NCBI RefSeq assembly: GCF_003946245.1
Contig: NZ_RHNN01000002.1
Location: 62,001-126,000 of the forward strand
Reading direction: 5' to 3'
DNA: 64,000 nt
DNA from: Levilactobacillus cerevisiae
GTDB taxonomy: Bacteria > Bacillota > Bacilli > Lactobacillales > Lactobacillaceae
The translations under genes were made by a program, and so were the position numbers. Of the stretch, positions 1 through 64,000 are shown in pieces (positions within the stretch are counted from its first letter, which is position 1; every line of letters starts with the position of its first letter). The notes under the pieces were generated by a model. That model was not told the origin of the DNA. It ran no database searches and saw nothing but the letters and a program-made list of their open reading frames with translations.

Positions 1-136
1 GAGGAGTTCGTCATTTACTGGTTCAGCACATCAAGTGTCGACCAAGGCGGTTGGGCACCTTGGCCCGACCGTGGGGACTGACGTGATCAGTCGCTCACGG
101 TCGGGGAGATACCTAACCGCCGACGATGCTCACCCG

Positions 137-868
137 TTATGTTGCGGGCGTCGTGGCTGCTGGGGCATTTTGCAAAGCCCAGTAGAGTGTGGCGTCGTAA
201 GTGCCGGCGACAATGTTGGATTGCTTACCGATTGCCAAGTTGCTGCTGGCCGCGGTCGTGGCACTGTTCGTCCCTTGACCGGTGTTAGCAGCGGCATCCC
301 AGAGCGTTTGGGGACTGGTGATCCAGCCGTTCGTTACCGTGGACTGAGTTAATTTCAAATCGTTAGGTACAGCCGTCGCGGTGTTATCCATCGTGCCGGT
401 TGTCTGGTTCAGTGACAAGGTAGCGTCCGTAATGGTCGCCTTCGTGCTCGACGTAAATGGACTCATCCCAACGGTCAATGACCACCCGGAGTTGTCCCCC
501 CGGAAGTCAGTCACGTTGAGGGCTCCCTCGTTGTTGCCGTCGTAAGCGGTTCCAGCGGTGGGTGCCCCAGTCGTGACGTTTAACGTCGTGGTCGGGCCAG
601 TGGCGATATCCTTAACCGTCGTGCTGCCTAACATAATGTTGGGTACCTGGTTCAGGCTCAGCGCACCAGCCGTTACCGTAAATTCGGCGTCGCTAGTAGC
701 TTGGGCATTGCCCGTGCTGTCCGCGACGTAGCCATCGGAAACGGTCGTCAGGTTACTGCTGGCGGTCCCAGGACCGGATGCCAGTGCAACTGCGGGGACC
801 ATTGTCAATGCCACCAAGGCAACGGCCGCGGTGCCGGTTACACCGCGCATTAATTTCGTGATACGCAT
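137..868 (-). CDS. WxL-domain cell-surface protein
   Basis: A 243-residue exported protein. An N-terminal signal peptide (positive start, hydrophobic stretch, cleavage near AVALA-SG about residue 31) is followed by a Thr/Ser/Asn-rich body. The two WxL-type motifs are GWSLTV near residue 128 and YWAL near residue 231, with the second close to the C-terminus as is usual. Such proteins attach non-covalently to Gram-positive peptidoglycan. I chose the ATG at 868: an in-frame ATG five codons upstream lies over the GGGAGG ribosome site. The usual companions (DUF916 protein, small LPxTG protein) are not inside the window on this side. The exact role is unknown. Confidence 0.85.
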   Translation of the reverse strand: MRITKLMRGVTGTAAVALVALTMVPAVALASGPGTASSNLTTVSDGYVADSTGNAQATSDAEFTVTAGALSLNQVPNIMLGSTTVKDIATGPTTTLNVTTGAPTAGTAYDGNNEGALNVTDFRGDNSGWSLTVGMSPFTSSTKATITDATLSLNQTTGTMDNTATAVPNDLKLTQSTVTNGWITSPQTLWDAAANTGQGTNSATTAASSNLAIGKQSNIVAGTYDATLYWALQNAPAATTPAT

Positions 869-1190
869 AATATTTCCTCCCATCTGTTTGCTTCAGCTCA
901 GGGGAACCCACATGGCCTGCGGTGAAATGGGTCACCGGTAAAAATAGGGGATGGCGCAAGTTTCGCCGCGTGGTATCAGCTAAGTTAAGTTGGCATTATC
1001 TGAAAAACCAAACAAAATCAATCAGCTATAAAAAGTTATCTATTTTGGTGGCAACTGTATGGTAGCAGTATTTCGTTAATGAGTGATATCCAAACACAAT
1101 GATTGCCTACGTGGCTGTCCTAACTGGTAACCGTGAACTTGTCTGGCTGGTGTTTTGGCAGATTTCGTCACCAGCGTTTATGGGCAGAAA

Positions 1191-1229
1191 AAATAAGCTC
1201 ACCAATCCCTTCGATTAGTAAGCTTATTT
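1191..1229. terminator. Bidirectional terminator-like hairpin
   Basis: AAATAAGCT at 1191-1199 is perfectly complementary to AGCTTATTT at 1221-1229, giving a nine-pair stem with A/T-rich flanks. No gene clearly ends here, so its role is uncertain. Confidence 0.4.
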
Positions 1230-1275
1230 ATGGTTGATCCGTTTACTTTGTGTTTGTGTTGTTGTCAGCGCCTCC

Positions 1276-1447
1276 GGGCTGGTGAAAACTGGGCCGGAAC
1301 GCTGTGGGCGGGCGCCTGGAGCCTAAGGGCGGTCTCCAGGCTTACTTTGAGTCGCTGAAGTGCGCGTCTCAAAGATACCAATTGCCTAAGCGGCCAAGCC
1401 CTCGCCGCTAAGGCAATTCCCACGGCTTAGCCCATTTTCACCAGCCC
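1276..1447 (+). repeat. Structured intergenic repeat R1 (type B)
   Basis: Outer arms GGGCTGGTGAAAA and TTTTCACCAGCCC close the element. Conserved GCTGTGGG (1301-1308) pairs with CCCACGGC (1419-1426). Inside are three hairpins: CCTGGAG/CTCCAGG (1315-1340), CTTTGAG/CTCAAAG (1345-1374), and AATTGCCT.AGCGG with its complement (1380-1418). It lies in the 884-1894 spacer, which holds no convincing gene. Confidence 0.8.
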
Positions 1448-1619
1448 TGCGGCTGACACTGGTTCGGGACGGACGGCTCAACCACAGCGCTGTGGTGGTG
1501 TTTTTTTGGCAACAGAGTTGTGGGAACGTGTGCCATTACCTCGGGGGTGGTGAAATCCGTGTTGGTCCGCTGTAGGTTGATACGTGGAGTCTAAACCGTT
1601 GTGGCATTCCGTTCCCGGC

Positions 1620-1705
1620 GGCGAGTCAAGGTGCCCTGCTGTGGGGCCGGCTCCAGCCTGAGGGGCGGTCTTCCACCTCGACACAGCTGGGCACCTTGAC
1701 TCGCC
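1620..1705 (+). repeat. Structured repeat R2 (type C, internally deleted)
   Basis: Seventeen-base perfect inverted arms (1620-1636 and 1689-1705, GGCGAGTCAAGGTGCCC and its complement) enclose the conserved GCTGTGGGG and GGGGCGGTC segments. Compared with R5, which shares arms, the central hairpins are missing. The junction sits at a TCGAC short repeat. Confidence 0.75.
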
Positions 1706-1757
1706 TCTGGTCACTTGACATGGATGTTCTCGGCTTCAATGGGTGGTAACTGTCGTT

Positions 1758-1852
1758 GGCTCATTTTCACCAGCCCTGCGGCTGACACTGGTTCGGGGCG
1801 GACGGCTCAACCACAATGCTGTGGTGGTATTTTTTGGCCACTGAGATTGTGG
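1758..1852 (+). repeat. Direct repeat of 1432-1525
   Basis: About 90 bases here repeat 1432-1525 with few changes, from the end of a type B element through a CCACAG..CTGTGG hairpin and a T-run. The two copies bracket R2, so R2 sits between duplicated ends of a type B element. Confidence 0.7.
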
Positions 1853-1894
1853 ACTGTACGACCATTTCAGCGGTGGGGTTGGGATTGCTCCAGC

Positions 1895-2329
1895 CTAAGC
1901 CTCATCCTCTAGCCGTTGCATTAGCGTGACGTCGTTTAAAATATCTTGAAGCGTAATCTTGGCCATTTTGGCCTCTGCCGCCGCTTGGATTTCGTTGTAG
2001 TAGTTGGTGAGCACCTTGGGGACCGTTTTGCCTACCGGGCATTTTTGGGACGTGTGGGCGTCTACGTTTAGGAGTGGGCCTTGGCTTGGCAACGTTGCGT
2101 AGATGTCGCGGAGGGTGATTTCTGCTGGGGTTTTGGCTAGGGCCAGTTGTGTCGGTCCGTGGGTCGGGGCTAGGAGGTTGCTGCGTTTTAAATTGGCCAT
2201 GATTTTGCGGACCAGGCTCGGGGACGTTTCCAGACTGCTGGCGATTTCCTGGCTGGTCAGCTTGTTGCCTTTGAAATAGGCGATGTAGACCAGGACGTGG
2301 ATGGTGTCGCTAAATTGTGTGTTCGCCAT
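1895..2329 (-). CDS. Rrf2 family transcriptional regulator
   Basis: A 144-residue protein with an N-terminal winged helix-turn-helix of Rrf2 type (SQEIASSLETSPSLVRKIMANL, about residues 26-47, quoted in part as LVRKIMANL) and a C-terminal helix. Only one cysteine (QKCPVG) is seen where iron-sulfur Rrf2 proteins such as IscR/NsrR carry three. It therefore resembles the cluster-free YwnA-like branch. Start taken at the ATG at 2329, preceded by AAGGAGG; the GTG seven codons upstream overlaps that site. Flanked on both sides by structured repeats and therefore transcriptionally isolated. Its target is not evident. Confidence 0.85.
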   Translation of the reverse strand: MANTQFSDTIHVLVYIAYFKGNKLTSQEIASSLETSPSLVRKIMANLKRSNLLAPTHGPTQLALAKTPAEITLRDIYATLPSQGPLLNVDAHTSQKCPVGKTVPKVLTNYYNEIQAAAEAKMAKITLQDILNDVTLMQRLEDEA

Positions 2330-2400
2330 GTTTTTTGGCGCCTCCTTCACTGTTTTGGGATTGTGTTAGTTCATGAGATTGTGTTGGGCTGGTGCCTCCA

Positions 2401-2569
2401 GGCCGTTCAAAATAGGACCGGAACGCTGGGGCGGACGCCTAAAGCCTGAGAGGCGGTCTTTAGGCTCGCTTTGAACCGAGTAGTTCACTCGTTTCAAAGT
2501 CGCCATTTACATCAGGACATGGTTCTTGTCCTGATGTAAATCCCCCGGCTTGGCCTATTTTGAACGGCC
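2401..2569 (+). repeat. Structured repeat R3 (type B)
   Basis: Sixteen-base perfect arms (2401-2416 GGCCGTTCAAAATAGG; 2554-2569 its complement) with three internal hairpins, CCTAAAG/CTTTAGG, a TTTGAA..TTCAAA stem, and a long TTTACATCAGGACA/TGTCCTGATGTAAA stem. The arm sequence differs completely from R1 and R9 but is self-complementary. Confidence 0.8.
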
Positions 2570-2664
2570 TTGCGGCGGATACTTGCGTGTTATGGCAACT
2601 GTTGTGGGAGATGAATCCGGTGCCGGTTTGTGGGATGTTGCCAGCATCACTGCTGGTGCTTCCA

Positions 2665-2835
2665 GGCCGTTCAAAATAGGATCGGAACGCTGGGGGTAGG
2701 ACGCCTAAAGCCTGGGAAGCGGTCTTTAGGCTCGCTTTGAACCGAGTAGTTCACTCGTTTCAAAGTCGCCATTTACATCAGGACATGGTTCTTGTCCTGA
2801 TGTAAATCCCCCGGCTTGACCCATTTAAATCGCCC
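2665..2835 (+). repeat. Structured repeat R4 (type B), tandem copy of R3
   Basis: Nearly identical to R3, offset by about 264 bases including the following spacer, so R3-R4 is a tandem duplication. The right arm (CCATTTAAATCGCCC) has drifted and no longer matches the left arm well. The 2330-3171 spacer contains only these repeats and the promoter of the next gene. Confidence 0.75.
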
Positions 2836-3085
2836 TTGCGGCGGATGCTTGCGCGTTGTGGCAACCGTTGTGGGAAATGAATCTGGCGCCTGTTTGTGGG
2901 GGTGGTCGTTGCTGGGGTGATTGCTGACGAGGTAGAAGGTATTAATTTAATGATGACCTGTCCAAACTGTCAGTTTTTCCAGAGAAAACAATTAATCCCA
3001 TCGTTCACTTCTGTATTATATTCTATAACACTTTGAGAGAAAAATCAGGTAAAACCGTTTGATAAAATTAAATTAAGCGAATTCA

Positions 3086-3114
3086 TTGACATTTTTCTTA
3101 AATAGTCGTATCTT
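3086..3114 (+). promoter_or_regulatory. Promoter of the F420-type oxidoreductase gene
   Basis: TTGACA (3086-3091), 17-base spacer, TATCTT (3109-3114), in A/T-rich DNA. CTTAAAAGTGTACTTAAAA over and after the -10 is a possible regulator site. Confidence 0.6.
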
Positions 3115-3171
3115 AAAAGTGTACTTAAAAATAATACAAAATAAATAAAAATACATCAGGGGGTCTGCATT

Positions 3172-3747
3172 ATGGCAGCAATTACAATTTTTGGTAAAGG
3201 TAACATGGGTCAAGCAATCGGTGACGTTTTCACTCAGGGTGGCAACCAGGTCAGTTTTATTGATTCCGGTGACGCCGTTGAAAATCTTGGGAGCATTGTC
3301 GTTCTGGCCGTTCCTTACAATGCCGCTTTGAGCATTGCCAAGGCCAACCAGGCCGCCTTAGCTGGCAAGGTGGTTATCGACATCACCAACCCACTTAATT
3401 TTGACACCTGGGACGAATTAGTCGTTCCCGCTGACAGTTCTGCGGCTGCACAAATCGCTGCGCTCTTGCCAGATTCAAAGGTGGTTAAGGCCTTCAACAC
3501 CACCTTTGCCGCCACCTTACAGAGTCGCAAGGTCAGCGACCAAGCTCAAACGACCGTGATGGCCGCTGGGGATGACGCCGCTGCTAAGCAGGAATTGGCT
3601 GACGCCTTGACCGACAGTGGCGTGGCCTTCGTTGACGCTGGTGCCTTGAAGCGCGCCCGTGAACTTGAGAGCTTTGGCTTCTTGCAAATGACTTTAGCGG
3701 CCAGCGAAAAGATTGGCTGGACCGGCAGCTTTGGCGTTTTGAAGTAA
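3172..3747 (+). CDS. NADPH-dependent F420 reductase-type oxidoreductase (Rossmann protein)
   Basis: A 191-residue cytoplasmic protein starting with a beta-alpha-beta nucleotide-binding fold; GKGNMG at residues 8-13 is the dinucleotide loop. The layout (short Rossmann domain, VLAVPY strand, DITNPLNF, KAFNTTFA) matches the F420-dependent NADP oxidoreductase family (NAD_binding F420_oxidored). Lactobacilli are not expected to make F420, so the hydride acceptor is unknown; redox-related functions are usually proposed for these genes. It is monocistronic, with GGGGG ribosome site before the ATG and a repeat-like terminator downstream. Confidence 0.85.
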   Translation: MAAITIFGKGNMGQAIGDVFTQGGNQVSFIDSGDAVENLGSIVVLAVPYNAALSIAKANQAALAGKVVIDITNPLNFDTWDELVVPADSSAAAQIAALLPDSKVVKAFNTTFAATLQSRKVSDQAQTTVMAAGDDAAAKQELADALTDSGVAFVDAGALKRARELESFGFLQMTLAASEKIGWTGSFGVLK

Positions 3748-3797
3748 GCTTAACGTGATCGGCAGATTATAGAAGAGATGTGTGACTGAGAAAGAGA

Positions 3798-3972
3798 GTG
3801 GGACAAAAGGCGGTTAGCTGGGGAGCATTAAGGCTGATAGCCGGATAATCCCGGGTTTGGATTATTTGGCTATCAGTTTTAAGCGGAGCCAGCTGCCTTT
3901 TGTCGCACGTTTCAACAATATAGTGTTGGAGATACAAGGTGAGTCTGGGGTTTTGTCCCAGACTTTTTTTGC
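3798..3972 (+). repeat. Long hairpin repeat, family II copy a, with terminator
   Basis: GACAAAAGGCGGTTAGCTGG pairs with CCAGCTGCCTTTTGTC; inside, CTGATAGCC pairs with GGCTATCAG and TAATCC with GGATTA. It ends in AGTCTGGG..CCCAGACT plus seven T, a good intrinsic terminator. Related copies occur at 37036-37156, 16847-16907 and 42137-42256. Confidence 0.75.
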
Positions 3973-4046
3973 ACCAAGATTGAATCGGCAAGCGTGATTT
4001 AACCTGATAGCCTGCGTATACTGTTGCTAGAATAGGAGGTGGCTTT

Positions 4047-4253
4047 GTGCCCAGAGAGAATCGAAAACGTTCGTCCGATAGGGAGCAAGACGCAGTTCCA
4101 CAGACCGAGCAAACTGGTGACGAAATCGGTTTAGACGTCACGGCAACAGAACAATTACACCGGGCGATTCAGGAAAAAATTGCCGCCGGAAGAGTACGAA
4201 CCATTCATTCTAGTCAAGAATTCAAGGAATGGTTACTGGACGATGAGGACTAA
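4047..4253 (+). CDS. Small acidic protein, possible orphan antitoxin
   Basis: A 68-residue hydrophilic protein from a GTG start; AGGAGG lies seven bases upstream, so translation is well supported. Charged N-terminus, a helical middle (TEQLHRAIQEKIAAG) and an acidic end (FKEWLLDDED). The tail resembles the C-terminal toxin-binding parts of small antitoxins, but no family is recognised. Its TAA overlaps an ATG (TAATG), the spacing typical of antitoxin-toxin pairs, yet the following frame gives only 11 codons. Function unknown. Confidence 0.55.
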   Translation: MPRENRKRSSDREQDAVPQTEQTGDEIGLDVTATEQLHRAIQEKIAAGRVRTIHSSQEFKEWLLDDED

Positions 4254-4286
4254 TGATTGCGCAAATTTTATATTTTAATCGCAAAT

Positions 4287-4343
4287 AAAAAGGCTTCAGA
4301 GTCTAACCCATCCTCATTTGGTAGGAAAGCTCTGAAGCCTTTT
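4287..4343. terminator. Bidirectional terminator between convergent genes
   Basis: AAAAAGGCTTCAGAG (4287-4301) pairs with CTCTGAAGCCTTTT (4330-4343). It serves the small ORF on the plus strand and the alcohol dehydrogenase on the minus strand. Confidence 0.85.
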
Positions 4344-4355
4344 AACAATTAAAAA

Positions 4356-5396
4356 TTAGTCCACAACAATCAACGACTTAATCGCTTCACGCTTCGTCAT
4401 AGCTTGGTAGGCGTCGTCAATGGCGTCCAGCTTGAATGACTTGGTGAAGACCTTGCCGGGGTGGATGTCACCGTCGAGCACGGCCTTCAACAGGGAATCC
4501 TTGTCGTAAGTCGTGACGGAGGCGGGGCCACCGGCGATGATAGTGTTGCTGTAGAAGGAACTGCTCATGTCCATCTTAGGTTCATGGGGCAAACCAACCC
4601 GGCCCACGATGGCACCTGGCCGGCCAACCTTCATGGCCGTGTCGTTAGACTGTTCCGTCCCGACACATTCGAGGACCGCGTCGGCACCGGAATTGTTGGT
4701 GAGCGCCATAACTTTGGCAACCGCGTCGTCACCCCGTTCGGCAACGATATCGGTCGCACCAAATTCAGTGGCCAGCTTTTGCCGGTCTTCGTGACGACTC
4801 ATGGCAATGATCCGCTTGGCACCACGCATTTGCGCGGCGATGACACCACAGAGACCCACGGCACCGTCACCGACGACGACCACGGTATCCCCAGCAGAAA
4901 CGTTGGCGACCCGCGCGGCGTGGTAACCGGTAGCCATGACGTCAGCTAACGTCAACAGGGACTTCAGCATTTCTTCACTGTAGTCTTCGGGCTTGCCAGG
5001 AATCTTGACCAGGGCCCACTCGCCGTGTTGGAAACGAATGTATTCGGCTTGAACGCCATTACTGAAATTGTCGGTATGGTTCTGGCAGTCGCCGTCAAAG
5101 CCGGCACGACAAGCGGCACAGTGGCCACAACCGTGAGTGAAGGGGGCAATGACGAAATCACCGGGTTGGACCGTGGTGATGTCACTGCCGACGGATTCGA
5201 CGATCCCGATGGCTTCGTGGCCGGTGTTTTCGGAATGCTTTTCCTTATCTTCTAAGCCACGGTAGGCCCAGAGGTCGGAGCCACAGACACAGGTCCGAAC
5301 AACGTGAATAATTACATCATCGGGTGCCTGTACCGTCGGCTTCTCGATGTCTTCAATGGCAACTTTTCCGGGTTCCATAAACATAGTGGTCTTCAT
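4356..5396 (-). CDS. Zinc-dependent alcohol dehydrogenase
   Basis: A 346-residue medium-chain dehydrogenase. The catalytic zinc site is seen as CVCGSD near residue 37 and GHE near residue 59. The structural zinc lobe is CGHCAACRAGFDGDC with four Cys. GDGAVG near residue 175 is the NAD(P) loop. Family knowledge: oxidises alcohols or reduces aldehydes/ketones in the cytoplasm; the substrate cannot be told from sequence. An AGGAGG-type site precedes the ATG. The promoter carries a catabolite-repression-like site, and a LysR gene lies upstream in the same direction. Confidence 0.92.
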   Translation of the reverse strand: MKTTMFMEPGKVAIEDIEKPTVQAPDDVIIHVVRTCVCGSDLWAYRGLEDKEKHSENTGHEAIGIVESVGSDITTVQPGDFVIAPFTHGCGHCAACRAGFDGDCQNHTDNFSNGVQAEYIRFQHGEWALVKIPGKPEDYSEEMLKSLLTLADVMATGYHAARVANVSAGDTVVVVGDGAVGLCGVIAAQMRGAKRIIAMSRHEDRQKLATEFGATDIVAERGDDAVAKVMALTNNSGADAVLECVGTEQSNDTAMKVGRPGAIVGRVGLPHEPKMDMSSSFYSNTIIAGGPASVTTYDKDSLLKAVLDGDIHPGKVFTKSFKLDAIDDAYQAMTKREAIKSLIVVD

Positions 5397-5427
5397 AAGC
5401 TAATTCCTCCTAAACATATCTGAGTAA

Positions 5428-5456
5428 ATTTTAAGCGTTTACACGGGGAATGTAAA
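5428..5456 (-). promoter_or_regulatory. Alcohol dehydrogenase promoter with cre-like site
   Basis: On the minus strand TTTACA (5451-5456), 17-base spacer and TAAAAT (5428-5433). TGTAAACGCTTAAA (5430-5443) matches the CcpA operator pattern at 12 of 14 positions and overlaps the -10, which would suit carbon repression. Confidence 0.55.
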
Positions 5457-5507
5457 GTAAGTGAACTTTCCAAAATGTGCGACAGAATAGGAAAGGACTT
5501 GCAAAAA

Positions 5508-6380
5508 TTAGTCCGGCCAAACGGCTTGTGCCTGCTTGAGAATGGGTGCCACCCGGGCCTTCTCAGCGGTTAAATAGCACGCGTAAATTGGCATCTGGGC
5601 CGCGTTGTCGGTGATTGGCAGGCAGACCCGTTTGTCGTCCGTAGCCAGTTGGGTGGTTAGAACCGGGTCAAACTGGGAAACGTTCGTAGAAAAGTAGGGA
5701 AAGTCCGAGAATTTGGTAATCTCCGTCAGGGCGTCGCGTTCCTCCTGGTAGAAAAATTTGGCGCCGGGGATGTTGTCTTGAATAATGGCGCGCCAAGGCC
5801 CGATGTCATTGAGCACCACAAAGCTGAGGTCGGCCAACTCGGCGAAGGTGATGGTGGCCTGGTTGGCCTGATACATAAACTGATTCAAGTTGACGGCCAA
5901 CCGTTCAGTGCCCAGACGTTCACTGGTGATGGCGGGTGCGGCCAGAGGATGATTCGTAAAAATGAGGGCGTCGTCGTTGGCCAACAGCGCTTGCGTCGGG
6001 TCGATAACATCAGCGGTCTCGGCAAGCTGAACGTTGGCCGGCAGTTGGGTGGCGAGGGATTGGAGCGCAATCAAGGGACCAGGCAGGGTGGCGCCCACCT
6101 GGAGGACACGCTGATTGCGGTCGAAATTTTGAATCCGGTCCACGGCGGCTTGATTGGCGGTAAGCAGGGCGCGGGCCTCAGTAGCAGCAAGCTTCCCGGT
6201 AGCAGTCAGACTGAGCCGATTGGGTTGACGGTCAAAGAGCTGGACGCCAAGGTCGCTCTCCAATTTTTGCATGCCCCGGGTAACGGTGGGCTGCGTCACG
6301 TTAAGCGTAGCGGCGGTCTTAGCCAGCGTCCCGGTCTGCGCAAAGGTGACGAGTTCTTCTAATAGGTAGTTGTCTAACAT
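5508..6380 (-). CDS. LysR family transcriptional regulator
   Basis: A 290-residue LysR protein. The N-terminal winged helix is clear (LVTFAQTGTLAKTAATLNVT then QPTVTRGMQKLESDLGVQLF, residues 10-50). An effector domain follows from about residue 90. It lies 111 bases upstream of the alcohol dehydrogenase in the same orientation, so it may control that gene, although LysR genes more often sit divergent from their targets. No effector can be inferred. Confidence 0.9.
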   Translation of the reverse strand: MLDNYLLEELVTFAQTGTLAKTAATLNVTQPTVTRGMQKLESDLGVQLFDRQPNRLSLTATGKLAATEARALLTANQAAVDRIQNFDRNQRVLQVGATLPGPLIALQSLATQLPANVQLAETADVIDPTQALLANDDALIFTNHPLAAPAITSERLGTERLAVNLNQFMYQANQATITFAELADLSFVVLNDIGPWRAIIQDNIPGAKFFYQEERDALTEITKFSDFPYFSTNVSQFDPVLTTQLATDDKRVCLPITDNAAQMPIYACYLTAEKARVAPILKQAQAVWPD

Positions 6381-6711
6381 GGGGTTGGTCTCCTTAGCGG
6401 TGAAAAAAATTTGAGGTACCTTGAAGTGCCTTCTTTTAAAGTGATACGAAATTGCGTATGGTAGTCTACGTAGTGATGAAATATAAGTACAACTGGTCCG
6501 GCTTATCGTTCGCCAATTACGGAGGATAAGTGGTGGCTATTCAGTTTTAAACAGGTTGATGCCATAGCTTAGAACGCTTACGACCGCAGTTTCTAGCAGT
6601 CACAGATGACAATTTCTGAATCGGTTTGAGATAATAGATAACAGTTTCTGGATGATGAGAATGAACTGGTTTTAGCTGTAGAAACTCAGATTATCGATGT
6701 GAGTGACCAGA

Positions 6712-6881
6712 GGCGAGTCAAGGTGACCAGCTGTGTCGATGGCATTGGCCGAGTGATTTTCTCGGCTTAGGCCGTGGGACGACCTTGGAAACTCACGGGT
6801 TTCAGTGAGGTTTCAAGTCGAGGCGGAAGACCGCCCCTCAGGCTGGAGCCGGGTCCCACAGCAGGGCACCTTGAACTCGCC
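6712..6881 (-). repeat. Structured repeat R5 (type C)
   Basis: Core reads on the minus strand. Outer arms GGCGAGTCAAGGTG (left) and CACCTTGAACTCGCC (right) enclose GCTGTGGGA, GGGGCGGTC, a TTGAAACC/GGTTTCAA-like stem and CGTCCCACGGCC. It is the full-length relative of the deleted copy R2. Confidence 0.75.
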
Positions 6882-6970
6882 GCCGGAAACGGAATTCACC
6901 ACATCCAGGTTAAACAGACCATGCACACCAAGTTCACTGATTGGACGGGCTAAACTAGTGTCAGCCGCAG

Positions 6971-7138
6971 GGTTGGTGAAAATGAGCCAAGCCGTGGGAA
7001 TTGCCTTAGTGACGGTCTTGGTCGCTTAGGCAATTGGTATCTTTGAGACGCGTAACTCAGCGGCTCAAAGTAAGTCTGGAGACCGCCCTTCGGCTCCAGG
7101 CGGCCGCCCACCGCGATCCGGTCTCATTTTCACCGACC
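6971..7138 (-). repeat. Structured repeat R6 (type B)
   Basis: Minus-strand core. Outer arms GGTTGGTGAAAATGAG and CTCATTTTCACCGACC; internal CTCCAGG/CCTGGAG-like, CTTTGAG/CTCAAAG and AATTGCCT/AGGCAATT stems, closest to R1. The 6381-7263 spacer otherwise holds only promoter DNA. Confidence 0.78.
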
Positions 7139-7157
7139 CGGAGGCGAACCGAAACAA

Positions 7158-7182
7158 CTAGTATACACACATCGTATACTAG
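7158..7182. promoter_or_regulatory. Dyad operator and -10 of the aldo/keto reductase operon
   Basis: CTAGTATAC (7158-7166) and GTATACTAG (7174-7182) form a perfect nine-base dyad with a seven-base centre. TATACT (7175-7180) can be the -10; no good -35 is present, so an activator or a derepressed regulator may act here. Confidence 0.5.
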
Positions 7183-7263
7183 CATGAACAAGTGGTAATT
7201 TTCAACGGATTGGTTTGGGACTATAGTAGACTCATCAACCAAGCGAAAGGAAAGATGAGCGAT

Positions 7264-8133
7264 ATGACTAACGTCCCAACAATTAAATTGAACAATGGTG
7301 TGGAGATGCCACAGTTAGGCTTCGGCGTCTTCCAAGTCCCTGATTTAGCAGAGTGCGAGGCTGCCGTGCTCGCTGCGCTAAAGGCCGGCTACCGGTTACT
7401 GGATACCGCCACAGCCTACCGGAACGAGGAAGCCGTTGGCCGGGCCATTCAAAAGAGTGGCGTGCCCCGCGACGAAATCTTTGTGACCTCCAAGCTGTGG
7501 GTCTCCGACTTCACCTATGACCGCGCGAAGAAGGGGATTGACGCCTCGCTCCAGCGGTTAGGCTTGGACTACCTAGACCTGTACCTGCTGCACCAACCCT
7601 ATGGCGACACGATGGGCGCTTGGCGGGCACTGGAAGAGGCGTATCAGGCTGGCAAAATTCGGGCGATTGGCGTTTCCAATTTCTACGCGGATCAATTGAA
7701 GAACTTGGAATTGACCATGAACGTGAAACCCGTTGTCAACCAAATCGAAGTGAACCCCTGGTACCAGCAGCCGACTGAGGTGGCATTCAACCAGAGCGAC
7801 GATGTGCGGGTCGAGGCCTGGGCACCATTCGCTGAGGGCCAACACGGCGTCTTCACCGACCCAGCCATCACGGCAATTGCCCAGGCCCACGGCAAGACCA
7901 CCGGCCAAGTCATTCTACGGTGGCTGCTGCAGCGCGGAATTACCGTGATTCCGAAGTCCGTTCACCGGGAGCGGATGGTAGAGAACATGGACGTCTTTGA
8001 CTTCGAGCTGAGCCCGGCAGAAATGCAGGCGATGGCGGCTTTAGACCGGCAAGAAAGCCAGTTCTTTGACCACCGTGATCCGGTCACGATTGAACAAATT
8101 TTCGGTTCTAGTTTAAAACAATTAAAGGAGTAA
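7264..8133 (+). CDS. Aldo/keto reductase
   Basis: About 290 residues, a TIM-barrel NADPH-dependent reductase of carbonyl compounds. Visible family signatures are the DTATAYRNEEAVG segment carrying the catalytic Asp/Tyr, TSKLW with the Lys, LLHQP with the His, GVSNF, and the phosphate-binding IPKSVHRERM near the C-terminus. Two starts are possible: ATG 7255 is only three bases from GGA, while ATG 7264 aligns with the start of the downstream paralogue; I chose 7264. It forms an operon with the next gene (six-base gap). Substrate unknown; 2,5-diketogluconate-type reductases are the nearest class. Confidence 0.9.
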   Translation: MTNVPTIKLNNGVEMPQLGFGVFQVPDLAECEAAVLAALKAGYRLLDTATAYRNEEAVGRAIQKSGVPRDEIFVTSKLWVSDFTYDRAKKGIDASLQRLGLDYLDLYLLHQPYGDTMGAWRALEEAYQAGKIRAIGVSNFYADQLKNLELTMNVKPVVNQIEVNPWYQQPTEVAFNQSDDVRVEAWAPFAEGQHGVFTDPAITAIAQAHGKTTGQVILRWLLQRGITVIPKSVHRERMVENMDVFDFELSPAEMQAMAALDRQESQFFDHRDPVTIEQIFGSSLKQLKE

Positions 8134-8139
8134 TGCGAA

Positions 8140-9003
8140 ATGACAACAACACCAACGATCCACTTAAATGACGGTAACGAGATTCCAGCAATCGGCTTCG
8201 GCACGTTCCAAATCCCTAGCGATGGCTCAACCTACAAGGCTGTGACGGAGGCGCTCAAGGATGGGTACCGCCACATTGACACCGCCGTGGCCTATTTCAA
8301 CGAGGCTGAAGTGGGTCAAGCCGTCCGTGACAGTGGGATTCCCCGCGACCAAATTTGGATTACCAGCAAGCTTTGGCTCCAAGACTTTGGCTACGAACCA
8401 GCGAAGACGGCCATTGACCTGTCTCTGAAAAAGTTGGGCGTGGATTACATCGACCTGTACCTGATTCACCAGCCATACGGCGACGTGCCGGGTGCTTGGC
8501 GGGCTATGGAAGAAGCACAACAAGCCGGTAAACTCAAGTCTATCGGGGTCTCCAACATGACGCCCAAGATTTGGAACAGCTTTGTGCCGGACTTCACCGT
8601 GAAGCCAGCGGTCAACCAGGTGGAATTCAACCCCACTTTCCAACAAAAGGCGATTCGCCAATTGATGGCTGCCGATGATGTGAAGTTGGAGGCGTGGGCA
8701 CCACTGGGACAGGGTAACCAGGCGCTCTTAACCGATCCCGTCATCACCAAGTTGGCGGCGAAGTACGGCAAGGATGCTGGCCAAGTGATTCTGCGTTTTG
8801 AAAATCAACTCGGCGTTATTGTCTTCCCCAAGTCCGTCCACGCTGACCGAATCAAGAGCAACCTGGACATCTTCGACTTCACGTTGACGCCTGCTGAAAT
8901 GACCGACCTGATTGGTTTGGACACCGGCAAGGGACAACACGATCCCGATGCTCCCGGCGTTGAACAGATGTTGGCCGGCTACGACGTTCACGCCAACGAT
9001 TAA
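8140..9003 (+). CDS. Aldo/keto reductase (paralogue of the preceding gene)
   Basis: A 287-residue aldo/keto reductase with the same signatures as its neighbour: DTAVAYFNEAEVG, TSKLW, LIHQP, GVSNM and FPKSVHADRIKSN. The second gene of the pair starts six bases after the first, with AAGGAG inside the end of gene one. It probably arose by tandem duplication; the two differ enough for different substrate preferences. A short GC hairpin (CCGC..GCGG followed by TTTTT, near 9030-9050) may terminate the operon. Confidence 0.9.
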   Translation: MTTTPTIHLNDGNEIPAIGFGTFQIPSDGSTYKAVTEALKDGYRHIDTAVAYFNEAEVGQAVRDSGIPRDQIWITSKLWLQDFGYEPAKTAIDLSLKKLGVDYIDLYLIHQPYGDVPGAWRAMEEAQQAGKLKSIGVSNMTPKIWNSFVPDFTVKPAVNQVEFNPTFQQKAIRQLMAADDVKLEAWAPLGQGNQALLTDPVITKLAAKYGKDAGQVILRFENQLGVIVFPKSVHADRIKSNLDIFDFTLTPAEMTDLIGLDTGKGQHDPDAPGVEQMLAGYDVHAND

Positions 9004-9028
9004 GTTAAGCAGAATGTTTTGAAAGGAG

Positions 9029-9052
9029 TCCGCTGAAATGGCGGGCTTTTTG
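9029..9052 (+). terminator. Terminator of the aldo/keto reductase operon
   Basis: Short stem CCGC..GCGG followed by GCTTTTT, 30-50 bases after the stop codon. Weak but well placed. The remaining DNA to 9573 shows no recognisable gene; it contains scattered short inverted repeats only. Confidence 0.45.
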
Positions 9053-9573
9053 CGTTGGCTGGAAAGAGTAGTGATGGCAACGACGGTCATTCACGGGCCA
9101 TTTAGCTAACGGCACACAGGCAGGTGGGACCGTGTAATTGCTAGAATGGGGCCCAACCTTAAAAGTTTTTTAAGTCCCCCCTGAATCAGACTGTGAACTA
9201 TCTGCATCACTGGAGACAGCCGGTAGTGGAGCACGCAGCGTCAGACGACTCGGTAAATTAGCCGCCAATTCAGCCCGTCTTTCAGCCCACCAAAAGGTGA
9301 GACGCTGACGGAATTTTAGCCGTGAACCATGCCGGCAAAACGCGTGATGGTGGTCCGCTAGATTTTGCGATGTGGCCATTCTGACAGGTAGAATTAATGG
9401 TAGGATAATCTATGAGGGAACTGTAAAATTTTACGATTAAATAATTTCTGACAAATAATGTATCGCCGGAAAATCACCGCTGCTGTGGCAATGCGCAGTG
9501 CGGGATTGTCATCACCCAGGAGTCGTTTTTGAGTGAGGACTCAGGCGGTGCCATCTAGGGATGAGTGGTTATC

Positions 9574-11910
9574 ATGCGTAGAGAGATGGAAAAAAGGATT
9601 CGGTTAGTGATGGTGGTGGCTGTCCTACTAGCACCAGTGTTCACTGGGATTTTGGGGATGGAGACGGTGCCAGCCGCGGCCGCGACAACCAGTGACTCGG
9701 CAATTTCTAATCTGGTGGATGCCAATGCCAACGCCGTGAGTGCCACGACTAGCGCCAGTTCGACCAGTAGTTCAACAGCCAGTACCAAGACCAGCAGTAC
9801 GACAACCACCAGTCGGGCAACGCTTGCCCGGGCGGCCACGGCGGATACCGACATCGCCAGCGGCGTCAACGGTACGGTGACTTGGACGATTACCAGTGAC
9901 GGGGTCCTCCATTTGAGCGGCGGGTCGTTTTCCTACCTGCCAGCAAATAATTCGCCTTGGGCCAGCGCCACGGTAGCGGCTAATATTGGCGGGAGCTATG
10001 CCAGTCAGATTACCGCCATCAGTATTGACGGCGACCTCACCGCAACCTCGGCGGCCCCTAACTACAGCTATTTGTTCGCTAACTTACCAAACGTGACCAC
10101 GATTACCGGCTTGGATAAGCTCAAGATGGCCGGGGTCGACAATATGGCGTACATGTTTGAATATGATTCAGCGTTGACTAGCGTTGACTTTGGCACCAAT
10201 GATTTCAGCGATGTGACCAGCACCTACGGAACCTTTTACAAGGACACGGCACTGACCAGTGTCAATATGCCGGACGCCAACCTGACCAGCGACACCACGA
10301 CCAACCAGATGTTTTCCAGTTGTACCAGCCTCACCGATGTGTCAACGAGCGGCTGGCAAATTGGTGCGGTGACGGATGTCTCACAGATGTTTTCAACCTG
10401 TACGTCGTTAAAGACCTTAGACGTTGGGGATTGGGACGTTAGCCAGGTGACTGACTTTCACAGCCTCTTTTTAAACGATAAACTCTTGACGGACCTAGAC
10501 GTTGCGAAATGGGATGTCAGCAAGGGCACCAACTTGGGCTATCTTTTCTACAACTGTGCTGCGTTGACCAGCTTGGCTGTGGACGACTGGCAAACGGGAA
10601 ATGCCACCACATTGTGGTCAACGTTTGCCGGTTGTTCCAGTCTGACCAGCCTGAACGTTGCCAACTGGGATACCAGCAAGGTTACCCTGATGGCGTACAC
10701 ATTTATGAACTGTAACAAATTAACCAGTCTGGACGTCAACGGTTGGGACACGGCCAACGTGACGTCGCTCAGCAACATGTTTATTGGTTGTTCGGGTCTC
10801 ACCGACCTGGCGTTGAACGGTTGGGATACCAGCAAGGTACAGAACATGGCGTACCTGTTTGCCAGTGATCGGGGCCTGACCACGCTAGAGATTGACAAAT
10901 GGGATACCGGTAGTGTCACGAATATGACGAGTCTCTTTGCCGGAGCCAGCGCCTTGACGAGCCTGGACCTGAGCAACTTTGACACCAGTCAGGTCACGAC
11001 GATGACGGGCCTCTTTAGCAATATGACGAATCTGAATACACTGAATCTATCTAGTTGGGACACCAGTGCGGCCACCGCTTACGGCACCGTTTTTACCGGC
11101 GACAGCAAGCTACAACACCTGACGCTGGGGAAGGACTTCACTTTTCACAACGCGACCACGATGGCGTTACCGGATGCCAGTTCAACCAGTCCGTATACGG
11201 GCAAATGGCAGCTGGCAACGACCGGCACGACTTACACCGCGAGTGACTTGATGACGACCTACGACGGCAGTACCATGGCCGGTCAGTACAATTGGAGTGG
11301 CGCCGGCAACGTGACGGTGAAGTACGTCGACACGCAGGGCAATCCTATTGCGGCTGACGACGTGTTGAGCGGGGATGTTGGTAGCGCGTACACCACGACC
11401 GCCAAGACGATTGCCGGGTATACGCTGAATACGACGCCGGCCAACGCGACCGGGAATTTCACCTCCGGGGCGACCACGGTAACGTACGTGTACACCGGTA
11501 ACCTCTTCTTTAGCTCGGAACTTGGCAGCATCAGCTTTGGCAGTCACGTGTTGTCAGGGGTAACGACGACGTATAATGCGACGACCACCGGCACGCTGGC
11601 CGTGCAGGACAATGGCCCGGTCGATTCGACCTGGACGTTGACGGCGCAAGAGGATGCGGCGGGCTTTGTCGGCAGTCAGACCGGTGCTACCTTGCCAGCC
11701 ACGTTGAGTTACCAGAAGGATGGGGTGGCGACCACCATTGGCACGACCGCCACGCCAATCGAGACGCACACCGCGACGGACCATTTGCCGGTGACGATTT
11801 CGGATAGCTGGACCGGATCTACGGGGCTTCAACTGACCGTGGCTGGCACGGCTAGCGCGGACACGTACAACGGGTCGGTGACCTGGACGCTGACGAACAG
11901 TGCGACTTAA
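9574..11910 (+). CDS. BspA-repeat / MucBP / WxL surface protein
   Basis: About 778 residues, exported. Signal peptide to about residue 35, then a Ser/Thr-rich linker (STSSSTASTKTSSTTTTS). Next come BspA-type (DUF285) leucine-rich repeats about 24 residues apart with a recurring WDTSKVTxMxxxF pattern, roughly residues 180-540. A MucBP-like unit (VTVKYVDTQGNPI..YVYTG, about 590-650) and a C-terminal WxL-like domain with WTLT twice (last at the extreme end) complete it. BspA repeats bind host or matrix proteins, MucBP mucin. There is no LPxTG anchor, so attachment would be by the WxL domain. A GTG at 9565 is an alternative start. Confidence 0.88.
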   Translation: MRREMEKRIRLVMVVAVLLAPVFTGILGMETVPAAAATTSDSAISNLVDANANAVSATTSASSTSSSTASTKTSSTTTTSRATLARAATADTDIASGVNGTVTWTITSDGVLHLSGGSFSYLPANNSPWASATVAANIGGSYASQITAISIDGDLTATSAAPNYSYLFANLPNVTTITGLDKLKMAGVDNMAYMFEYDSALTSVDFGTNDFSDVTSTYGTFYKDTALTSVNMPDANLTSDTTTNQMFSSCTSLTDVSTSGWQIGAVTDVSQMFSTCTSLKTLDVGDWDVSQVTDFHSLFLNDKLLTDLDVAKWDVSKGTNLGYLFYNCAALTSLAVDDWQTGNATTLWSTFAGCSSLTSLNVANWDTSKVTLMAYTFMNCNKLTSLDVNGWDTANVTSLSNMFIGCSGLTDLALNGWDTSKVQNMAYLFASDRGLTTLEIDKWDTGSVTNMTSLFAGASALTSLDLSNFDTSQVTTMTGLFSNMTNLNTLNLSSWDTSAATAYGTVFTGDSKLQHLTLGKDFTFHNATTMALPDASSTSPYTGKWQLATTGTTYTASDLMTTYDGSTMAGQYNWSGAGNVTVKYVDTQGNPIAADDVLSGDVGSAYTTTAKTIAGYTLNTTPANATGNFTSGATTVTYVYTGNLFFSSELGSISFGSHVLSGVTTTYNATTTGTLAVQDNGPVDSTWTLTAQEDAAGFVGSQTGATLPATLSYQKDGVATTIGTTATPIETHTATDHLPVTISDSWTGSTGLQLTVAGTASADTYNGSVTWTLTNSAT

Positions 11911-12020
11911 GGTTCGGCCATCAACTTAACACTAAAGGTTGAAAGTGCAAGAAGACTAAAGCGGCCCAGCTAACAGGGATTCAATCCACAAAATTAGTGG
12001 TTAATTTGCCACCTGCGGCT

Positions 12021-12178
12021 GCCAGAGATTCCGTCTGCTGTGGGGAGCACCTGCGGCCTGAGAAGCGGTCCTCCGGCTCGGTTTGAAGCCTGACAAAAAT
12101 CGTCAGTCTCCAAACACGTCCCACGGTGTAAGCTGGTTCCCAGCTAACACCGTCGACACAGCTGTCTCCATCTCTGTC
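12021..12178 (+). repeat. Structured repeat R7 (type A)
   Basis: CAGAGAT/ATCTCTG and CTGCTGTG/CACAGC stems close the element; inside are GCGGTC, a CTGAC..GTCAG hairpin within a GTTTGAA../..CAAAC frame, and CGTCCCACGG. It faces R8 head-to-head. The 11911-12695 spacer holds R7, R8 and promoter DNA only. Confidence 0.72.
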
Positions 12179-12270
12179 CTCCTCCGGTTAGGATTGTTCT
12201 TCAACAGGATGTTGCCGTAACCATCGCTGACCTGGCAACGTTTGTCTACCGTAATTGCGTACAGTCTAGG

Positions 12271-12423
12271 TAGGCTCAGCCGTGGGATTTTCCCAGTGCT
12301 CTTCTTGGAAAATGGCAACTTTGAAACGCGGTCTGTGCGGTTCAAAGCGAGCTGGCAGACCGCTTTCCAGGTTGCCTGCGTCCTACCCACAGCGTACCCA
12401 CAGCGTTCCGGCCAAAATTTGGT
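12271..12423 (-). repeat. Structured repeat R8 (type B)
   Basis: Minus-strand core with TTTGAA-type stem and GCGGTC. It contains a local tandem duplication (TACCCACAGCG twice in a row near 12383-12405) in the conserved CTGTGGG segment. Forms a composite with R7 like that at 50153-50573. Confidence 0.7.
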
Positions 12424-12695
12424 GAACGGTAAGCCAGCAGGTTTAGAAAACGTTGCTAATGTCCAGCGTTATACGCCTACTTTGTAGCGCGCGTTACGCC
12501 CCAAGTTTAAGTTCCAACTTACCTCAACATAATAAAAAGGCGACTGGGTGAAAACTCGGCCGCGTTTTTGCGCGTTCACAATTGATTAGGTCAAGCGCAT
12601 AACTGCCAAATTAGTTCCCCAGCAAATTAGTTGAAGTCTGCTAAATTTGTTATAATTATCTTCATGAGATTGCGGTTCAAGCAAGTGGAGGAAAA

Positions 12696-13859
12696 ATGAC
12701 AAAGAAAGCGTTCCAATTGAAAATCCCCGCGGAGATCAGCGAGCAACTGCGGTTAGACGGCGATACCCCGGTGAAACTGGTGGTTAAGCGCGACCGGCTA
12801 GTGGTCCAATTAAATGAGCCACGCCAGCAGCTGTTCCAAAATCGGGTTCTGTTGTGGCCCGTCTTGACGGCGTTAGTGGTCAGTCTGGGGTTCTACTTAT
12901 TTTTACACGTTCAAAACATCCATACGGTTAATCTAGCCGGCAACGATTCGTTAGCGACCGGAATCATCATTCTCGGTGTTGTGATGGGCATGCTGCTGTT
13001 TGCGGGCTTCTTCATTCGCGACCGGAAAAATCCGCACACCCATTTTAGCCAAAACATCTACTGGCGAAATTTCCCGGTAATTGTGCTGTCGTTTACGCTG
13101 ATTCTTGGGTTGGCGTTGACCGGAAGTATGTGGCTGCTGGGGGTCCTGTTCAAGGGGGCCAGCTTTGGTCGGGTGACGGCCAGCTTGATTCTCTTTGCCT
13201 TTGGCGTCGTGACCAATTCGGTAATGATTTACTTCGCCCTGGTCGTGGACGCGGGCGTGCTCTCGACCGTCCTGATTCTGGTGATCATTAGTGGCGTGGT
13301 CATTGCGATGGCCGTGAATAATCAAAAATATTGGTGGCAACATAACCTGAGTTTTCTGGGGACGAGTGGTGCCTCCAGTGGCTGGCAGTTCAACGCCACG
13401 CTGATTTTCGCGGCGATGTTGATGATTGCGCTGGTCGATTACCTGTTCGTGCGGCTCCACGAGGTCTTTCCACGGTCCCGCCAATTATTGGTGCTACGGG
13501 TACTGTTGACGTTGACGGCCGTGGATTTGGGCATGGTGGGGGTCTTCCCCAACAACGCTAACTCACACGCGTTGCACGACCAAGTGGCGGTGCTGCTGGT
13601 CTACTTCATCATCGCTCTGATTGTGGGCGTCCGCTGGTTGTTGCCTCAGATCACCAAGGATTTCTTGGTGCTGTCGGACGGCGTCGGCGTGGCGTTAGTG
13701 GTGGCGGCATTACTGTTCCAGGTATTTGGCTACTTCTCGCTCACGGCGTTTGAAATGATGGCCTTCGTTCTGGCATTCGGTTGGCTGTTAATGCTGCTGG
13801 ATCGGATTGAAGCCCTGATCGATGTCGGGATGGCGGGGATGCTGGAAGAACTTGATTAG
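12696..13859 (+). CDS. DUF998-type membrane protein with AbrB-like N-terminus
   Basis: 387 residues. The first 40 residues look like a soluble SpoVT/AbrB-type beta segment (FQLKIPAEISEQLRL, then VKLVVKRDRLVVQLNE). From about residue 48 there are about ten hydrophobic helices, the arrangement I associate with the DUF998 membrane family common in lactobacilli. Function is not established. GGAGG-like site (GTGGAGG) before the ATG; an intrinsic terminator follows directly. Monocistronic. Confidence 0.7.
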   Translation: MTKKAFQLKIPAEISEQLRLDGDTPVKLVVKRDRLVVQLNEPRQQLFQNRVLLWPVLTALVVSLGFYLFLHVQNIHTVNLAGNDSLATGIIILGVVMGMLLFAGFFIRDRKNPHTHFSQNIYWRNFPVIVLSFTLILGLALTGSMWLLGVLFKGASFGRVTASLILFAFGVVTNSVMIYFALVVDAGVLSTVLILVIISGVVIAMAVNNQKYWWQHNLSFLGTSGASSGWQFNATLIFAAMLMIALVDYLFVRLHEVFPRSRQLLVLRVLLTLTAVDLGMVGVFPNNANSHALHDQVAVLLVYFIIALIVGVRWLLPQITKDFLVLSDGVGVALVVAALLFQVFGYFSLTAFEMMAFVLAFGWLLMLLDRIEALIDVGMAGMLEELD

Positions 13860-13864
13860 TTTGT

Positions 13865-13894
13865 AAGGCCGTTGGCAAATTGCCATGGCCTTTT
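13865..13894 (+). terminator. Terminator of the DUF998 gene
   Basis: AAGGCC..TGGCA/TGCCA..GGCCTT stem followed by TTTT, immediately after the stop codon. Confidence 0.8.
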
Positions 13895-14015
13895 ATTATG
13901 TTATTTTTTAGGGATGAGGACTTTAGCCAGTTACTCGCCACTGGCTAGTGAACGCTTTCAATCATTAACCTGAAGGCTTATTCTAAATGTAGGTCGTAAA
14001 TACAGGAGGCGTACG

Positions 14016-14498
14016 ATGAAAGTTAAGCAGGGGATATTACTGACAATTGGATTGCTAGTGGGATTACTTGGGGCCGGCTTCTCGACGGAGGCAAGTGCCG
14101 CAAGTAACACGGTGCCCACAAAGTTTCAAGGAACGTTCTATCAATACGCTAGTCACAAGAAGTGGGATAAATTAGTTATCCGCAAGCATAGTGCGCAAAT
14201 ATCAGGTCCCGGTTATGCAAAAGCATTTAAATTAAAGCCAACGGCAAAGTCTAGTCACAAACTGGCTTTTAAAGTGACTGGCAAAGATAGGCACCAGGTC
14301 TTCTTCACGTTGAATAGCAAGCTAAAGGATGAAGCTAGTAGTCCTCTGCCCATGCAAGGGTTTAGCTTAGCGCAGAGAAAAATAGGTCATAAGACTTATA
14401 AGGTCGTTCGTGGCTTTCAAAGTGGTTACTGGTTTGATTTTATCAAAGGCCAGAAAATAACGCATCGGTATGCCGGCATGGCAAATGGTAAATACTAA
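14016..14498 (+). CDS. Small secreted protein, unknown function
   Basis: 160 residues with a typical signal peptide (MKVKQGILLTIGLLVGLLGA, cleavage near ASA about residue 29). The mature part is basic, rich in Lys/His/Tyr and beta-strand-like (TFYQYASHKKWDKLVIRKHS). It has the character of the many short lactobacillar exported proteins and resembles the gene at 32833 in build, though no domain is recognised. AGGAGG-type site upstream of the ATG. A bidirectional terminator separates it from the convergent neighbour. Confidence 0.75.
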   Translation: MKVKQGILLTIGLLVGLLGAGFSTEASAASNTVPTKFQGTFYQYASHKKWDKLVIRKHSAQISGPGYAKAFKLKPTAKSSHKLAFKVTGKDRHQVFFTLNSKLKDEASSPLPMQGFSLAQRKIGHKTYKVVRGFQSGYWFDFIKGQKITHRYAGMANGKY

Positions 14499-14502
14499 AA
14501 AT

Positions 14503-14545
14503 AAAAAGATTAATCCGCAATCGTGTCGATCCGGATTAATCTTTT
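14503..14545. terminator. Bidirectional terminator
   Basis: AAAAAGATTAATCCG pairs with CGGATTAATCTTTT, serving both convergent genes and touching the stop codon of the minus-strand gene. Confidence 0.85.
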
Positions 14546-15098
14546 ATTTTGCGTGATTCAGCACCGTCATCTTCGTCGGCATCGCCCGTACTTTCTCCAT
14601 GGCGTGGTCGGCGTTAATCTGGGAGACGATGTGCGTCAACGTTGTGGCTGCGGTCTGGTCCTTGCGAAAGGAATGGACGATCATGCTGTCGTAAGTCACT
14701 TTATCCGCGCTGAGCGTAAACCAATTGGGCGCCAGATTCTTATCGGTATCTGTGATATTCCTGTCCGGCCAGACTAGATAACGGGTCGGGTGTTTTTGGG
14801 CGTAGTGTTCTACTTGCCAGCCGGCCGTAAAGTCGTTGACCTCTTGCCAGCGTGGCAACTTGGTGTCCTTGATGGCGTAGTAAATGATGCAACTGTACGC
14901 TAGCTTGCGGTTGTGTTTGAGCTCTGCCAGGGTTAGGCGGGGTGTTGCTGTCGGTTTACGTTTACGTGCGGAGGTTTTGCTGGTCTGCGCGGTGCGGCTG
15001 GCTGGCGCGGGGGTCGTGGATGAGCGGGGCATGAGGACCACGCCACCCACGACCAGAACGATCACGCCAGTGACAGCGGCGATTAGCCACTTCTTCAA
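14544..15098 (-). CDS. Membrane-anchored extracellular protein, unknown function
   Basis: 184 residues. One N-terminal membrane helix (residues 4-24, LIAAVTGVIVLVVGGVVLM) without a clear cleavage site, a Ser/Thr/Ala/Lys linker, then a globular extracellular part starting at LTLAELKHNRKLAYSCIIYY with several Trp. I do not recognise the family with confidence; it recalls the LAB-specific single-helix exported proteins of unknown role. Monocistronic. Confidence 0.65.
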   Translation of the reverse strand: MKKWLIAAVTGVIVLVVGGVVLMPRSSTTPAPASRTAQTSKTSARKRKPTATPRLTLAELKHNRKLAYSCIIYYAIKDTKLPRWQEVNDFTAGWQVEHYAQKHPTRYLVWPDRNITDTDKNLAPNWFTLSADKVTYDSMIVHSFRKDQTAATTLTHIVSQINADHAMEKVRAMPTKMTVLNHAK

Positions 15099-15198
15099 AA
15101 GAAATCACGCTTTCGGGTGCTGTATTTATTTCTCAGTTTACTGGATTAGCCATTGGCTGACAAATCGCGGTGCGGCACTGGACCAGAAAAATGGGCGC

Positions 15199-15230
15199 AA
15201 AAAAGGGACTGTGGTAAGTGTCCCAGTCCC
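15199..15230 (-). terminator. Terminator of the Apf-like gene
   Basis: On the minus strand GGGACTG..CAGTCCC followed by TTTTTT. Confidence 0.8.
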
Positions 15231-15252
15231 GAAAGTAAAATATGATTAAGTT

Positions 15253-15651
15253 TTAGTACCAGTGGTGATGTTGCCAGAATGACTTAGCCTTGGTCCAAGT
15301 ACCGTAACGACCAGCCACGTACTTGTTGGCGGTCTTTTCCTGGTTAACGGCGGAGTAGTCACCGTGCAGGTAAGCCTTCAGTAATTGGTAACGACCGTAA
15401 CAGTTACCATTACGCGCCGTGTAGCTGTAGCGAGATTCATGGTAGGCAATCCAGCTCTTGGCTGATTTTTGCTTGGCTGATAAGCCGGCGTTGATTGTAG
15501 CAATTTGTTTCTTTTGGCTAGCGGATAAGGTCGCAGCTTCAGCGGTCACAGTCGGTTCTGAGCCGAAACTGGTGGCGACGTTGGCAACCATGCCGAATGA
15601 GAAACCGAATATTAATAAGATTGACGCAAGTTTGATTTTAAATTTAGTCAT
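15253..15651 (-). CDS. Aggregation-promoting-factor-like cell-wall enzyme
   Basis: 132 residues. Signal peptide to about residue 38, then a short compact domain: SWIAYHESRYSYTARNGNCYGRYQL with the presumed catalytic Glu in HESRY and the NGxxYGRYQL motif, ending with YGTWTKAKSFWQHHHWY. This is the lysozyme-like C-terminal domain of Apf-type surface proteins of lactobacilli, but here without the long coiled middle. Expected to act on peptidoglycan outside the cell. Confidence 0.82.
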   Translation of the reverse strand: MTKFKIKLASILLIFGFSFGMVANVATSFGSEPTVTAEAATLSASQKKQIATINAGLSAKQKSAKSWIAYHESRYSYTARNGNCYGRYQLLKAYLHGDYSAVNQEKTANKYVAGRYGTWTKAKSFWQHHHWY

Positions 15652-15887
15652 ATTTTTTAAACACTCTTCCTCGTTTGTTAATGTCTACCCTGTAGGATAC
15701 GCGAGAAATGTTGCAATCGTGTTACTACGCAATTAAAAGGCGGTCACAACGAGGTAAAGTTATATGACGGATAGGGTGGGCCATTTTGGGGCGAAAGTAC
15801 CGACAAACGACGCTAATTCAGGGATGTAACCGAATTTACATTTCTGAAATAATAGTCAATAGGACGATTTGTTCGGCCCGCAGAAAA

Positions 15888-16715
15888 TTAGTGAATTAGG
15901 CCGAAATAGGCAATAACCACGATTCCCAGGACGATTCGGTACCAGCCGAAGGGTTGGAAATCGTTGTTTTTAATGTAGCTCAGCAGGAATTTGATCGACA
16001 GGTAGGCGACAATGTAGGAAACAATGACGCCGGTGAGCAGGACAATCACCTGGTTGTAGGTAAAGGTATTGCCGTGGACGAAGTACTTTAAGACCTTGAG
16101 GAGTGAGGCGCCAAACATGGTTGGAATGGCCAGGAAGAATGAAAATTCCGTGGCCACGTAGCGGGATGCGCCAATCAGGATGGCACCGAGAATGGTCGCC
16201 CCCGAGCGTGAGGTGCCGGGGACCATGGCGAGCACTTGAAAGAGGCCAATGTAGACGGCCATCATGATGGGTAGCTGATTGAGGTCGGTAAACCGAGGGG
16301 TCCGGTGCCGGTTGGCATTTTCAATCACAATAAATAAAATTCCGTAGACAATCAGCGTGGTCGCAATCACCTGCCAGCTGGTCAGGTGCGCATCCATCCA
16401 ATCGTTTAGTGGTAGCCCGACGATGACCGAGGGGAGGACGGCAATGATGACCTTGGCCCAGAGCGTCCACGTTTGGCGGCGTTCCAGGTGGTCCTTGTTG
16501 GTTGCCCATGGATTGAGCTTGTTAAAGTAGAGGACCAGGACGGCCAGGATGGCGCCCAGCTGGATGACGACCATGAACATGTTAATGAAAGCGGTCGACT
16601 CGTTGAGCTTGACGAATTCGTCGGCCAAATAGAGGTGACCCGTCGAGCTGATCGGCAGGAATTCAGTGATTCCTTCAATGATACCCAGAATAACGGCTTT
16701 AATAATATCTAACAC
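15888..16715 (-). CDS. uppP: Undecaprenyl-diphosphatase
   Basis: 275 residues, polytopic. Both family signatures are present: [18 protein letters not shown] near the N-terminus and [10 protein letters not shown] around residue 170, with the Glu and Arg/Ser residues needed for diphosphate hydrolysis. It recycles undecaprenyl diphosphate to the monophosphate carrier used in peptidoglycan and teichoic acid synthesis and confers bacitracin tolerance. About seven to eight membrane helices. Full length for the family. A GGAGC-type ribosome site precedes the ATG. Confidence 0.96.
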
Positions 16716-16807
16716 GGGAAGGCTCCTTTATGTATGAGAGTAAGTTCTTCCAGTGTACGGGACCCATGTAAATGTATCGTGACAGCCATGTAAAAGGTTG
16801 GTAAATG

Positions 16808-16840
16808 AAAAAGGTCCACAACTATTTAACGTTGTGAACC
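16808..16840 (-). terminator. Terminator of the 16910-17821 gene
   Basis: On the minus strand GGTTCACAAC..GTTGTGGACC followed by TTTTT. Confidence 0.7.
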
Positions 16841-16846
16841 ACAGAG

Positions 16847-16907
16847 AGTGAGACAATATAGCTTTGGAGATACAACGCGAGTCTGGCATTTTGTCCCGGA
16901 CTGGTCT
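16847..16907 (+). repeat. Family II repeat fragment (copy c)
   Basis: GAGAGTGAGACAATATAGCT..GGAGATACAA and GAGTCTGG..TTTTGTCCCGGACT match the two ends of the 3798-3972 element, with its long central hairpin absent. Confidence 0.6.
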
Positions 16908-16909
16908 GG

Positions 16910-17821
16910 TTAATTTTCAGTGGAAGCCGGTTCCCGCCCGGCCATCAGCTTGCGAAAGACAAAGACGCTGCCGAGGAAGAAGCAGGCGGCTAGCGTGGCT
17001 GCGACTGGCAAGGTGTGGAACATGGTTGCCGGTAAGACCAGCGCCAGCAACGGAAAGGCGTAGGCCGCTGGGAGCTTGAGGCGCAGGAGCTGGAGTAAGC
17101 TGAACACCAGCGGCAGGGCAATCAGCGTGGTTAATAGCCAAGACGCCAGCAGGCTGTGGATCAGCACGCCTAACGTGGCGGCGCCTGCCAGAGCGATAAT
17201 CTGTTTGACGGCCAGCTTGCCGGGGTACGCGGGCAACTGCGACACCTCGAAGAACACCACGAGCACCGGCGGAATCCCCGCCATTTGGGGAAAACCGGCT
17301 AGCCAGACCGCGGCGACCCAGACGGAAGCCACCAGGGTGAAGCCCAGCATGTGGGTCACGTGGAGCGGCTTGCCCGCCGGTTGGCCGTGGTAGTGGCCTT
17401 GCAAGAACACCCCCAGCGTCAACGTCAGGGTGAATACCAGGATGGCCACGATAAACGACCAGTGGGTGGCGTTGATGATGATGGGCAGGAGGCCGGTCGC
17501 AAATGAGGGCGCCAGCGTGGACCGTAAAATGCTGAGTAAGAGCAGAATCAGCAAGAGTGTCAGGTAGACCTTTGCGGCGTAGCTGATGGCAAGTTGATTG
17601 ACCAGAAAGCCGATGATGGCCGTTCCAGAGGGTGCGAGGAAAATCTTAACCGGTTGGGCAATCCAGCTGGGGTTGTGATAGATCCAGGTGCCGGCGGTGA
17701 GCGCGCCAATTTCTGGCAGAATGATTTCGTAGTCGCCGAGCAACGTGGCGGCCGTGACCATCAAGAGGACAAAGGCGAAGCCAATCAGGTAGTCGCGGAT
17801 TTCTAATTTGGTGAGGGACAT
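16910..17821 (-). CDS. Polytopic membrane protein, unknown function
   Basis: 303 residues with about nine to ten hydrophobic helices. The N-terminal half contains PEIGALTAGTWIYHNPSW and APSGTAIIGFLVN, and the second half PQMAGIPPVLVVFFEVS; both have small-residue-rich signatures suggesting an internally duplicated transporter-like or HPP-like fold. I cannot assign a substrate. AGGAGG-type site upstream of the ATG; same direction as uppP but with terminators between. Confidence 0.6.
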   Translation of the reverse strand: MSLTKLEIRDYLIGFAFVLLMVTAATLLGDYEIILPEIGALTAGTWIYHNPSWIAQPVKIFLAPSGTAIIGFLVNQLAISYAAKVYLTLLLILLLLSILRSTLAPSFATGLLPIIINATHWSFIVAILVFTLTLTLGVFLQGHYHGQPAGKPLHVTHMLGFTLVASVWVAAVWLAGFPQMAGIPPVLVVFFEVSQLPAYPGKLAVKQIIALAGAATLGVLIHSLLASWLLTTLIALPLVFSLLQLLRLKLPAAYAFPLLALVLPATMFHTLPVAATLAACFFLGSVFVFRKLMAGREPASTEN

Positions 17822-17975
17822 GGTGCGGGGAAACCTCCTTACAGAATTGCTTTATATAAAAGTCGAATTTTTTAGCATGCGAGATTGATTATAGCACGAT
17901 ATTCGCTAGTTTTCAGGTTGAAAGGACTGTGAAAACGGTGTCACAACTGAATTTGTCGCAGGCACACAGCCGATT

Positions 17976-18004
17976 TTGGCGGACACCCCACACTGCGGTA
18001 TACT
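17976..18004 (+). promoter_or_regulatory. Promoter of the cupin pair
   Basis: TTGGCG, 17-base spacer, TATACT (17999-18004). Confidence 0.55.
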
Positions 18005-18055
18005 GGAGAAGTGAAATAGCGCTTTCAAAAAATACGTGTAAGGAAGTATTTACTC

Positions 18056-18370
18056 ATGAGCACAACGAAAATCGCCTTACCAGACCTCATTCAGTACCGC
18101 GACCAACAGATTGCCAGCAAGTCTTTAAGCCGCAAGCTGGGGATCGACATGCCATTCGTGGCCTACGCGATGGCGGCCGGGGAGAGTATCAGTAGCGAGC
18201 AGTCTGACCGCACCAAGTTGGTTCAGGTGCTCGCTGGCACTTTGACGGTTCAACTGACAGACCGGCGTGAAACGGTGACAACTGGTGAGTTGCTGGTGAT
18301 TCCGGCCGGGACGGCACACAGTTATGTGGCCAATGAGCCGTGCAAGTTTATTCAAATGGAAACGAAGTAG
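18056..18370 (+). CDS. Cupin domain protein
   Basis: 104 residues, a single small beta-barrel. The second cupin motif is seen as GELLVIPAGTAHSY; the first is degenerate around QVLAGTLTVQL, without the usual HxH, so metal binding may be altered. Cytoplasmic. Twelve bases before a second cupin gene, which it resembles; the two probably act together. AAGGAAG ribosome site. No substrate can be inferred. Confidence 0.8.
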   Translation: MSTTKIALPDLIQYRDQQIASKSLSRKLGIDMPFVAYAMAAGESISSEQSDRTKLVQVLAGTLTVQLTDRRETVTTGELLVIPAGTAHSYVANEPCKFIQMETK

Positions 18371-18382
18371 GAGGAAATTATT

Positions 18383-18724
18383 ATGGCATTTATCAACAAG
18401 TTAAACCCACGGGAAGTCCTAGATTTACGCGAACAAATTCCACTCGATGACGATCAGGTCAACAGCCGGACGCTGGTACAACGCGACGACCTGGGGATGA
18501 CGCTGTTCTCCGTGGCGACGGACCAGGAGATTGGCGGACATGCGGCCACGGGAGACGCCATGCTCAACATTTTGAGTGGGGTCGCCGAAGTGACGATTGA
18601 AGATCAGAAATACACGGTGCCGGCGGGCCATTCACTAGTGATTCCGGCCAACGCCCGCCACTCACTCTACGCTGTTGAGGGCTTTCAGATGCTGTTGGTC
18701 GTGGTGAAGCCGCAAGCAAAATAA
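18383..18724 (+). CDS. Cupin domain protein
   Basis: 113 residues, single cupin barrel. Motif one resembles IGGHAATGDAMLNILSG, and motif two GHSLVIPANARHSLYA with the metal-ligand His. It closely follows another cupin gene in one operon, with AGGAGG before its ATG. This type is often linked to redox or quercetinase-like roles, but nothing here shows which. Confidence 0.82.
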   Translation: MAFINKLNPREVLDLREQIPLDDDQVNSRTLVQRDDLGMTLFSVATDQEIGGHAATGDAMLNILSGVAEVTIEDQKYTVPAGHSLVIPANARHSLYAVEGFQMLLVVVKPQAK

Positions 18725-18733
18725 GTTTCAGTC

Positions 18734-18759
18734 GGGCTGGCGAGTTTGTCAGCCTTTTT
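18734..18759 (+). terminator. Terminator of the cupin operon
   Basis: GGCTG..CAGCC stem followed by TTTTT ten bases after the stop codon. Confidence 0.75.
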
Positions 18760-18812
18760 CGATGGCTTGCGGTATACTAGGGGAATAACCAAACCGTCAT
18801 CAGGAGGACACT

Positions 18813-19601
18813 ATGATTGCATTAAAGTCACAACGAGAAATTGCCGGGATGCAGGCTGCCGGAGACATTCTGGTCGGCCTGTTCCACGAGCTCGAAAGTT
18901 ACATCAAGCCAGGAATCACGACCTGGGATATCGACCATTTTTCTTATGAATACATCGTTGGTCACGGCGCTACCCCGGGCGAACTGAACTTCGAGGGCTA
19001 CAAGTATTCCACCTGCGTCAGCGTTAACGACATGATTTGCCACGGTTGCCCCAGCAAGGACATCCTGGTTCACGAGGGCGACCTGATTAAAATGGACACA
19101 GTCATTGACTACGACGGGTACCTGAGTGATGCCTGCCACGCCTTTGTGGTCGGCAAGGCTTCCGCCAAGGTCGAGAAATTAATGGACGTGACGCTAAAGG
19201 CGCTGTACAAAGGAATTGATCAAGCCGTCGTGGGTAACCGAATCGGCGACATTGGGTTTGCCATCCAGGACTACGCGGAAAACCAGTTGGGTTACGGTGT
19301 CGTGCGCGATTACATCGGCCACGGCATTGGACCGACCATGCACGAAGACCCGGACGTGCCCCATTACGGCCGCCCCGGTCACGGTACGCGCTTGAAGGCG
19401 GGGATGACCATCACCATCGAACCGATGATCAACGTCGGTAGCGAAGAGTGTAGCGCCCCGGCTGACGATGGCTGGACCATCCGCACGGTCGACGGCAGTT
19501 TGAGCTGCCAGTACGAGCACACGATTGTGATCACGGACGACGGTCCTAAGATTTTGACCTCGTTTGACCATGCGTTGGACGCAAAATATTTATTGAAGTA
19601 A
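18813..19601 (+). CDS. map: Methionine aminopeptidase, type I
   Basis: 262 residues. It removes the initiator Met from new proteins. The pita-bread fold is evident: HGATPGELNFEGYKYSTCVSV, then the metal ligands in KMDTVIDYDGYLSDACHAF (two Asp), GHGIGPTMHEDP (His), ITIEPMIN (Glu) and CQYEHTIVI (Glu). Slightly longer than E. coli Map because of an insertion near DDGWTIRTVDGS, as in other lactobacilli. AGGAGG ribosome site. Monocistronic with its own terminator. Confidence 0.95.
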   Translation: MIALKSQREIAGMQAAGDILVGLFHELESYIKPGITTWDIDHFSYEYIVGHGATPGELNFEGYKYSTCVSVNDMICHGCPSKDILVHEGDLIKMDTVIDYDGYLSDACHAFVVGKASAKVEKLMDVTLKALYKGIDQAVVGNRIGDIGFAIQDYAENQLGYGVVRDYIGHGIGPTMHEDPDVPHYGRPGHGTRLKAGMTITIEPMINVGSEECSAPADDGWTIRTVDGSLSCQYEHTIVITDDGPKILTSFDHALDAKYLLK

Positions 19602-19606
19602 GCGGG

Positions 19607-19665
19607 AAAGCGTGTGCCGGCAGGCGTTGAGCCGGAATCAATGGCTTGCCAGTACACGCTTTTGC
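19607..19665 (+). terminator. Terminator of map
   Basis: AAAGCGTGT pairs with ACACGCTTT, and within it GGCAGGC-like bases pair with GCTTGCC; T-run follows. Confidence 0.75.
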
Positions 19666-19682
19666 GAGATGAAATTGGTCAT

Positions 19683-19717
19683 AAAAGAGGTTGCGACAAT
19701 TTGTCGCAACCTCTTTT
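19683..19717. terminator. Perfect-palindrome terminator
   Basis: AAAAGAGGTTGCGACAA and its exact complement meet with a one-base centre, giving terminators in both directions. It ends the minus-strand adhesin gene. Confidence 0.9.
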
Positions 19718-19733
19718 GGTAGGCTCGTAAATT

Positions 19734-22700
19734 TTAATGACGCCGACGCCGGAAACCCAGTGCGCCAGTAATCGTCAATAACAGGACGCCTAACTCGGCA
19801 GTCCAGGTAGTTGACTGGTCGCCAGTCTGTGGGAGGTCCGTCGCGGCATTCGAACCATTGGCAGCATGCTCTGCAGCTAAGTTAGCCGCCGCTTGTTGGG
19901 TGGCTAACTGGTCGGCTTGGGCCTGTGTTAACATGTTGGCCGGCTTGGTTCGGCCGTTCTGGCGATTCAAAGCCGCCGCTGCCTCGCCACCTGAAAGCGG
20001 TGAGCTGTGGCCGGTGACACCGGTCTGAATGGCGGGTGTGTAATGCGGCGCAGAGGTGATGACGATGCGAGCTGGCGGATCCTTGATGGTGGCCGCCTTC
20101 CCGATACGGGGTGTCTTTGCTGGCTTCGTCGTTTTGGCTGGTTTAGCAGGTTTGACGGGAGTCGTCGGCGTGGTTGGCGTTTCACCGTTGTCTGGTGTGG
20201 TGGAGCCAGTGTTGGTACTGGAGCCGCCAGTTGTTGGGGCGGCGGTGATGGTTAAGGTGACAGGCGCAGAGGCGACGTCAAGCTTAGTGATCGGGTCCGT
20301 AAAGTGATAAACCACCGTATAGGTCCCTGGTTTGGCGGTATCGGTATTTACGGCGGTACCATCTTCGTTGGTGACAGTGACAGCCACGTCAGTTGTGGTG
20401 ATAGGTTTCCCGCTGGCATCAACTATTGACGTAATAGCGGCCGCTGGATTGAGAGGTGTCCCAGCAACCACTGTAGTTTTGCTAGCAATGATTGCACTCT
20501 GATTAGGTAAGACAGTAAGCGTTGTATTAGCTGTACGAGTTACGCCGACGCTATCAGTATAGCTGTAAGTTAATGGATAAGTGCCAGGAGTAGTTGTGGG
20601 AAATGGCTCTGTAGGGCTAAATGAGGTGCCATCAGCTGTGATACTCAGATCCTTGGTAGACGTCAGCGGGTTGCCTTTAGCGTCCGTAATCGTTGTGATA
20701 CTTCCCGGTATCCAGGATTCGCCAGAGATAACTGAAACTTTGTTAGGGACGCTCAGGGAACTGTCGGTGTCAGCAACAATTATTGTTGCCGTGCCACTAG
20801 TGACCGTCGGAGTGGCCGCATCTAAATACTTGTTGCCCTGCAGATCCTTGTAACCATAAGTCACGGTATACTTACCAGGGGTTTGCGTGAATGTATCGGC
20901 GGATACGGTTTGGCCGCTGCTATTTGTGACAGTTGTGGTTAACGTACCTTCCTTGTTAAGCGTCGTCAAATCAGTTGCTCCACTCGGCGTTACAATTGTT
21001 AGGTTGTTGTCGGGGGTCCAAGCACTGTTGACGGCGAGCGTTGTATTTTTAGGTGTGAGCTTGGTTTTTATCTTATCAAGATAGAACACGTAGGTAATTC
21101 CCTTGGTGTTATAGACTGGATCAGCCGAATTAATGGATAAATCTAGAGAGGTGGGGTTAAGAATGGCCGTTGTTGGTAGAACAGCCGTTCCATCGTCGTG
21201 GATGGTTAAAGTTTTCCCAATCTGTGTTCCAACGAACCGGGTTGAGGGTTTCCAGTACAACGCGTTACTTCTGATATGCGCATCAACTGTTTCATTTGTA
21301 ACGTAATCTGATAATGTATACGTGCTTCCAGCGGTACCCGGGGTATATTGGAAACCGTAGATTGCTAAGTCAGTCGTGCCAGTGACATAACCAACAACAG
21401 AATCAGTTACCGTGAACGTGTGATAATTAAGGGTGGCCGCACCATTATCAGCTGCGATACCAACGACGTATTGGTCTGGCCAATCGGCGCCAAAACTATT
21501 TGATGCCATAGTCATGTAATTGGAATCACCAGGGGTATAAATGGGATTGCTATTATAACCAGCGAACAGAACATCATTATACGGAAGTGTTGTTGTATCG
21601 CCTTTGGTGTACCCAACTGCGTTAAGGTCTATTTTTTGAGGAACGGGTGTAGACGTATCTGAGGCGGTCCTCACGGCAACAGTCATTTTGATTTGATTGT
21701 TGTAGCCTAAAGAGTTGTCTCTGGTATTAACCTTGGCGTTAGTATCTGGTTGGAAATAGAAAACTTGACGACCGTCTTGCGTTGGATCTGCCATGTTGGC
21801 TGTGTCTGCCAACTGATAGGCAGTTAAACTGGATATTTGCGTGTATGGTTTATTCGTTGCCGGATCAATTTCCTGAGTTAGCGAATGCACGTAGTTAGTG
21901 GCCCCCGTTTGGACATCAGCAAGGGTAGCGGTGATGGACTTTGGCAGGACAACATAGAAGCCGAAGAGCTCCTCACCGATATTCAGAAATTCGCTACTGT
22001 ACGGAAGGAGTGAGGCTCTTGCATAAGAGTTGTAGGGGATAGTGCTACCCGTAACACTGACATAGAAGTTACTGACCTTTGGAAATGTCGTCAGCGTCAC
22101 GGGACTCAGCGTCGAATTATCTTGCGTTGTCACAACCGAATTCGTAAGGTCTTCAGCTACAGGTGTAATAGCTGTATGCTTTAATGACACGGGTGCGAGG
22201 CGAGAGTGCATGAGACGGTCAACAGCCTTCTTTGCGCTTAAACCACTGGCGGCTAAAACGGCCGATGGACTGGTCGTTTTTAAGACTTTTCGGTGTGAAG
22301 CGACGCGTTGAGTCGCAATGGTCGAACTCTCCGTGGGTTTAGACGCTGTGGAAGCTGAAATTGATTCAGCGTGTGACCCGCCGTCGGCAACCGTTAATGA
22401 CGTCTTATTTGTTGTGGATGAATTGGTATTTTGAGCAGTTGTACTGACAGTTTTTTTAGCATCACTGGTCGCTGTAGAGTCACCCTCTTTGTCAGTGGTG
22501 CTGCTATCAGAAGCCGTGCTGGCTGAGTTACTCGTTGTTGATTCTTGACTAGAAGAAAGCGTCGTGGAATCAGTAGACGTGCTACTTGAACCAGAATCAA
22601 TTGAACTGGAGGCTGTACTGCCGTCAGTCGTATCCGCCTGTGCGGGGTTAGTAACTGCCAATCCCGCTACTAAAGATACCGTAGCCAGCGTGCCAACTAG

Positions 22701-22769
22701 CCAGAATTTACCAGCCTTGTATAGCTTGTAATGGACCTTGGTCGTGGTCCGTGTGTCTGCTTGCTTCAT
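19734..22769 (-). CDS. LPxTG-anchored giant surface adhesin with KxYKxGKxW signal
   Basis: 1011 residues. The N-terminus has the KxYKxGKxW export signal (HYKLYKAGKFW) with cleavage near AQA about residue 45, then a Ser/Thr-rich low-complexity stretch to about 170. An adhesion-like domain follows (VSNFYVSVTG.. GFYVVLPKSITATLADVQ, about 228-590), then three to four Ig-like repeats (each about 75-90 residues, with WxPxNNLT or WIPGSIT starts and PGTYxVxYxF ends). A Pro/Lys/Thr-rich wall-spanning region leads to the sorting signal LPQTGD, a hydrophobic helix and RRRRH. Sortase A would attach it to the wall. Paralogue of the gene at 24503. Confidence 0.92.
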   Translation of the reverse strand: MKQADTRTTTKVHYKLYKAGKFWLVGTLATVSLVAGLAVTNPAQADTTDGSTASSSIDSGSSSTSTDSTTLSSSQESTTSNSASTASDSSTTDKEGDSTATSDAKKTVSTTAQNTNSSTTNKTSLTVADGGSHAESISASTASKPTESSTIATQRVASHRKVLKTTSPSAVLAASGLSAKKAVDRLMHSRLAPVSLKHTAITPVAEDLTNSVVTTQDNSTLSPVTLTTFPKVSNFYVSVTGSTIPYNSYARASLLPYSSEFLNIGEELFGFYVVLPKSITATLADVQTGATNYVHSLTQEIDPATNKPYTQISSLTAYQLADTANMADPTQDGRQVFYFQPDTNAKVNTRDNSLGYNNQIKMTVAVRTASDTSTPVPQKIDLNAVGYTKGDTTTLPYNDVLFAGYNSNPIYTPGDSNYMTMASNSFGADWPDQYVVGIAADNGAATLNYHTFTVTDSVVGYVTGTTDLAIYGFQYTPGTAGSTYTLSDYVTNETVDAHIRSNALYWKPSTRFVGTQIGKTLTIHDDGTAVLPTTAILNPTSLDLSINSADPVYNTKGITYVFYLDKIKTKLTPKNTTLAVNSAWTPDNNLTIVTPSGATDLTTLNKEGTLTTTVTNSSGQTVSADTFTQTPGKYTVTYGYKDLQGNKYLDAATPTVTSGTATIIVADTDSSLSVPNKVSVISGESWIPGSITTITDAKGNPLTSTKDLSITADGTSFSPTEPFPTTTPGTYPLTYSYTDSVGVTRTANTTLTVLPNQSAIIASKTTVVAGTPLNPAAAITSIVDASGKPITTTDVAVTVTNEDGTAVNTDTAKPGTYTVVYHFTDPITKLDVASAPVTLTITAAPTTGGSSTNTGSTTPDNGETPTTPTTPVKPAKPAKTTKPAKTPRIGKAATIKDPPARIVITSAPHYTPAIQTGVTGHSSPLSGGEAAAALNRQNGRTKPANMLTQAQADQLATQQAAANLAAEHAANGSNAATDLPQTGDQSTTWTAELGVLLLTITGALGFRRRRH

Positions 22770-23229
22770 AAGAATCTGCTCCTATCCTACACAGTGGCCG
22801 TGGCAGGGGATGTCAGAAGCAGATCCGAAAAAAGCGGACGCGGTCGTGTGTTTCGTTGATAGTTTAATAATAACATAAAATAGTTGCGTCAGGTTGTAGT
22901 TAATCGTCGAAACCGATTATCCCTGTTGCCGGTTTAGCTGTCGTCAAAATGATAGGATAAAATTTACAGATGGTTGGTCTGACGCAGAAAATTACGGTTA
23001 TTGATTACCTTCGTGTGAAAACGCTCACTTTGATTGAATCACCTGAAAAGGGGCTGAAAAGTCAATGGACTATGACTTCTCAGATTCAGAAAAAAGTAAC
23101 GAAGACGGGGGTTGCGGGGTATTATAAAAATTGTAATCAAACGTCTACAAGACCTTTACCTCACCAACATCAAAAATCTACAGTGACTTGGTATCCTAAC
23201 CTAGGACTAAAAACTAGGAGGCAGTTAAT
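22770..23229. other. Spacer between adhesin and phosphatase genes
   Basis: A 460-base A/T-rich divergent promoter region. AGGAGG at 23216-23221 sets the TTG start of the phosphatase. An 87-codon open frame at 22970-23233 looks accidental. Confidence 0.5.
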
Positions 23230-24120
23230 TTGACGACTAAATTACGGGTAGGACTTTCACTGGGAACTTTGTTGGTAACGTTGGGGTTAGGTGCACAGGT
23301 AGTGGCGACGCCAGTTCAGGCCGCGACGCACGCAGTGGCGATTAGTGCGAAGACCACTTCCACCAAGGCCGGCTCACAGATTAAGCTCAAGGGGGCCGTC
23401 AACGTTCGCGACCTCGGCGGCTACCGCACGAAGTCGGGCAAGACGGTCAAGGCCCACATGCTGTTGCGGGCCGCAGCGCTGAACAAGTTAACCAAGGCTG
23501 ACACCCAGAAGCTGAAGAAGACTTACCATCTGGCAACCGACGTTGATTTGCGTTCTAAAGGCGAAGCGGATAAGGACCCGGACGTAAAGATTTCCGGTGT
23601 TGCTTACAAGTTCGACCCCGTTGTGAAGGACGTTTCCCAACAATTTGCAATGACCAGTAAAGATGGCGTCAAGATTATGGAAGACGGTTACAAGGCCATG
23701 GTCACCACCAAGCAGGGTCAAAAGGCGTACAAGCAACTCTTTAAGGTGCTTTTGAAGAACCCTAAAGGTCAGGCCGTGCTCTGGCACTGTACGGCGGGGA
23801 AAGACCGGACTGGTGTGGGGACAGCCTTAGTACTAACGGCGCTGGGCGTTAACCGCAAGACCGTGATGAGTGATTATCTCCTGTCGAACAAATACCTGGC
23901 TGCCAGCAATCAAGCTACCCTCAAACAGCTGAAGGACAAGGGAGCTGACGCGGCAACTATCAAGATGACGACGGACATGATGAGTGTCAAGAAGTCCTAC
24001 TTGAACGCGGCCTTCTCCGCTATCGACAAGAAGTACGGCTCGGTGGATAAGTACCTGCAGAAGGGCTTGGGGCTGACTAAGGCGGATCAAACTAAACTAC
24101 AGAAACTCTATTTGAAGTAA
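23230..24120 (+). CDS. Secreted tyrosine/serine protein phosphatase
   Basis: 296 residues. Signal peptide to about residue 31 (cleavage after VQA). The phosphatase domain begins with VNVRDLGGYRTKSGKTVK, typical of the Y_phosphatase3 family, and carries the P-loop HCTAGKDRTG with the nucleophile Cys near residue 186. The enzyme is full length with a C-terminal helical extension. The start is TTG, eight bases after a perfect AGGAGG. It stands between two paralogous adhesins, suggesting a surface function; whether it acts on phosphoproteins or phosphoinositides is unknown. Confidence 0.9.
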   Translation: MTTKLRVGLSLGTLLVTLGLGAQVVATPVQAATHAVAISAKTTSTKAGSQIKLKGAVNVRDLGGYRTKSGKTVKAHMLLRAAALNKLTKADTQKLKKTYHLATDVDLRSKGEADKDPDVKISGVAYKFDPVVKDVSQQFAMTSKDGVKIMEDGYKAMVTTKQGQKAYKQLFKVLLKNPKGQAVLWHCTAGKDRTGVGTALVLTALGVNRKTVMSDYLLSNKYLAASNQATLKQLKDKGADAATIKMTTDMMSVKKSYLNAAFSAIDKKYGSVDKYLQKGLGLTKADQTKLQKLYLK

Positions 24121-24130
24121 GCTGTTTTAT

Positions 24131-24169
24131 GAAAAAGATCGACCCCCAGAGTGGGAGTCGATCTTTTTT
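24131..24169 (+). terminator. Terminator of the phosphatase gene
   Basis: AAAAAGATCGAC pairs with GTCGATCTTTTTT, 12 bases after the stop. The following 330 bases to 24502 are A/T-rich with no gene seen. Confidence 0.88.
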
Positions 24170-24502
24170 GATTGAAATTTTATTCAGCACACTGAGTATC
24201 TTTGGTGTTACTAAGTTAGGGGAGTGCTAATTTTCTTAGAGAATAAAGTTTGTAAATTACTTAAATCAATTTGACTAATCATTCACAGCTTGGACACCCA
24301 CGAACAGATGTCTCGGGCTAAATTGGCTGACTTAACAGTCATGTAGCTGTATAACTTAGTAGTTAATTAATTCTCGAATTATGGTATGATTTAAGTGTAT
24401 AAAATAGTCAATTAGTGTAACTTATTTATCTATAACTTGTTTTACTATTTCAAATAAGCCCAGGCGGCATACTGAGTGGATGAGGGAAAGCGGGAGTCAA
24501 TC

Positions 24503-27500
24503 ATGATGGCTAAGAAGAATTGGCAACGAGTTGGGGCGCAAACAGAAAAACGGCATTATAAACTTTATAAGGCAGGAAAATTATGGCTCACGAGTGGAAT
24601 GACAGCGCTAACACTATTGGGCGGATTATGGCTCACGAGTGTCAATGGCCAAGCAGATACTGGTCATTCAGACGAATCGGTTAGTGGTGTGACTGCTGGT
24701 GCGACCTCGTCAGCGGTAATGGCCACGTTAAAACCAGTAGCCGCATCCGCCACAGCAAGTTCAGCTGCGAGCAGTGCCAGTAGCTCAGACGCAGGGACAC
24801 CCGCTTCGGTCGCATCATCCAGTGCCAGTCAAGCGAGTTCAGTCGCCAATCCTGTTGTGAGCTCGGCTGCCAGCTCAACAGCGAATGTGGCCAGTAGTGG
24901 CGCTAACTCAGATTCCAGCGCCGCCAGCTCGGTAGCCACTAACGCTGATTGTGTGGCGGCACCTGCGCCCTCCTCGGCGAAGAGAGATGCCGGTAATGGC
25001 GGAGCGTTGCTAGCGAATTACGAAAACGGGAGTGCTACTGGCTCACTGATGATGAGAATGTCTAGTAACTTTGCCCGGTCCGGGCGGATGGCTGCACCAG
25101 CTGCGGCAGTTTTACCCACCGAGGCGGTGAATGATGCGGTAGTGGCTAGCGATACCCTAGATACCAGTGCGGAGACGATGGCCGCCAATGGGGACGTGAT
25201 TACTGATGGGAGTACGATTACACCACCGGAAACGGAGCAATCAAGCCTTGGCGAATACACCTATTCTAACTTTTACGTTCAAACTTCAAGCAAATATGTT
25301 TTGTATAATGCAGTTGCTAACGTCACAGTTTATCCGTATAACACGAAAACTTTAGGAAGTAGGTTGGGCGGACAGCTTTGGGGGTTTTATTTAATTCTGC
25401 CGAAATCAATTACCAGCTCACTGGCCAATGCGCAGGAATCTGCCAGTAACTTTTTAAAGACAGTTTCAGGTGAGGGCGCGTTTTCTGAGTATTTCAGTAA
25501 TTTTACTGGGCTTGAAGCCTACCGGTTAAATAATACGACTGATGGGCGTCAGGTTTACTACTTCCGGCCGAACGATGGGGCAACAAGTGCCAAGGCTAAC
25601 GCTGCATCAACGGCTACCTGGCCAGCTTTTAAAATGTTGATTTATACTGGGGATGAAGGCGAGGATGGCACCACGGCACCAATTGATATTAATGCCGTGA
25701 CTTACGCAGAACTATCGACGGCCGGGGTTTTATTTGCGGGCGTTGGGGACCTTGTGAATAGCAAGACGACGGCCAATGGTTATCCGACAATTACCACAGC
25801 CAGTCTGGGAATAAATGCGCCAGACAGTAATATTGCGGGATTAATTATGCCTGCGTACCAGTCTTCGCGAGGTGTTGGGTCGGCGCTGCCACAGCTATCC
25901 TATATGGATGTCCTAGTGAATGATACCTATAACGTTGTTGATGGAACGACTGGAGAAACGTTGGGCACACAAACGGTACAAGGCCTTAGTACGGAGACCT
26001 ATCAACGCGAAAACGTGTTATCTTTAGAAAGTATTGCCACACAACTTGGTTTAGACGCAAGTAAGTATTCCGATGATTTAGCCTACAGCGTTGGCACTGC
26101 CACGGACACAATGGGTTGGCACCCAAACATTGCCGATTTAACGGCGGCCGCGCTAGCTACGGCGACGACTAAAGGGGTGACTGGAACCACTTATACGGTC
26201 TATCTAAACGAAAAGAGTCAGGACTCCCAGGCAGATCTCGACGTGACCAATAAGACCATCCCCATCGGGTCAACCTGGACCAAACTAACCAACTTAGTTT
26301 CCGCTACCGATGCGGACGGCACTGCGGTGGACCCAAATAAAATCAGTGTGGCCATCACGAACTTAGACGATGGCAGTACCCCTACCGCAATCGACACCAC
26401 GCAGGCGGGAAATTACGCGCTGGTGTACACATTTACCGATCAGGACGGTACTGACCATCAAGCAACGACCACACTTTTTGTGAGTGAGTCGCCGATAACG
26501 GTGAAGGTTAAAAATGCGGATCCGATTTACGCGGGCAGTAATGGCTGGACGCCAGCAGATAACTTTGTCAGTGGTACGGATGCCAGTGGTCAGCCACTAA
26601 CCGTTGAGCAATTGACAGAATCATTTGCGAAGGTTAACGACGATGGCACCACAACGGCAGTCACCCGTGCCGACTTGGCTACGGCCGGGACTTTTCAGGT
26701 AACTTACATATACACTGAGGGAAGTGTGCGTGCTTCCGCCGTCGCCACCGTGACCGTTTTGCCCAATCAGTCCGCCATCACATTTCCAGGGACAACGACC
26801 GCAATCACGGTTGGGGATGACTGGACGCCTACGCCGGTGACCGCTACCGATGTCGACGGGACAACTGTCCCCGCCACGGCAACCATCACCAATGCACAGG
26901 GGACGCCGGTGACCGCTGATGATATGACGCGCACACCGGGAACTTACACGGTTACCTACAGCTTCGTGGATCAGCAGGACGTCACGCACACGGCGGTTGG
27001 AAAGACTACCGTTACCGTGACTGCGAAAACTGAGACTGGCGGCACCACGACGCCAACTGACACGGACAATGGTCATGCTGGGACCAGCACGCCCGGCGAT
27101 ACGGGTGAGGTCATCCCAACGACGGAGCCACAAGAGCCTGATCTTCCGGGAACGACTCAGCCTGTCAGTCACGTGCCTGGCGGACAACTGAATATCACCG
27201 TAGTTGCCAAGCATGCCGTGAATGCGCAGGGGACTAAGAGTGCGGCACTCAGCCTGAGCAATGGCGGGGGTGCTGGCACAATTACGGCTAGTCAGAGGCG
27301 GCAACGTATACAGCCGCTGACGACTGATGCGGGTTTCGCTGCGACGGTCAACCGGACAGCGTCAGCAGCCTCGCTTAGCAAGACAGCTACGTCACCAACT
27401 ACTTTGCCGCAAACTAGTGAAGACAACAGTGCTTGGCTCACGGCTGTGGGGGCGCTATCATTCACGCTTTTGGGGCTGACTGCCGGGCTGGAACGTAAAC

Positions 27501-27514
27501 GTTTTGAAAAATAA
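24503..27514 (+). CDS. Giant surface adhesin with KxYKxGKxW signal and LPQTS sorting motif
   Basis: 1003 residues. KxYKxGKxW signal (HYKLYKAGKLW) with cleavage after GQA, then a long Ser/Ala/Thr-rich stretch to about 190. The adhesion-like domain (YSNFYVQTSSKY.., GFYLILPKSITSSLANAQ) matches that of the 19734-22769 protein, followed by Ig-like repeats with TPADNFV and WTPTPVT starts. The C-terminus has LPQTSEDN, a hydrophobic helix and RKRFEK; the motif is LPQTS rather than LPQTG, so sortase recognition may be changed. I start at ATG 24503, after GCGGGAG. Confidence 0.88.
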   Translation: MMAKKNWQRVGAQTEKRHYKLYKAGKLWLTSGMTALTLLGGLWLTSVNGQADTGHSDESVSGVTAGATSSAVMATLKPVAASATASSAASSASSSDAGTPASVASSSASQASSVANPVVSSAASSTANVASSGANSDSSAASSVATNADCVAAPAPSSAKRDAGNGGALLANYENGSATGSLMMRMSSNFARSGRMAAPAAAVLPTEAVNDAVVASDTLDTSAETMAANGDVITDGSTITPPETEQSSLGEYTYSNFYVQTSSKYVLYNAVANVTVYPYNTKTLGSRLGGQLWGFYLILPKSITSSLANAQESASNFLKTVSGEGAFSEYFSNFTGLEAYRLNNTTDGRQVYYFRPNDGATSAKANAASTATWPAFKMLIYTGDEGEDGTTAPIDINAVTYAELSTAGVLFAGVGDLVNSKTTANGYPTITTASLGINAPDSNIAGLIMPAYQSSRGVGSALPQLSYMDVLVNDTYNVVDGTTGETLGTQTVQGLSTETYQRENVLSLESIATQLGLDASKYSDDLAYSVGTATDTMGWHPNIADLTAAALATATTKGVTGTTYTVYLNEKSQDSQADLDVTNKTIPIGSTWTKLTNLVSATDADGTAVDPNKISVAITNLDDGSTPTAIDTTQAGNYALVYTFTDQDGTDHQATTTLFVSESPITVKVKNADPIYAGSNGWTPADNFVSGTDASGQPLTVEQLTESFAKVNDDGTTTAVTRADLATAGTFQVTYIYTEGSVRASAVATVTVLPNQSAITFPGTTTAITVGDDWTPTPVTATDVDGTTVPATATITNAQGTPVTADDMTRTPGTYTVTYSFVDQQDVTHTAVGKTTVTVTAKTETGGTTTPTDTDNGHAGTSTPGDTGEVIPTTEPQEPDLPGTTQPVSHVPGGQLNITVVAKHAVNAQGTKSAALSLSNGGGAGTITASQRRQRIQPLTTDAGFAATVNRTASAASLSKTATSPTTLPQTSEDNSAWLTAVGALSFTLLGLTAGLERKRFEK

Positions 27515-27528
27515 GTACAAATTTCCCT

Positions 27529-27558
27529 TTGACTTTTCGCGGAAATAAATGCTAAACT
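27529..27558 (+). promoter_or_regulatory. Promoter upstream of the 27664 gene
   Basis: TTGACT (27529-27534), 18-base spacer, TAAACT (27553-27558). It lies between the adhesin stop codon and a terminator-like hairpin. Confidence 0.5.
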
Positions 27559-27586
27559 GAATCCAACTTAATAGTGCGTATAATTG

Positions 27587-27633
27587 ATCAGCACGTCGTT
27601 CCCTTCTTCAAGGGGCGGCGTGCTGATTTTTTT
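27587..27633 (+). terminator. Terminator or attenuator in the leader of the 27664 gene
   Basis: ATCAGCACG pairs with CGTGCTGAT, and inside CCCTT pairs with AAGGG; seven T follow (27627-27633). It sits about 25 bases after the predicted transcription start and 30 bases before the next ribosome site. It may simply end the adhesin transcript or control read-through. Confidence 0.75.
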
Positions 27634-27663
27634 ACCACTAAAATTAAAAGGAGTGTTATATTT

Positions 27664-28161
27664 TTGGAATTTCAACAACGGTTACCCCAGAATTTGAAAG
27701 AAACAGTTTTGTTCATGGCAATTATCTCGGTGATTTCGGTTAATCTGATTGCACCAATCATCACGGGTCTGGAAGTCGGATTTTCACTGAATCACTGGGC
27801 GATGGTGCTCCATCAACTGCCACTACTCTGGGTTAGCGTGATTATTTTAGTCGTCGTAACGCAGCAACCAGCCAGCAAAATGGCCAGTTACTTTTTGGAT
27901 CAGAACGCCAGCTTCCGGTCAACCATGATGATCACGGCGATGTGCAATGTGTTCTTGATGTCCTTAGTTTTGACGATCCTGGGAACCTGGATTGGCACCG
28001 GTAGTGTTACCCTTGATCCGGTCGTCCATTTCTTTGCTAAATGGCCCCGCAACTATACGATTGCCTTGGTAGTGGAAGCCTTCATTGCCCAACCAATTGC
28101 GCGGAGTGCTATGGCTTGGCTCCATCGGGGTATGGTGACGGAAGGCTCACGGCTGTCCTAA
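27664..28161 (+). CDS. Small membrane protein, DUF2798-like
   Basis: 165 residues from a TTG start ten bases after AAAGGAG (the open frame runs further upstream but crosses the terminator hairpin). Four hydrophobic helices: TVLFMAIISVISVNLIAPII, LPLLWVSVIILVVV, VFLMSLVLTILGTWI and IALVVEAFIAQPIARSAM. The paired FMAxISxxxVN.. and ALVVEAFIAQPIAR signatures recall DUF2798 proteins. Function unknown. Confidence 0.7.
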   Translation: MEFQQRLPQNLKETVLFMAIISVISVNLIAPIITGLEVGFSLNHWAMVLHQLPLLWVSVIILVVVTQQPASKMASYFLDQNASFRSTMMITAMCNVFLMSLVLTILGTWIGTGSVTLDPVVHFFAKWPRNYTIALVVEAFIAQPIARSAMAWLHRGMVTEGSRLS

Positions 28162-28254
28162 ACCAGAGAGTCTGCAGCTAGCCGAAAGTGACAGGCAAAT
28201 AGGCTTTAAGTGAAGCCTGAGTGTGCCATAATAAGTCAACGGAGGTGTTGCGGA

Positions 28255-28473
28255 GTGACTGTGCTATCGGTACATTTGGCAGTTGATCAATACGAAGCAA
28301 TTAAAGCATTGGCTGACTTCCACGGCGAATCGGTAACGTCTTTTATGGAAAAAGTCATTTTGGACCAGCTGGAAGATGAAGAGGATTATCAAGAGGCAGT
28401 TAAGAATGTACAGGATAGCCACGGCGAGACGGTTTCACGACAAGAGATTATGAATCGCTTGGGCGTAAAGTAA
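28255..28473 (+). CDS. RHH-type antitoxin (DUF6290-like), no toxin partner
   Basis: 72 residues from GTG, nine bases after GGAGG. LSVHLAVDQYEAIKALADFH is a ribbon strand followed by helix, and GESVTSFMEKVILDQLEDEED is the family-typical segment. The tail (TVSRQEIMNRLGVK) fits RelB/DUF6290 antitoxins that repress their own promoter. No RelE/ParE-type toxin frame follows; the next 80 bases allow only a 22-codon frame. It is either an orphan or the toxin has been lost. Confidence 0.75.
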   Translation: MTVLSVHLAVDQYEAIKALADFHGESVTSFMEKVILDQLEDEEDYQEAVKNVQDSHGETVSRQEIMNRLGVK

Positions 28474-28623
28474 GACCTATGTATGGAAACTGATACTGAT
28501 TTGACTAACGATCTTTTTATATTGGCAGCCGAAAAATCCGGACAAAAATAACGCAAATTGGCCTATACCCATCCCCCGTCCACATGGTACACTGAATCTA
28601 AACCACAGAGGGAGCGGATCAAC

Positions 28624-29430
28624 TTGTACAAGATTATCACCAGTGATTTAGACGAAACGTTACTGCGGACGGATGGCAGCATTTCTCAGGCCAACGTGGA
28701 CGCGATTGCGGCGGCTTCGGCCAAGGGTGTGAAATTCGTGCCCAACACTGGCCGCGGCTTTCTGACCGTGCAGACGCTGCTGAAGAAGCTGCACCTCTAC
28801 CAGCAGCCCGACGAGTACGTGGTGTCATACAACGGTGGCGTGGTCGTGGAAAATCAGGATAATCACGTCATCGTCAGCAATCAGATGCCCTTCGCGGAAG
28901 CGAAACAGGTCTTTGGTATCATGACGCAGTTTGACGTCGACATCCACGTGTACACGCTGGACCACCTCTACATTTACCGGCCCAGAGCCGATGATGTGGC
29001 CTACTTGCAGACGCGCGGCGTGCCGTTTGACGAAATGATTGGGTCGTTTGACCAATTTGCCGACGAACGGATTATGAAGGTGATTGTCATGAATCCCGAT
29101 TTGGGCGTACGGCAAGACGTGTACCGGGCGGTGATGGCGGCGTTTGACGCCATCAACTGTACCTATTCCTCGGGCATTTACATGGAGGTCAATCACGCTG
29201 GCGTCGACAAGGGCACGGCCATCTTGGACCTCGGTCGCAAGCTGGACGTTTCGGCCGATGAAATCATCGCCATCGGGGATAATGCCAACGATTTGGGCAT
29301 GTTAACCAAGGTCGGCATGCCGGTCTCCGTGGCCAACGGGATCGACGAGGTTAAGCGGGTGGCTAAGTTTGTGACGCCTCATGATTTTGAATCCGGCGTG
29401 GCGGATGCGATTCACGAATTTATTTTGTAG
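28624..29430 (+). CDS. Cof-type HAD-IIB sugar-phosphate phosphatase
   Basis: About 268 residues. Motif I is SDLDETLL near the N-terminus with the nucleophile Asp, the C2 cap spans roughly residues 85-190, and motif IV is IGDNANDLGML. These hydrolases dephosphorylate sugar phosphates or cofactors in the cytoplasm. I take the TTG at 28624, nine bases after GAGGGAG, because it begins immediately before YKIITSDLD; upstream codons look non-coding. Confidence 0.9.
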   Translation: MYKIITSDLDETLLRTDGSISQANVDAIAAASAKGVKFVPNTGRGFLTVQTLLKKLHLYQQPDEYVVSYNGGVVVENQDNHVIVSNQMPFAEAKQVFGIMTQFDVDIHVYTLDHLYIYRPRADDVAYLQTRGVPFDEMIGSFDQFADERIMKVIVMNPDLGVRQDVYRAVMAAFDAINCTYSSGIYMEVNHAGVDKGTAILDLGRKLDVSADEIIAIGDNANDLGMLTKVGMPVSVANGIDEVKRVAKFVTPHDFESGVADAIHEFIL

Positions 29431-29483
29431 ATAGCACAATAGAGTCGATTAAGCGAGAGAGCTGAGTCGGCTTTTTTCATGCC

Positions 29484-29512
29484 TTGACATCGAGCCCGTA
29501 ATCCCGTAAAGT
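29484..29512 (+). promoter_or_regulatory. Strong promoter of the leader peptide-exporter unit
   Basis: TTGACA (29484-29489), 17-base spacer, TAAAGT (29507-29512). Transcription would start near 29519. Confidence 0.7.
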
Positions 29513-29545
29513 AGGGAAATATTACACAGAGAGGGGTGACAACCC

Positions 29546-29611
29546 ATGAGTATCGAAAAATTAATGGCGTGTGTCCCCGCAAACGGACACGGACGTTTTT
29601 CCCTAGATTAA
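29546..29611 (+). CDS. Putative leader peptide of the downstream exporter
   Basis: 21 codons (MSIEKLMACVPANGHGRFSLD) with GAGGGG nine bases before ATG. It lies in the leader between a strong promoter and the exporter gene and covers both halves of a switching hairpin. Codons 9-15 lie in the first stem and codons 15-19 in the strand able to mask the exporter start. Such short frames control drug-resistance genes by ribosome stalling; here this is inference from architecture. Confidence 0.55.
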   Translation: MSIEKLMACVPANGHGRFSLD

Positions 29612-29645
29612 CTTTTAAAGGAGAAAACTTGTGAAAAACGTCCGT
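29571..29645 (+). promoter_or_regulatory. Candidate translational attenuator of the exporter gene
   Basis: Stem 1: GTGTCC (29571-29576) with GGACAC (29585-29590). Stem 2: ACGGACGTTTTTC (29589-29601) is the perfect complement of GAAAAACGTCCGT (29633-29645), 13 pairs, with the ribosome site AAAGGAG and the GTG start in the loop region. The stems share bases 29589-29590, so they compete. Confidence 0.6.
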
Positions 29646-30827
29646 CAAACAGTCCCATCCTTGGGATTGATCATCACACTGGTGGGGTTTCCCCAGATCA
29701 GTGAATCCATCTTCACTCCGGTATTGCCGCAACTACAACGCGCCTTCAGCGTGAGTGCCAACCGGGCGCAGTTAACCATGAGCACGTACTTCGTCGCCTT
29801 TGCCGTTGGCGTCCTGATTTGGGGCCAGCTGGCCGATAAATGGGGGCGGCGACCGGCAATGTTGGCCGGCATTGTCGTCTATTTATTGGGCAATCTGGGA
29901 CTCATGCTCAGTCTCAATTTTACCGGGTTGCTCATTAGCCGGCTGGTCCAAGCCTTTGGCGCCAGTGCTGGTTCCGTCGTGACCCAGACCATCATGCGCG
30001 AAAGTTTCAGTGGGTTGAGCGGAGCCAAGGTCTTTGCTCGAACCAGTGCCGCCATGGCCTTAGCGCCAGCGTTGGGGCCCTTAATCGGCGGGGTCATGCA
30101 GACTTATTTTGGTTACCGCAGTGTCTTTGGCACGTTGGTGGCCATGGCCGTGACCGTCGGCTTGTATGCCGGCAGCCGTTTGCCAGAAACGCAGGCCCTG
30201 ACCACCCGGCCCGCCCCCGTCCAGCAAGCCGCCCTAGTGCGACGGTTGTTGCGCGATCCAATCGTTTGGGGGTACGGGTTGTTAATCGGTGGCATCAATG
30301 GCGTCTTGTTTAGTTATTACGCCGAGGCACCGTTTATCTTCATGACCCATTTCGGATATTCGGCGGTCCAATACGGCTGGCTCGGCCTAATTCTGGCGAG
30401 CGCCAGTCTGTTCGGGGCCGTGCTGGTCAACTGGCTATTGAACTGGTTGAGTCCGGAACAGGTCGCCCTGGGTGGTTTGGTGTTTAGTGGCCTAGCAAGT
30501 GCTGGTCTGGTGGGTGCCGCGTATTGGGCGCACGCCGGGGCCATGTTGCTGGCCATCTTCTTCACCTTCCTCGGGCTAAATGTGACCTTGCCCAACGCCT
30601 TGAATCGGGCGCTGATTGGCTACGAAGCCGTGATGGGCAGTGCCAGTGGCTGGTTTAGTCTCGGCTACTACCTGCTGGTCAGTGCGGTAACGTACGGGAT
30701 GAGCTGGCTACACAATGGTGCCATTCAAACGCTCCCTTGGTACGTATTGACCCTGTGCTTAGGCATGCTGGTCAGTTTCTTGTGGCTGGTCTTGCGCGCA
30801 CCACGGGAAGTCGTAACAACTGAATAA
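29631..30827 (+). CDS. MFS multidrug exporter, Bcr/CflA type
   Basis: 398 residues, 12 membrane helices. Motif A of drug:H+ antiporters (GQLADKWGRRPAM, about residues 64-76) and motif C-like ALAPALGPLIGG near residue 145 are present, and the short 400-residue size fits Bcr/CflA. It would export chloramphenicol-like or other toxic compounds by proton antiport. Start GTG preceded by AAAGGAG. A leader peptide with switching hairpins lies just upstream, suggesting induction by a translation inhibitor. Confidence 0.9.
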   Translation: MKNVRQTVPSLGLIITLVGFPQISESIFTPVLPQLQRAFSVSANRAQLTMSTYFVAFAVGVLIWGQLADKWGRRPAMLAGIVVYLLGNLGLMLSLNFTGLLISRLVQAFGASAGSVVTQTIMRESFSGLSGAKVFARTSAAMALAPALGPLIGGVMQTYFGYRSVFGTLVAMAVTVGLYAGSRLPETQALTTRPAPVQQAALVRRLLRDPIVWGYGLLIGGINGVLFSYYAEAPFIFMTHFGYSAVQYGWLGLILASASLFGAVLVNWLLNWLSPEQVALGGLVFSGLASAGLVGAAYWAHAGAMLLAIFFTFLGLNVTLPNALNRALIGYEAVMGSASGWFSLGYYLLVSAVTYGMSWLHNGAIQTLPWYVLTLCLGMLVSFLWLVLRAPREVVTTE

Positions 30828-30862
30828 ACAGACTGATGACAAGTGTCTTTGCCGATTAGTAG

Positions 30863-30903
30863 CGTGGTCAACAACTTTAGCGAGTTGTTGGCCACGTTTT
30901 TTT
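30863..30903 (+). terminator. Terminator of the exporter gene
   Basis: CGTGGTCAACAACT pairs with AGTTGTTGGCCACG (one mismatch), then seven T. Confidence 0.88.
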
Positions 30904-31034
30904 GTATCCATCATGATAGTTGGGGGTGGCAACGGCTTGCCAATTTTATTAATCAACTGCTCAAACACGAGTGAGGCGCTTTCACATTACGGGGGCAAAG
31001 GTTAAGCTAAAAATAAGCCGGACGTCGTTGAATT

Positions 31035-31142
31035 AAAGTTCGTTAAATTTTAGTTTAGCTTTCTTTTTAAGGGATTATCTGGTATAGTCATCAATGTAAT
31101 AGCTAACGATAATCAGATATAATTATATTAATGTTCGGATTT
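31035..31142 (+). promoter_or_regulatory. Purine permease promoter with two PurBox-like sites
   Basis: On the minus strand 31130-31142 reads AAATCCGAACATT, a full match to the PurBox pattern AWWWCCGAACWWT. 31035-31047 reads TTTAACGAACTTT, 11 of 13. TATAAT at 31118-31123 is the probable -10; its -35 is weak. This fits PurR control. Confidence 0.6.
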
Positions 31143-31159
31143 TATAGGAGGAACCCATC

Positions 31160-32617
31160 GTGGATAAATTCTTCAAGCTTAAGGAATCGGGTACTACCGT
31201 CGGCACAGAAATTGCGGCCGGCGTCACCACTTTCTTCGCCATGTCCTATATTTTATTCGTCAATCCCACCATTTTAGGCCAAACGGGGATGCCCCAACAG
31301 GCCGTCTTCCTGGCCACGATTATTGCATCCGTTGTGGGGACCCTGGTCATGGGGCTCTTTGCCAACGTGCCGTATGCCCTGGCGCCGGGGATGGGGCTCA
31401 ACGCCTTCTTTACCTACACCGTTGTGATGGGGCTGGGCTTTAGCTGGCAACAGGCCCTGGCACTGGTCTTCTTCTGTGGGGTCATCAACATCATTATCAC
31501 CGCCACGAAGATTCGGAAAATGTTGATTTCGGCCATTCCCATTAACCTCCAACTCGCCATCAGTGGAGGGATTGGGGCGTTCATTGCTTACGTTGGTCTG
31601 AAAAACGCGAACTTTCTGCAATTTACCAGTGACGCCAGCGATATCATGTCGATTAATGGTAAGGCCTTTGACGCTACGAAAAAGGTCTTTGGCCAAGGCG
31701 TCAGCTCCGTCGTCACGGGCGGTGGCATCGTGCCTGCGCTCCAGGTTTTCAACTCGCCAGCGCTGGTGTTAGCTTTGATTGGTCTGGTCATCACGGTGAT
31801 CTTCAAGGTGCGCAAGGTTCCGGGCGCCCTGTTGATTGGGATTCTGACCACCACGCTGATTGGGATTCCCATGGGCGTCACCAATCTGCATTTGGCCAGC
31901 AGCTACTCGATTGGCGCGTCCGTTCATCAGCTGGGCACGACCTTCCTGGCAGCCTTTTCTCACGAGGGGATGGGTTCACTCTTTGCCGAGCACAATCGGG
32001 TGGTTCTGGTGTTGATGACGATTCTCTCGTTCAGTCTCTCCGATACGTTTGATTCGCTGGGAACCTTCATCGGGACTGGCCGTCAGACGGGCATTTTCTC
32101 TGGTAAACGTGAGCTCGAACTGGAAAGTCAGCCGGGCTTCAAGTCCAAGCTGGACAAGGCGTTGTTTGCGGATTCCATTGCGACCGGCGTGGGGTCCATC
32201 TTTGGGACGTCGAACCTCACCACCTACGTGGAAAGTTCCGCGGGGATTGGCGCCGGTGGTCGAACCGGTTTGACGAGTGTGGTGGTAGCCGTACTGTTTC
32301 TGGCCAGCTCCTTGGCCTCACCGTTACTGTCCATTATCCCAACGGCAGCGATTGCGCCATCCCTGATCCTAGTTGGAATTATGATGATGAGCTCGCTATC
32401 TAAGATTCCGTGGCACGATTTGAACGAGGCGATTCCGGCCTTCATGACGACTTTCATCATGGCGTTTGCCTACAACATTACCTATGGGATTGCGGCGGGG
32501 TTTATCTTCTACTGCATCGTCAAGGTCGTGCTGGGCAAGGCCAAGGAAGTCCACCCGTTGATCTGGATTGTGTCGATTCTGTTTGTGATTAACTTTACGG
32601 TGCTGGCTTTGGTTTAG
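31160..32617 (+). CDS. NCS2-family purine permease (AzgA/PbuG type)
   Basis: 485 residues with about 12-14 membrane helices. The N-terminus (FKLKESGTTVGTEIAAGVTTFFAMSYILFVNP) and the PGMGLNAFFTY and DTFDSLGTFIGTG segments are hallmarks of the AzgA-like branch, which imports adenine, guanine and hypoxanthine with protons. SSAGIGAGGRTGLTSVVV near residue 360 is also typical. AGGAGG precedes the GTG start. PurBox-like sites upstream agree with a purine role. Confidence 0.93.
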   Translation: MDKFFKLKESGTTVGTEIAAGVTTFFAMSYILFVNPTILGQTGMPQQAVFLATIIASVVGTLVMGLFANVPYALAPGMGLNAFFTYTVVMGLGFSWQQALALVFFCGVINIIITATKIRKMLISAIPINLQLAISGGIGAFIAYVGLKNANFLQFTSDASDIMSINGKAFDATKKVFGQGVSSVVTGGGIVPALQVFNSPALVLALIGLVITVIFKVRKVPGALLIGILTTTLIGIPMGVTNLHLASSYSIGASVHQLGTTFLAAFSHEGMGSLFAEHNRVVLVLMTILSFSLSDTFDSLGTFIGTGRQTGIFSGKRELELESQPGFKSKLDKALFADSIATGVGSIFGTSNLTTYVESSAGIGAGGRTGLTSVVVAVLFLASSLASPLLSIIPTAAIAPSLILVGIMMMSSLSKIPWHDLNEAIPAFMTTFIMAFAYNITYGIAAGFIFYCIVKVVLGKAKEVHPLIWIVSILFVINFTVLALV

Positions 32618-32832
32618 GATAATCGAAAATGAAAATGCTGAATGGCTACGACCGTTCGGTATTTTTTGTCGTCATAGGTTTCTCATGATTATTAGTGTTC
32701 AATCTAGCTTTACGAGTATACTGGCCGGTCAGTAACGACATACCTTTCCTGGGAATTACTTATGGAAAATATTGTTTCTCTGGTGTACAATTAATATCGT
32801 AATAATTAATTATTCACCATGGAGGGCTTCTC

Positions 32833-33285
32833 ATGAAGAGTATGCTGAAAGTAGGAACCACTGTCTTAGCCGTTATTGCTGGGTTAGCCGTTGGTGCCAG
32901 TACCACCCAATCCGCCGATGCCGCGACTTGGCATCAGGGAACTCCGAAGATCTTACGGGGAAAATGGGTCGATCCGAAGAAGGATAAAGTTTTAGATTAC
33001 TATCCTTGGTTTACCATCAAGTCTAGCGCATTACTGCTCCCGTTTGTCACGACTAAGAACATGGCATATCAACACAAGAAGGGCAGTCATATTTACTATA
33101 TCAAAGGGCACGAAATGGGTTGGACCCATGGGACGCTGGTGAATTATTACAAGTTTAAAGTCAGCAAGACGAACCATAAACACAAAAGCTATAAGGCCCA
33201 GTGGTATGGCTATAAGCAAACCGGGCAGGGCAAGGAAACGTCACCAATCAAGAACCCGACTTATGGTCATGTTTATTACAAATAA
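32833..33285 (+). CDS. Small secreted protein, unknown function
   Basis: 150 residues with a signal peptide (hydrophobic core VLAVIAGLAVGAS, cleavage near ADA about residue 35). The mature part is basic and rich in Lys, Tyr, His and Trp (LRGKWVDPKKDK; YGYKQTGQGKETS). Similar in build to the 14016-14498 protein and to many short lactobacillar exoproteins; no domain is recognised. GGAGGG upstream of the ATG. The downstream terminator belongs to a repeat found again at 36121. Confidence 0.75.
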   Translation: MKSMLKVGTTVLAVIAGLAVGASTTQSADAATWHQGTPKILRGKWVDPKKDKVLDYYPWFTIKSSALLLPFVTTKNMAYQHKKGSHIYYIKGHEMGWTHGTLVNYYKFKVSKTNHKHKSYKAQWYGYKQTGQGKETSPIKNPTYGHVYYK

Positions 33286-33289
33286 ACCA

Positions 33290-33376
33290 ATAAAAGCCCG
33301 CCAGCCGCGGGCTTTTTACATACCCACACGCAGACACGAGATTCCCGGTTCTAAGTAGTTGCGCTCCAAAACTAGA
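33290..33376 (+). repeat. 87-base direct repeat, copy a, with terminator
   Basis: Begins with AAAGCCCG..CGGGCTTTTT terminator hairpin and ends with GTTCTAAGTAGTTGCG..CCAAAACTAGA. The second copy is at 36121-36207 in the same orientation, about 2.8 kb away, with only a few changes. Confidence 0.85.
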
Positions 33377-33391
33377 CAATATTATTCATAA

Positions 33392-33432
33392 AAATAGCAG
33401 TAGTCGGTAAGCTGGCCAACTACCGCTATTTT
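33392..33432. terminator. Terminator of the LysR gene
   Basis: AAAATAGC.GTAGT pairs with ACTACCGCTATTTT; both directions have U-runs. Confidence 0.75.
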
Positions 33433-33448
33433 AAGTTGTCGTGAAAGG

Positions 33449-34357
33449 CTAAGGCTGTGCCGAAGTGGCGGTGTAGTCTTTCGCAAATTGCGTCATGAAT
33501 GCCGTCGTCGCGGTTCCCGGGAATTTGCTCGTGAGGATGCCGTAGGGGACGGTCAGGTTGGTTACCAGCGGAATGGACACAAGGTCGGGGTGAACAGTGT
33601 GCCAGGGGGTCAAGGTTACCAGTGGCAGGTTATCCGCCACCGCCCGATTGAAATCATTCAAGTCATAGCGGCCAGTGGTGTCACACGGTTGAATCGTGGG
33701 GGAATCGGTTTGTATTTGAGCCCGTAACGCATCATTTTTTTCACTGATTCCCGTGGGCACCATCAAGAGGCGTTGGCCAGCAAGATCACTGAGCGTCACG
33801 CGTTTGTGGTGGGCTAGGGGATGATCATGGCGAACGGCAATCTCAAAGTGGTAATGACCCAAAGGGAAAGCCGTGAACGCCTGCTTGAGAGTGGTGTTGT
33901 CAAAGGTACCAACCATTAAGTCACAGGTGCGTCCCAGCAAGGCGTATTCCCGGTTACTGGAATTGTCATCATTTTGAAGTTGAATCACCCGTAATTGAAA
34001 GCCGGCTAACTTGGGACTGACCTCCTGCCAAATGCGCATGAAAGGGTCCGCTGGGTGGAGCAAAGATGTGCCAACGGTAATCACGTCTTTGGTGGGGAGG
34101 CCAACGTGTCGAGCGTCAACGATTGCTGCATTTAGCTGTGCTAGAATCTGCCGGACAGCGGGAAGAAAGGTTGCGCCCTGTTCGGTTAAGCGGACGCCGG
34201 TCGCCGAGCGCACGAAGAGTGTCAGATTCAGCTCCGTCTCCAGCCGGTTGATCTGCTTCATGACGGCTGTGCTAGAGATAAAGCTTTCCTCACCAGCCTT
34301 GGTGAAGCTACCGTACTCACTGACCCGGATGAATGTTTGCAATTGCGTGATGTCCAT
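33449..34357 (-). CDS. LysR family transcriptional regulator
   Basis: About 302 residues. N-terminal winged helix DITQLQTFIRVSEYGSFTKA..ETELNLTLFVRS is classical; an effector-binding domain follows from about residue 92. The start is ATG 34357, 11 bases after GAGGGAG. It is divergent from a three-gene operon, with a 25-base dyad next to its start codon, so it most likely controls that operon and itself. The inducer is unknown. Confidence 0.92.
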   Translation of the reverse strand: MDITQLQTFIRVSEYGSFTKAGEESFISSTAVMKQINRLETELNLTLFVRSATGVRLTEQGATFLPAVRQILAQLNAAIVDARHVGLPTKDVITVGTSLLHPADPFMRIWQEVSPKLAGFQLRVIQLQNDDNSSNREYALLGRTCDLMVGTFDNTTLKQAFTAFPLGHYHFEIAVRHDHPLAHHKRVTLSDLAGQRLLMVPTGISEKNDALRAQIQTDSPTIQPCDTTGRYDLNDFNRAVADNLPLVTLTPWHTVHPDLVSIPLVTNLTVPYGILTSKFPGTATTAFMTQFAKDYTATSAQP

Positions 34358-34377
34358 CTTACCCACGTCTCCCTCTG

Positions 34378-34402
34378 TAGTATCAACTATTAGTTAATAC
34401 TA
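34378..34402. promoter_or_regulatory. LysR-type dyad operator
   Basis: TAGTATCAACTA (34378-34389) and TAGTTAATACTA (34391-34402) are complementary at 11 of 12 positions around one central base. It contains the T-N11-A pattern used by LysR proteins. Confidence 0.65.
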
Positions 34403-34556
34403 GCCTAACCAATGGGTTCTTCAAAGTCAATGGCAGGGCAGATATACTGGTAAATATAGTTGCCCTTGCGATTTATACTATGCCGAAATGGCATGACCGA
34501 TGTGTTAATACGATGATAGATAATACTTGGAACTTGAACCTGGGAGGTTACGGTTA

Positions 34557-35048
34557 ATGGAAATTCAAGTTGCCTTAGATCAGGGATATTTACCTGAAAA
34601 ATTTGCCAGACTAGCAACGGCGCGTCTGAGTGGTCAACCAATCGTGTCGTTTCCAATCCAGCTTGCGAAGTTGCCTAAACAAACGCAGGCGTTGGCCATT
34701 ACACTGATTGATTACGATGCGGTACCCAGAACGGGTTTTCCGTTTATCCACTGGCTGGCAGTCGATTTGCCGGTGATGACAGAGATCACGACGGACTTTA
34801 GCCGGCACTACACGGGGGCCCAAGGGCGAAATTCCTGGGTCTCACGGTTTTACGACGTGGACGAAGTGCTGACGACCGGGTTTGCCGGCCCGAATCCGCC
34901 AGATAAACCGCACCGCTACACGTTGACGGTGTACGCGCTGAAACAAGTGACGGGACTGGCGACGGGTTTCTTTTACAATGATTTACGGGATGCACTGGTG
35001 TCAAAAGTTTTGGACCAAGCGACAGTTGTGATTCCAGTTAAAAATTAG
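34557..35048 (+). CDS. YbhB/YbcL family (PEBP-like) protein
   Basis: 163 residues. The phosphatidylethanolamine-binding-protein fold is recognisable by LAITLIDYDAVPRTGFPFIHWLAVDLP near residue 50-75 (the ligand-pocket DxDAP and HW motifs; here DYDAV), GRNSW and GPNPPDKPHRY. Bacterial roles are unclear. Start at ATG 34557, ten bases after GGGAGG. First gene of an operon with the cyclophilin-like and NAD(P)-binding genes; divergent from LysR. Confidence 0.9.
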   Translation: MEIQVALDQGYLPEKFARLATARLSGQPIVSFPIQLAKLPKQTQALAITLIDYDAVPRTGFPFIHWLAVDLPVMTEITTDFSRHYTGAQGRNSWVSRFYDVDEVLTTGFAGPNPPDKPHRYTLTVYALKQVTGLATGFFYNDLRDALVSKVLDQATVVIPVKN

Positions 35049-35064
35049 ATAGGAATGGTATGAT

Positions 35065-35421
35065 ATGCAAAAAATAATGATTAAGATCGAAGGACACGAA
35101 GTAACGGCGAACTTGTTGGATAACGCTACCAGTCAGGCTTTAATCAAGCTGTTTCCCTTGGACTTAGACCTGTTGAATCTGTATTCACGCGAAATGACTT
35201 ACCGTTTTAAACGGGCCTTACCAGCCAATGAGTTGGGAACTAGCGGTTATCAGGTCGGCGACATTGCCTACTGGGCCCCACGCCACAGCTTTGTTATTTT
35301 CTATAAACAAACTGGTGAGATTATCGGGGACCTGCAAAAGATTGGCCAAATCAATGATTCCCTGGACTTCCTGAAGGGATCAGGGAATAAGCCGGCAACG
35401 TTTACGTTAGGGGGTCAGTAA
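35065..35421 (+). CDS. Cyclophilin-like fold protein
   Basis: 118 residues, single domain. MIKIEGHEVTANLLDNATSQALIKLFPLDL then YQVGDIAYWAPRHSFVIFYKQTGEIIGDLQKIGQI matches the small bacterial cyclophilin-like family (Cyclophil_like), including the WxPxxSFxIFY segment. Whether it has prolyl isomerase activity is unknown. It is directly followed by the NAD(P)-binding gene with no gap (TAA then ATG). Confidence 0.85.
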   Translation: MQKIMIKIEGHEVTANLLDNATSQALIKLFPLDLDLLNLYSREMTYRFKRALPANELGTSGYQVGDIAYWAPRHSFVIFYKQTGEIIGDLQKIGQINDSLDFLKGSGNKPATFTLGGQ

Positions 35422-36078
35422 ATGACCAACGTATTAATCTTAGGCGCAAATGGGCGCATCGCCCGAATCGTTCGGCAGCGTCTATTAGCGGAAACTGACG
35501 GACACCTTACCTTGGTGTTGCGCCAACCGCAGCGATTGGGACGAGTCGATGCGTTGCGTGAAACCGTGGTGGCTGGTGACGTGAATGACGCCCAGCTCTT
35601 GCAGAAAGTGATGGTGGCACAGGATGTGGTTTATGCCAATCTCAGTGGCAACATGGCCGCGCTGGCTCAAACGATTGTAACGGCTATGCAGGCCACGGGC
35701 GTTCAGCGGTTGATTTGGGTAACGGGATCGGGGCTCTACCACGAAACGCCAGAACCATTTGGTAGCTGGGTAGAGCGCACTGTGGGGCATGCGTCAAAGG
35801 AAGATACCCGCCGTGCGGCCGCCATTATTGAAGCGACGACAATGAACTATACCTTGATTCGCGCGGCATTCATGACGGATGACCCTAAGGTTGATTACGA
35901 ATTAACGCAAAAGGGGGAGCCGTTCAAGGGAACGATGGTCTCTCGAGCCAGCATCGCGGACCTAATTCTAAAGCTGATTGCGAGTCCCACGTTAGGCAGC
36001 CGCGGGAGCCTAGGGATTGATCAACCGGATACGGATGGCATGTTGGATCGTGTGCAGGCAATTATGCGGGGCGAGTGA
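35422..36078 (+). CDS. NAD(P)H-binding oxidoreductase (NmrA/SDR-like)
   Basis: 218 residues, an atypical short-chain dehydrogenase. GANGRIARIVRQRL (residues 7-20) is the dinucleotide loop, GDVNDAQLLQKVM the next strand, and RLIWVTGSGLYH the central strand, lacking a convincing YxxxK catalytic pair, as in NmrA-like proteins. It ends the LysR-regulated operon. Together with YbhB and the cyclophilin-like protein this set is often seen in lactobacilli; stress or reductive metabolism is plausible but not shown. Confidence 0.88.
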   Translation: MTNVLILGANGRIARIVRQRLLAETDGHLTLVLRQPQRLGRVDALRETVVAGDVNDAQLLQKVMVAQDVVYANLSGNMAALAQTIVTAMQATGVQRLIWVTGSGLYHETPEPFGSWVERTVGHASKEDTRRAAAIIEATTMNYTLIRAAFMTDDPKVDYELTQKGEPFKGTMVSRASIADLILKLIASPTLGSRGSLGIDQPDTDGMLDRVQAIMRGE

Positions 36079-36120
36079 GACCGTGTGCTAGAGGTTAGCG
36101 GTTCTACAAATAAATCAGCA

Positions 36121-36207
36121 ATAAAAGCCCGCCAGCCGCGGGCTTTTTACATACCCACATGCAGCCACAAAATTCCCGGTTCTAAGTAGTTGCGCCCCAA
36201 AACTAGA
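36121..36207 (+). repeat. 87-base direct repeat, copy b, with terminator
   Basis: Second copy of 33290-33376, including the AAAGCCCG..CGGGCTTTTT terminator and the GTTCTAAGTAGTTGCG end. The two copies bracket the LysR-YbhB-cyclophilin-NmrA block. Confidence 0.85.
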
Positions 36208-36273
36208 TGGCCTAGAATCAACTTAATTGGAACGTTGTCGGGGGCACGAGAGAGCCGAAGGGAAGATTGCGGA

Positions 36274-36987
36274 GTGAAAATTGTCAGACGTTTATTACTC
36301 GCTGTTGTGTTGGGAATCGCTATTTTTGTCATTGTGAATTGGCAACCCCTGAGCACGCAATTTCAGTATTACCGGGCCGCGATTGTCGCCACGCTCACCG
36401 GGAAAGCCCAGTCGGCGGCCAGCAGCTCGGAGAATTATCAGTCCAGCGGCTATATCCTGCGTAACGCCAGCGATGCCACCACCAAGACGGGGGCCAACGA
36501 TACGCCGGTCGAGGAAGCCATGCAGGGCCTTTTATTACAGAAAAAATATTACTACCACTTTGCCAGTAACACGCCCCAGAAGGTTCGCCAGGTCTTTGCC
36601 TACGCCGTGGAAGTCTACAACCAGACCGGCATCGTCCAACTGGTGGCCGGGGCAGGTAGCACGAAGACCAATCAGATTACGTTTGGCATTTACCATAAGA
36701 CGGAGCCCAAGAATCAGGACGTCGTTGAGTACGGCCACGGTGGTCCCGAGATTACTCAGCGTATCAGCTGGCGCGGGATTCTGACGACCAACACGGCCAC
36801 GGCGAAACTCAACGCGACGTATCCTCGGGCCTATAAGCATTCGGTGGCCGTTCATGAGCTGGGACACGCACTGGGGCTGGACCACAGTTCCGACAAATCC
36901 TCCGTCATGACGCCAATCGACCACGGCAAGACGACCCTGTCGGCGGCTGACCTGAAGAGCTTGCGTGCGATTTATGACAAAGGGTAA
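36274..36987 (+). CDS. Membrane-anchored matrixin-like zinc protease
   Basis: 237 residues from a GTG start preceded by AAGGGAAG. One N-terminal membrane helix (LLLAVVLGIAIFVIVNW), a Ser-rich linker, then a small metalloprotease domain. HELGHALGLDHS near residue 193 is the complete HExxHxxGxxH zinc site, and SVMTPI just after it is the Met-turn. The protease would be displayed outside the membrane. Such matrixin-like proteins in lactobacilli have no assigned substrate. The small size implies no propeptide. Confidence 0.9.
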   Translation: MKIVRRLLLAVVLGIAIFVIVNWQPLSTQFQYYRAAIVATLTGKAQSAASSSENYQSSGYILRNASDATTKTGANDTPVEEAMQGLLLQKKYYYHFASNTPQKVRQVFAYAVEVYNQTGIVQLVAGAGSTKTNQITFGIYHKTEPKNQDVVEYGHGGPEITQRISWRGILTTNTATAKLNATYPRAYKHSVAVHELGHALGLDHSSDKSSVMTPIDHGKTTLSAADLKSLRAIYDKG

Positions 36988-37035
36988 AGCGTCTGAGAAA
37001 AAATAGACGCGCGTTGTCTCTCCAAGGCTATATGG

Positions 37036-37156
37036 CTGAAACGTGGCACAAAAGGCAGCTGGCTCCGCTTAAAACTGATAACCAAATAATCCAAGCACGG
37101 GATTATCCGGCTATCAGCCTTAATGCTCACCAGCTAACCGCCTTTTCTCCCACTCT
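37036..37156 (-). repeat. Long hairpin repeat, family II copy b
   Basis: Reverse-oriented relative of 3798-3972: ACAAAAGGCAGCTGG..CCAGCTAACCGCCTTTT with CTGATAACC/GGCTATCAG and AATAATCC/GGATTATCC-type inner pairs. Confidence 0.75.
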
Positions 37157-37266
37157 CCTCCCAGCAGATTAAAAGCTAATCGTTATTTGATGATGTATAA
37201 TTAACTTGTATACAACTAATAAAACATGCAATCATCAAATCGGTCAATCGGAAGGGATGCGGTTTT

Positions 37267-37809
37267 ATGGCAACAATTTACGATTTCACAGAAACAGAGA
37301 TGAGTGGGCAACCCATTGATTTCAAAGACTATCAGGGCAAGGTTTTACTGATTGTGAATACCGCTAGTAAATGTGGGTTGGCGCCCCAGCTCGAGGGGAT
37401 TGAAGCCCTGTACAAGCGCTATCACGCGCAAGGCTTCGAGGTGCTCGGCTTGCCGTCCAACCAATTTCACCAGGAGTTAGCCAGCGATGAAGAAACCAGT
37501 GACTTCTGTCAGCTACATTACGGCGTGACGTTTCCGATGACCCGCAAGATTGCGGTCAACGGGAATGATGAAGACCCTCTGTTCACCTACCTGAAGGCCA
37601 CGGCGGGTCACGGCCGAATTAAATGGAACTTCACCAAGTTTCTGATTGGTCGAGATGGCCAGTTGATTGATCGCTACGCGCCGGTAACCAAGCCGGAAAA
37701 AGTGGAACCAGACATTGTGGCCGCACTCGAAAAAAAAGCAAACAAAAAACCGTTGGACCAGAGCTCACAGTCTCTGATCGAACGGTTTTTATTTACCGAA
37801 AACAATTAA
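37267..37809 (+). CDS. Glutathione peroxidase-type thiol peroxidase
   Basis: 180 residues. LIVNTASKCGLAPQ carries the peroxidatic Cys (about residue 37), LGLPSNQF the Gln and IKWNFTKFLI the Trp/Asn of the catalytic tetrad. A selenocysteine is replaced by Cys, as usual in bacteria; electrons probably come from thioredoxin. The usual family end is near EPDIVAALEKK. The last about 22 residues (KPLDQSSQSL.. ENN) are read from a terminator hairpin, making an unusual tail. The stop overlaps the convergent small gene by four bases. Confidence 0.92.
   Translation: MATIYDFTETEMSGQPIDFKDYQGKVLLIVNTASKCGLAPQLEGIEALYKRYHAQGFEVLGLPSNQFHQELASDEETSDFCQLHYGVTFPMTRKIAVNGNDEDPLFTYLKATAGHGRIKWNFTKFLIGRDGQLIDRYAPVTKPEKVEPDIVAALEKKANKKPLDQSSQSLIERFLFTENN
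37747..37792 (+). terminator. Terminator hairpin inside the 3' end of the peroxidase gene
   Basis: AAAAACCGTT pairs with AACGGTTTTT, with inner CCAGAG/CTCTG pairs. It lies in the reading frame, 15-60 bases before the stop codon. Confidence 0.7.
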
Positions 37810-37910
37810 TGATTCACAATCAGTGCACCGGCGCCGGTTGACACGATTACGACGATAATCGCCACAATTGTGGTGATCCAGGTACTCTTACTCCAAAATT
37901 TTTCTTCCAT
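37806..37910 (-). CDS. 34-residue single-helix membrane peptide in the copper operon
   Basis: Short protein MEEKFWSKSTWITT.. with one membrane helix (IVAIIVVIVSTGAGALIV) and an end NH. GGAGG lies nine bases before ATG. It begins 16 bases after the copper ATPase stop codon, in the same direction, so it looks like the last gene of the copper operon. Small peptides of this kind can stabilise or regulate a transporter; no family is recognised. Confidence 0.62.
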   Translation of the reverse strand: MEEKFWSKSTWITTIVAIIVVIVSTGAGALIVNH

Positions 37911-37925
37911 CAGAAATCCCTCCAG

Positions 37926-39863
37926 TTAGGCTACGCTAGTCTTCGTTGCTGGCGTTGACGTGAGTTTTGACTTGTTCAATAACAGGGAGCTGGCCACAAC
38001 CGATAAGGAACTCAAGGCCATGCCCAGACCGGCAATTTCAGGGTTCAGTGCTAGGCCGAAGACGGCGAAGACACCGGCAGCAACGGGGATGCCCAATGTG
38101 TTGTAAATGAAGGCCCAGAACAGGTTCAATTTGATTCGGTTAAAGGTCTTCTTGCTGATCTCCAGCGCCCGGACAACGTCCATCAAATCATTCTTGACCA
38201 GGACGATCCCACCAGATTCGATGGCAATATCAGTCCCAGAACCCATCGCAATCCCAACATCAGCCGTGGTTAAGGCTGGTGCGTCGTTGATGCCGTCACC
38301 CGCGAAGGCCACGGAACCAGATTCTTGAAGCTGCTTGACGTGGTCGGCCTTGTCGCCTGGCAAGACATCAGCAATCACCGTATCAATACCCACTTCACTC
38401 GCAATGGCCTCAGCGACCCGTTGGTTATCACCCGTCAGCATAACGGTCCGTAAGCCACGGTCCTTGAGTGCTGCAATAGCGGCGGCAGAGCTAGCCTTAG
38501 GTGCATCCTGAATCGCAATCAAACCAATGATGTGATCGGCGAGGCCCACCAGGACGACCGTCTTAGCTTCGTTTTGCAGCTGGGCCATGCGGTCGCTCAT
38601 CTTGGCGTCTAATTTGTAATCTGCAATCAATTTATCGTTACCAATAAAGGCTTGTTGGCCGTCAACCGTGGCCTGAACGCCCTTGCCTTCGATGGCTTGG
38701 AAGTTCTCGGCAGCAGTAACGGTTAAGTCTTCAGTCTTGGCCTTGTCTAAAATCGCAGCGGCCAAGGGGTGTTCTGAGGAGACTTCCAGGTTTGCGGCAA
38801 CGTGTAGGACGGTCGCTTCATCGCCTACGATGTCAGTGACCTGTGGGTGACCCTCAGTAATGGTCCCCGTTTTGTCGAAGACCACCGTCTTAACGCGGTT
38901 TGCGGCTTCCAAGACTTCACCATTTTTAATCAGAATACCCATCTTGGCACTCCGACCAGTACCGACCATTAAGGCCGTTGGGGTTGCAATCCCCAAGGCA
39001 CAGGGACAAGCGATGATGACCACGGAAACGGCAAAGAGCATCGCACTGACGAGGGAGACGCCAATGAAGACGTACCAGATGGTAAAGGTCGCGATGGCCG
39101 CAATCAACACGGCGGGAACGAAAATGTCCGCCACCTTGTCGACCGTCTTTTGAATTGGCGCGTGACTGGTTTGCGCCTTCTTCACCATTTCAACAATTTG
39201 TGAAAGCAACGTATCGTTGCCGACCTTGCTGGCTTTAAACATGAAGGTTCCGTTGCTGTTAATGGTGGCGCCAATCACGTGGTCGCCAGCCTTTTTGGTC
39301 ACGGGCATGCTTTCACCGGTGACCATGGATTCGTCGATGGTCGACGTACCTTCAGTAATCACGCCGTCCACGGCAATCTTCTGACCGGGACGCACGCGAA
39401 TGACGTCACCGACAACGACTTCGGCCAGCGGCACCTTGACCAATTGACCGTCACGCATGACCTCGGCGTCCTTAGCCTGCAGATCGATGAGCTTGCTGAC
39501 AGCGCCGGAAGCAGAGTGCTTCATTTTCTCTTCAAAATATTGACCCAGTAAAATCAATGTGACCACGAAGGCGGCACTTTCAAAGAAGACGTCCTTGCCA
39601 ACTAACATGGCGTAGAAGCTGTACAGGTAAGCCGTGGTCGTGCCAATCGCGACCAGGGTATCCATGTTGGCGTGGTGGTGGCGGAAAGCGGCCCAGGCAC
39701 TTTCAATGAAGGGCCCACCGGAAACCGCCATGATGGCCGTGGTCAAGAAGAACAAGGTCCAGACGCCACCGGGTAACGGGATACCCAGTGGCGTCGTGAA
39801 CATTTCAACAAATAGGGGCAGCGACAGAATCAGCGAAAAGACAAACCGATTTTTAATACTCAT
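37926..39863 (-). CDS. Copper-translocating P-type ATPase without N-terminal metal-binding domain
   Basis: 645 residues. The P1B-type core is complete: CPC in [13 protein letters not shown] (about residue 285), DKTGT phosphorylation site (about 328), [19 protein letters not shown] (about 521), and six to eight membrane helices. The N-terminal CxxC heavy-metal domain common in CopA is absent and the protein starts close to the first helix; no His-rich N-terminus is seen either. It would export Cu(I). The ATG overlaps the stop of the upstream cupredoxin gene (ATGA), implying translational coupling. Confidence 0.93.
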
Positions 39864-40132
39864 GGGCGAACGACCACCTTTCCAAAGAACATGTCCATGC
39901 CGCAACTAAACGGAAATTCTCCAGCTTGACTGGTGTCGACAGTAATCGTGCGTTCCTCGTTTAGAGGGAGGTCTTCGCTAAAGTTCATGCTGGTTGAGTG
40001 GACCTTGTCCAGACAGCCGGCGTCGTTGATTCGCTTAAAGGTAAGGGTTGCGGGCACCCCCTGGGTCAAATCGATCTCTGCTGGTGAGTAGCCGCCGTCG
40101 ACGATAATAGTTGCTGATTGGGTATTTTTCAT
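39860..40132 (-). CDS. Cupredoxin-like protein, no signal peptide
   Basis: 90 residues, a beta-sandwich cupredoxin. [22 protein letters not shown] is the typical first half; the copper-binding loop resembles [12 protein letters not shown], with Cys and two Met, plus GCLDKV earlier. No signal peptide is seen, so it is cytoplasmic or released in another way. Start ATG 40132 after TTGGAGG. Middle gene of the copper operon; overlaps the ATPase by four bases. It could hand Cu(I) to the ATPase that lacks its own metal-binding domain. Confidence 0.85.
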
Positions 40133-40148
40133 GATGAAGACCTCCAAG

Positions 40149-40520
40149 TTATTTGATAATGACCTTGCCGTGGAACATGTTCATGCCGCATGCGTAATCG
40201 AACTCGCCAGGCTTGCTGGTGTCGATGGAGATGGCGTGGGCTTTATTTTGCGGAAGAAATTCGTTGATGCCGAAGTCGGGGAAGACGACCTGTTCCAGAC
40301 AGCTGGAGGGGTCCTTCCGGTTAAACGTGAGCGTGGCGGGCACGCCCTTCTTCAAAACGACGGTGCTAGGTGAGTAGCCACCACTGACTTCCACGTCGAC
40401 GTCTTGACTGGAGCCGGTCACGGCAGCGTCAACAGCGACGGTGGTATGCTTACCGAAGAACCACCAAGCAATGAAACCAACGAGAATAACAGCAACAATG
40501 AGTACAAGAATTTTTGTCAT
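40149..40520 (-). CDS. Membrane-anchored cupredoxin-like protein
   Basis: 123 residues. One N-terminal membrane helix (LVLIVAVILVGFIAWWFF), short linker, then a cupredoxin domain homologous to the next gene: [32 protein letters not shown] and YACGMNMFHGKV. The Cys, Met and His residues form a probable copper site outside the membrane. Start ATG 40520 after AAAGGAG. First gene of the copper operon, with CopY-type boxes in its promoter. Confidence 0.87.
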   Translation of the reverse strand: MTKILVLIVAVILVGFIAWWFFGKHTTVAVDAAVTGSSQDVDVEVSGGYSPSTVVLKKGVPATLTFNRKDPSSCLEQVVFPDFGINEFLPQNKAHAISIDTSKPGEFDYACGMNMFHGKVIIK

Positions 40521-40543
40521 GAGGGCACGCTCCTTTTTGTGTT

Positions 40544-40601
40544 TACATTTGTAATCACTGATTGATGAGTTAAGCATACCGCCATCGTTTACATTTGTCA
40601 A
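40544..40601 (-). promoter_or_regulatory. Copper operon promoter with two cop boxes
   Basis: On the minus strand TTGACA (40596-40601), 17-base spacer, TATGCT (40573-40578). TACATTTGTA (40544-40553) matches the CopY operator TACANNTGTA exactly; TACATTTGTC (40590-40599) matches nine of ten and overlaps the -35. Copper-responsive repression is expected. No copY gene is in the window. Confidence 0.82.
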
Positions 40602-40676
40602 CGATAAAAAATCGGTATGCCAAAATTAAATATTTAGCTGGGAATATTGAAATGAATTTGGCTCAATGGTAGACAA

Positions 40677-40706
40677 AAACGACCACACCACTGCTGGCGT
40701 GATCGC
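40677..40706 (-). terminator. Terminator of the serine hydrolase gene or copper promoter boundary
   Basis: Minus-strand GATCACGCC..GGTGTGGTC stem followed by GTTTTTG. It lies just before the hydrolase stop codon in plus coordinates, so ends that minus-strand transcript. Confidence 0.55.
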
Positions 40707-40718
40707 TGATTTAGCGGA

Positions 40719-41693
40719 CTATTCAAGGTTCTTAACGAGCTTAGGATTGTACACGAGTTTTTGCACGTGCTTGGTAATCTTAGCCATCCGCGGGAACCCG
40801 CTGAAGCCGGTCTGGGCGTGGCCGTGGGTCATGATGACCAGCACGTAGCGTTGGCCGTTTGGCAGGGTGACGATACCGGCGTCATTATTGGTGTCGGCGA
40901 GCCAACCCACCTTGTCCTGGACCGTGGTGCCCTTGGTTGCGGCGGCCGCTCCGGCGGGGATGCCATCGCGATAAACCTGTTGCTTCATCAGTGAGAGTAG
41001 CCATTTGCGGTTGTGATCGTTGCCAAATGGGGCTTCTGCGCGGGCCAATTTCACCAGCAACTTACTGAGGCTGGCAGCCGTGGTCGTTGCTTCCTGGTTA
41101 GCCACGAAGACGGGCGAGTAGAGATTCTCACTGGTCAGAAACTCATTAATGCCAGCGGTGCCATACGTGTCGAGAATTCCTTCAGGGAAATCGTTGGCGC
41201 TGTTGACGATCATCCGGTGAAAGCCGTCCTCGTTGGTCGGCGTCCAGGTATAGGCGTCACGACTGCTCAGGTGGAAGAGGTAGGCCGCAATGAATAATTT
41301 ATACGTGCTAGCGGAAACCTCTGGGGTGTGCGCGTTAGCTGAAGTGGCGAGCTTGCCGCGCTGGTAAAACTTGGTGGCAACATCGGACTTGGCTGCGGGA
41401 CTGCCAGCCTTGGCGCCCAAGTTGTAGAAGCTAACACTCGTCGTCTTGTCAGCAGTAATCTTTTTAAAATATGTATGGAGTTGTTTCTTAACGTGGCGTT
41501 GTTGCACCGTGATTTGGCGGCTGGTAGCTGGCTTGTCAGCCTGTTGCGGGACCGTAGCTTGCGCTGCATTCTTCTGCCGCGCCTGTACACTGAAAATGCC
41601 GGTGAGTCCCAGCACGACAATGGCCACGGCCATAACCACAATGCGATATTTGATCATGAATCTTTTAAGGTGAAGGGGTTTAGCATGTCTCAT
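40719..41693 (-). CDS. Membrane-anchored serine hydrolase (beta-lactamase/PBP-like)
   Basis: 324 residues. N-terminal membrane helix (VVMAVAIVVLGLTGIFSV), then a class A beta-lactamase-like fold: SASTYKLFIA is the SxxK site, NSANDFPEG supplies the SxN, and QDKVGW near the C-terminus takes the KTG position in altered form. Acts outside the membrane; likely a peptidoglycan-interacting enzyme or remote lactamase relative. An internal ATG (13 codons in) is a possible alternative start. Confidence 0.82.
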   Translation of the reverse strand: MRHAKPLHLKRFMIKYRIVVMAVAIVVLGLTGIFSVQARQKNAAQATVPQQADKPATSRQITVQQRHVKKQLHTYFKKITADKTTSVSFYNLGAKAGSPAAKSDVATKFYQRGKLATSANAHTPEVSASTYKLFIAAYLFHLSSRDAYTWTPTNEDGFHRMIVNSANDFPEGILDTYGTAGINEFLTSENLYSPVFVANQEATTTAASLSKLLVKLARAEAPFGNDHNRKWLLSLMKQQVYRDGIPAGAAAATKGTTVQDKVGWLADTNNDAGIVTLPNGQRYVLVIMTHGHAQTGFSGFPRMAKITKHVQKLVYNPKLVKNLE

Positions 41694-41799
41694 GGGCGAT
41701 TATCTCACTTCTTTAGAGTTTGACTGGCGAACTAATTAATGTATTTAATTATACGCTCAAATATCTGCGACGTATACATTGAAAATAACAGGTTTTATA

Positions 41800-42075
41800 A
41801 ATTGGTGGGAATTTGGTGGCGTTTTGGGGTGAAAATGGTGGTGGGGCTGGGATGGCTTGGGAGTGGGGATTGGGTACTGGGTGGTTTTGTTTTGGTGTGG
41901 TTTGGGGAGAGAAAGTAAAAGGTCCAGAACCTTCTGCTAGATTGGTAGAAGGTTTGGGCCTTTTGGGTGTTGGGAAATTTGCTTTTGGGGTACGGGTTTA
42001 TTCTTTGGGGAGTAGGTTGGGGAAAGGGTGCTTGTGATTGGTTTGGATTGGTTTAAAGAGGGATTGGTCTTTGGC
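41800..42075 (+). other. G/T-rich strand-skewed spacer
   Basis: Nearly 280 bases in which the plus strand is dominated by G and T, with GGTGG, TTTGG and GGGG runs and few C. A 74-codon frame (41813-42037) reads Gly/Trp/Phe-rich and lacks a ribosome site, so it is unlikely to be a gene. A hairpin lies inside. Confidence 0.55.
41917..41964. terminator. Bidirectional terminator hairpin
   Basis: AAAAGGTCCAGAACCTTCT pairs with AGAAGGTTTGGGCCTTTT. It may end the two-component operon transcript coming from the right. Confidence 0.7.
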
Positions 42076-42136
42076 CTTAGATTGTTTTAGGTCGTTTGAC
42101 TGGTTCTTCGCGGAACAATCCGGAAACTTGCGGCCT

Positions 42137-42256
42137 CTGAAACGTGCTACACGATCCAGGTCCCTGCGCTTAACCCCGGTTCAGCAATGACCCAAGCCCG
42201 GGGTTATTTCCTTTACGCCGTTAATGCTCGCCAGTTAACCGCCTCTCTCCGCACTC
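42137..42256 (-). repeat. Diverged family II repeat (copy d)
   Basis: Matches the outline of 37036-37156 (TGAAACGTG.., CGCTTAA, CCCGGGGTTA, GTTAATGCTCGCCAGTTAAC) with new inner stem ACCCCGG/CCGGGGT. It abuts the response regulator stop codon. Confidence 0.55.
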
Positions 42257-43089
42257 TAAACTTCCTGCACCAATCCATCAAAAAATCGCTTCAAAGAGGT
42301 CTTCCCCCCGGTGCTCCTAGTTCCTTCCAGCAGTAGCATTTCACTGCGGACGTTCTTGTATTCGTAGAGTGTGTTGGCGTACTCTACGACAATCTCGTCG
42401 CCCATGCCGTCTAGGCTGATGTTGGCTAGGTTGGTTAGGCCGGTCTTGATTGCTCTACGGATGCGTTGGAACATGATTTTCTTTTCGCGGTCGTCAATGT
42501 GGTAGGCGGCGTTGAAGTCGATATCGCGGAAACTGATATTTTGGTCGAGCATAATCTGCGCGACGGCCAGGATGTCCGAGGAACCCGCCTCCGATGTGAT
42601 GCCGAGAAAACGGAGAATTGATAAAATCTTTTCTTTTTCCTGTTGGTGCTGGTCCACGACTGGGGCCGTTGCGACCGCCCCGCCACCGACTAGCGATTGA
42701 ATGTTGTTGAGCTTGGCGGCCATTTGGACGCTCTGCGAAACCTTTTCGACCACCGTCTTGACTTCAATCACGTTGATTGGTTTGTCGATAAAAAATTCAA
42801 TGCCAGCCTCGTAAGCCTCCGCCCGCAAGTCGCTGTCCTTGACCTGAGAAATCATAATTGAGCGGAGATTGGGCTTCAGTTCTTTGAGCTTTTTTATCAG
42901 TTCGATGCCCGACAGTCCCGGCATTAAGAGGTCCGCCAAGACAATATCAACGTCCATGATCATAATGTCAGCCAGGGCCTTCTTCGAGTCGTGGGCGATG
43001 TCAATTACCGTGTTGGCGGGGTTCTTTTCCAGAATCTGGCGGAGAATCATGGGAATGGATGGGTCGTCGTCAACAATGTAGAAATTCAT
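42256..43089 (-). CDS. Response regulator, GlnL/YcbB type
   Basis: 277 residues. Receiver domain (residues 1-120) has DDD acidic pocket, phospho-accepting Asp in VLADLLMPG, and the Lys in DKPINV. The C-terminal YcbB-type domain (LSILRFLGITSEAGSSDI.. MFQRIRRAI) is DNA-binding in the B. subtilis GlnK-GlnL system, which senses glutamine. Here the pair is divergent from arcB-arcC, so control of amino-acid catabolism is plausible. Its start overlaps the kinase gene by one base. Confidence 0.87.
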   Translation of the reverse strand: MNFYIVDDDPSIPMILRQILEKNPANTVIDIAHDSKKALADIMIMDVDIVLADLLMPGLSGIELIKKLKELKPNLRSIMISQVKDSDLRAEAYEAGIEFFIDKPINVIEVKTVVEKVSQSVQMAAKLNNIQSLVGGGAVATAPVVDQHQQEKEKILSILRFLGITSEAGSSDILAVAQIMLDQNISFRDIDFNAAYHIDDREKKIMFQRIRRAIKTGLTNLANISLDGMGDEIVVEYANTLYEYKNVRSEMLLLEGTRSTGGKTSLKRFFDGLVQEV

Positions 43090-44387
43090 TAGGCGTCTTC
43101 CTCCTGTACGAGTCGTTTCTTACTTAATTTTACTTCAAAATTGGTGCCCTTACCTAGTTGGGAATCGACCTGGATGTCGCCATCGAATTGTTCCTGGGCA
43201 ATGATCTTAACGTGGGAGAGGCCGATACCCCGGTACACGTCGCCGTTTTCGTTAAATTTGGTGGTGAAGCCGGGCTGGAAAATCATCGAAAGGGTCTCGG
43301 CATCCATCCCGCTAGCGTTGTCCGAAACGTTGAGTAGAATATCATTGCCATCGTCAACTACACTGACGACGACCACGCCGCTGGGACGGCCCTCCATGGC
43401 GTCGACGCTGTTAAAAATCAGATTGGAGAGGATGGAGACCAAGTAGTAATGGTTGGGCACGACCAGGTCCACGTGATTGTGAACTTCAATGGTCACTTTC
43501 GGAAATTTGAGCTTGATGGACTCACGAATGTAGTCGGTCGTGACCTTGAGGATGTCGGCCAACTGCATGGCAGTGTCGCCCCCATCATCGTTGAAGTAGT
43601 CGCCGAGACCCCGAATCACATTTTGGTAATCCTTCTTAATTTCGTGAACGTCGCGAGCAATTTGCAAAGCCTTGTCCCGTTCTGCTTCGCTAACGTCCGC
43701 GTTTTGCAAATCTTGGTTCAACAGGTAGGCGTTTTTCATGACGTTTTCAATTTCGCTGATGTTTTTGCGCATGAAGTAGACTTCGCTGTTCACGGCAGAG
43801 GCCACCCAGATGAAATGGTAGTAACGTTGCTCGTGATTTTCCTGGCGGAGCATCAGTTGAAAATAATGGTAGAGAAAGGCCAACAGGCAGCTGACCAGAC
43901 TCCGAATCAGTGCGGTGATAAAGAGAATCTGAAAGAGCCGGTAGGTGTAATCGTTGAAATCAGTTAGGAGACTGACTTCCAGCAAGTTGGCCAGGTAGTC
44001 GCAGAGCACGATGGTCAGGAAGAAGGTCGTGTTGCTACGTTGACCGCGCCGCCAATATAGGAAGTAATACAGAAAACCGTAACACAGATAGAAGGCCATG
44101 TCGGCCAAAATATAAATGATATTGTTGTGGGGATTGACGTCATGGCTGATGAACAGGAGCGCGCCCCTGAAGATTGGTGAAGCAATTGCGACCGCCACCG
44201 TCAGTCCAATCGGGTTGAAGTCGCGGTTGAAGTAGAGAATGACAGGCAGAATGAAAACGGACAGGGTGACGATGAACCCCGGCGCGTACGTTTGAAAATT
44301 CACCTGCGAAGCGAGGGCAATACACGCCGCTGCCAGAAAGATGCGCTGGTAACGATCGTGTGTGAAAATACGGGACTGCTTTAGCAT
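43089..44387 (-). CDS. Sensor histidine kinase, GlnK-like
   Basis: 432 residues. About six N-terminal membrane helices (to residue 185), a coiled linker, a dimerisation region (EIKKDYQNVIRGLGDYFND, with HEIKKDYQ as the probable phospho-His), and an HATPase domain: SNLIFNSVDAME (N box), DNASGMD (G1) and RGIGLSHVK (G2). Membrane sensor partner of the downstream response regulator. AAGGAGT precedes the ATG. It is transcribed away from arcB. Confidence 0.88.
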   Translation of the reverse strand: MLKQSRIFTHDRYQRIFLAAACIALASQVNFQTYAPGFIVTLSVFILPVILYFNRDFNPIGLTVAVAIASPIFRGALLFISHDVNPHNNIIYILADMAFYLCYGFLYYFLYWRRGQRSNTTFFLTIVLCDYLANLLEVSLLTDFNDYTYRLFQILFITALIRSLVSCLLAFLYHYFQLMLRQENHEQRYYHFIWVASAVNSEVYFMRKNISEIENVMKNAYLLNQDLQNADVSEAERDKALQIARDVHEIKKDYQNVIRGLGDYFNDDGGDTAMQLADILKVTTDYIRESIKLKFPKVTIEVHNHVDLVVPNHYYLVSILSNLIFNSVDAMEGRPSGVVVVSVVDDGNDILLNVSDNASGMDAETLSMIFQPGFTTKFNENGDVYRGIGLSHVKIIAQEQFDGDIQVDSQLGKGTNFEVKLSKKRLVQEEDA

Positions 44388-44443
44388 GAATTTTACTCCT
44401 TAGAAAAAGTTTTAACAAAGTTTTGAAGCTTCGTGAGGTTTTG

Positions 44444-44462
44444 TGAAACCGCTTACTATACT
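44444..44462 (+). promoter_or_regulatory. cre-like operator and -10 of the arcB promoter
   Basis: TGAAACCGCTTACT (44444-44457) matches the CcpA site at 13 of 14 positions; TATACT (44457-44462) is the -10. This predicts glucose repression of the operon. Confidence 0.6.
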
Positions 44463-44494
44463 AATGATTGTAAATAACAAAGGAGGAACTTACA

Positions 44495-45493
44495 ATGTTT
44501 AATCTCAGAAACCGCAGCTTTTTAACCCTATTGGACTACACCCCTAAAGAAATGGGCTTCCTGCTTCAATTAGCCGAAGACTTAAAGAAGGCTAAGTACG
44601 CCGGAACTGAACAACAAAAATTAGTTGGCAAGAACATCGCTTTAATTTTTGAAAAGAGCTCAACTCGGACTCGTTGTGCCTTTGAAGTCGGTGCTTACGA
44701 CCAAGGTGCTCACGTGACCTACTTAGGCCCTACTGGTACCCAAATGGGTAAAAAGGAATCCGCAGCTGACACAGCACGGGTTCTGGGCGGCATGTTTGAT
44801 GGGATTGAATACCGTGGGTTCTCCCAACGGACGGTTGAAACTTTGGCAAAATACTCAGGCGTTCCCGTTTGGAATGGTCTGACCGATGAAGATCACCCAA
44901 CCCAAGTGCTGGCTGACTTCCTGACTGCCAAAGAAGTTTTGAAGAAGAACTACAGCGACATCCACTTTACTTACGTGGGCGATGGCCGCAACAACGTGGC
45001 GAACGCCTTGATGATCGGTGGCGCAATCATGGGGATGACCTTCCACCTGGTTTGCCCTAAGGAATTGAAGCCAACCCAAGAACTCCGTGACAAGGTGAAC
45101 GCCATTGCCGCTAAGACGGGTGCTGAAATCTTGATCACCGACGACATCGACGAAGGGGTTAAGGGCTCTGACGTGCTCTACACCGACGTTTGGGTATCAA
45201 TGGGCGAACCAGATTCAGTTTGGAAAGAACGGATCGCCTTACTTTCACCATACCAAATCAACGCCGAAATGATGGCCAAGACTGGCAACCCAGACGTGAT
45301 CTTCGAACACTGCCTGCCTTCATTCCACAACGCTGAAACCGGCGTGGGTAAAGAAATTGCTGAAAAGTACGGCATCACTGAAATGGAAGTTTCCGATGAA
45401 GTCTTTGAAAGCGATGCATCCGTGGTCTTCCAGGAAGCTGAAAACCGCATGCACACCATCAAGGCCGTCATGGTTGCGACCTTAGGCGAATAG
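44495..45493 (+). CDS. arcB: Ornithine carbamoyltransferase, catabolic
   Basis: 332 residues. Carbamoyl-phosphate site SSTRTR (about residues 54-59) and the ornithine-binding HCLP (about 271) are intact, with [12 protein letters not shown] between. In the arginine deiminase pathway it splits citrulline to ornithine and carbamoyl phosphate in the cytoplasm. AGGAGG precedes the ATG. It leads an operon with arcC (14-base gap) and a YfcC-type carrier. An arginine deiminase gene (arcA) is not adjacent. Confidence 0.96.
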
Positions 45494-45506
45494 TGGAGGA
45501 GAACAC

Positions 45507-46436
45507 ATGGCTAAAATCGTTGTTGCCTTAGGCGGAAACGCCCTGGGCAAGTCACCAGAAGAACAATTGAACTTAGTAAAGCACACGGCCAAGTCACTGA
45601 TTGGTTTAGTCGCTGCCGGCCACAAGGTGGTTATCAGCCATGGTAACGGTCCCCAAGTTGGGGCCATTAACCTGGGGATGAACTACGCCGCCGAACACGG
45701 CCAGACTGCCGCCTTCCCATTCCCTGAATGTGGGGCCATGAGTCAAGGCTACATCGGCTACCATTTACAACAAAGCCTGCACAACGAACTGCACCGTCAA
45801 GGCATTCAAAAGGACGTGGCTTCCGTAGTCACCCAGATTGAAGTCGACGAGAGCGACCCGGCCTTTGACCACCCAACCAAGCCAGTGGGCTCCTTCTACA
45901 GCAAGGAAGACGCTGACAAGATTGTTGCCGAAAAGGGCTACACGTTCGTCGAAGATGCTGGCCGGGGTTACCGCCAGGTTGTACCATCACCACTTCCTAA
46001 GTCTATCATTGAAATCAAGAGTATCAATGACTTGATTGAAAATGATAACTTAGTCATTGCTGGCGGCGGTGGCGGGGTTCCCGTTATCACCACCGATGAC
46101 GGTCTCAAGGGTGTGCCTGCCGTGATCGACAAGGACCGCTCCAGTGCCCTGTTGGCTGCCAACATTGCCGCAGACCAACTGATTATCTTGACTGCCGTTG
46201 ACGACGTTTACGTGAACTACGGCAAGCCAGATGAAAAGGCCTTACACGACCTGTCTAGCAAAGATGCCCAACGCTACATTGACGAAGGCCAATTCGCACC
46301 AGGCAGTATGTTACCTAAGATTGAAGCCTGCTTAAGCTTTGTCGCTACAGGTAACGGCCGGACGGCGCTCATCACGTCACTTGATCACCTCGACGACGCC
46401 TTAGCAGGCAAGGTCGGCACGTTGATCAAAGCTTAA
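45507..46436 (+). CDS. arcC: Carbamate kinase
   Basis: 309 residues. [10 protein letters not shown] at the N-terminus, [15 protein letters not shown], the [11 protein letters not shown] region and [15 protein letters not shown] are diagnostic for carbamate kinase. It converts carbamoyl phosphate and ADP to ATP, CO2 and ammonia, the energy-yielding last step of the pathway. GGAGG lies upstream of the ATG. Co-transcribed with arcB; a hairpin separates it from the downstream carrier gene. Confidence 0.96.
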
Positions 46437-46449
46437 TTCTTTAAAATAA

Positions 46450-46508
46450 CGGAACGTGGTCCAATCGTGCGGAGATGTTGGTGACACCCGTTCTTGGACC
46501 ACGTTTTT
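46450..46508 (+). terminator. Intercistronic terminator between arcC and the carrier gene
   Basis: AACGTGGTCCAA pairs with TTGGACCACGTT followed by TTT. It would partly separate arcBC from yfcC expression. Confidence 0.75.
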
Positions 46509-46548
46509 CGTTTGTCATTTTTGCAAAATACTTATAGGGGTGAACTTA

Positions 46549-48096
46549 ATGGATGCTTCAGTTGAACCAAAGCCAAAAAAGAAATTTAAATTGCGCATGC
46601 CCGGCGCGTTTGTGATCTTATTCGTGCTGACCATCGTCGCCGTTTTCGCGACCTGGGTCATTCCAGCCGGCTCTTATTCTAAGCTATCATACAGCGGGGG
46701 GCAGCTTGAAATCTCGCGGCCAGCCGGTAAAACGGTCAGAGTACCCGCAACCCAGCAAGAATTGGATAAACTGGGCGTTAAAATTAAAATCAAGGAATTT
46801 ACTTCCGGCGGGATTACCCAGGAAGTTTCCATTCCCAATACCTATCATCGTCTGAAACAGCGGCCAGCAGGGCTGGGTGCCATTACCAGCAGTATGGTCA
46901 ACGGGACGATTGAAGCCGTGGACATCATGGTCTTCATCTTCGTCTTAGGGGGCCTGATTGGGGTGGTTAAAGCGAGTGGGGCCTTTGAATCCGGCCTGAT
47001 GGCGTTGACCAAGAAAACCAAGGGCCACGAGTTTATGCTGATTTTTATGGTTTCCATCTTGATGGTCTTAGGGGGAACCTTGTGTGGGATTGAGGAAGAG
47101 GCCGTGGCCTTCTACCCAATACTGGTTCCGATCTTCATTGCGATGGGCTATGACTCGATAGTCTGTGTGGGGGCCATCTTCCTCTCCAGTTCAGTCGGGA
47201 CGGCCTTCTCAACCATTAACCCGTTCTCCGTCGTGATTGCTTCTAACGCTGCCGGAATCAACTTTACCGAAGGGATTAGCTGGCGGATCGGTGGGTTGGT
47301 TGTCGCTGCCATCTTCGTGCTCTTCTACCTCCACTGGTACAGTAAGAAGGTTAAGGAGACGCCATCGTACTCTTACACCTACGAAGACAAGACCTCCTTT
47401 GATAAAATGTGGTCGGTTTCGTCTGAAGAGACCGGCAATCAAGCCTTCACCATGCGGAAGAAAATCATTCTGGTTCTCTTTGTGATTACGTTCCCAATCA
47501 TGGTCTGGGGCGTTATGTCTCAAGGCTGGTGGTTCCCAACCATGGCCTCATCATTCCTGTTATTTGCCATTATCATTATGTTTATCACCGCGACCGGGAA
47601 ATACGGGATCGGTGAAAAGGGTGTCGTCGATGCCTTTACCAACGGTGCTGCCAGTTTGGTTGGGGTTTCCCTGATCATCGGGCTGGCACGGGGGATTAAC
47701 CTGGTCATGAACAACGGGATGATTTCCGATACGATCCTGCAATACTCCTCATCATTGGTTGCGCACGTGAGTGGTTCGGTCTTCATTATTGTCATGATGT
47801 TAATCTTCTTCGTCCTCGGTTTCATCGTGCCATCTTCATCTGGTTTAGCCGTGCTGGCAATGCCAATCTTTGCGCCGCTGGCTGATACGGTCGACATTCC
47901 CCGGTACGCCGTGGTTACTGCCTACCAATTCGGTCAATACGCAATGCTCTTCCTGGCCCCAACCGGTCTGGTGATGGCAACGCTACAAATGCTGGATATG
48001 AAATACTCGCACTGGTTCAAGTTCGTTTGGCCAGTTGTGGCGTTCGTCCTGGTCTTTGGTGGCGCCATCCTGGTCATGGAAGTTATGCTGGGATAA
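46549..48096 (+). CDS. YfcC family amino-acid carrier (probable arginine/ornithine exchange)
   Basis: 515 residues with about 12-13 membrane helices, starting with a Lys-rich cytoplasmic tail. FVFVLGGLIGVVKASGAFESG, the GTLCGIEEEAVAFYPILVPI segment and SSSVGTAFSTINPFSVVIA are characteristic of the YfcC/C4-dicarboxylate-anaerobic-like carriers. Members beside arcBC genes are thought to exchange arginine or citrulline for ornithine. ATG 46549 follows AGGGG; codons upstream cross the terminator. Often labelled arcD-like, but it is not the classical ArcD family. Confidence 0.85.
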   Translation: MDASVEPKPKKKFKLRMPGAFVILFVLTIVAVFATWVIPAGSYSKLSYSGGQLEISRPAGKTVRVPATQQELDKLGVKIKIKEFTSGGITQEVSIPNTYHRLKQRPAGLGAITSSMVNGTIEAVDIMVFIFVLGGLIGVVKASGAFESGLMALTKKTKGHEFMLIFMVSILMVLGGTLCGIEEEAVAFYPILVPIFIAMGYDSIVCVGAIFLSSSVGTAFSTINPFSVVIASNAAGINFTEGISWRIGGLVVAAIFVLFYLHWYSKKVKETPSYSYTYEDKTSFDKMWSVSSEETGNQAFTMRKKIILVLFVITFPIMVWGVMSQGWWFPTMASSFLLFAIIIMFITATGKYGIGEKGVVDAFTNGAASLVGVSLIIGLARGINLVMNNGMISDTILQYSSSLVAHVSGSVFIIVMMLIFFVLGFIVPSSSGLAVLAMPIFAPLADTVDIPRYAVVTAYQFGQYAMLFLAPTGLVMATLQMLDMKYSHWFKFVWPVVAFVLVFGGAILVMEVMLG

Positions 48097-48128
48097 ACTT
48101 TTTAAGCTAGTCGTTGCCCGTGCCTGCC

Positions 48129-48289
48129 GGGCTGTTGAAAATGAGACCGGAACGCTGTGGGGAGGACGCCTAAAACCTGTGAAGCGGTCTTTAGGCTCGC
48201 TTTGAACCGCGAAGTTCGCGTTTCAAAGACGCCATTCTGTGAGAAAAACACTCGCAGAATCCCACGGCTGGGCTCATTTTCAACAGCCC
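48129..48289 (+). repeat. Structured repeat R9 (type B)
   Basis: Seventeen-base perfect arms (48129-48145 and 48273-48289, GGGCTGTTGAAAATGAG and complement). Internal stems: CCTAAA/TTTAGG, TTTGAA..CGCGAA/TTCGCG..TTCAAA, and ATTCTG.GAG/CTCGCAGAAT. Begins about 33 bases after the carrier stop codon. Confidence 0.8.
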
Positions 48290-48356
48290 TCTCGGCTGAG
48301 GTTGTTGTTCTGGCGGCGTTGTAGCCCCGGTTTCGTGGGGTGGCCGCGTCTACCAG

Positions 48357-48518
48357 AGCTGCTGAAGTGAGATTGAAATACTGTGGGGAGGACGCTGGAA
48401 GCCTGTAAGGCGGTCTTCCAGCTCGCTTTGAACCTCGGAACCCACGAGTTTCAAAGGCGCCATTCTACGAGAAGAACACTCGCAGAATCCCACGGCTGGG
48501 CTCATTTTTCACCGGCCC
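48357..48518 (+). repeat. Structured repeat R10 (type B), tandem with R9
   Basis: Same order as R9; P2 is GCTGGAAG/CTTCCAGC here instead of CCTAAA/TTTAGG, a compensated change. The left outer arm has decayed while the right one (CTCATTTTTCACCGGCCC) remains. Confidence 0.75.
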
Positions 48519-48694
48519 TCTCGGCTGAGATTGGTGTTGTGGCGGCGTTGTAGCCCCGATTTGGTGGGCGGCCGCCACGAACATTGGCGTTTTCGACCAG
48601 TGTGTATGTTCCAGACTAAGATGATTAAGAACTTCATCATCTTGTCGCTTAGCAGACGTCATTGTTAGGCAACAAGCAAATTAAGAATTACATG

Positions 48695-48737
48695 ACGGAA
48701 GAGTCGACTTGCTGGTCGGCTCTTTTGTGCCGGGCGA
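48695..48737 (+). terminator. Intrinsic terminator-like hairpin
   Basis: AGAGTCGAC..GTCGGCTCT followed by TTTTG; no gene ends here, so it may be a remnant or serve read-through from the carrier gene. Confidence 0.5.
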
Positions 48738-48840
48738 TTAGTCTTAAAAAACGGCTAAGGGTTAAAAACTAAGTTGTCGGCGTAACCTGCTACATAGTAG
48801 GGTATAGCGCTGGATATTGGCAACATGGTCTAAATCTGTC

Positions 48841-48925
48841 GACTCGCTATGAAACGTACGAACCACGTTTTAAAATACCATTTCCAAGTAAACTACTTGC
48901 AGAATTCTACGGCTAAGGCTAAATC
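48841..48925 (+). repeat. Degenerate structured repeat R11 (type B fragment)
   Basis: ACTCGCTATGAAACG..CGTTTTAAAAT, CCATTTCCAAGT..ACTTGCAGAAT and CTACGGCTAAGGCTAAA correspond to the right half of R14. The left half is missing. Confidence 0.6.
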
Positions 48926-49035
48926 GGATTTGCTCACGCCTACTTAGACTTTGCCAATTATGGTGAACAAACGTTGCCAGTTCAGCGATGGTCACGTCAA
49001 TGTCATGTTGAAGAACAATCCTAACCGGAGGAGGA

Positions 49036-49196
49036 CAGAGATGGAGGCAGCTGTGTCGACGACGTTAGCTGAGCGGTCTTCTCAGGTTACGTCGTGGGAC
49101 GCGTTTGGAGCCTGTCGTTTTGGGACAGGCTTCAAACCGAGCCGGAGGACCGTACCTCAGGCCGCAGGCGGTCCCCACAGCAGACGGAATTTCTGG
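49036..49196 (-). repeat. Structured repeat R12 (type A)
   Basis: Minus-strand core: GCTGTGGGGACCGCC, CGGTC, GGCTCGGTTTGAAGCCTGTC..GACAGGCTCCAAACG and GTCCCACGACGT. Closing stems AGAGAT/ATTTCT and CACAGC/GCTGTG. Lies head-to-head with R11. Confidence 0.75.
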
Positions 49197-49369
49197 CAGC
49201 CGCAGGTGGCAATTTTTGACTAATTTTGGGAACTGAATTCCTATTAGCTGGGCTATTTTAGGTTCTATTGGACTTTCAAGTATTTTGAAAATGGCTAGTT
49301 TGGCCGCTGTGTGTGGTATACTTACCATTCATGAGCTTTAATTTCGAGATATTCTAGGGGGAAACCATC

Positions 49370-50038
49370 TTGGCACTGACTACCGCCAAAAACTTTTTAC
49401 TTTTAACCGAACGGATTGATGATAAGCCGATGCTGCGGACGCGTTTTACGGCCCAGGCATACTTCTTACTGGCGACGCTGTTAGACCTGTTGGACCAAGG
49501 GGTGCTGCAGGTTGACGGCGACCGCATCGTCGTGCCCGACGTCGATCGGTTTGACCAATTACCACAGTATTTGAACGCGCTCCGGATTCGTTTGACCAGT
49601 GATTTAATGCAAAATGACCAGTTGAAAACGGCCTTGAAATTAGTGACGAGCTGGGATATCGTCAATGCCGTTTACGACGGGATCGGTGCAGAGACGCTGA
49701 CTGACGGGACCACGGAGCGAGTGTTGTTTCAAAATAACTTGAAGCCCCACGTGATTTACGAGCCCAAGGACGCCAGTCGCCAAGCGGTCATTGCCGACCT
49801 CAAGGCGCAGATTGCTTCCGGCCAGCCGAACCACCCGACGATTAATCTATACGCCGTGTTGGCCCAAACAGGCGCGTTGAAGTGGGTCTTTGGTGAGGTG
49901 GGGCTGGACAAGCTACAGTCGCAATTTGAAACGGCCACCAGCGTGGATCCGTACGCGCAGACCGTTCAACTGATGACAACGACGGCCGGGGAAATCATCC
50001 AGTCCAAGAAATTTGAGATGGATAGCTGGTTGAGCTAA
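49370..50038 (+). CDS. GPP34/GOLPH3-like protein (tentative)
   Basis: 222 residues, cytoplasmic, all-helical. The start (LTTAKNFLLLTERIDDKPML) and AYFLLATLLDLLDQGVLQVDGDRIVVPD follow the pattern of the bacterial GPP34 family, related to the eukaryotic phosphoinositide-binding GOLPH3. The match is by pattern only and could be wrong. TTG start after AGGGGG. The gene stands alone between two inverted copies of the composite structured repeat. Confidence 0.5.
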   Translation: MALTTAKNFLLLTERIDDKPMLRTRFTAQAYFLLATLLDLLDQGVLQVDGDRIVVPDVDRFDQLPQYLNALRIRLTSDLMQNDQLKTALKLVTSWDIVNAVYDGIGAETLTDGTTERVLFQNNLKPHVIYEPKDASRQAVIADLKAQIASGQPNHPTINLYAVLAQTGALKWVFGEVGLDKLQSQFETATSVDPYAQTVQLMTTTAGEIIQSKKFEMDSWLS

Positions 50039-50152
50039 TTTATGCAAGATTAAATAGACGATGACCTCTTCTTGGAAGGGGCTGTCGTCTTTTTTGACTT
50101 CTGAAGAATCCAGCTAGCGATGTTAAATTGTCCGGAATTGTCACCTGCGGCT

Positions 50153-50314
50153 GCCAGAGATTCCGGCTGCTGTGGGGACCGCCTGCGGTCTGAGGGGCGG
50201 TCCTCCGGCTTGGTTTGAAGCCTGTCCCAAACCGACAGTCTCCAAACGCGTCCCACGACGTAACCTGAGAAGGCCGCTCAGCTAACGTCGTCGACACAGC
50301 TGCCTCCATCTCTG
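50153..50314 (+). repeat. Structured repeat R13 (type A)
   Basis: Plus-strand core with GCTGTGGGGACCGCC, GGGGCGGTC, GTTTGAAGCCTGTC..GACAG, and ACGACGTAACC../..CTAACGTCGT. Closing AGAGAT/ATCTCT. Nearly a mirror copy of R12. Confidence 0.75.
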
Positions 50315-50423
50315 TCCTCCTCCGGTTATGACTGGTTCTTTACCATGACATGGATGTGATCATTGCTGGATTGGCAACGTTTGTCCAGCAGAATTGGTCA
50401 TTGTCTATGTAGGCGTGAGTGAG

Positions 50424-50573
50424 CTAAATTTAGGCTCAGCCGTGGAATTTTCCAAGTGGGTTAACTTGGAAAATGGCGACTTTGAAACGCGGTTCGTGCG
50501 GTTCAAAGCGAGCTGGCAGACCGTTTCCCAGGCTGGCGGCGTCCTCCCCACAGCGTTCCGGCCTAAATTTGGC
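50424..50573 (-). repeat. Structured repeat R14 (type B)
   Basis: Minus-strand core; outer arm AAATTTAGGC with GCCTAAATTT, P4 CCATTTTCCAAGT/ACTTGGAAAAT. Head-to-head with R13, as R7-R8. Confidence 0.75.
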
Positions 50574-50899
50574 GAACGGTAAGCCGGCAGGTTTAGACAG
50601 TGTTGCCGCATTGTTTAGGCTAACTAATAGCCATATATGCAGTGCACTCAGAAAAACGATGATTTTGCAAGCCAGAGCTCCGAACAAATATTTTTTACAG
50701 TAAAAACCGTGGTCATTTATCATCATGTGAGTGGGCTACGATTGTTGTCGTGTCAGGTTTTGACCGCTGATGACACTGAGGCGAATCGCGTTGGACGGTG
50801 AACTAATTAACTGCCAGATAAATTAAAACAAACTTGTTTTGGACACCAGACAGACCTATGATGAACTTGTGAAGGAATTATCAAAAGGAGATGGGTGGC

Positions 50900-52099
50900 A
50901 TGTCATTAACGATTGCTGCTTTACGGGAAGCGCCCGGGGAAAACCGGGTTGCGCTCTCACCCGAAGTGGTACGGAAGTTGGTTAAAGGTGAGTTTCAAGT
51001 CTTGATTGAAGCGGGTGCCGGCGAACGGTCCTTCTACCCGGATGCCGCGTTTGAAAAGGCCGGGGCTAAAATTAGCGACCGCGCCGCTGCCATTAAGGAT
51101 GCCGACGTGATTGCAACCATTGGTCAACCCGGTGCCGACGTGGTGGATCAGCTGACGGCTGGGCAAACGTTATTAGGCTTGCTACAACCGTTAACCGATT
51201 TGGACTACGTGAAGGAATTGGCAACCAAGAAAGTGAATGCGCTTGCATTTGAACTGTTGCCACGGACCGTTTCACGGGCCCAGACCATGGATGTCTTGAG
51301 TTCTCAGGCCAGTGTGGCGGGCTACAAGGCGGCGCTGTTGGCCGCAGATCAATTTTCACGTTATCTGCCAATGATGATTACGGCCGCCGGGACCGCTAAG
51401 CCAACCAAGGTGTTGGTTCTTGGGACTGGGGTCGCTGGACTGCAAGCCATTGGGACCGCCAAACGGTTAGGTGCCATGGTTTCCGGCTACGACATTCGGC
51501 CAGCCTCACGTGGTGAAGTGGAATCTTTGGGGGCAACGTTCCTGACGACTTCCGTTTCAGCGACTGGTGAAGGCGGGTATGCCCGGGCATTGACGCCAGA
51601 AGAAACCGCGCAACAACAGGCTGAACTGGCCGAATTCATTGCGCAAAATGATGTCATCATCACGACCGCGCAGGTTCCTGGTCGGCGGCCACCCATACTG
51701 GTCACCCAGAAGTCTGTGGATGCGGCTAAAGCGGGTACCTTGTTTATTGATTTGGCAGCGAGCGAACTCGGCGGCAACGTCGCGGGCTCTCAGCCAGAAA
51801 AGACCGTTACCACGAAGCAACAGGCTCAGATTGTGGGGGCCGGTGACATGGCGAGTCAATTGCCAGCGTCCGCTTCCGACATGTTTGCCAAGAACGTCCA
51901 AGCCGTTTTAAACGCAATTGTTCAAGATGGTAAATTGGTTCTGGACGTTGACGACGAGGTGGTTGGCGAGTTGCTGGCGACCTACCAAGGCGACATTATC
52001 AGTGGTCGGGAACGTGAGGCCATGAAGTTACCACCACGCGAACCGGCAAAACCAGCGGAAGCATCCGCAGAATCAACTGAATCCAAAGGAGTTGATTAG
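50900..52099 (+). CDS. pntAA: NAD(P) transhydrogenase subunit alpha, part 1 (domain I)
   Basis: 400 residues. N-terminal alanine dehydrogenase/PNT fold: REAPGENRVALSPEVVRKL, then GTGVAGLQAIGTAKRLGA as NAD(H) loop, and GEGGYARALTPE as the mobile loop that closes on NAD. It forms domain I of the proton-translocating transhydrogenase, which couples hydride transfer between NADH and NADP+ to proton flow. AAAGGAG lies before ATG 50900. Split alpha subunit, followed two bases on by part 2. Confidence 0.95.
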   Translation: MSLTIAALREAPGENRVALSPEVVRKLVKGEFQVLIEAGAGERSFYPDAAFEKAGAKISDRAAAIKDADVIATIGQPGADVVDQLTAGQTLLGLLQPLTDLDYVKELATKKVNALAFELLPRTVSRAQTMDVLSSQASVAGYKAALLAADQFSRYLPMMITAAGTAKPTKVLVLGTGVAGLQAIGTAKRLGAMVSGYDIRPASRGEVESLGATFLTTSVSATGEGGYARALTPEETAQQQAELAEFIAQNDVIITTAQVPGRRPPILVTQKSVDAAKAGTLFIDLAASELGGNVAGSQPEKTVTTKQQAQIVGAGDMASQLPASASDMFAKNVQAVLNAIVQDGKLVLDVDDEVVGELLATYQGDIISGREREAMKLPPREPAKPAEASAESTESKGVD

Positions 52100-52101
52100 G
52101 C

Positions 52102-52416
52102 ATGAGTCAGGAATTATTTACAAATTTAGCTATTTTCGTCCTCAGTCTATTGGTCGGGTTTGAAGTCATGAGTAAGATTCCCGCGACCCTGCAAACGCCA
52201 ATGATGTCCGGTGCGAACGCTATTCACGGGGTCGTTGTAGTGGGGGCCTTCGTGATTGCTGCGGAAGCCAACAGCACGCTATTTTACATTCTCGCCTTTC
52301 TGGGTGCCTTCTTTGCTGCAGTCAACGTGGCTGGTGGTTACACCGTGACCGACCGGATGTTGGGCATGTTTGACCGGAAACCAGCTGCGAAGAAGGAGGA
52401 GGCTGATCAGAAATGA
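52102..52416 (+). CDS. pntAB: NAD(P) transhydrogenase subunit alpha, part 2 (membrane)
   Basis: 104 residues with three membrane helices (LAIFVLSLLVGFEVMSKIP; GANAIHGVVVVGAFVIA; ILAFLGAFFAAVNVAGGYTVT). TPMMSGANAIHG is the family signature. It supplies the first half of the proton channel (domain II). Located between pntA1 and pntB with overlap of four bases to pntB. Confidence 0.95.
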   Translation: MSQELFTNLAIFVLSLLVGFEVMSKIPATLQTPMMSGANAIHGVVVVGAFVIAAEANSTLFYILAFLGAFFAAVNVAGGYTVTDRMLGMFDRKPAAKKEEADQK

Positions 52417-53828
52417 GTACGCTACAAACAATTTCGTCCTTAATCTATCTGGTCTCGGCTATCTGCTACGTGCTGGGTGTCCACATGATGCGGTCGCCTA
52501 AGACGGCACGACAGGGTAACCGCCTCTCTGCAGTGGGGATGTTCCTTGCTGTCATTACGATTATTGTGACGATTATCATTGAAGGTAAAATTGATGCGAT
52601 TGGCTGGGTCGTTTTGCTGGTTGGCCTGGCACTCGGGATTCTGTACGGGTTCGTCAAGGCGCGCAAGGTGCCAATGACCGACGTGCCCCAGTTGGTTAGC
52701 CTCTTCAACGCCGTTGGTGGTGGGGCTGCCGCTGTGATTGGGATTTTCGATTACCTGTTAAAGGGTGATGGGGCCAGCCTCAGCGTGGCATTCTCCCTAC
52801 CAGTTCTGCTGGACGTTGTGATTGGGGGGATTACCTTCTCCGGATCACTGATTGCAACGGGTAAATTATCCGGTCACGTTTCCGGGAAGCCAATTGAAAT
52901 CCCCGGTTCACGAATTTTAAACATCCTCGTGGTGCTGTTGATCCTCGTGGCCGCCTGGTTCATGATTGCATCCCCAACCAACGTTTGGTTCGTCACGTTG
53001 GCCTTAGTCATGAGTTTAGCGTTCGGGCTGTTGATGACCTTGCCAATTGGTGGGGCCGACATGCCGGTCGTTGTTTCTCTGTTAAACGCCTTTACTGGCC
53101 TGGCCGTCGCCTTTGCCGGGTTCGTTATCAACAACCAAGTCCTGATTATCGCCGGGGCTTTGGTTGGGGCAGCTGGGACCATTTTGACCTTACAAATGGC
53201 TGATGCCATGAACCGGTCCGTCGCTAACATTTTGGCTGGTGGCTTTGGGACTGGCGATAGTGATACTGGTGCGGCCGCAGCGGACGTCCCGGTCGACGTG
53301 AAGGAAACGTCTGCCGACGATATTGGTCTGCAACTGGCCTACGCCCACAGCGTGATGATCGTGCCTGGCTACGGGTTAGCCGCAGCGCAAGCGCAACATG
53401 AAGTCGCCGAGTTGGCCAAGGTTTTGACCGACCAAGGAATTAGCGTCAACTACGCCATTCACCCGGTTGCTGGGCGGATGCCTGGCCACATGAACGTTTT
53501 GCTGGCCGACGTCAACGTGCCTTACGAGCAAATGAAGCAGTTAGACGATGCCAACCCAATGTTTGAAAGCACCGACGTTTCCTTGGTCATCGGGGCCAAC
53601 GATGTCACCAATCCGTTAGCTCGGGAAAGCGGCAACGCTATTTCTGGGATGCCGATTCTGGACGTCGATAAATCCAAGTCCGTGGTTGTCATCAAGCGTT
53701 CCATGAGTACCGGGTACGCTGGGGTGCAGAACCCACTGTTTGCACTGGATAACACGCAAATGTTCTTCTCCGACGCCAAGAAGGGTCTCCAGGAGATTGT
53801 GGCGGCTACGAAACAATACTTGGAATAG
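52413..53828 (+). CDS. pntB: NAD(P) transhydrogenase subunit beta
   Basis: 471 residues. About nine membrane helices to residue 265, then the NADP(H)-binding domain III, with VMIVPGYGLAAAQAQHEV, HPVAGRMPGHMNVLLA, GANDVTNPLAR and KRSMSTGYAGVQNPLF, all diagnostic. Completes the transhydrogenase; overlaps pntA2 by four bases (ATGA), so translational coupling is likely. The complex balances NADPH supply. A structured repeat starts about 35 bases after its stop. Confidence 0.96.
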   Translation: MSTLQTISSLIYLVSAICYVLGVHMMRSPKTARQGNRLSAVGMFLAVITIIVTIIIEGKIDAIGWVVLLVGLALGILYGFVKARKVPMTDVPQLVSLFNAVGGGAAAVIGIFDYLLKGDGASLSVAFSLPVLLDVVIGGITFSGSLIATGKLSGHVSGKPIEIPGSRILNILVVLLILVAAWFMIASPTNVWFVTLALVMSLAFGLLMTLPIGGADMPVVVSLLNAFTGLAVAFAGFVINNQVLIIAGALVGAAGTILTLQMADAMNRSVANILAGGFGTGDSDTGAAAADVPVDVKETSADDIGLQLAYAHSVMIVPGYGLAAAQAQHEVAELAKVLTDQGISVNYAIHPVAGRMPGHMNVLLADVNVPYEQMKQLDDANPMFESTDVSLVIGANDVTNPLARESGNAISGMPILDVDKSKSVVVIKRSMSTGYAGVQNPLFALDNTQMFFSDAKKGLQEIVAATKQYLE

Positions 53829-53863
53829 TGTTTGGATTGTTTAGGCATGGACGCCTGCGGCCT

Positions 53864-54018
53864 CCAGGACTTCGCCTGCTGTGGGGTCGGTTCCAGCCTG
53901 CGGGGCGGGCTTCCACCTCAACTTTGAGCCGAAGTTCGCGTCTCAAAGGTTGCCCCAGTCTGTAAGGCCGAGAATTTCACTCGGTCTAACAGCCTCGACA
54001 CAGCTGGCTACGTCCTGG
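53864..54018 (+). repeat. Structured repeat R15 (type C)
   Basis: CCAGGAC/GTCCTGG and CTGCTGTG/CACAGC close it. Inside: GGGCGGGC, CTTTGAG..CGAA/TTCG..CTCAAAG and GGCCGAG..CTCGGTC hairpins. Confidence 0.78.
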
Positions 54019-54143
54019 ATTCCTCCGGCTCCTGATTGTGGGTCTGACTCGACGTTGTGGTTAGCCGCAATCTGCTGGTGATCCTTGGGCTGGCTTCTGT
54101 GCTTGCGGGTACTGGGATATTGCTGACGGGGTTGCTGAAGCCT

Positions 54144-54292
54144 TGACGCCTGCTGTGGGGTCGGTTCCAGCCTGCGGGGCGGGCTTCCACCTCAACTTTG
54201 AGCCGAAGTTCGCGTCTCAAAGGTTGCCCCAGGCTGTAAGGCCGAGAATATCACTCGGTCTAACAGCCTCGACACAGCTGGCTACGTCCTGG
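54144..54292 (+). repeat. Structured repeat R16 (type C), tandem copy of R15
   Basis: Almost identical to R15 over about 165 bases, offset by 276 bases. The outermost left arm has diverged. The 53829-54912 spacer holds R15-R17 and one terminator, no gene. Confidence 0.78.
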
Positions 54293-54426
54293 ATTCCTCC
54301 GGCTCCTGATTGCGGGTCTTACGCAACGTTGGCTTGAGCTTTCGGTATCCATTACTTCTGCGGTAGAGGTGTCGCGGACTGATCACTAAGCTTTGAACAG
54401 ATCTAGCATTAAAACAGTTATCAATA

Positions 54427-54477
54427 ACGCGTCACCAGGTCATTCTCTTTTGCTGAGAATAACCTGGTGACGCGTTT
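54427..54477. terminator. Strong orphan terminator hairpin
   Basis: AACGCGTCACCAGGT..ATTCTC pairs with GAGAAT.ACCTGGTGACGCGTT, then TTG. No gene ends nearby; it may block read-through from the pnt operon. Confidence 0.75.
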
Positions 54478-54594
54478 TGTTGTGTGTTTAGGTTGCGACA
54501 GCTACGCAGACTGATAGTAATGATGTTGAACGGTTACCTGTCCAGCGATGGTTACGGCAATATATTGATGAAGAACAATTGTAACCGGAGGAGG

Positions 54595-54750
54595 CCAGAG
54601 GTGGAGACAGCTGTGACAACGGTGTTAGCTGGGAACCAGCTTACAGCGTGGGACGTGTTTGAAGACTGACGAATTTTGCCGGGCTTCAAACCGAGCCGGA
54701 GGACCGTTCCTCAGGCAGCAGGCGGTCCCCATAGCAGACGGAATCTCTGG
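54595..54750 (-). repeat. Structured repeat R17 (type A)
   Basis: Minus-strand core: CTATGGGGACCGCC, CGGTC, GGCTCGGTTTGAAGCC, CACGCTGTAAGCTGG../CCAGC.AACACCGT and CACAGCTG. Closing CCAGAG/CTCTGG. Present without a type B partner beside it. Confidence 0.7.
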
Positions 54751-54912
54751 CAGCCGCAGGTGGTCGGCTTTGACTAATATATCATTTATAATCCCTGTCA
54801 GCTGGGCTTTCGCAAGGGATTGATTAACAATTTTCTGTCACCCCCTTGCCATCCACCCAGCCGCATGTTATAGTGTAATAGATAAATAGAACACTAGGGA
54901 GGCAGGACAAGC

Positions 54913-55302
54913 ATGAAATTTGATGATAAGGTCCCAATTTACTACCAGATTAAGAATTACCTTTATCATGAAATGATGACCGGTGCGCTCAAGCCAGGGG
55001 ACAAGCTGCCGGCCGTTCGCCAGTTGGCGGTGGATTTGACGGTTAACGTGAACACCGTGCAGCGGGCACTCGGGGAAATGATCACGGAGGGAATTCTGGA
55101 ATCGCAACGGGGAAAGGGGAATTTCGTTACCATGGACGAAGAGCGGATTACCCAATTAAAGGGGAAATTAGTGATGGAGCAGTTGGAGCGGTTCTACGAA
55201 CAATTACATGCACTGAACTTAACCGATGAACAGATTATCGATAGCTTGAAACAATATATTGCACAAAGGGGGCAGCAAGATGACCAACGTCTTAGCAATT
55301 AA
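54913..55302 (+). CDS. GntR family regulator, YtrA type
   Basis: 129 residues. DNA-binding GntR winged helix (PIYYQIKNYLYHEMMTG.. KLPAVRQLAVDLTVNVNTVQRAL) followed by a short C-terminal helix pair, the YtrA subfamily size. These repress ABC-transporter operons in Firmicutes. Co-transcribed with and overlapping (23 bases) the ATPase gene downstream, so it probably autoregulates the operon. Confidence 0.93.
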   Translation: MKFDDKVPIYYQIKNYLYHEMMTGALKPGDKLPAVRQLAVDLTVNVNTVQRALGEMITEGILESQRGKGNFVTMDEERITQLKGKLVMEQLERFYEQLHALNLTDEQIIDSLKQYIAQRGQQDDQRLSN

Positions 55303-55990
55303 TCAACTCACTTATAAGCACAACCTGAAAACGATTTTGAACAACATTGACCTGACCCTGGAGACGGGTAAGATTGTCGGCCTGCTAGGGGAAAACGGTG
55401 CCGGTAAGACGACCCTGATTCGGCTGATTACGGGGAGTGCCAAGGGTTCCGGCACGATTGCCGTTTGTGGCGATAGCGTGGCGGCACATCACAAGAGCCA
55501 CGTGAGTTTTACGGAACAGCTACGCGGATTTTCTAGCAGCACGCGGATCGACTGGATCGCTGAATTTTACCGGACGGTCTATCCTGACTTTGACGGCAAA
55601 CGGTATGAAGAGCTGATTACGTTCTTGCAGATCGATACCAGTCTGAAGCTGGGGGCGCTGTCCAAGGGGATGAAGGAAAAGGTTGTGATTGCCTTGACCT
55701 TGGCGCGGCAGGCCCATCTGTATCTGCTGGACGAACCGTTCAGTGGCATCGATTCCATGAGTCGGAAGAAGATTATTAGCAGTATCATCAAATGGAAGCC
55801 GGCGGACGCCACCATGGTGATTTCGGACCATTACGTTTCCGAGATTGCGCCAATCCTGGATGAGGTCGTTATTGTGAAGGACCAAACCATTTACGCGCAT
55901 AAACCAAGTGATGCGATTCGTGAAGAATTTGGTATCGGCATCGAAGCATACTACGAAAGCTTGTACGAGGGGGGCGTCAACCATGACTAG
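55280..55990 (+). CDS. ABC transporter ATP-binding protein
   Basis: 236 residues. Walker A GENGAGKTTL, signature LSKGMKEKV and Walker B LYLLDEP are present, with D-loop and H-switch SDHYVS. Pairs with the permease encoded next (eight-base overlap). YtrA-controlled ABC pairs export or sense cell-envelope-active peptides. Start ATG 55280 after GGGGG, inside the end of the gntR gene. Confidence 0.93.
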   Translation: MTNVLAINQLTYKHNLKTILNNIDLTLETGKIVGLLGENGAGKTTLIRLITGSAKGSGTIAVCGDSVAAHHKSHVSFTEQLRGFSSSTRIDWIAEFYRTVYPDFDGKRYEELITFLQIDTSLKLGALSKGMKEKVVIALTLARQAHLYLLDEPFSGIDSMSRKKIISSIIKWKPADATMVISDHYVSEIAPILDEVVIVKDQTIYAHKPSDAIREEFGIGIEAYYESLYEGGVNHD

Positions 55991-56759
55991 TTTTGGAGCT
56001 GTTTTCAAAGTAATGAGCAAGGACCGGTTTCGGACCACAACCAAAGTGATTGGGGCCGAGGTGGCAGTCATTGTGGTCTCCATCTTGTGGAGCTGGGTGA
56101 CTGGTAATCTGACCGGCGGGGCCTTCTTTGGACTCACGGCAGTTTGGTCGATGCCGGCCATGCTTGCGGCGTTCATCTTTCTGGCGGTCGCCAATGAACA
56201 CGTTTATACGCGCGACACGTACCGACTGATTCCAGTGGGCGAGACGAAATTATATTCAGCGAATTTGCTATCTTCATGCGTCATGTACCTCTACGTCGGT
56301 GTGGTTCAACTCGTGCTGTATTTCGTGACCATAACCATTGATTCGGACGCCCTTAAGGGAATTTTAGCTGGTATGAAGGCTGGCATGGAGAGCCCCAATT
56401 TTTCAAATGCCGAGGCCGCTAAGATTGTGTTTGGCCTGCTCCTAATGAGCTGCGCGCTGATTCTGATGAGCTGGACCACGATTTCACTGGTTCACCTGGT
56501 GGTCAGCAGCACCAACAATTTCCTGCCAAATGTCAGTCGGCGGGCCGTGAACGTGGTGCTCTACGTCATCGTCATCTACTTGGTGGTGCGGGTTGCCGCC
56601 TTCCTGATTAGTAAGTTTAACAGTCTGGACAGCATGATGAGCGCGGGAACACAGGTCCAATTCGGCATGAACATTGTCGGGATTCTGGTAATTGCTGCAA
56701 TCGAAATCGTTGCCAACATCTTCTTGTTGAAGAAGTGGGTTGAGACGATTCCAAATTAA
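55983..56759 (+). CDS. ABC transporter permease
   Basis: 258 residues from ATG 55983 after GAGGGGGG, with about six membrane helices: VIGAEVAVIVVSILWSWV, MPAMLAAFIFLAVANEHV, LYVGVVQLVLYFVTIT, LLMSCALILMSWTTI, VLYVIVIYLVVRVAAF, IVGILVIAAIEIVANIF. Forms a small exporter with the upstream ATPase. Substrate unknown. The longer upstream frame overlaps the ATPase gene and is not used. Confidence 0.88.
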   Translation: MTSFGAVFKVMSKDRFRTTTKVIGAEVAVIVVSILWSWVTGNLTGGAFFGLTAVWSMPAMLAAFIFLAVANEHVYTRDTYRLIPVGETKLYSANLLSSCVMYLYVGVVQLVLYFVTITIDSDALKGILAGMKAGMESPNFSNAEAAKIVFGLLLMSCALILMSWTTISLVHLVVSSTNNFLPNVSRRAVNVVLYVIVIYLVVRVAAFLISKFNSLDSMMSAGTQVQFGMNIVGILVIAAIEIVANIFLLKKWVETIPN

Positions 56760-56774
56760 AAATTTGCGTAAATG

Positions 56775-56826
56775 AAGAGCACGTCTTCGTCAACCGGAAT
56801 TGTCGGTTGGGAGGCGTGCTCTTTTT
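56775..56826. terminator. Bidirectional terminator
   Basis: AAGAGCACG pairs with CGTGCTCTTTTT, with inner CAACCG/CGGTTG. It separates the ABC operon from the convergent MarR gene. Confidence 0.88.
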
Positions 56827-56833
56827 AAAATAT

Positions 56834-57268
56834 TTAGTCGTCACCTAACTGCACGTGTTTCTCCACATAGGACATTGCGTCCAATACCCGTTCCGTTTCC
56901 TCAGCCGATAAGCCGGCAAATAAAGTCGTCACTTGGTCATCAGCCCGTTGGTTGAGCAAGGCCAATTGTTCCTGACCCGCTTCGGTCAGTGAGAGTCGCT
57001 TCGTCCGTTTGTCCGTGGGGTCCGGCGTTTGGCCGAGCAGGTCCTGCTCCTCTAGCCGCTTCAAGACACGGCTGAGGTAGCCCTTGTCCACGGTGAGTTC
57101 TTGAATCAACAGGCTCGCGGTATCGCGGTGGTGCTCACCGATTTCCAAGAGAATTCGGGCTTCCAGTAAAGTTAAATTCGTGTGCAGGTGGTACTTATCT
57201 GTGAGGCGAAAGATCCGGGTGTAGAAACGGTCGAACGCCCGAATTTGCTTGATAGCTTCATTATTCAT
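56834..57268 (-). CDS. MarR family regulator
   Basis: 144 residues from ATG 57268 after AAGGAGC. Winged helix of MarR type: LLEARILLEIGEH, ASLLIQELTVDKGYLSRVL, KRLEEQDLLGQTPDPTDKRT (beta-wing Asp-Lys-Arg). It is divergent from an MFS exporter with an 18-base inverted operator covering both -35 boxes, so it represses both genes. Probably relieved by a phenolic or drug ligand. Confidence 0.93.
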   Translation of the reverse strand: MNNEAIKQIRAFDRFYTRIFRLTDKYHLHTNLTLLEARILLEIGEHHRDTASLLIQELTVDKGYLSRVLKRLEEQDLLGQTPDPTDKRTKRLSLTEAGQEQLALLNQRADDQVTTLFAGLSAEETERVLDAMSYVEKHVQLGDD

Positions 57269-57284
57269 CGTCAGGCTCCTTCTG

Positions 57285-57340
57285 TAGTTGACAAAAGCAA
57301 CTATCGCCATTATGATTAGATAAGTTGCTTTTGTCAACTA
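57285..57340. promoter_or_regulatory. Divergent promoters under a MarR operator
   Basis: TAGTTGACAAAAGCAACT (57285-57302) and its perfect complement (57323-57340). Plus: TTGACA 57288-57293, 17 bases, TATGAT 57311-57316. Minus: TTGACA 57337-57332, 17 bases, CATAAT 57314-57309. Both -10s overlap, and both -35s are inside the arms. Confidence 0.88.
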
Positions 57341-57369
57341 ATTATCCTGGAAGGTCGTTTGACTTACAT

Positions 57370-58758
57370 ATGCATAAGAACCGCTTCTCCTTTAGCTTGA
57401 TCATGGTCGGTGCGTTCCTCAGTGTCTTGAACCAAACACTGATGTCGACCGCTTTACCCGCAATTATGCGGGCGTTTCACATCACGACCGCCCAGGGACA
57501 GTGGCTCAACAACGGGTATTTATTAATTAACGCCCTGATGATTCCGACCACGGCGTACCTGATTAAACGCTACACGACCCGTCAATTATACTTAACGGCG
57601 TCGCTGATTTTTATTTTAGGCTCCCTGATTGGCGCCACGGCCCAGCTGTATCCCGTGTTGATTATCGGCCGGATGATTCAGGCGTTGGGGGCCGGCATCA
57701 TCATTCCGTTGGTTAACGTGGTGGTGATGACGTCCACGAAGCCCAGCGAACGGGGCGCGGCGATGGGAATCGTCGGGCTGGCGTTGAACCTGGCGCCGGT
57801 CCTGGGGCCAACGGTGGCGGGAGTCATTTTGACCCACCTGAGCTGGCCATACCTCTTCGGCCTGACGCTACCACTGATGCTGGTCGACGTGGTGCTCGCT
57901 CCCAGATTTCTGCGTAACGTGGGTGACTTACATAAACAGCGACTCGACCGTACGGGATTACTCCTGTCGGGTTTTGGCCTGACGCTAGCGCTGTACAGTT
58001 TTTCAAATGTGGGCGAGACCGCCTTTTGGTCATTAAAAGGTGTCGTACCACTGATTGCCGGCACGATTCTACTGGCGCTATTCGTCAAGTATCAGTGGAC
58101 CAAGCGCTACCCATTGTTAAATTTACACGTGTTTCGGTATCGCCAATTCAATTTGCCACTCATCATTAACATGTTATTGATGGTCACGATGTACGGTAAC
58201 GCCATCATCATTCCGGTGTTGGTTCAAAATGTGTTTCACCAAAGTGCCTTCGTGTCGGGGTTGACGCTGTTACCGGGGTCGGTCTGCACGGCAATTATTT
58301 CACCGCTGAGTGGCCGCTTTTATGACAAATATAATTTTCGGCGGATGGTCATGGTCGGTTTGACGATCGACATGAGTGGCTCGCTGATGTTAAGCGCCAC
58401 GGCCAGTCACTCGTCGATGATGTACGTGGTGGCGGGACAAACGATCCGCCAGTTGGGACTGGTCCTAGTGTTGATTCCAATCCAAACGCACGCCTGGTCG
58501 ATGCTGCCACTGCCGATGATCCCGGATGGGGTGGCGGTGTACAACACGCTGCGACAGGTGGCGGCATCATTTGGGACCGCACTGCTGGTGGCGATTATTA
58601 GTCTGACCAGCACCAGCCACATCCACTGGTCAATGAACAGCCAACTGGTGGGGATTAAGTTCAGCTATCTGTTGTCGACCGGCATGGTGTTTGTCTGCTG
58701 GTTATTGGCACGACAACTACAAAAATCAGATAAGCTTGCGCCCGTGGAGTCCGACTGA
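57370..58758 (+). CDS. MFS drug exporter, DHA2 (14-helix) type
   Basis: 462 residues with 12-14 membrane helices. Motif C of drug antiporters is seen as LNLAPVLGPTVAGVI; N-terminal LNQTLMSTALPAIMRAFHI is typical of the DHA2/EmrB branch. Exports toxic compounds with proton antiport. Divergent from its MarR repressor. Start at ATG 57370; the ribosome site (GGAAGG) is unusually far upstream, so efficiency may be low. Confidence 0.9.
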   Translation: MHKNRFSFSLIMVGAFLSVLNQTLMSTALPAIMRAFHITTAQGQWLNNGYLLINALMIPTTAYLIKRYTTRQLYLTASLIFILGSLIGATAQLYPVLIIGRMIQALGAGIIIPLVNVVVMTSTKPSERGAAMGIVGLALNLAPVLGPTVAGVILTHLSWPYLFGLTLPLMLVDVVLAPRFLRNVGDLHKQRLDRTGLLLSGFGLTLALYSFSNVGETAFWSLKGVVPLIAGTILLALFVKYQWTKRYPLLNLHVFRYRQFNLPLIINMLLMVTMYGNAIIIPVLVQNVFHQSAFVSGLTLLPGSVCTAIISPLSGRFYDKYNFRRMVMVGLTIDMSGSLMLSATASHSSMMYVVAGQTIRQLGLVLVLIPIQTHAWSMLPLPMIPDGVAVYNTLRQVAASFGTALLVAIISLTSTSHIHWSMNSQLVGIKFSYLLSTGMVFVCWLLARQLQKSDKLAPVESD

Positions 58759-58776
58759 GTGTCGGGCTTTTTTGGT
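58748..58776 (+). terminator. Terminator of the exporter gene
   Basis: AGTCCGAC..GTCGGGCT stem overlapping the stop codon, then TTTTTT. Confidence 0.8.
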
Positions 58777-58946
58777 GTTACGTGACGGTTTGTCCAGGAC
58801 GATTCGTGTAGTCCGTGGTGGTTGGATAGTTGGGTTTCAACGGATGCCAGATGTATAATATGTGTATTAGGTAACAAAGTGCTAATCATCTTAGTTGTGT
58901 ACGCCAAACAAAAAGGGAGTGTCCAGATGGACAACTCCCTCTGATT

Positions 58947-59663
58947 TCAAAATAATAAGTAATAGAGCCCACTCACACCAATAAACACATAAATAATGCG
59001 CTTCATGGTGGTGACGTCGAGGCGATTGAGCAGGTGGGCGGCAATCATGGTCCCGGTGATGGCGCCGACCATGCCAATCAGGATGAACGGCACCAGGTGG
59101 ACGGTCACGATGCCGCTGGCCACCCGCAGACTGGTGATGTAGAAGGTATCAATCAAGAAAAACGTCTGGAGGTCCGCCAGGTATTGGGACATGGAATGGG
59201 CTTTTGAGAGAAAATACAGGGCCATCAAGGGTCCGCCAATCCCGAACAGGCCGTTAAAGAACCCGGAGACAATCATGAAAATACCGGCGACAAACCACGG
59301 GTAGCTGGCGTTGGCGCTACGCTTGCTGAGGGTGAAGTAGAGGGACAGGCCGACTAGTAGGCCGCCCAACAACATCCGTAAGAGGTGAACGTCCAGGACG
59401 TGGCCCAGGTGAACTGACCACGTGGCGACGCTGGCGTAGACCAGAAACGGGATGATGATCCGCGGCAACCGAATCTCGTGGCGGTTGCGGTAGACCAAGG
59501 TGATCACGCTCCCTAGCATCATCAGGCCTGCTACCCCAGCGCTCTGGTCGATGGGCAAAATGGTGGGTAAAAAGATCATCATGATAATGACGGCGCCAAA
59601 GCCGGTCAGGCCTTGGACCAGGCCCCCACAAAACCCTGCAATTATGACAATTAGCCAAGCCAA
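58947..59663 (-). CDS. TauE/SafE family anion permease
   Basis: 238 residues with eight membrane helices arranged as two similar halves; GFCGGLVQGLTGFGAVIIMM in the first and SGFFNGLFGIGGPLMALYFL in the second are the duplicated signature. Family members export sulfite, sulfoacetate or similar organic anions. Monocistronic; the substrate is not evident. Confidence 0.92.
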   Translation of the reverse strand: MAWLIVIIAGFCGGLVQGLTGFGAVIIMMIFLPTILPIDQSAGVAGLMMLGSVITLVYRNRHEIRLPRIIIPFLVYASVATWSVHLGHVLDVHLLRMLLGGLLVGLSLYFTLSKRSANASYPWFVAGIFMIVSGFFNGLFGIGGPLMALYFLSKAHSMSQYLADLQTFFLIDTFYITSLRVASGIVTVHLVPFILIGMVGAITGTMIAAHLLNRLDVTTMKRIIYVFIGVSGLYYLLF

Positions 59664-59786
59664 CGCGTGTTCCTCCCTTTTTTCAAACCAGTTACCAGTG
59701 TGGCCGAAATGGTGGGGGATGTCAATAAGCAGACTGGCTTGATGATTATGTAGTTGTTACGAAATTTTGAAAAGGAGTTGTTAACG

Positions 59787-60233
59787 ATGGATGCCAGAAC
59801 TACCCCGTATTTTTCCTTTGCCAACGCGAAAGAGGCCGTCGCCTACTACCAAGCAGTCTTTGGGGCGACCGAGGTCTACCGCTTGAGCCCGGATTCAGAC
59901 CAAGCACAAGCGCTAAACTTGCCACCAGAGGCTAATTTAGCAGACGTCACGATTTACGGCGGCTTTAAAATTCTAGACTTGCCGTTCTGTTTCTCGGACG
60001 CTTCCGGTGAGCAACCGCAACAATCCAATCAAGTATCCGTGATGTTGGACATCAACAGTCAAGATCCGCAGGCAGAAAAAGCCTTGGCCGACTTGTATTC
60101 CCGGGTGGTTGGCTCGCGGCGGGTCACCGTTAAAGTGCCTTACAAGAAGCAGTTCTGGGGAAACAAGATGGGCACGATTATTGATCAGTATGGTATTTTC
60201 TGGATCTTTAACAGTGCGCCGTGGAAGGGTTAA
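59787..60233 (+). CDS. VOC (PhnB-like) family protein
   Basis: 148 residues. Glyoxalase/bleomycin-resistance fold with PYFSFANAKEAVAYYQAVFG (N-terminal beta-alpha-beta), LPFCFSDASG, and a GTIIDQYGIFWIFNS end typical of PhnB/3-demethylubiquinone-like proteins. No obvious metal triad. Start ATG 59787 after AAAGGAG. Function unknown. Confidence 0.88.
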   Translation: MDARTTPYFSFANAKEAVAYYQAVFGATEVYRLSPDSDQAQALNLPPEANLADVTIYGGFKILDLPFCFSDASGEQPQQSNQVSVMLDINSQDPQAEKALADLYSRVVGSRRVTVKVPYKKQFWGNKMGTIIDQYGIFWIFNSAPWKG

Positions 60234-60249
60234 CCCCATCTGAAGACAC

Positions 60250-60343
60250 AAAAAAACCCTCATCAATCCGAGATGAGGGCAACTAGTTGATCCATAGGAT
60301 ACATCTGGAATGTACAGAGCAACTAGGCAGGCGCAAACCTGCA
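60250..60343 (-). ncRNA. Candidate small RNA
   Basis: On the minus strand: GCAGG/CCTGC hairpin, CTAGTTG../..CAACTAG enclosing TACAT/ATGTA, then CCCTCATC/GATGAGGG with seven T as terminator (60250-60279). TATGAT at 60350-60355 is a possible -10; no good -35. No minus-strand gene ends here, so the terminator needs a short transcript to explain it. Confidence 0.45.
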
Positions 60344-60516
60344 TTTCCTATCATAACTGTTTTGGGCCGGAATAGCTAGGGTTATTTTGGAATAAAGCTA
60401 AGATTACGCTTACACGTGGCCGAAACTCCGCGGATGAAATCGCTATTGATTGGCCAGTAGGTGTGCTATTCTATTTGAGCAAGTAGCAGTGTCCAAGCAG
60501 AAAAGGAGCGTGTCCT

Positions 60517-60870
60517 ATGCAGAAAACCCGCATCATGTTGTACGTTACCGACGTGGCAGTAGTCGTGAAATTTTGGCAAGATCACTTTGACCTCCCGGTG
60601 GTTACGACGACGGCCTTACCAGATGGGTCAGAGAACGTGGTACTCGCGATGAACCCAGGGACCGAATTGTCCTTCTTCTCGCGGGCCTTCATTCAGAACT
60701 ATTCGCCCGAAGTGCTGGATAACGTGCCGTCGCTGATGTTTTTCAGTGAGCGGTTCGCGGCGCTCCATGCAGAACTGCCCGGAGCGACCCCCATTGTGGA
60801 TGATAATGGGCAACCGGCGTTTGGCTTTCCGGACCCCGAAGGCCACTACTACGCGGTGGGCAAGGCTTAG
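60517..60870 (+). CDS. VOC family protein
   Basis: 117 residues. RIMLYVTDVAVVVKFWQDHFDLPVV at the start and FGFPDPEGHYYAVGKA at the end match the glyoxalase/bleomycin-resistance superfamily, with Glu in DPEGH as the usual metal or ligand residue. AAGGAG before ATG. It shares the fold but little sequence with the previous VOC gene, from which it is separated by the candidate small RNA. Confidence 0.88.
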   Translation: MQKTRIMLYVTDVAVVVKFWQDHFDLPVVTTTALPDGSENVVLAMNPGTELSFFSRAFIQNYSPEVLDNVPSLMFFSERFAALHAELPGATPIVDDNGQPAFGFPDPEGHYYAVGKA

Positions 60871-60894
60871 GTGAACGATAACATTAAAGTGATA

Positions 60895-60929
60895 ACGTGA
60901 ATCTCTTGCTGGGATTCGCGTTTTTTAAC
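60895..60929 (+). terminator. Terminator of the VOC gene
   Basis: ACGTGAATCTC pairs with GGGATTCGCGT, then TTTTT. Confidence 0.85.
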
Positions 60930-60933
60930 TAAA

Positions 60934-60990
60934 TTAGTTAGTTTTTAGTTAGTTTTAGTTTACAAAGGCTAACTATCGTGCTAATATAAT
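60934..60990 (+). promoter_or_regulatory. MarR-ABC operon promoter and operator
   Basis: TTAGTTAG repeated twice (from 60934) and a CTAACTA on the far side form likely MarR binding sites. TTTACA (60959-60964), 17 bases, TAATAT (60982-60987) is the promoter. Confidence 0.6.
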
Positions 60991-61018
60991 TTTCATCAAG
61001 AACGAGGAGGCATTTTAC

Positions 61019-61555
61019 ATGTCAGAAAAAAGTCGCGAGTTAATGAAAACGTTTGGTAAGTTAATGCAGAACCGGGCCTTCCTGATGTCAGTCGGGCATC
61101 AGCCGGGGATGGGTGGTCACGGTGGCACCGGTGGCGCCCGGGGGCAGATGCGGCTCTTACACCTGTTACATCAGGCCAAGAACGGGCTAACCAATGCCGA
61201 TATTGCAGAAATGTTAGATATTCGGCCCAGCTCGGTCAGCGCCACCATCAGTAAGCTAGAAGATGCTGGTTTAGCGGAACGGGTTCCCAGTGAGACCGAT
61301 AAGCGCGCGGTGATCGTTAAGCTTACCGCACAGGGTCAACAGATGTTTGACCAGTACGATGAACGCGTTGACGATTGGTCCGAAAAGTTGTTCGGCGGAT
61401 TGACCGAGGGCGAGCAGGAACAATTGGGTGATCTGTTAACGAAGGTGACGCACCACGTGGGGGACTTGAACATGAATGACTTCATGCCCACGCGCCACGA
61501 CTGGCCCCACCGGGGAATGGGAAACATGGGCCATATGGATCGGCCCCACTGGTAA
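61019..61555 (+). CDS. MarR family regulator with Gly/His and Met/His-rich tails
   Basis: 178 residues, longer than usual. A Gly/His loop (GMGGHGGTGGARG, about residues 36-48) precedes a MarR winged helix (LTNADIAEMLDIRPSSVSATISKL.. ETDKRAVIVKLT). The C-terminus is Met/His-rich (RHDWPHRGMGNMGHMDRPHW), suggesting a metal-binding extension. AGGAGG before ATG. It precedes an ABC exporter by 38 bases and most likely represses it. Ligand unknown. Confidence 0.9.
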   Translation: MSEKSRELMKTFGKLMQNRAFLMSVGHQPGMGGHGGTGGARGQMRLLHLLHQAKNGLTNADIAEMLDIRPSSVSATISKLEDAGLAERVPSETDKRAVIVKLTAQGQQMFDQYDERVDDWSEKLFGGLTEGEQEQLGDLLTKVTHHVGDLNMNDFMPTRHDWPHRGMGNMGHMDRPHW

Positions 61556-61593
61556 CCTAGATTAGATTTTAGAAACGTTGGAGGCAAAGAGAG

Positions 61594-63363
61594 ATGGAAC
61601 GTAGAATGGCAGGACCAGCGACCGCCCAAAAGCGGCCTACTGGCAAATTTGATTTCAAGGGATTTTTACGGTTGATTCGGCAAACGAAGCCGAAGTATTG
61701 GCAGTTGTGGTTGGGCCTCTTCTTGGGGATGCTGGCCACCGGGGCGCAATTGGCGGTGCCTAAGCTGGCGCAATCCTTGATCAACGGACTGGGACACGCG
61801 ATGAACCAGCCGATGTTGATTACGGTGATTGTCCTGTTCATTGTCAGCGCAGCCGTGAGCGCCGTTTCGGGGGCCCTGCTGGGGTTCTTCGGTGAAAATG
61901 TCGTTGCCCGGCTCCGCGAGACACTGTGGCAGAAGCTCGTTCGGTTACGCGTCAGCTACTTTGATAACGTTAAGACTGGGGAAATGACTTCCCGGCTGGT
62001 GAACGATACCATGCAGATCAAGGATCTCCTGGCGAACTCGTTCCCTCAAATGATTACGTCTTTGCTCCAGTTGGTCGGGGCGCTGGTCATTATGGCCTTG
62101 ATGGATTGGCGGATGACCACGATTATGTTTGTGGCGGTGCCGATTGTGATGCTGGTGATGTTGCCCATCATGCGGCAGTCTGGGAAAATCGGGCATCAAC
62201 GGCAGGATGCCATGGCCACTTTCAGTGGGGCAACCGACGAGACGCTGGGTGAAATTCGCCTGGTCAAGTCGTCTAACGCGGAGTCCTATGAAACACAGAA
62301 TGGGACCAACCAGATCAATGACCTGTACCGGATTGGGCTGAAGGAAGCCATCTACGACGCGATTGCGGGCCCCGTCATGACGGCAGCCATGTTAGCCGTC
62401 TTCGTGGGCGTCCTGGCCTACGCAGCGATTCGGGTTTCCGAAGGCACCATGTCCATGGGGACGATGTTTTCCTTCTTGATGTACCTGTTCCAAATTATTG
62501 GACCTGCCGGAACGTTGGCGCGGTTCTTTACTGACTTGTCCAAGGCTAACGGGTCCACGGAGCGGGTTCGTGATTTGCTGGACGAACCAGAAGAACTGTT
62601 GACGAGTGGGGAAGCACAGTCCGTTACGAACCAAACGTTGGCCATGAGCCACGTGGACTTCGCCTACGAAGACGATGGCCAACCGGTGCTGCATGATGTG
62701 AATTTTGAAGCGAAACCCAATACGGTCGTGGCCTTTGCTGGACCGTCCGGTGGCGGGAAGTCGACCATCTTTGGGATGATTGAGCGCTACTACCAGCCAC
62801 AGAATGGCCAAGTGACCATTGGCGGCCAGGACGTCACCAACTTTAACCTGAGTGACTGGCGCTCTCAAATTGGGTATGTCAGTCAGGACTCAGCCATCAT
62901 GGCCGGCACGATTCGCCATAACCTAACCTATGGCGCGGACAAGGACTTCAGCGATGATGAGTTATGGCACGTGCTACAGTTGGCTTCCGCTGATAAATTT
63001 GTGCACAACATGGCCGATGGCTTGGACACCCAAGTTGGTGAACGCGGGGTCAAGGTCAGTGGTGGGCAGCGTCAGCGGTTGGCGATTGCCCGGGCCTTCC
63101 TCCGTGATCCGAAGATCTTACTCTTGGATGAGGCAACGGCCAGTCTGGATTCCGAATCCGAAGCTATGGTTCAACAGGCGCTCGGTGAGTTGATGAAGGG
63201 CCGGACGACCTTAATCATTGCCCACCGCTTGAGTACGATTGTGGATGCGGATAATATTTACTTTATTGAGGATGGCCATGTGAGTGGTCACGGCACACAT
63301 CAAGAATTAATGGCCAGCTTGCCAATCTACAAGGATTACGTCCGGATTCAGTTCAAGGAATAG
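61594..63363 (+). CDS. ABC exporter, fused permease and ATPase
   Basis: 589 residues. Six-helix transmembrane domain to about residue 310, then the ATPase: Walker A GPSGGGKST, Q-loop YVSQDS, signature SGGQRQR, Walker B ILLLDEA and AHRLST. A half-transporter of the LmrA/MsbA class, which dimerises for lipid or multidrug export. GGAGG eight bases before ATG. Second gene of the operon with the MarR regulator. Confidence 0.95.
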   Translation: MERRMAGPATAQKRPTGKFDFKGFLRLIRQTKPKYWQLWLGLFLGMLATGAQLAVPKLAQSLINGLGHAMNQPMLITVIVLFIVSAAVSAVSGALLGFFGENVVARLRETLWQKLVRLRVSYFDNVKTGEMTSRLVNDTMQIKDLLANSFPQMITSLLQLVGALVIMALMDWRMTTIMFVAVPIVMLVMLPIMRQSGKIGHQRQDAMATFSGATDETLGEIRLVKSSNAESYETQNGTNQINDLYRIGLKEAIYDAIAGPVMTAAMLAVFVGVLAYAAIRVSEGTMSMGTMFSFLMYLFQIIGPAGTLARFFTDLSKANGSTERVRDLLDEPEELLTSGEAQSVTNQTLAMSHVDFAYEDDGQPVLHDVNFEAKPNTVVAFAGPSGGGKSTIFGMIERYYQPQNGQVTIGGQDVTNFNLSDWRSQIGYVSQDSAIMAGTIRHNLTYGADKDFSDDELWHVLQLASADKFVHNMADGLDTQVGERGVKVSGGQRQRLAIARAFLRDPKILLLDEATASLDSESEAMVQQALGELMKGRTTLIIAHRLSTIVDADNIYFIEDGHVSGHGTHQELMASLPIYKDYVRIQFKE

Positions 63364-63378
63364 TTTCGGAGTGACATC

Positions 63379-63425
63379 AAAAAGGACCGCAATTATTGGC
63401 GATGGCCAGTAGTTGCGGTCCTTTT
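63379..63425. terminator. Bidirectional terminator
   Basis: AAAAAGGACCGCAA pairs with TTGCGGTCCTTTT. Serves the ABC exporter and the convergent gene at the window edge. Confidence 0.9.
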
Positions 63426-63441
63426 GTTGTGGGCTGCAAGA

Positions 63442-64000
63442 TTATTTAACGAGCTTAACGGCGTGTTTAGTGTAGCTGACGTGCCAGCCTTTAGGCAAGC
63501 CAGAAACGTGGGTGAACTTACCGGTCCGCTTGTGGAAGGTGAGCAGCTTCGTGCCGCTCTTGAGGTCACCCTTGGTTAGCTTCAGGGTACCACCCAATTT
63601 AGCGGTCTTCTTGATGGCTACGTGAGCGTCACGCGCCAATTCGAGTTGGCCTGATTTCTGCTGGTAGTTGCCCTTAACCGTGACCTTGGCCGTACTGAGT
63701 TGCAGCGTCCCGCCAGTCAATTTGACGTTACCGTTCCCAGCTGCGGTGGCCGATGCCAAACGCAAGGTACCAGCGGTTAACGTGGTGCCGCCAGTGAAGG
63801 CGTTGTGGCCGCTCAGTGTGAGACTACCGGAGCCGCTCTTGGTCAATTGGCCCTTGCCGGCGATGTCGTTGCGCCAGTTGTCCTGGGCGTTGAAGCCACC
63901 TTGCTTGGCGTCCATGTTGACGGTGACCCGCTCGTTCAGTGCGCCGTAACCATTGGCAGCAGAGAAGAGGTCGAGGCGGCCCCAGCCTTCAGCGTCGTCC
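63442..64000 (-). CDS. C-terminal part of a secreted protein with beta-strand (PATR-like) repeats; 5' end outside window
   Basis: Open to the window edge: the frame continues above the ATG at 63915, reading DDAEGWGRLDLFSAANGYGA. The following part has autotransporter-associated beta-strand-like units (GKGQLTKSGSGSLTLSGHN, FTGGTTLTAGTLRLAS, GNVKLTGGTLQLS), then a Lys-rich end (TKHAVKLVK). The GWGRLDLFSAANGYG segment recalls lactobacillar PAP2-type secreted phosphatases carrying such repeats, but the catalytic part is not visible. No LPxTG motif. Confidence 0.7.
   Translation of the reverse strand, partial: DDAEGWGRLDLFSAANGYGALNERVTVNMDAKQGGFNAQDNWRNDIAGKGQLTKSGSGSLTLSGHNAFTGGTTLTAGTLRLASATAAGNGNVKLTGGTLQLSTAKVTVKGNYQQKSGQLELARDAHVAIKKTAKLGGTLKLTKGDLKSGTKLLTFHKRTGKFTHVSGLPKGWHVSYTKHAVKLVK

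Follow-up and report, generated by a model that had tools for sequence, protein, structure and literature searches.

The bcr1-bcr3 elements of the Bacillus cereus group are intergenic, MITE-like in structure and function and often situated in UTRs, and transcripts containing bcr3 have a longer half-life in B. cereus (PMC3446304); the model of bcr1 spans 167 bases and the element is tabulated with 31 copies (PMC2267715). From the same source, BOX and RUP of Streptococcus pneumoniae are high-copy intergenic repeats with model sizes of 84 and 63, and L. johnsonii has a genic family, Lac-1, of its own (PMC2267715). REP/BIME elements comprise more than 100 extragenic palindromes per genome, often arranged as composites of alternating orientation (PMC2817692), and REPs with RAYT are palindromes of 20-40 bases bearing a GTAG or CGTC tag (PMC3733652). 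Lacto-rpoB, Lacto-usp, Lacto-int, the L17 downstream element and asd are structured RNA motifs of Lactobacillales (PMC2864571).

The window analysed here, 64,000 nucleotides of the Levilactobacillus cerevisiae genome, contains repeats that share features with several of these systems. Like bcr1-bcr3, they lie between genes in a Gram-positive chromosome, are dispersed, and are present or absent among relatives; unlike them, they occupy another host family in far more copies, a distinction drawn from the descriptions. They resemble BOX and RUP as high-copy intergenic repeats of a Lactobacillales host, but at about 200 bases they are set apart from the described models. The architecture of BOX and RUP also differs from that of the window repeats. 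With REP/BIME they share high copy number and frequent composites; judged on size and fold rather than on the tag, a branched structure of about 200 bases with several helices does not match the short palindrome of REPs with RAYT, and the presence of Y1 genes does not match that of the family. Exchangeable core classes and a copy-specific outer stem, both present here, are not mentioned for bcr1-bcr3 in the portions of PMC3446304 and PMC2267715 on which we draw.

Architecture and copies in the window

A single copy is about 200 bases long and forms one long branched hairpin, in which a copy-specific stem, P0, is outermost, a variable stem, P1, comes second, and P1b, P2, P3 and P4 make up the core. 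The conserved core segments are CTGTGGG, the CC..GCGGT loop of P2, CTCG and a CCC strand. In class A, GCTGTGGG pairs with CCCACGGC; in class B, as read by eye, GCTGTG faces CACAGC and GGG faces CCC. The cores of the two classes are alternatives to each other, and copies occur singly, in tandem or as composites of an A and an inward-facing B unit of about 425-445 bases (12007-12432 and 50139-50581), whose ends are not identical. Searching the window with profiles (E ≤1e-4) returned 17 matches, nine of class A and eight of class B, a count that is partly a matter of construction because the profiles were built from alignments that include window copies. The copies, with the helices of the best described one, are as follows.

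48129..48289, plus strand: class A copy, well preserved (sequence, alignments, fold, profile match)
48129-48145/48273-48289: P1 of this copy
48154-48161/48261-48268: P1b of this copy, GCTGTGGG/CCCACGGC
48168-48174/48190-48196: P2 of this copy, loop ACCTGTGAAGCGGTC
48200-48206/48222-48228: P3 of this copy
48234-48243/48251-48260: P4 of this copy
48357..48520, plus strand: class A copy, second in tandem with 48129-48289 (alignment, profile match)
48835..48924, plus strand: class A remnant, decayed or reduced, facing the B copy 49017-49211 (profile match)
1270..1453, plus strand: class A copy (sequence, alignment, profile match, fold)
2394..2576, plus strand: class A copy (sequence, alignment, profile match, fold)
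2658..2840, plus strand: class A copy, tandem partner of 2394-2576 (alignment, profile match)
6964..7145, minus strand: class A copy (alignment, profile match)
12262..12432, minus strand: class A half of composite 12007-12432
50418..50584, minus strand: class A half of composite 50139-50581
1608..1715, plus strand: class B copy, reduced, without P3 and P4; outer arms 1615-1643/1682-1710
6703..6893, minus strand: class B copy (profile match, fold)
12007..12196, plus strand: class B half of composite 12007-12432
49017..49211, minus strand: class B copy facing the decayed A remnant 48835-48924
50139..50332, plus strand: class B half of composite 50139-50581
53850..54037, plus strand: class B copy directly 3' of the pntB stop
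54135..54310, plus strand: class B copy, tandem with 53850-54037 (97% over 185 bases)
54578..54763, minus strand: class B copy

The predicted fold of 48121-48300 has an energy of -91.3 kcal/mol, and the reduced B copy at 1608-1715 is flanked by A-like remnants (1538-1575 and 1756-1840). An earlier note on this DNA had proposed a family of at least 17 structured intergenic elements, in agreement with the profile count, and the arm pairs that it quoted are found in the sequence: GTTGAAAATGAG/CTCATTTTCAAC at 48134-48145/48273-48284, CGTTCAAAATAGG/CCTATTTTGAACG in copy 2394-2576 and GGTGAAAA/TTTTCACC in copy 1270-1453, together with all three of its P2 pairs. Its view of one family holds for a shared structured repeat; it does not hold for a single class, there being two related ones, nor for single units, which many copies are not. 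The two classes, the composites, the copy-specific outermost stem, the location after stop codons and the change of class at fixed sites were absent from that account.

With regard to P0, 27 of 117 flank pairs scored above 99% of shuffled pairs. The possibility that P0 represents a pre-existing terminator was discarded, most of the long P0 stems examined having, by reading, no T run after them.

Copy number and taxonomic range

Profile searches of the whole genome found at least 150 copies of class A and at least 150 of class B. Within 435,766 bases of the genome, a profile search gave 133 matches, 117 of them near full length; extrapolation from the density in these 436 kb suggests a genome total of roughly 900 copies and, should that density apply throughout, a share of about 5% of the genome for the family. 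The pattern GCTGTGGGGN{5,30}GCGGTC matched 77 times genome-wide (two matches overlapping), compared with once for the reversed pattern. As to a possible replication-strand bias, class A has, when tandem copies are collapsed, 30 copies on the plus and 16 on the minus strand, in agreement with the strand bias of the genes.

Relatives occur in 33 of 35 Levilactobacillus genomes, the source genome included, and in 91 of 397 sampled Lactobacillaceae genomes, representing 10 of 40 genera; in an order-wide sample 18 of 395 genomes were positive, all of them Lactobacillaceae. The window elements had no match among plasmids and phages, nor did an element from L. hammesii among plasmids. An element of genome G342 gave short partial matches in three plasmids, one of which is an element immediately 3' of the stop codon of an S8 peptidase gene on a Levilactobacillus brevis plasmid.

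No named RNA class was known to the earlier note, and our searches concur. Covariance models from Rfam gave no match at the gathering cut-off in the window, which separates the repeats from Lacto-rpoB, Lacto-usp, the L17 downstream element and asd; Lacto-int carries no Rfam number in the table of PMC2864571. Over five loci with relatives, and at E up to 10, there were six matches (E 1 to 5.4), all under the cut-offs. We found no name for the repeat family in the open full-text literature. Group II introns, retrons, HEARO and integron attC sites were set aside by general comparison.

Covariation and constraint of the stems

The arms of the stems change in concert, as had been claimed, beyond both shuffled and slid controls. 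Among 29 class A copies, 138 cells had both sides changed, against 39.2 ± 5.0 in shuffled and at most 17 in slid alignments; the cross-genus alignment (A5) yielded 250 such cells, compared with 73.8 after shuffling and no more than 29 after sliding. We compared 38 sites shared by two sister species, with core divergence of up to 12% and stems defined from other copies. Divergence was 3.1% in stems, 10.9% in the unpaired core and 19.7% in flanks, giving a stem to unpaired ratio of 0.284 (95% CI 0.217-0.362). Since stems diverge more slowly than both unpaired core and flanks, resident copies are under constraint to keep their fold, and the proposal of selection for fold is borne out. Constraint of this kind on resident stems is unexpected for a purely selfish repeat.

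Two-sided changes at the 38 sites numbered 13, against about 1.4 expected; some of the 13 may be short tracts of conversion. An initial test, with structure folded from one sequence of each pair, gave two in 13 comparisons against 1.65 expected, which is chance level. One might attribute the concerted changes to mutational template switching between hairpin arms, with no selection involved. Such a process fits the observation that the two-sided changes in alignments A3 and A5 are almost all Watson-Crick, with G·U intermediates rare; but it predicts that two-sided changes and reversions should be roughly equal in number, and only 13 of the former are seen at 38 loci despite stems that diverge far more slowly than loops. 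We therefore regard it as highly improbable.

RNA helices usually contain several percent of G·U pairs. One-sided changes at the 38 resident sites produced G·U and A·C equally often (15 each), although in a version with 16 comparisons G·U accounted for 11 of 15 wobble-type changes, and across genera (A5) G·U was the rarer (16 vs 33). Two other alignments give G·U the larger share, 43 vs 15 in A3, where 28 of the 43 fall in one pair, and 125 vs 13 among the 53 class B copies of A4, where 110 of the 125 fall in three column pairs. It is because of these three column pairs that A4 reads otherwise on wobble; two of them we take for wrong pairings, whereas a real wobble is possible in the third (G40 with C or T126). 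That A·C is as frequent as G·U in the one-sided changes of resident copies would favour pairing at the level of DNA over pairing in sense-strand RNA.

Position relative to genes

Copies are often close to stop codons, where their 5' edges crowd. At 135 stop-side gene ends, the nearest copy presents its 5' edge first in 53 cases (27 within 50 bases) and its 3' edge first in 18 (none closer than 145). Among 39 sense copies at most 100 bases from a stop codon, a terminator-like hairpin precedes the copy in three and is found only after it in 18. Both observations are what one would expect if the repeats were domesticated 3'-UTR RNA elements, putative folded tails of the upstream mRNA kept for protection of the 3' end or for tuning of decay, as are the constraint on resident stems and the single T·G pair kept in P1b of 28 of 29 class A copies; the longer life of bcr3 transcripts in B. 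cereus offers a precedent (PMC3446304). Against this, G·U is not in excess over A·C in resident copies or across genera, and at 151 start-side gene ends the nearest copy also presents its 5' edge first in 41, so that orientation goes with the element too, and not with the transcript alone. On balance we consider a role as 3'-UTR RNA doubtful. The earlier note had offered a mobile non-autonomous element or a structured RNA as alternatives; a repeat of mobile origin is upheld, while the RNA branch is not supported in the form given, G·U not exceeding A·C in A5 or in resident copies.

Class changes, insertions and absences

For two sister species, a look-up in both directions over 322 and 328 kb gave nine reciprocal sites at which one species carries A and the other B, on the same strand in all nine; the pair G014 51007 / G016 52764 is not reciprocal and stands outside the nine. 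The flanks align on both sides at seven of these sites and on one side at two, for one of which a global alignment shows both flanks. At two of the changed loci both versions retain the outer stem peculiar to that locus (..TTTAAAATGG/CCATTTTAAA.. and ..GGTAAAAACTG/..ATTTTTACC..), and in the chimeras examined a B unit occupies the place of P2-P4 of A. The same look-up gave eight absences, both directions combined; as these are about as numerous as the class changes, exchange does not clearly stand out as the main process. The interval from dcuC to the next gene measures 265 bases in three sister species and 1277, with inserts, in the source genome. One clean present/absent site was found; its junction is ambiguous at the level of single bases and gives no clear target-site duplication. 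At the place that corresponds to the B copy after pntB (53850-54037), three sister species also have a B copy.

From these observations one could picture the outer stem as a docking hairpin that stays resident and the folded core as a cassette, with A and B swapped where the branched core lies under the guidance of structure instead of flanking homology, the folded DNA being recognised by the cell or by an enzyme. That absences are as common as class changes makes this picture less probable, and we hold it only tentatively.

Insertion-like differences between species, together with composites whose A and B ends face inward, would also suit MITEs belonging to a known family of insertion sequences, moved in trans and bounded by long degenerate terminal repeats. 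With respect to a known IS or MITE whose transposase explains the arms, three gene families were checked across the genus genomes, and none of them fits as a mobilising gene. The distribution of the Y1 transposase (23 of 34 genus genomes) does not follow the family: none was found in the element-carrying genomes G029, G003, G018, G017, G020, G026 and G002, the first three of which are rich in elements, and G011 has five Y1 matches and no element match. IS110 (8 of 34) and reverse transcriptase (10 of 34, and missing from the source genome) do not track it either. On the evidence of these three gene families, and given also that the window elements lack plasmid or phage matches, an origin as such MITEs seems unlikely.

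Conclusions

We lean, by a modest degree, towards reading these repeats, with their observed structure, covariation, copy number, range, slower stem divergence and class changes that keep flanks and strand, as an old superfamily of non-autonomous interspersed hairpin repeats with a mobile origin and with cores replaceable at resident sites. The selected feature would then be Watson-Crick pairing in hairpin DNA and not sense-strand RNA. Copies would change by insertion and deletion and probably also by having the core replaced within a resident hairpin; gene conversion between folded copies, an exchange of templates between them, or some enzyme might bring this about.

The repeat family is apparently undescribed so far, and it ranges over at least 10 genera in a family of bacteria with uses in food. 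Divergence that is slower in stems than in loops, with no clear preference for wobble, is unusual for RNA and not what a selfish repeat would lead one to expect. Core class changes at fixed places and constraint on the stems together allow one to ask directly, in harmless laboratory lactobacilli, how structured repeats of bacteria spread and what keeps them in the genome, and make the family a test case for both questions.

Architecture of the two repeat classes

The arm pairs quoted in the earlier note, which had described at least 17 structured intergenic elements, are present in the window sequence, and profile searches (E up to 1e-4) recover 17 copies there, nine of class A and eight of class B. 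The profiles were built on alignments of genome copies that include the window copies, and the 17 hits are thus partly obtained by construction; a whole-genome pattern count, which is free of this weakness, gave 77 matches versus one with the pattern reversed.

The order of the conserved segments is common to both classes. In class A, the GCTGTGGG/CCCACGGC pairing encloses three hairpins, P2, P3 and P4, while the class B consensus, taken from a cross-genus alignment, contains TGTG/CACA and GGG/CCC pairings with P4 flanked by the CCC and CACA strands. The next stem outside the core, P1, varies between copies; it has about ten pairs or more, and its borders are segments like CCTGCGG / CCTCCGG or GCCTCCGG / TGCGGC. 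Beyond P1, a further stem, P0, can be read among the copies listed. This outermost stem is more than an impression, because 27 flank pairs of the 117 copies tested pair better than 99% of flanks shuffled within class (40 better than 95%). Near-complete composites, in which a class A copy is joined by an inward-facing class B copy over about 425-445 bases, account for 11 of 14 aligned sequences, and one of the 11 carries about 300 extra bases mid-element. Within one class A copy on the minus strand of the window (12385-12404), two GCTGTGGGT segments lie 11 bases apart, a short tandem duplication.

Copy number and distribution

Covariance models built from 29 class A and 53 class B sequences each returned at least 150 genome matches, the weakest among the matches listed having E values of 3.2e-29 (A) and 7.4e-28 (B). 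The window and contiguous stretches (435,766 bases) contain 133 hits, and 117 of them (55 A, 62 B) extend over 110 model positions or more; extrapolation to 3.375 Mb, at 200 bases each, suggests about 900 copies, or ~5% of the genome. The A model finds matches in 33 of 35 genomes of the genus, including the window's own, and, with stricter filters, in 91 of 397 genomes and 10 of 40 genera of the family. Across the order, the B model matches 18 of 395 genomes, every one within the same family. One genome of genus g38 (G320, loci L166-L171) has class A copies with a best E of 1.2e-32, against 2e-12 at best in the other listed genomes of that genus; horizontal transfer is possible. An exact class A motif also occurs in a metagenome-assembled Rhodanobacter genome (L194, contig DAHUXL010000238.1), possibly a wrongly binned lactobacillus contig.

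Rfam has no match to the family, and a search of the open full-text literature returned no paper whose listing describes it. Among the described kinds that we found, the bcr1-bcr3 repeats of B. cereus come nearest (PMC3446304). None of the three candidate mobilising genes tested (Y1, IS110 and reverse transcriptase) tracks the family.

Covariation among copies

Two-sided changes in the stems are abundant. In alignment A3 (29 class A copies from one genome) we counted 138 two-sided changed cells, versus 39.2 ± 5.0 after shuffling and no more than 17 when the structure was slid; for A5, with 31 class B copies drawn from about ten genomes, the corresponding values are 250, 73.8 ± 8.3 and at most 29, with two-sided changes in 32 of 42 pairs. 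Counts of further pair types are unexceptional, as 52 and 192 of 500 shuffles reach them.

The cells of A5 comprise 1171 Watson-Crick, 16 G·U, 33 A·C and 39 other combinations. A3 has 43 G·U versus 15 A·C, 28 of the 43 coming from one T·G pair, and A4 (53 class B copies) has 125 G·U versus 13 A·C, with 110 of the 125 in column pairs 16-39, 45-121 and 40-126. We regard the first two of these column pairs as mispairings in the automatic structure, while the third could be genuine wobble. The three alignments are thus not in full agreement, and the argument against wobble draws chiefly on A5 and the resident copies.

Constraint on resident copies

A reciprocal look-up of copies was made between 322 kb of L. 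lanxiensis (G014) and 328 kb of L. mulengensis (G016). From the 57 same-class pairs we used 52, five being dropped by filters on model coverage or flank length, and took the stem definitions from other copies. The 38 pairs with core divergence up to 12% differ by 3.1% in stems, 10.9% in the unpaired core and 19.7% in flanks; the stem/unpaired ratio is 0.284 (95% CI 0.217-0.362, loci resampled), subject to a residual bias in that the structure derives from conserved copies and loops align more loosely. Changed pairs at these loci went to or from G·U in 15 cases, A·C in 15 and another mismatch in 11, and 13 two-sided Watson-Crick changes were observed versus about 1.4 expected if independent (hand arithmetic). 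In the 14 more divergent pairs the divergence of stems (0.222) comes closer to that of loops (0.283), and there are 76 two-sided changes, as expected if whole cores had been replaced.

Two smaller versions of the test exist, and we take the largest sample as our basis. When the fold was computed on one of the two partners (13 comparisons, at least 88% identity), two two-sided changes were seen versus 1.65 expected; with stems from other copies (16 comparisons), divergence was 3.1% in stems, 11.2% in unpaired positions and 19.6% in flanks, with 11 G·U versus 4 A·C.

Changes of core class and presence or absence of copies

Among 73 G014 copies, 57 have a G016 counterpart of the same class and strand, 10 of another class, three have none (two are low-scoring fragments) and three are unplaceable. 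The 79 G016 copies divide into 56 of the same class and strand, 15 of another class or strand, five without counterpart and three unplaceable. Nine class changes are reciprocal, all nine keeping the strand; the remaining class differences are unmatched neighbours. From these counts, reciprocal class changes (nine) and absences (eight) are about equally frequent.

Both flanks align at seven of the nine class-changed sites and one side only at two, at one of which global alignment makes both flanks visible. At the locus G014 136725 / G016 137475 the unusual outer stem TTTAAAATGG/CCATTTTAAA is kept in both species around a class B interior in one and class A in the other, and the class-changed locus 39730/41075 retains its own GGTAAAAACTG stem. 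B units have sharp ends, from GTTCCCGG to GGTCACTNACA, in differing surroundings. Flanks were usable in 22 of 25 ortholog comparisons; the core fell at least 5 points below flank similarity in six, in all of which a same-genome paralog is closer to at least one partner. For three of these six the closest paralog is the tandem neighbour, and ordinary gene conversion is enough to account for them.

A first comparison, over about 160 kb, yielded four differing sites. One shows a clean presence/absence difference, and the other three have the look of hairpins shortened by deletion; three of the G014 absences, which number five in all, are among these four sites. In L. cerevisiae, 1277 bases separate dcuC from the next gene and contain two A copies, one A remnant and one B copy; in three sister species this gap measures 265 bases. 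Downstream of pntB, B copies occupy the same place in four species; pntA-pntB identity among G014, G016 and a third genome, G029, is 93.5-93.8%. In the p222-pntA interval, the B unit of G029 (L147) is on the strand opposite to that of G014 (L146) and G016 (L148). In nine of the 25 genus genomes that match the pntA protein of the window, the matching stretch (L096-L104) crosses one TGA, perhaps reflecting a split or two-frame gene.

Position relative to genes

Genes were defined by a simple longest-frame rule with a minimum of 150 codons, not from annotation, and gaps had to measure at least 220 bases. The nearest copy faces the gene by its 5' edge at 53 of 135 stop-side ends (27 within 50 bases) and at 41 of 151 start-side ends (seven within 50); the 3' edge is nearest at 18 stop-side ends, none closer than 145 bases, and at 22 start-side ends, none under 226. 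Therefore the 5' edge faces genes on both sides, more tightly at stop codons. Among the 39 sense copies lying no more than 100 bases from a stop, three are preceded by a terminator-like hairpin and 18 are only followed by one; such a hairpin lies within 100 bases of 24 of the 87 comparable stops that have no copy. An 89-base repeat in the window (33288-33376 and 36119-36207, 2.8 kb apart, 94% identical), which includes a GC-rich hairpin and a T run, looks like a duplicated terminator region.

Given the constraint on stems in resident copies, the fold seems to matter at the site where a copy resides, and not only during its spread. In these copies G·U and A·C are equally frequent, which speaks for Watson-Crick pairing at the DNA level or a strand-symmetric constraint, and against sense-strand RNA as the sole selected form; the location after stop codons is compatible with a role as RNA.
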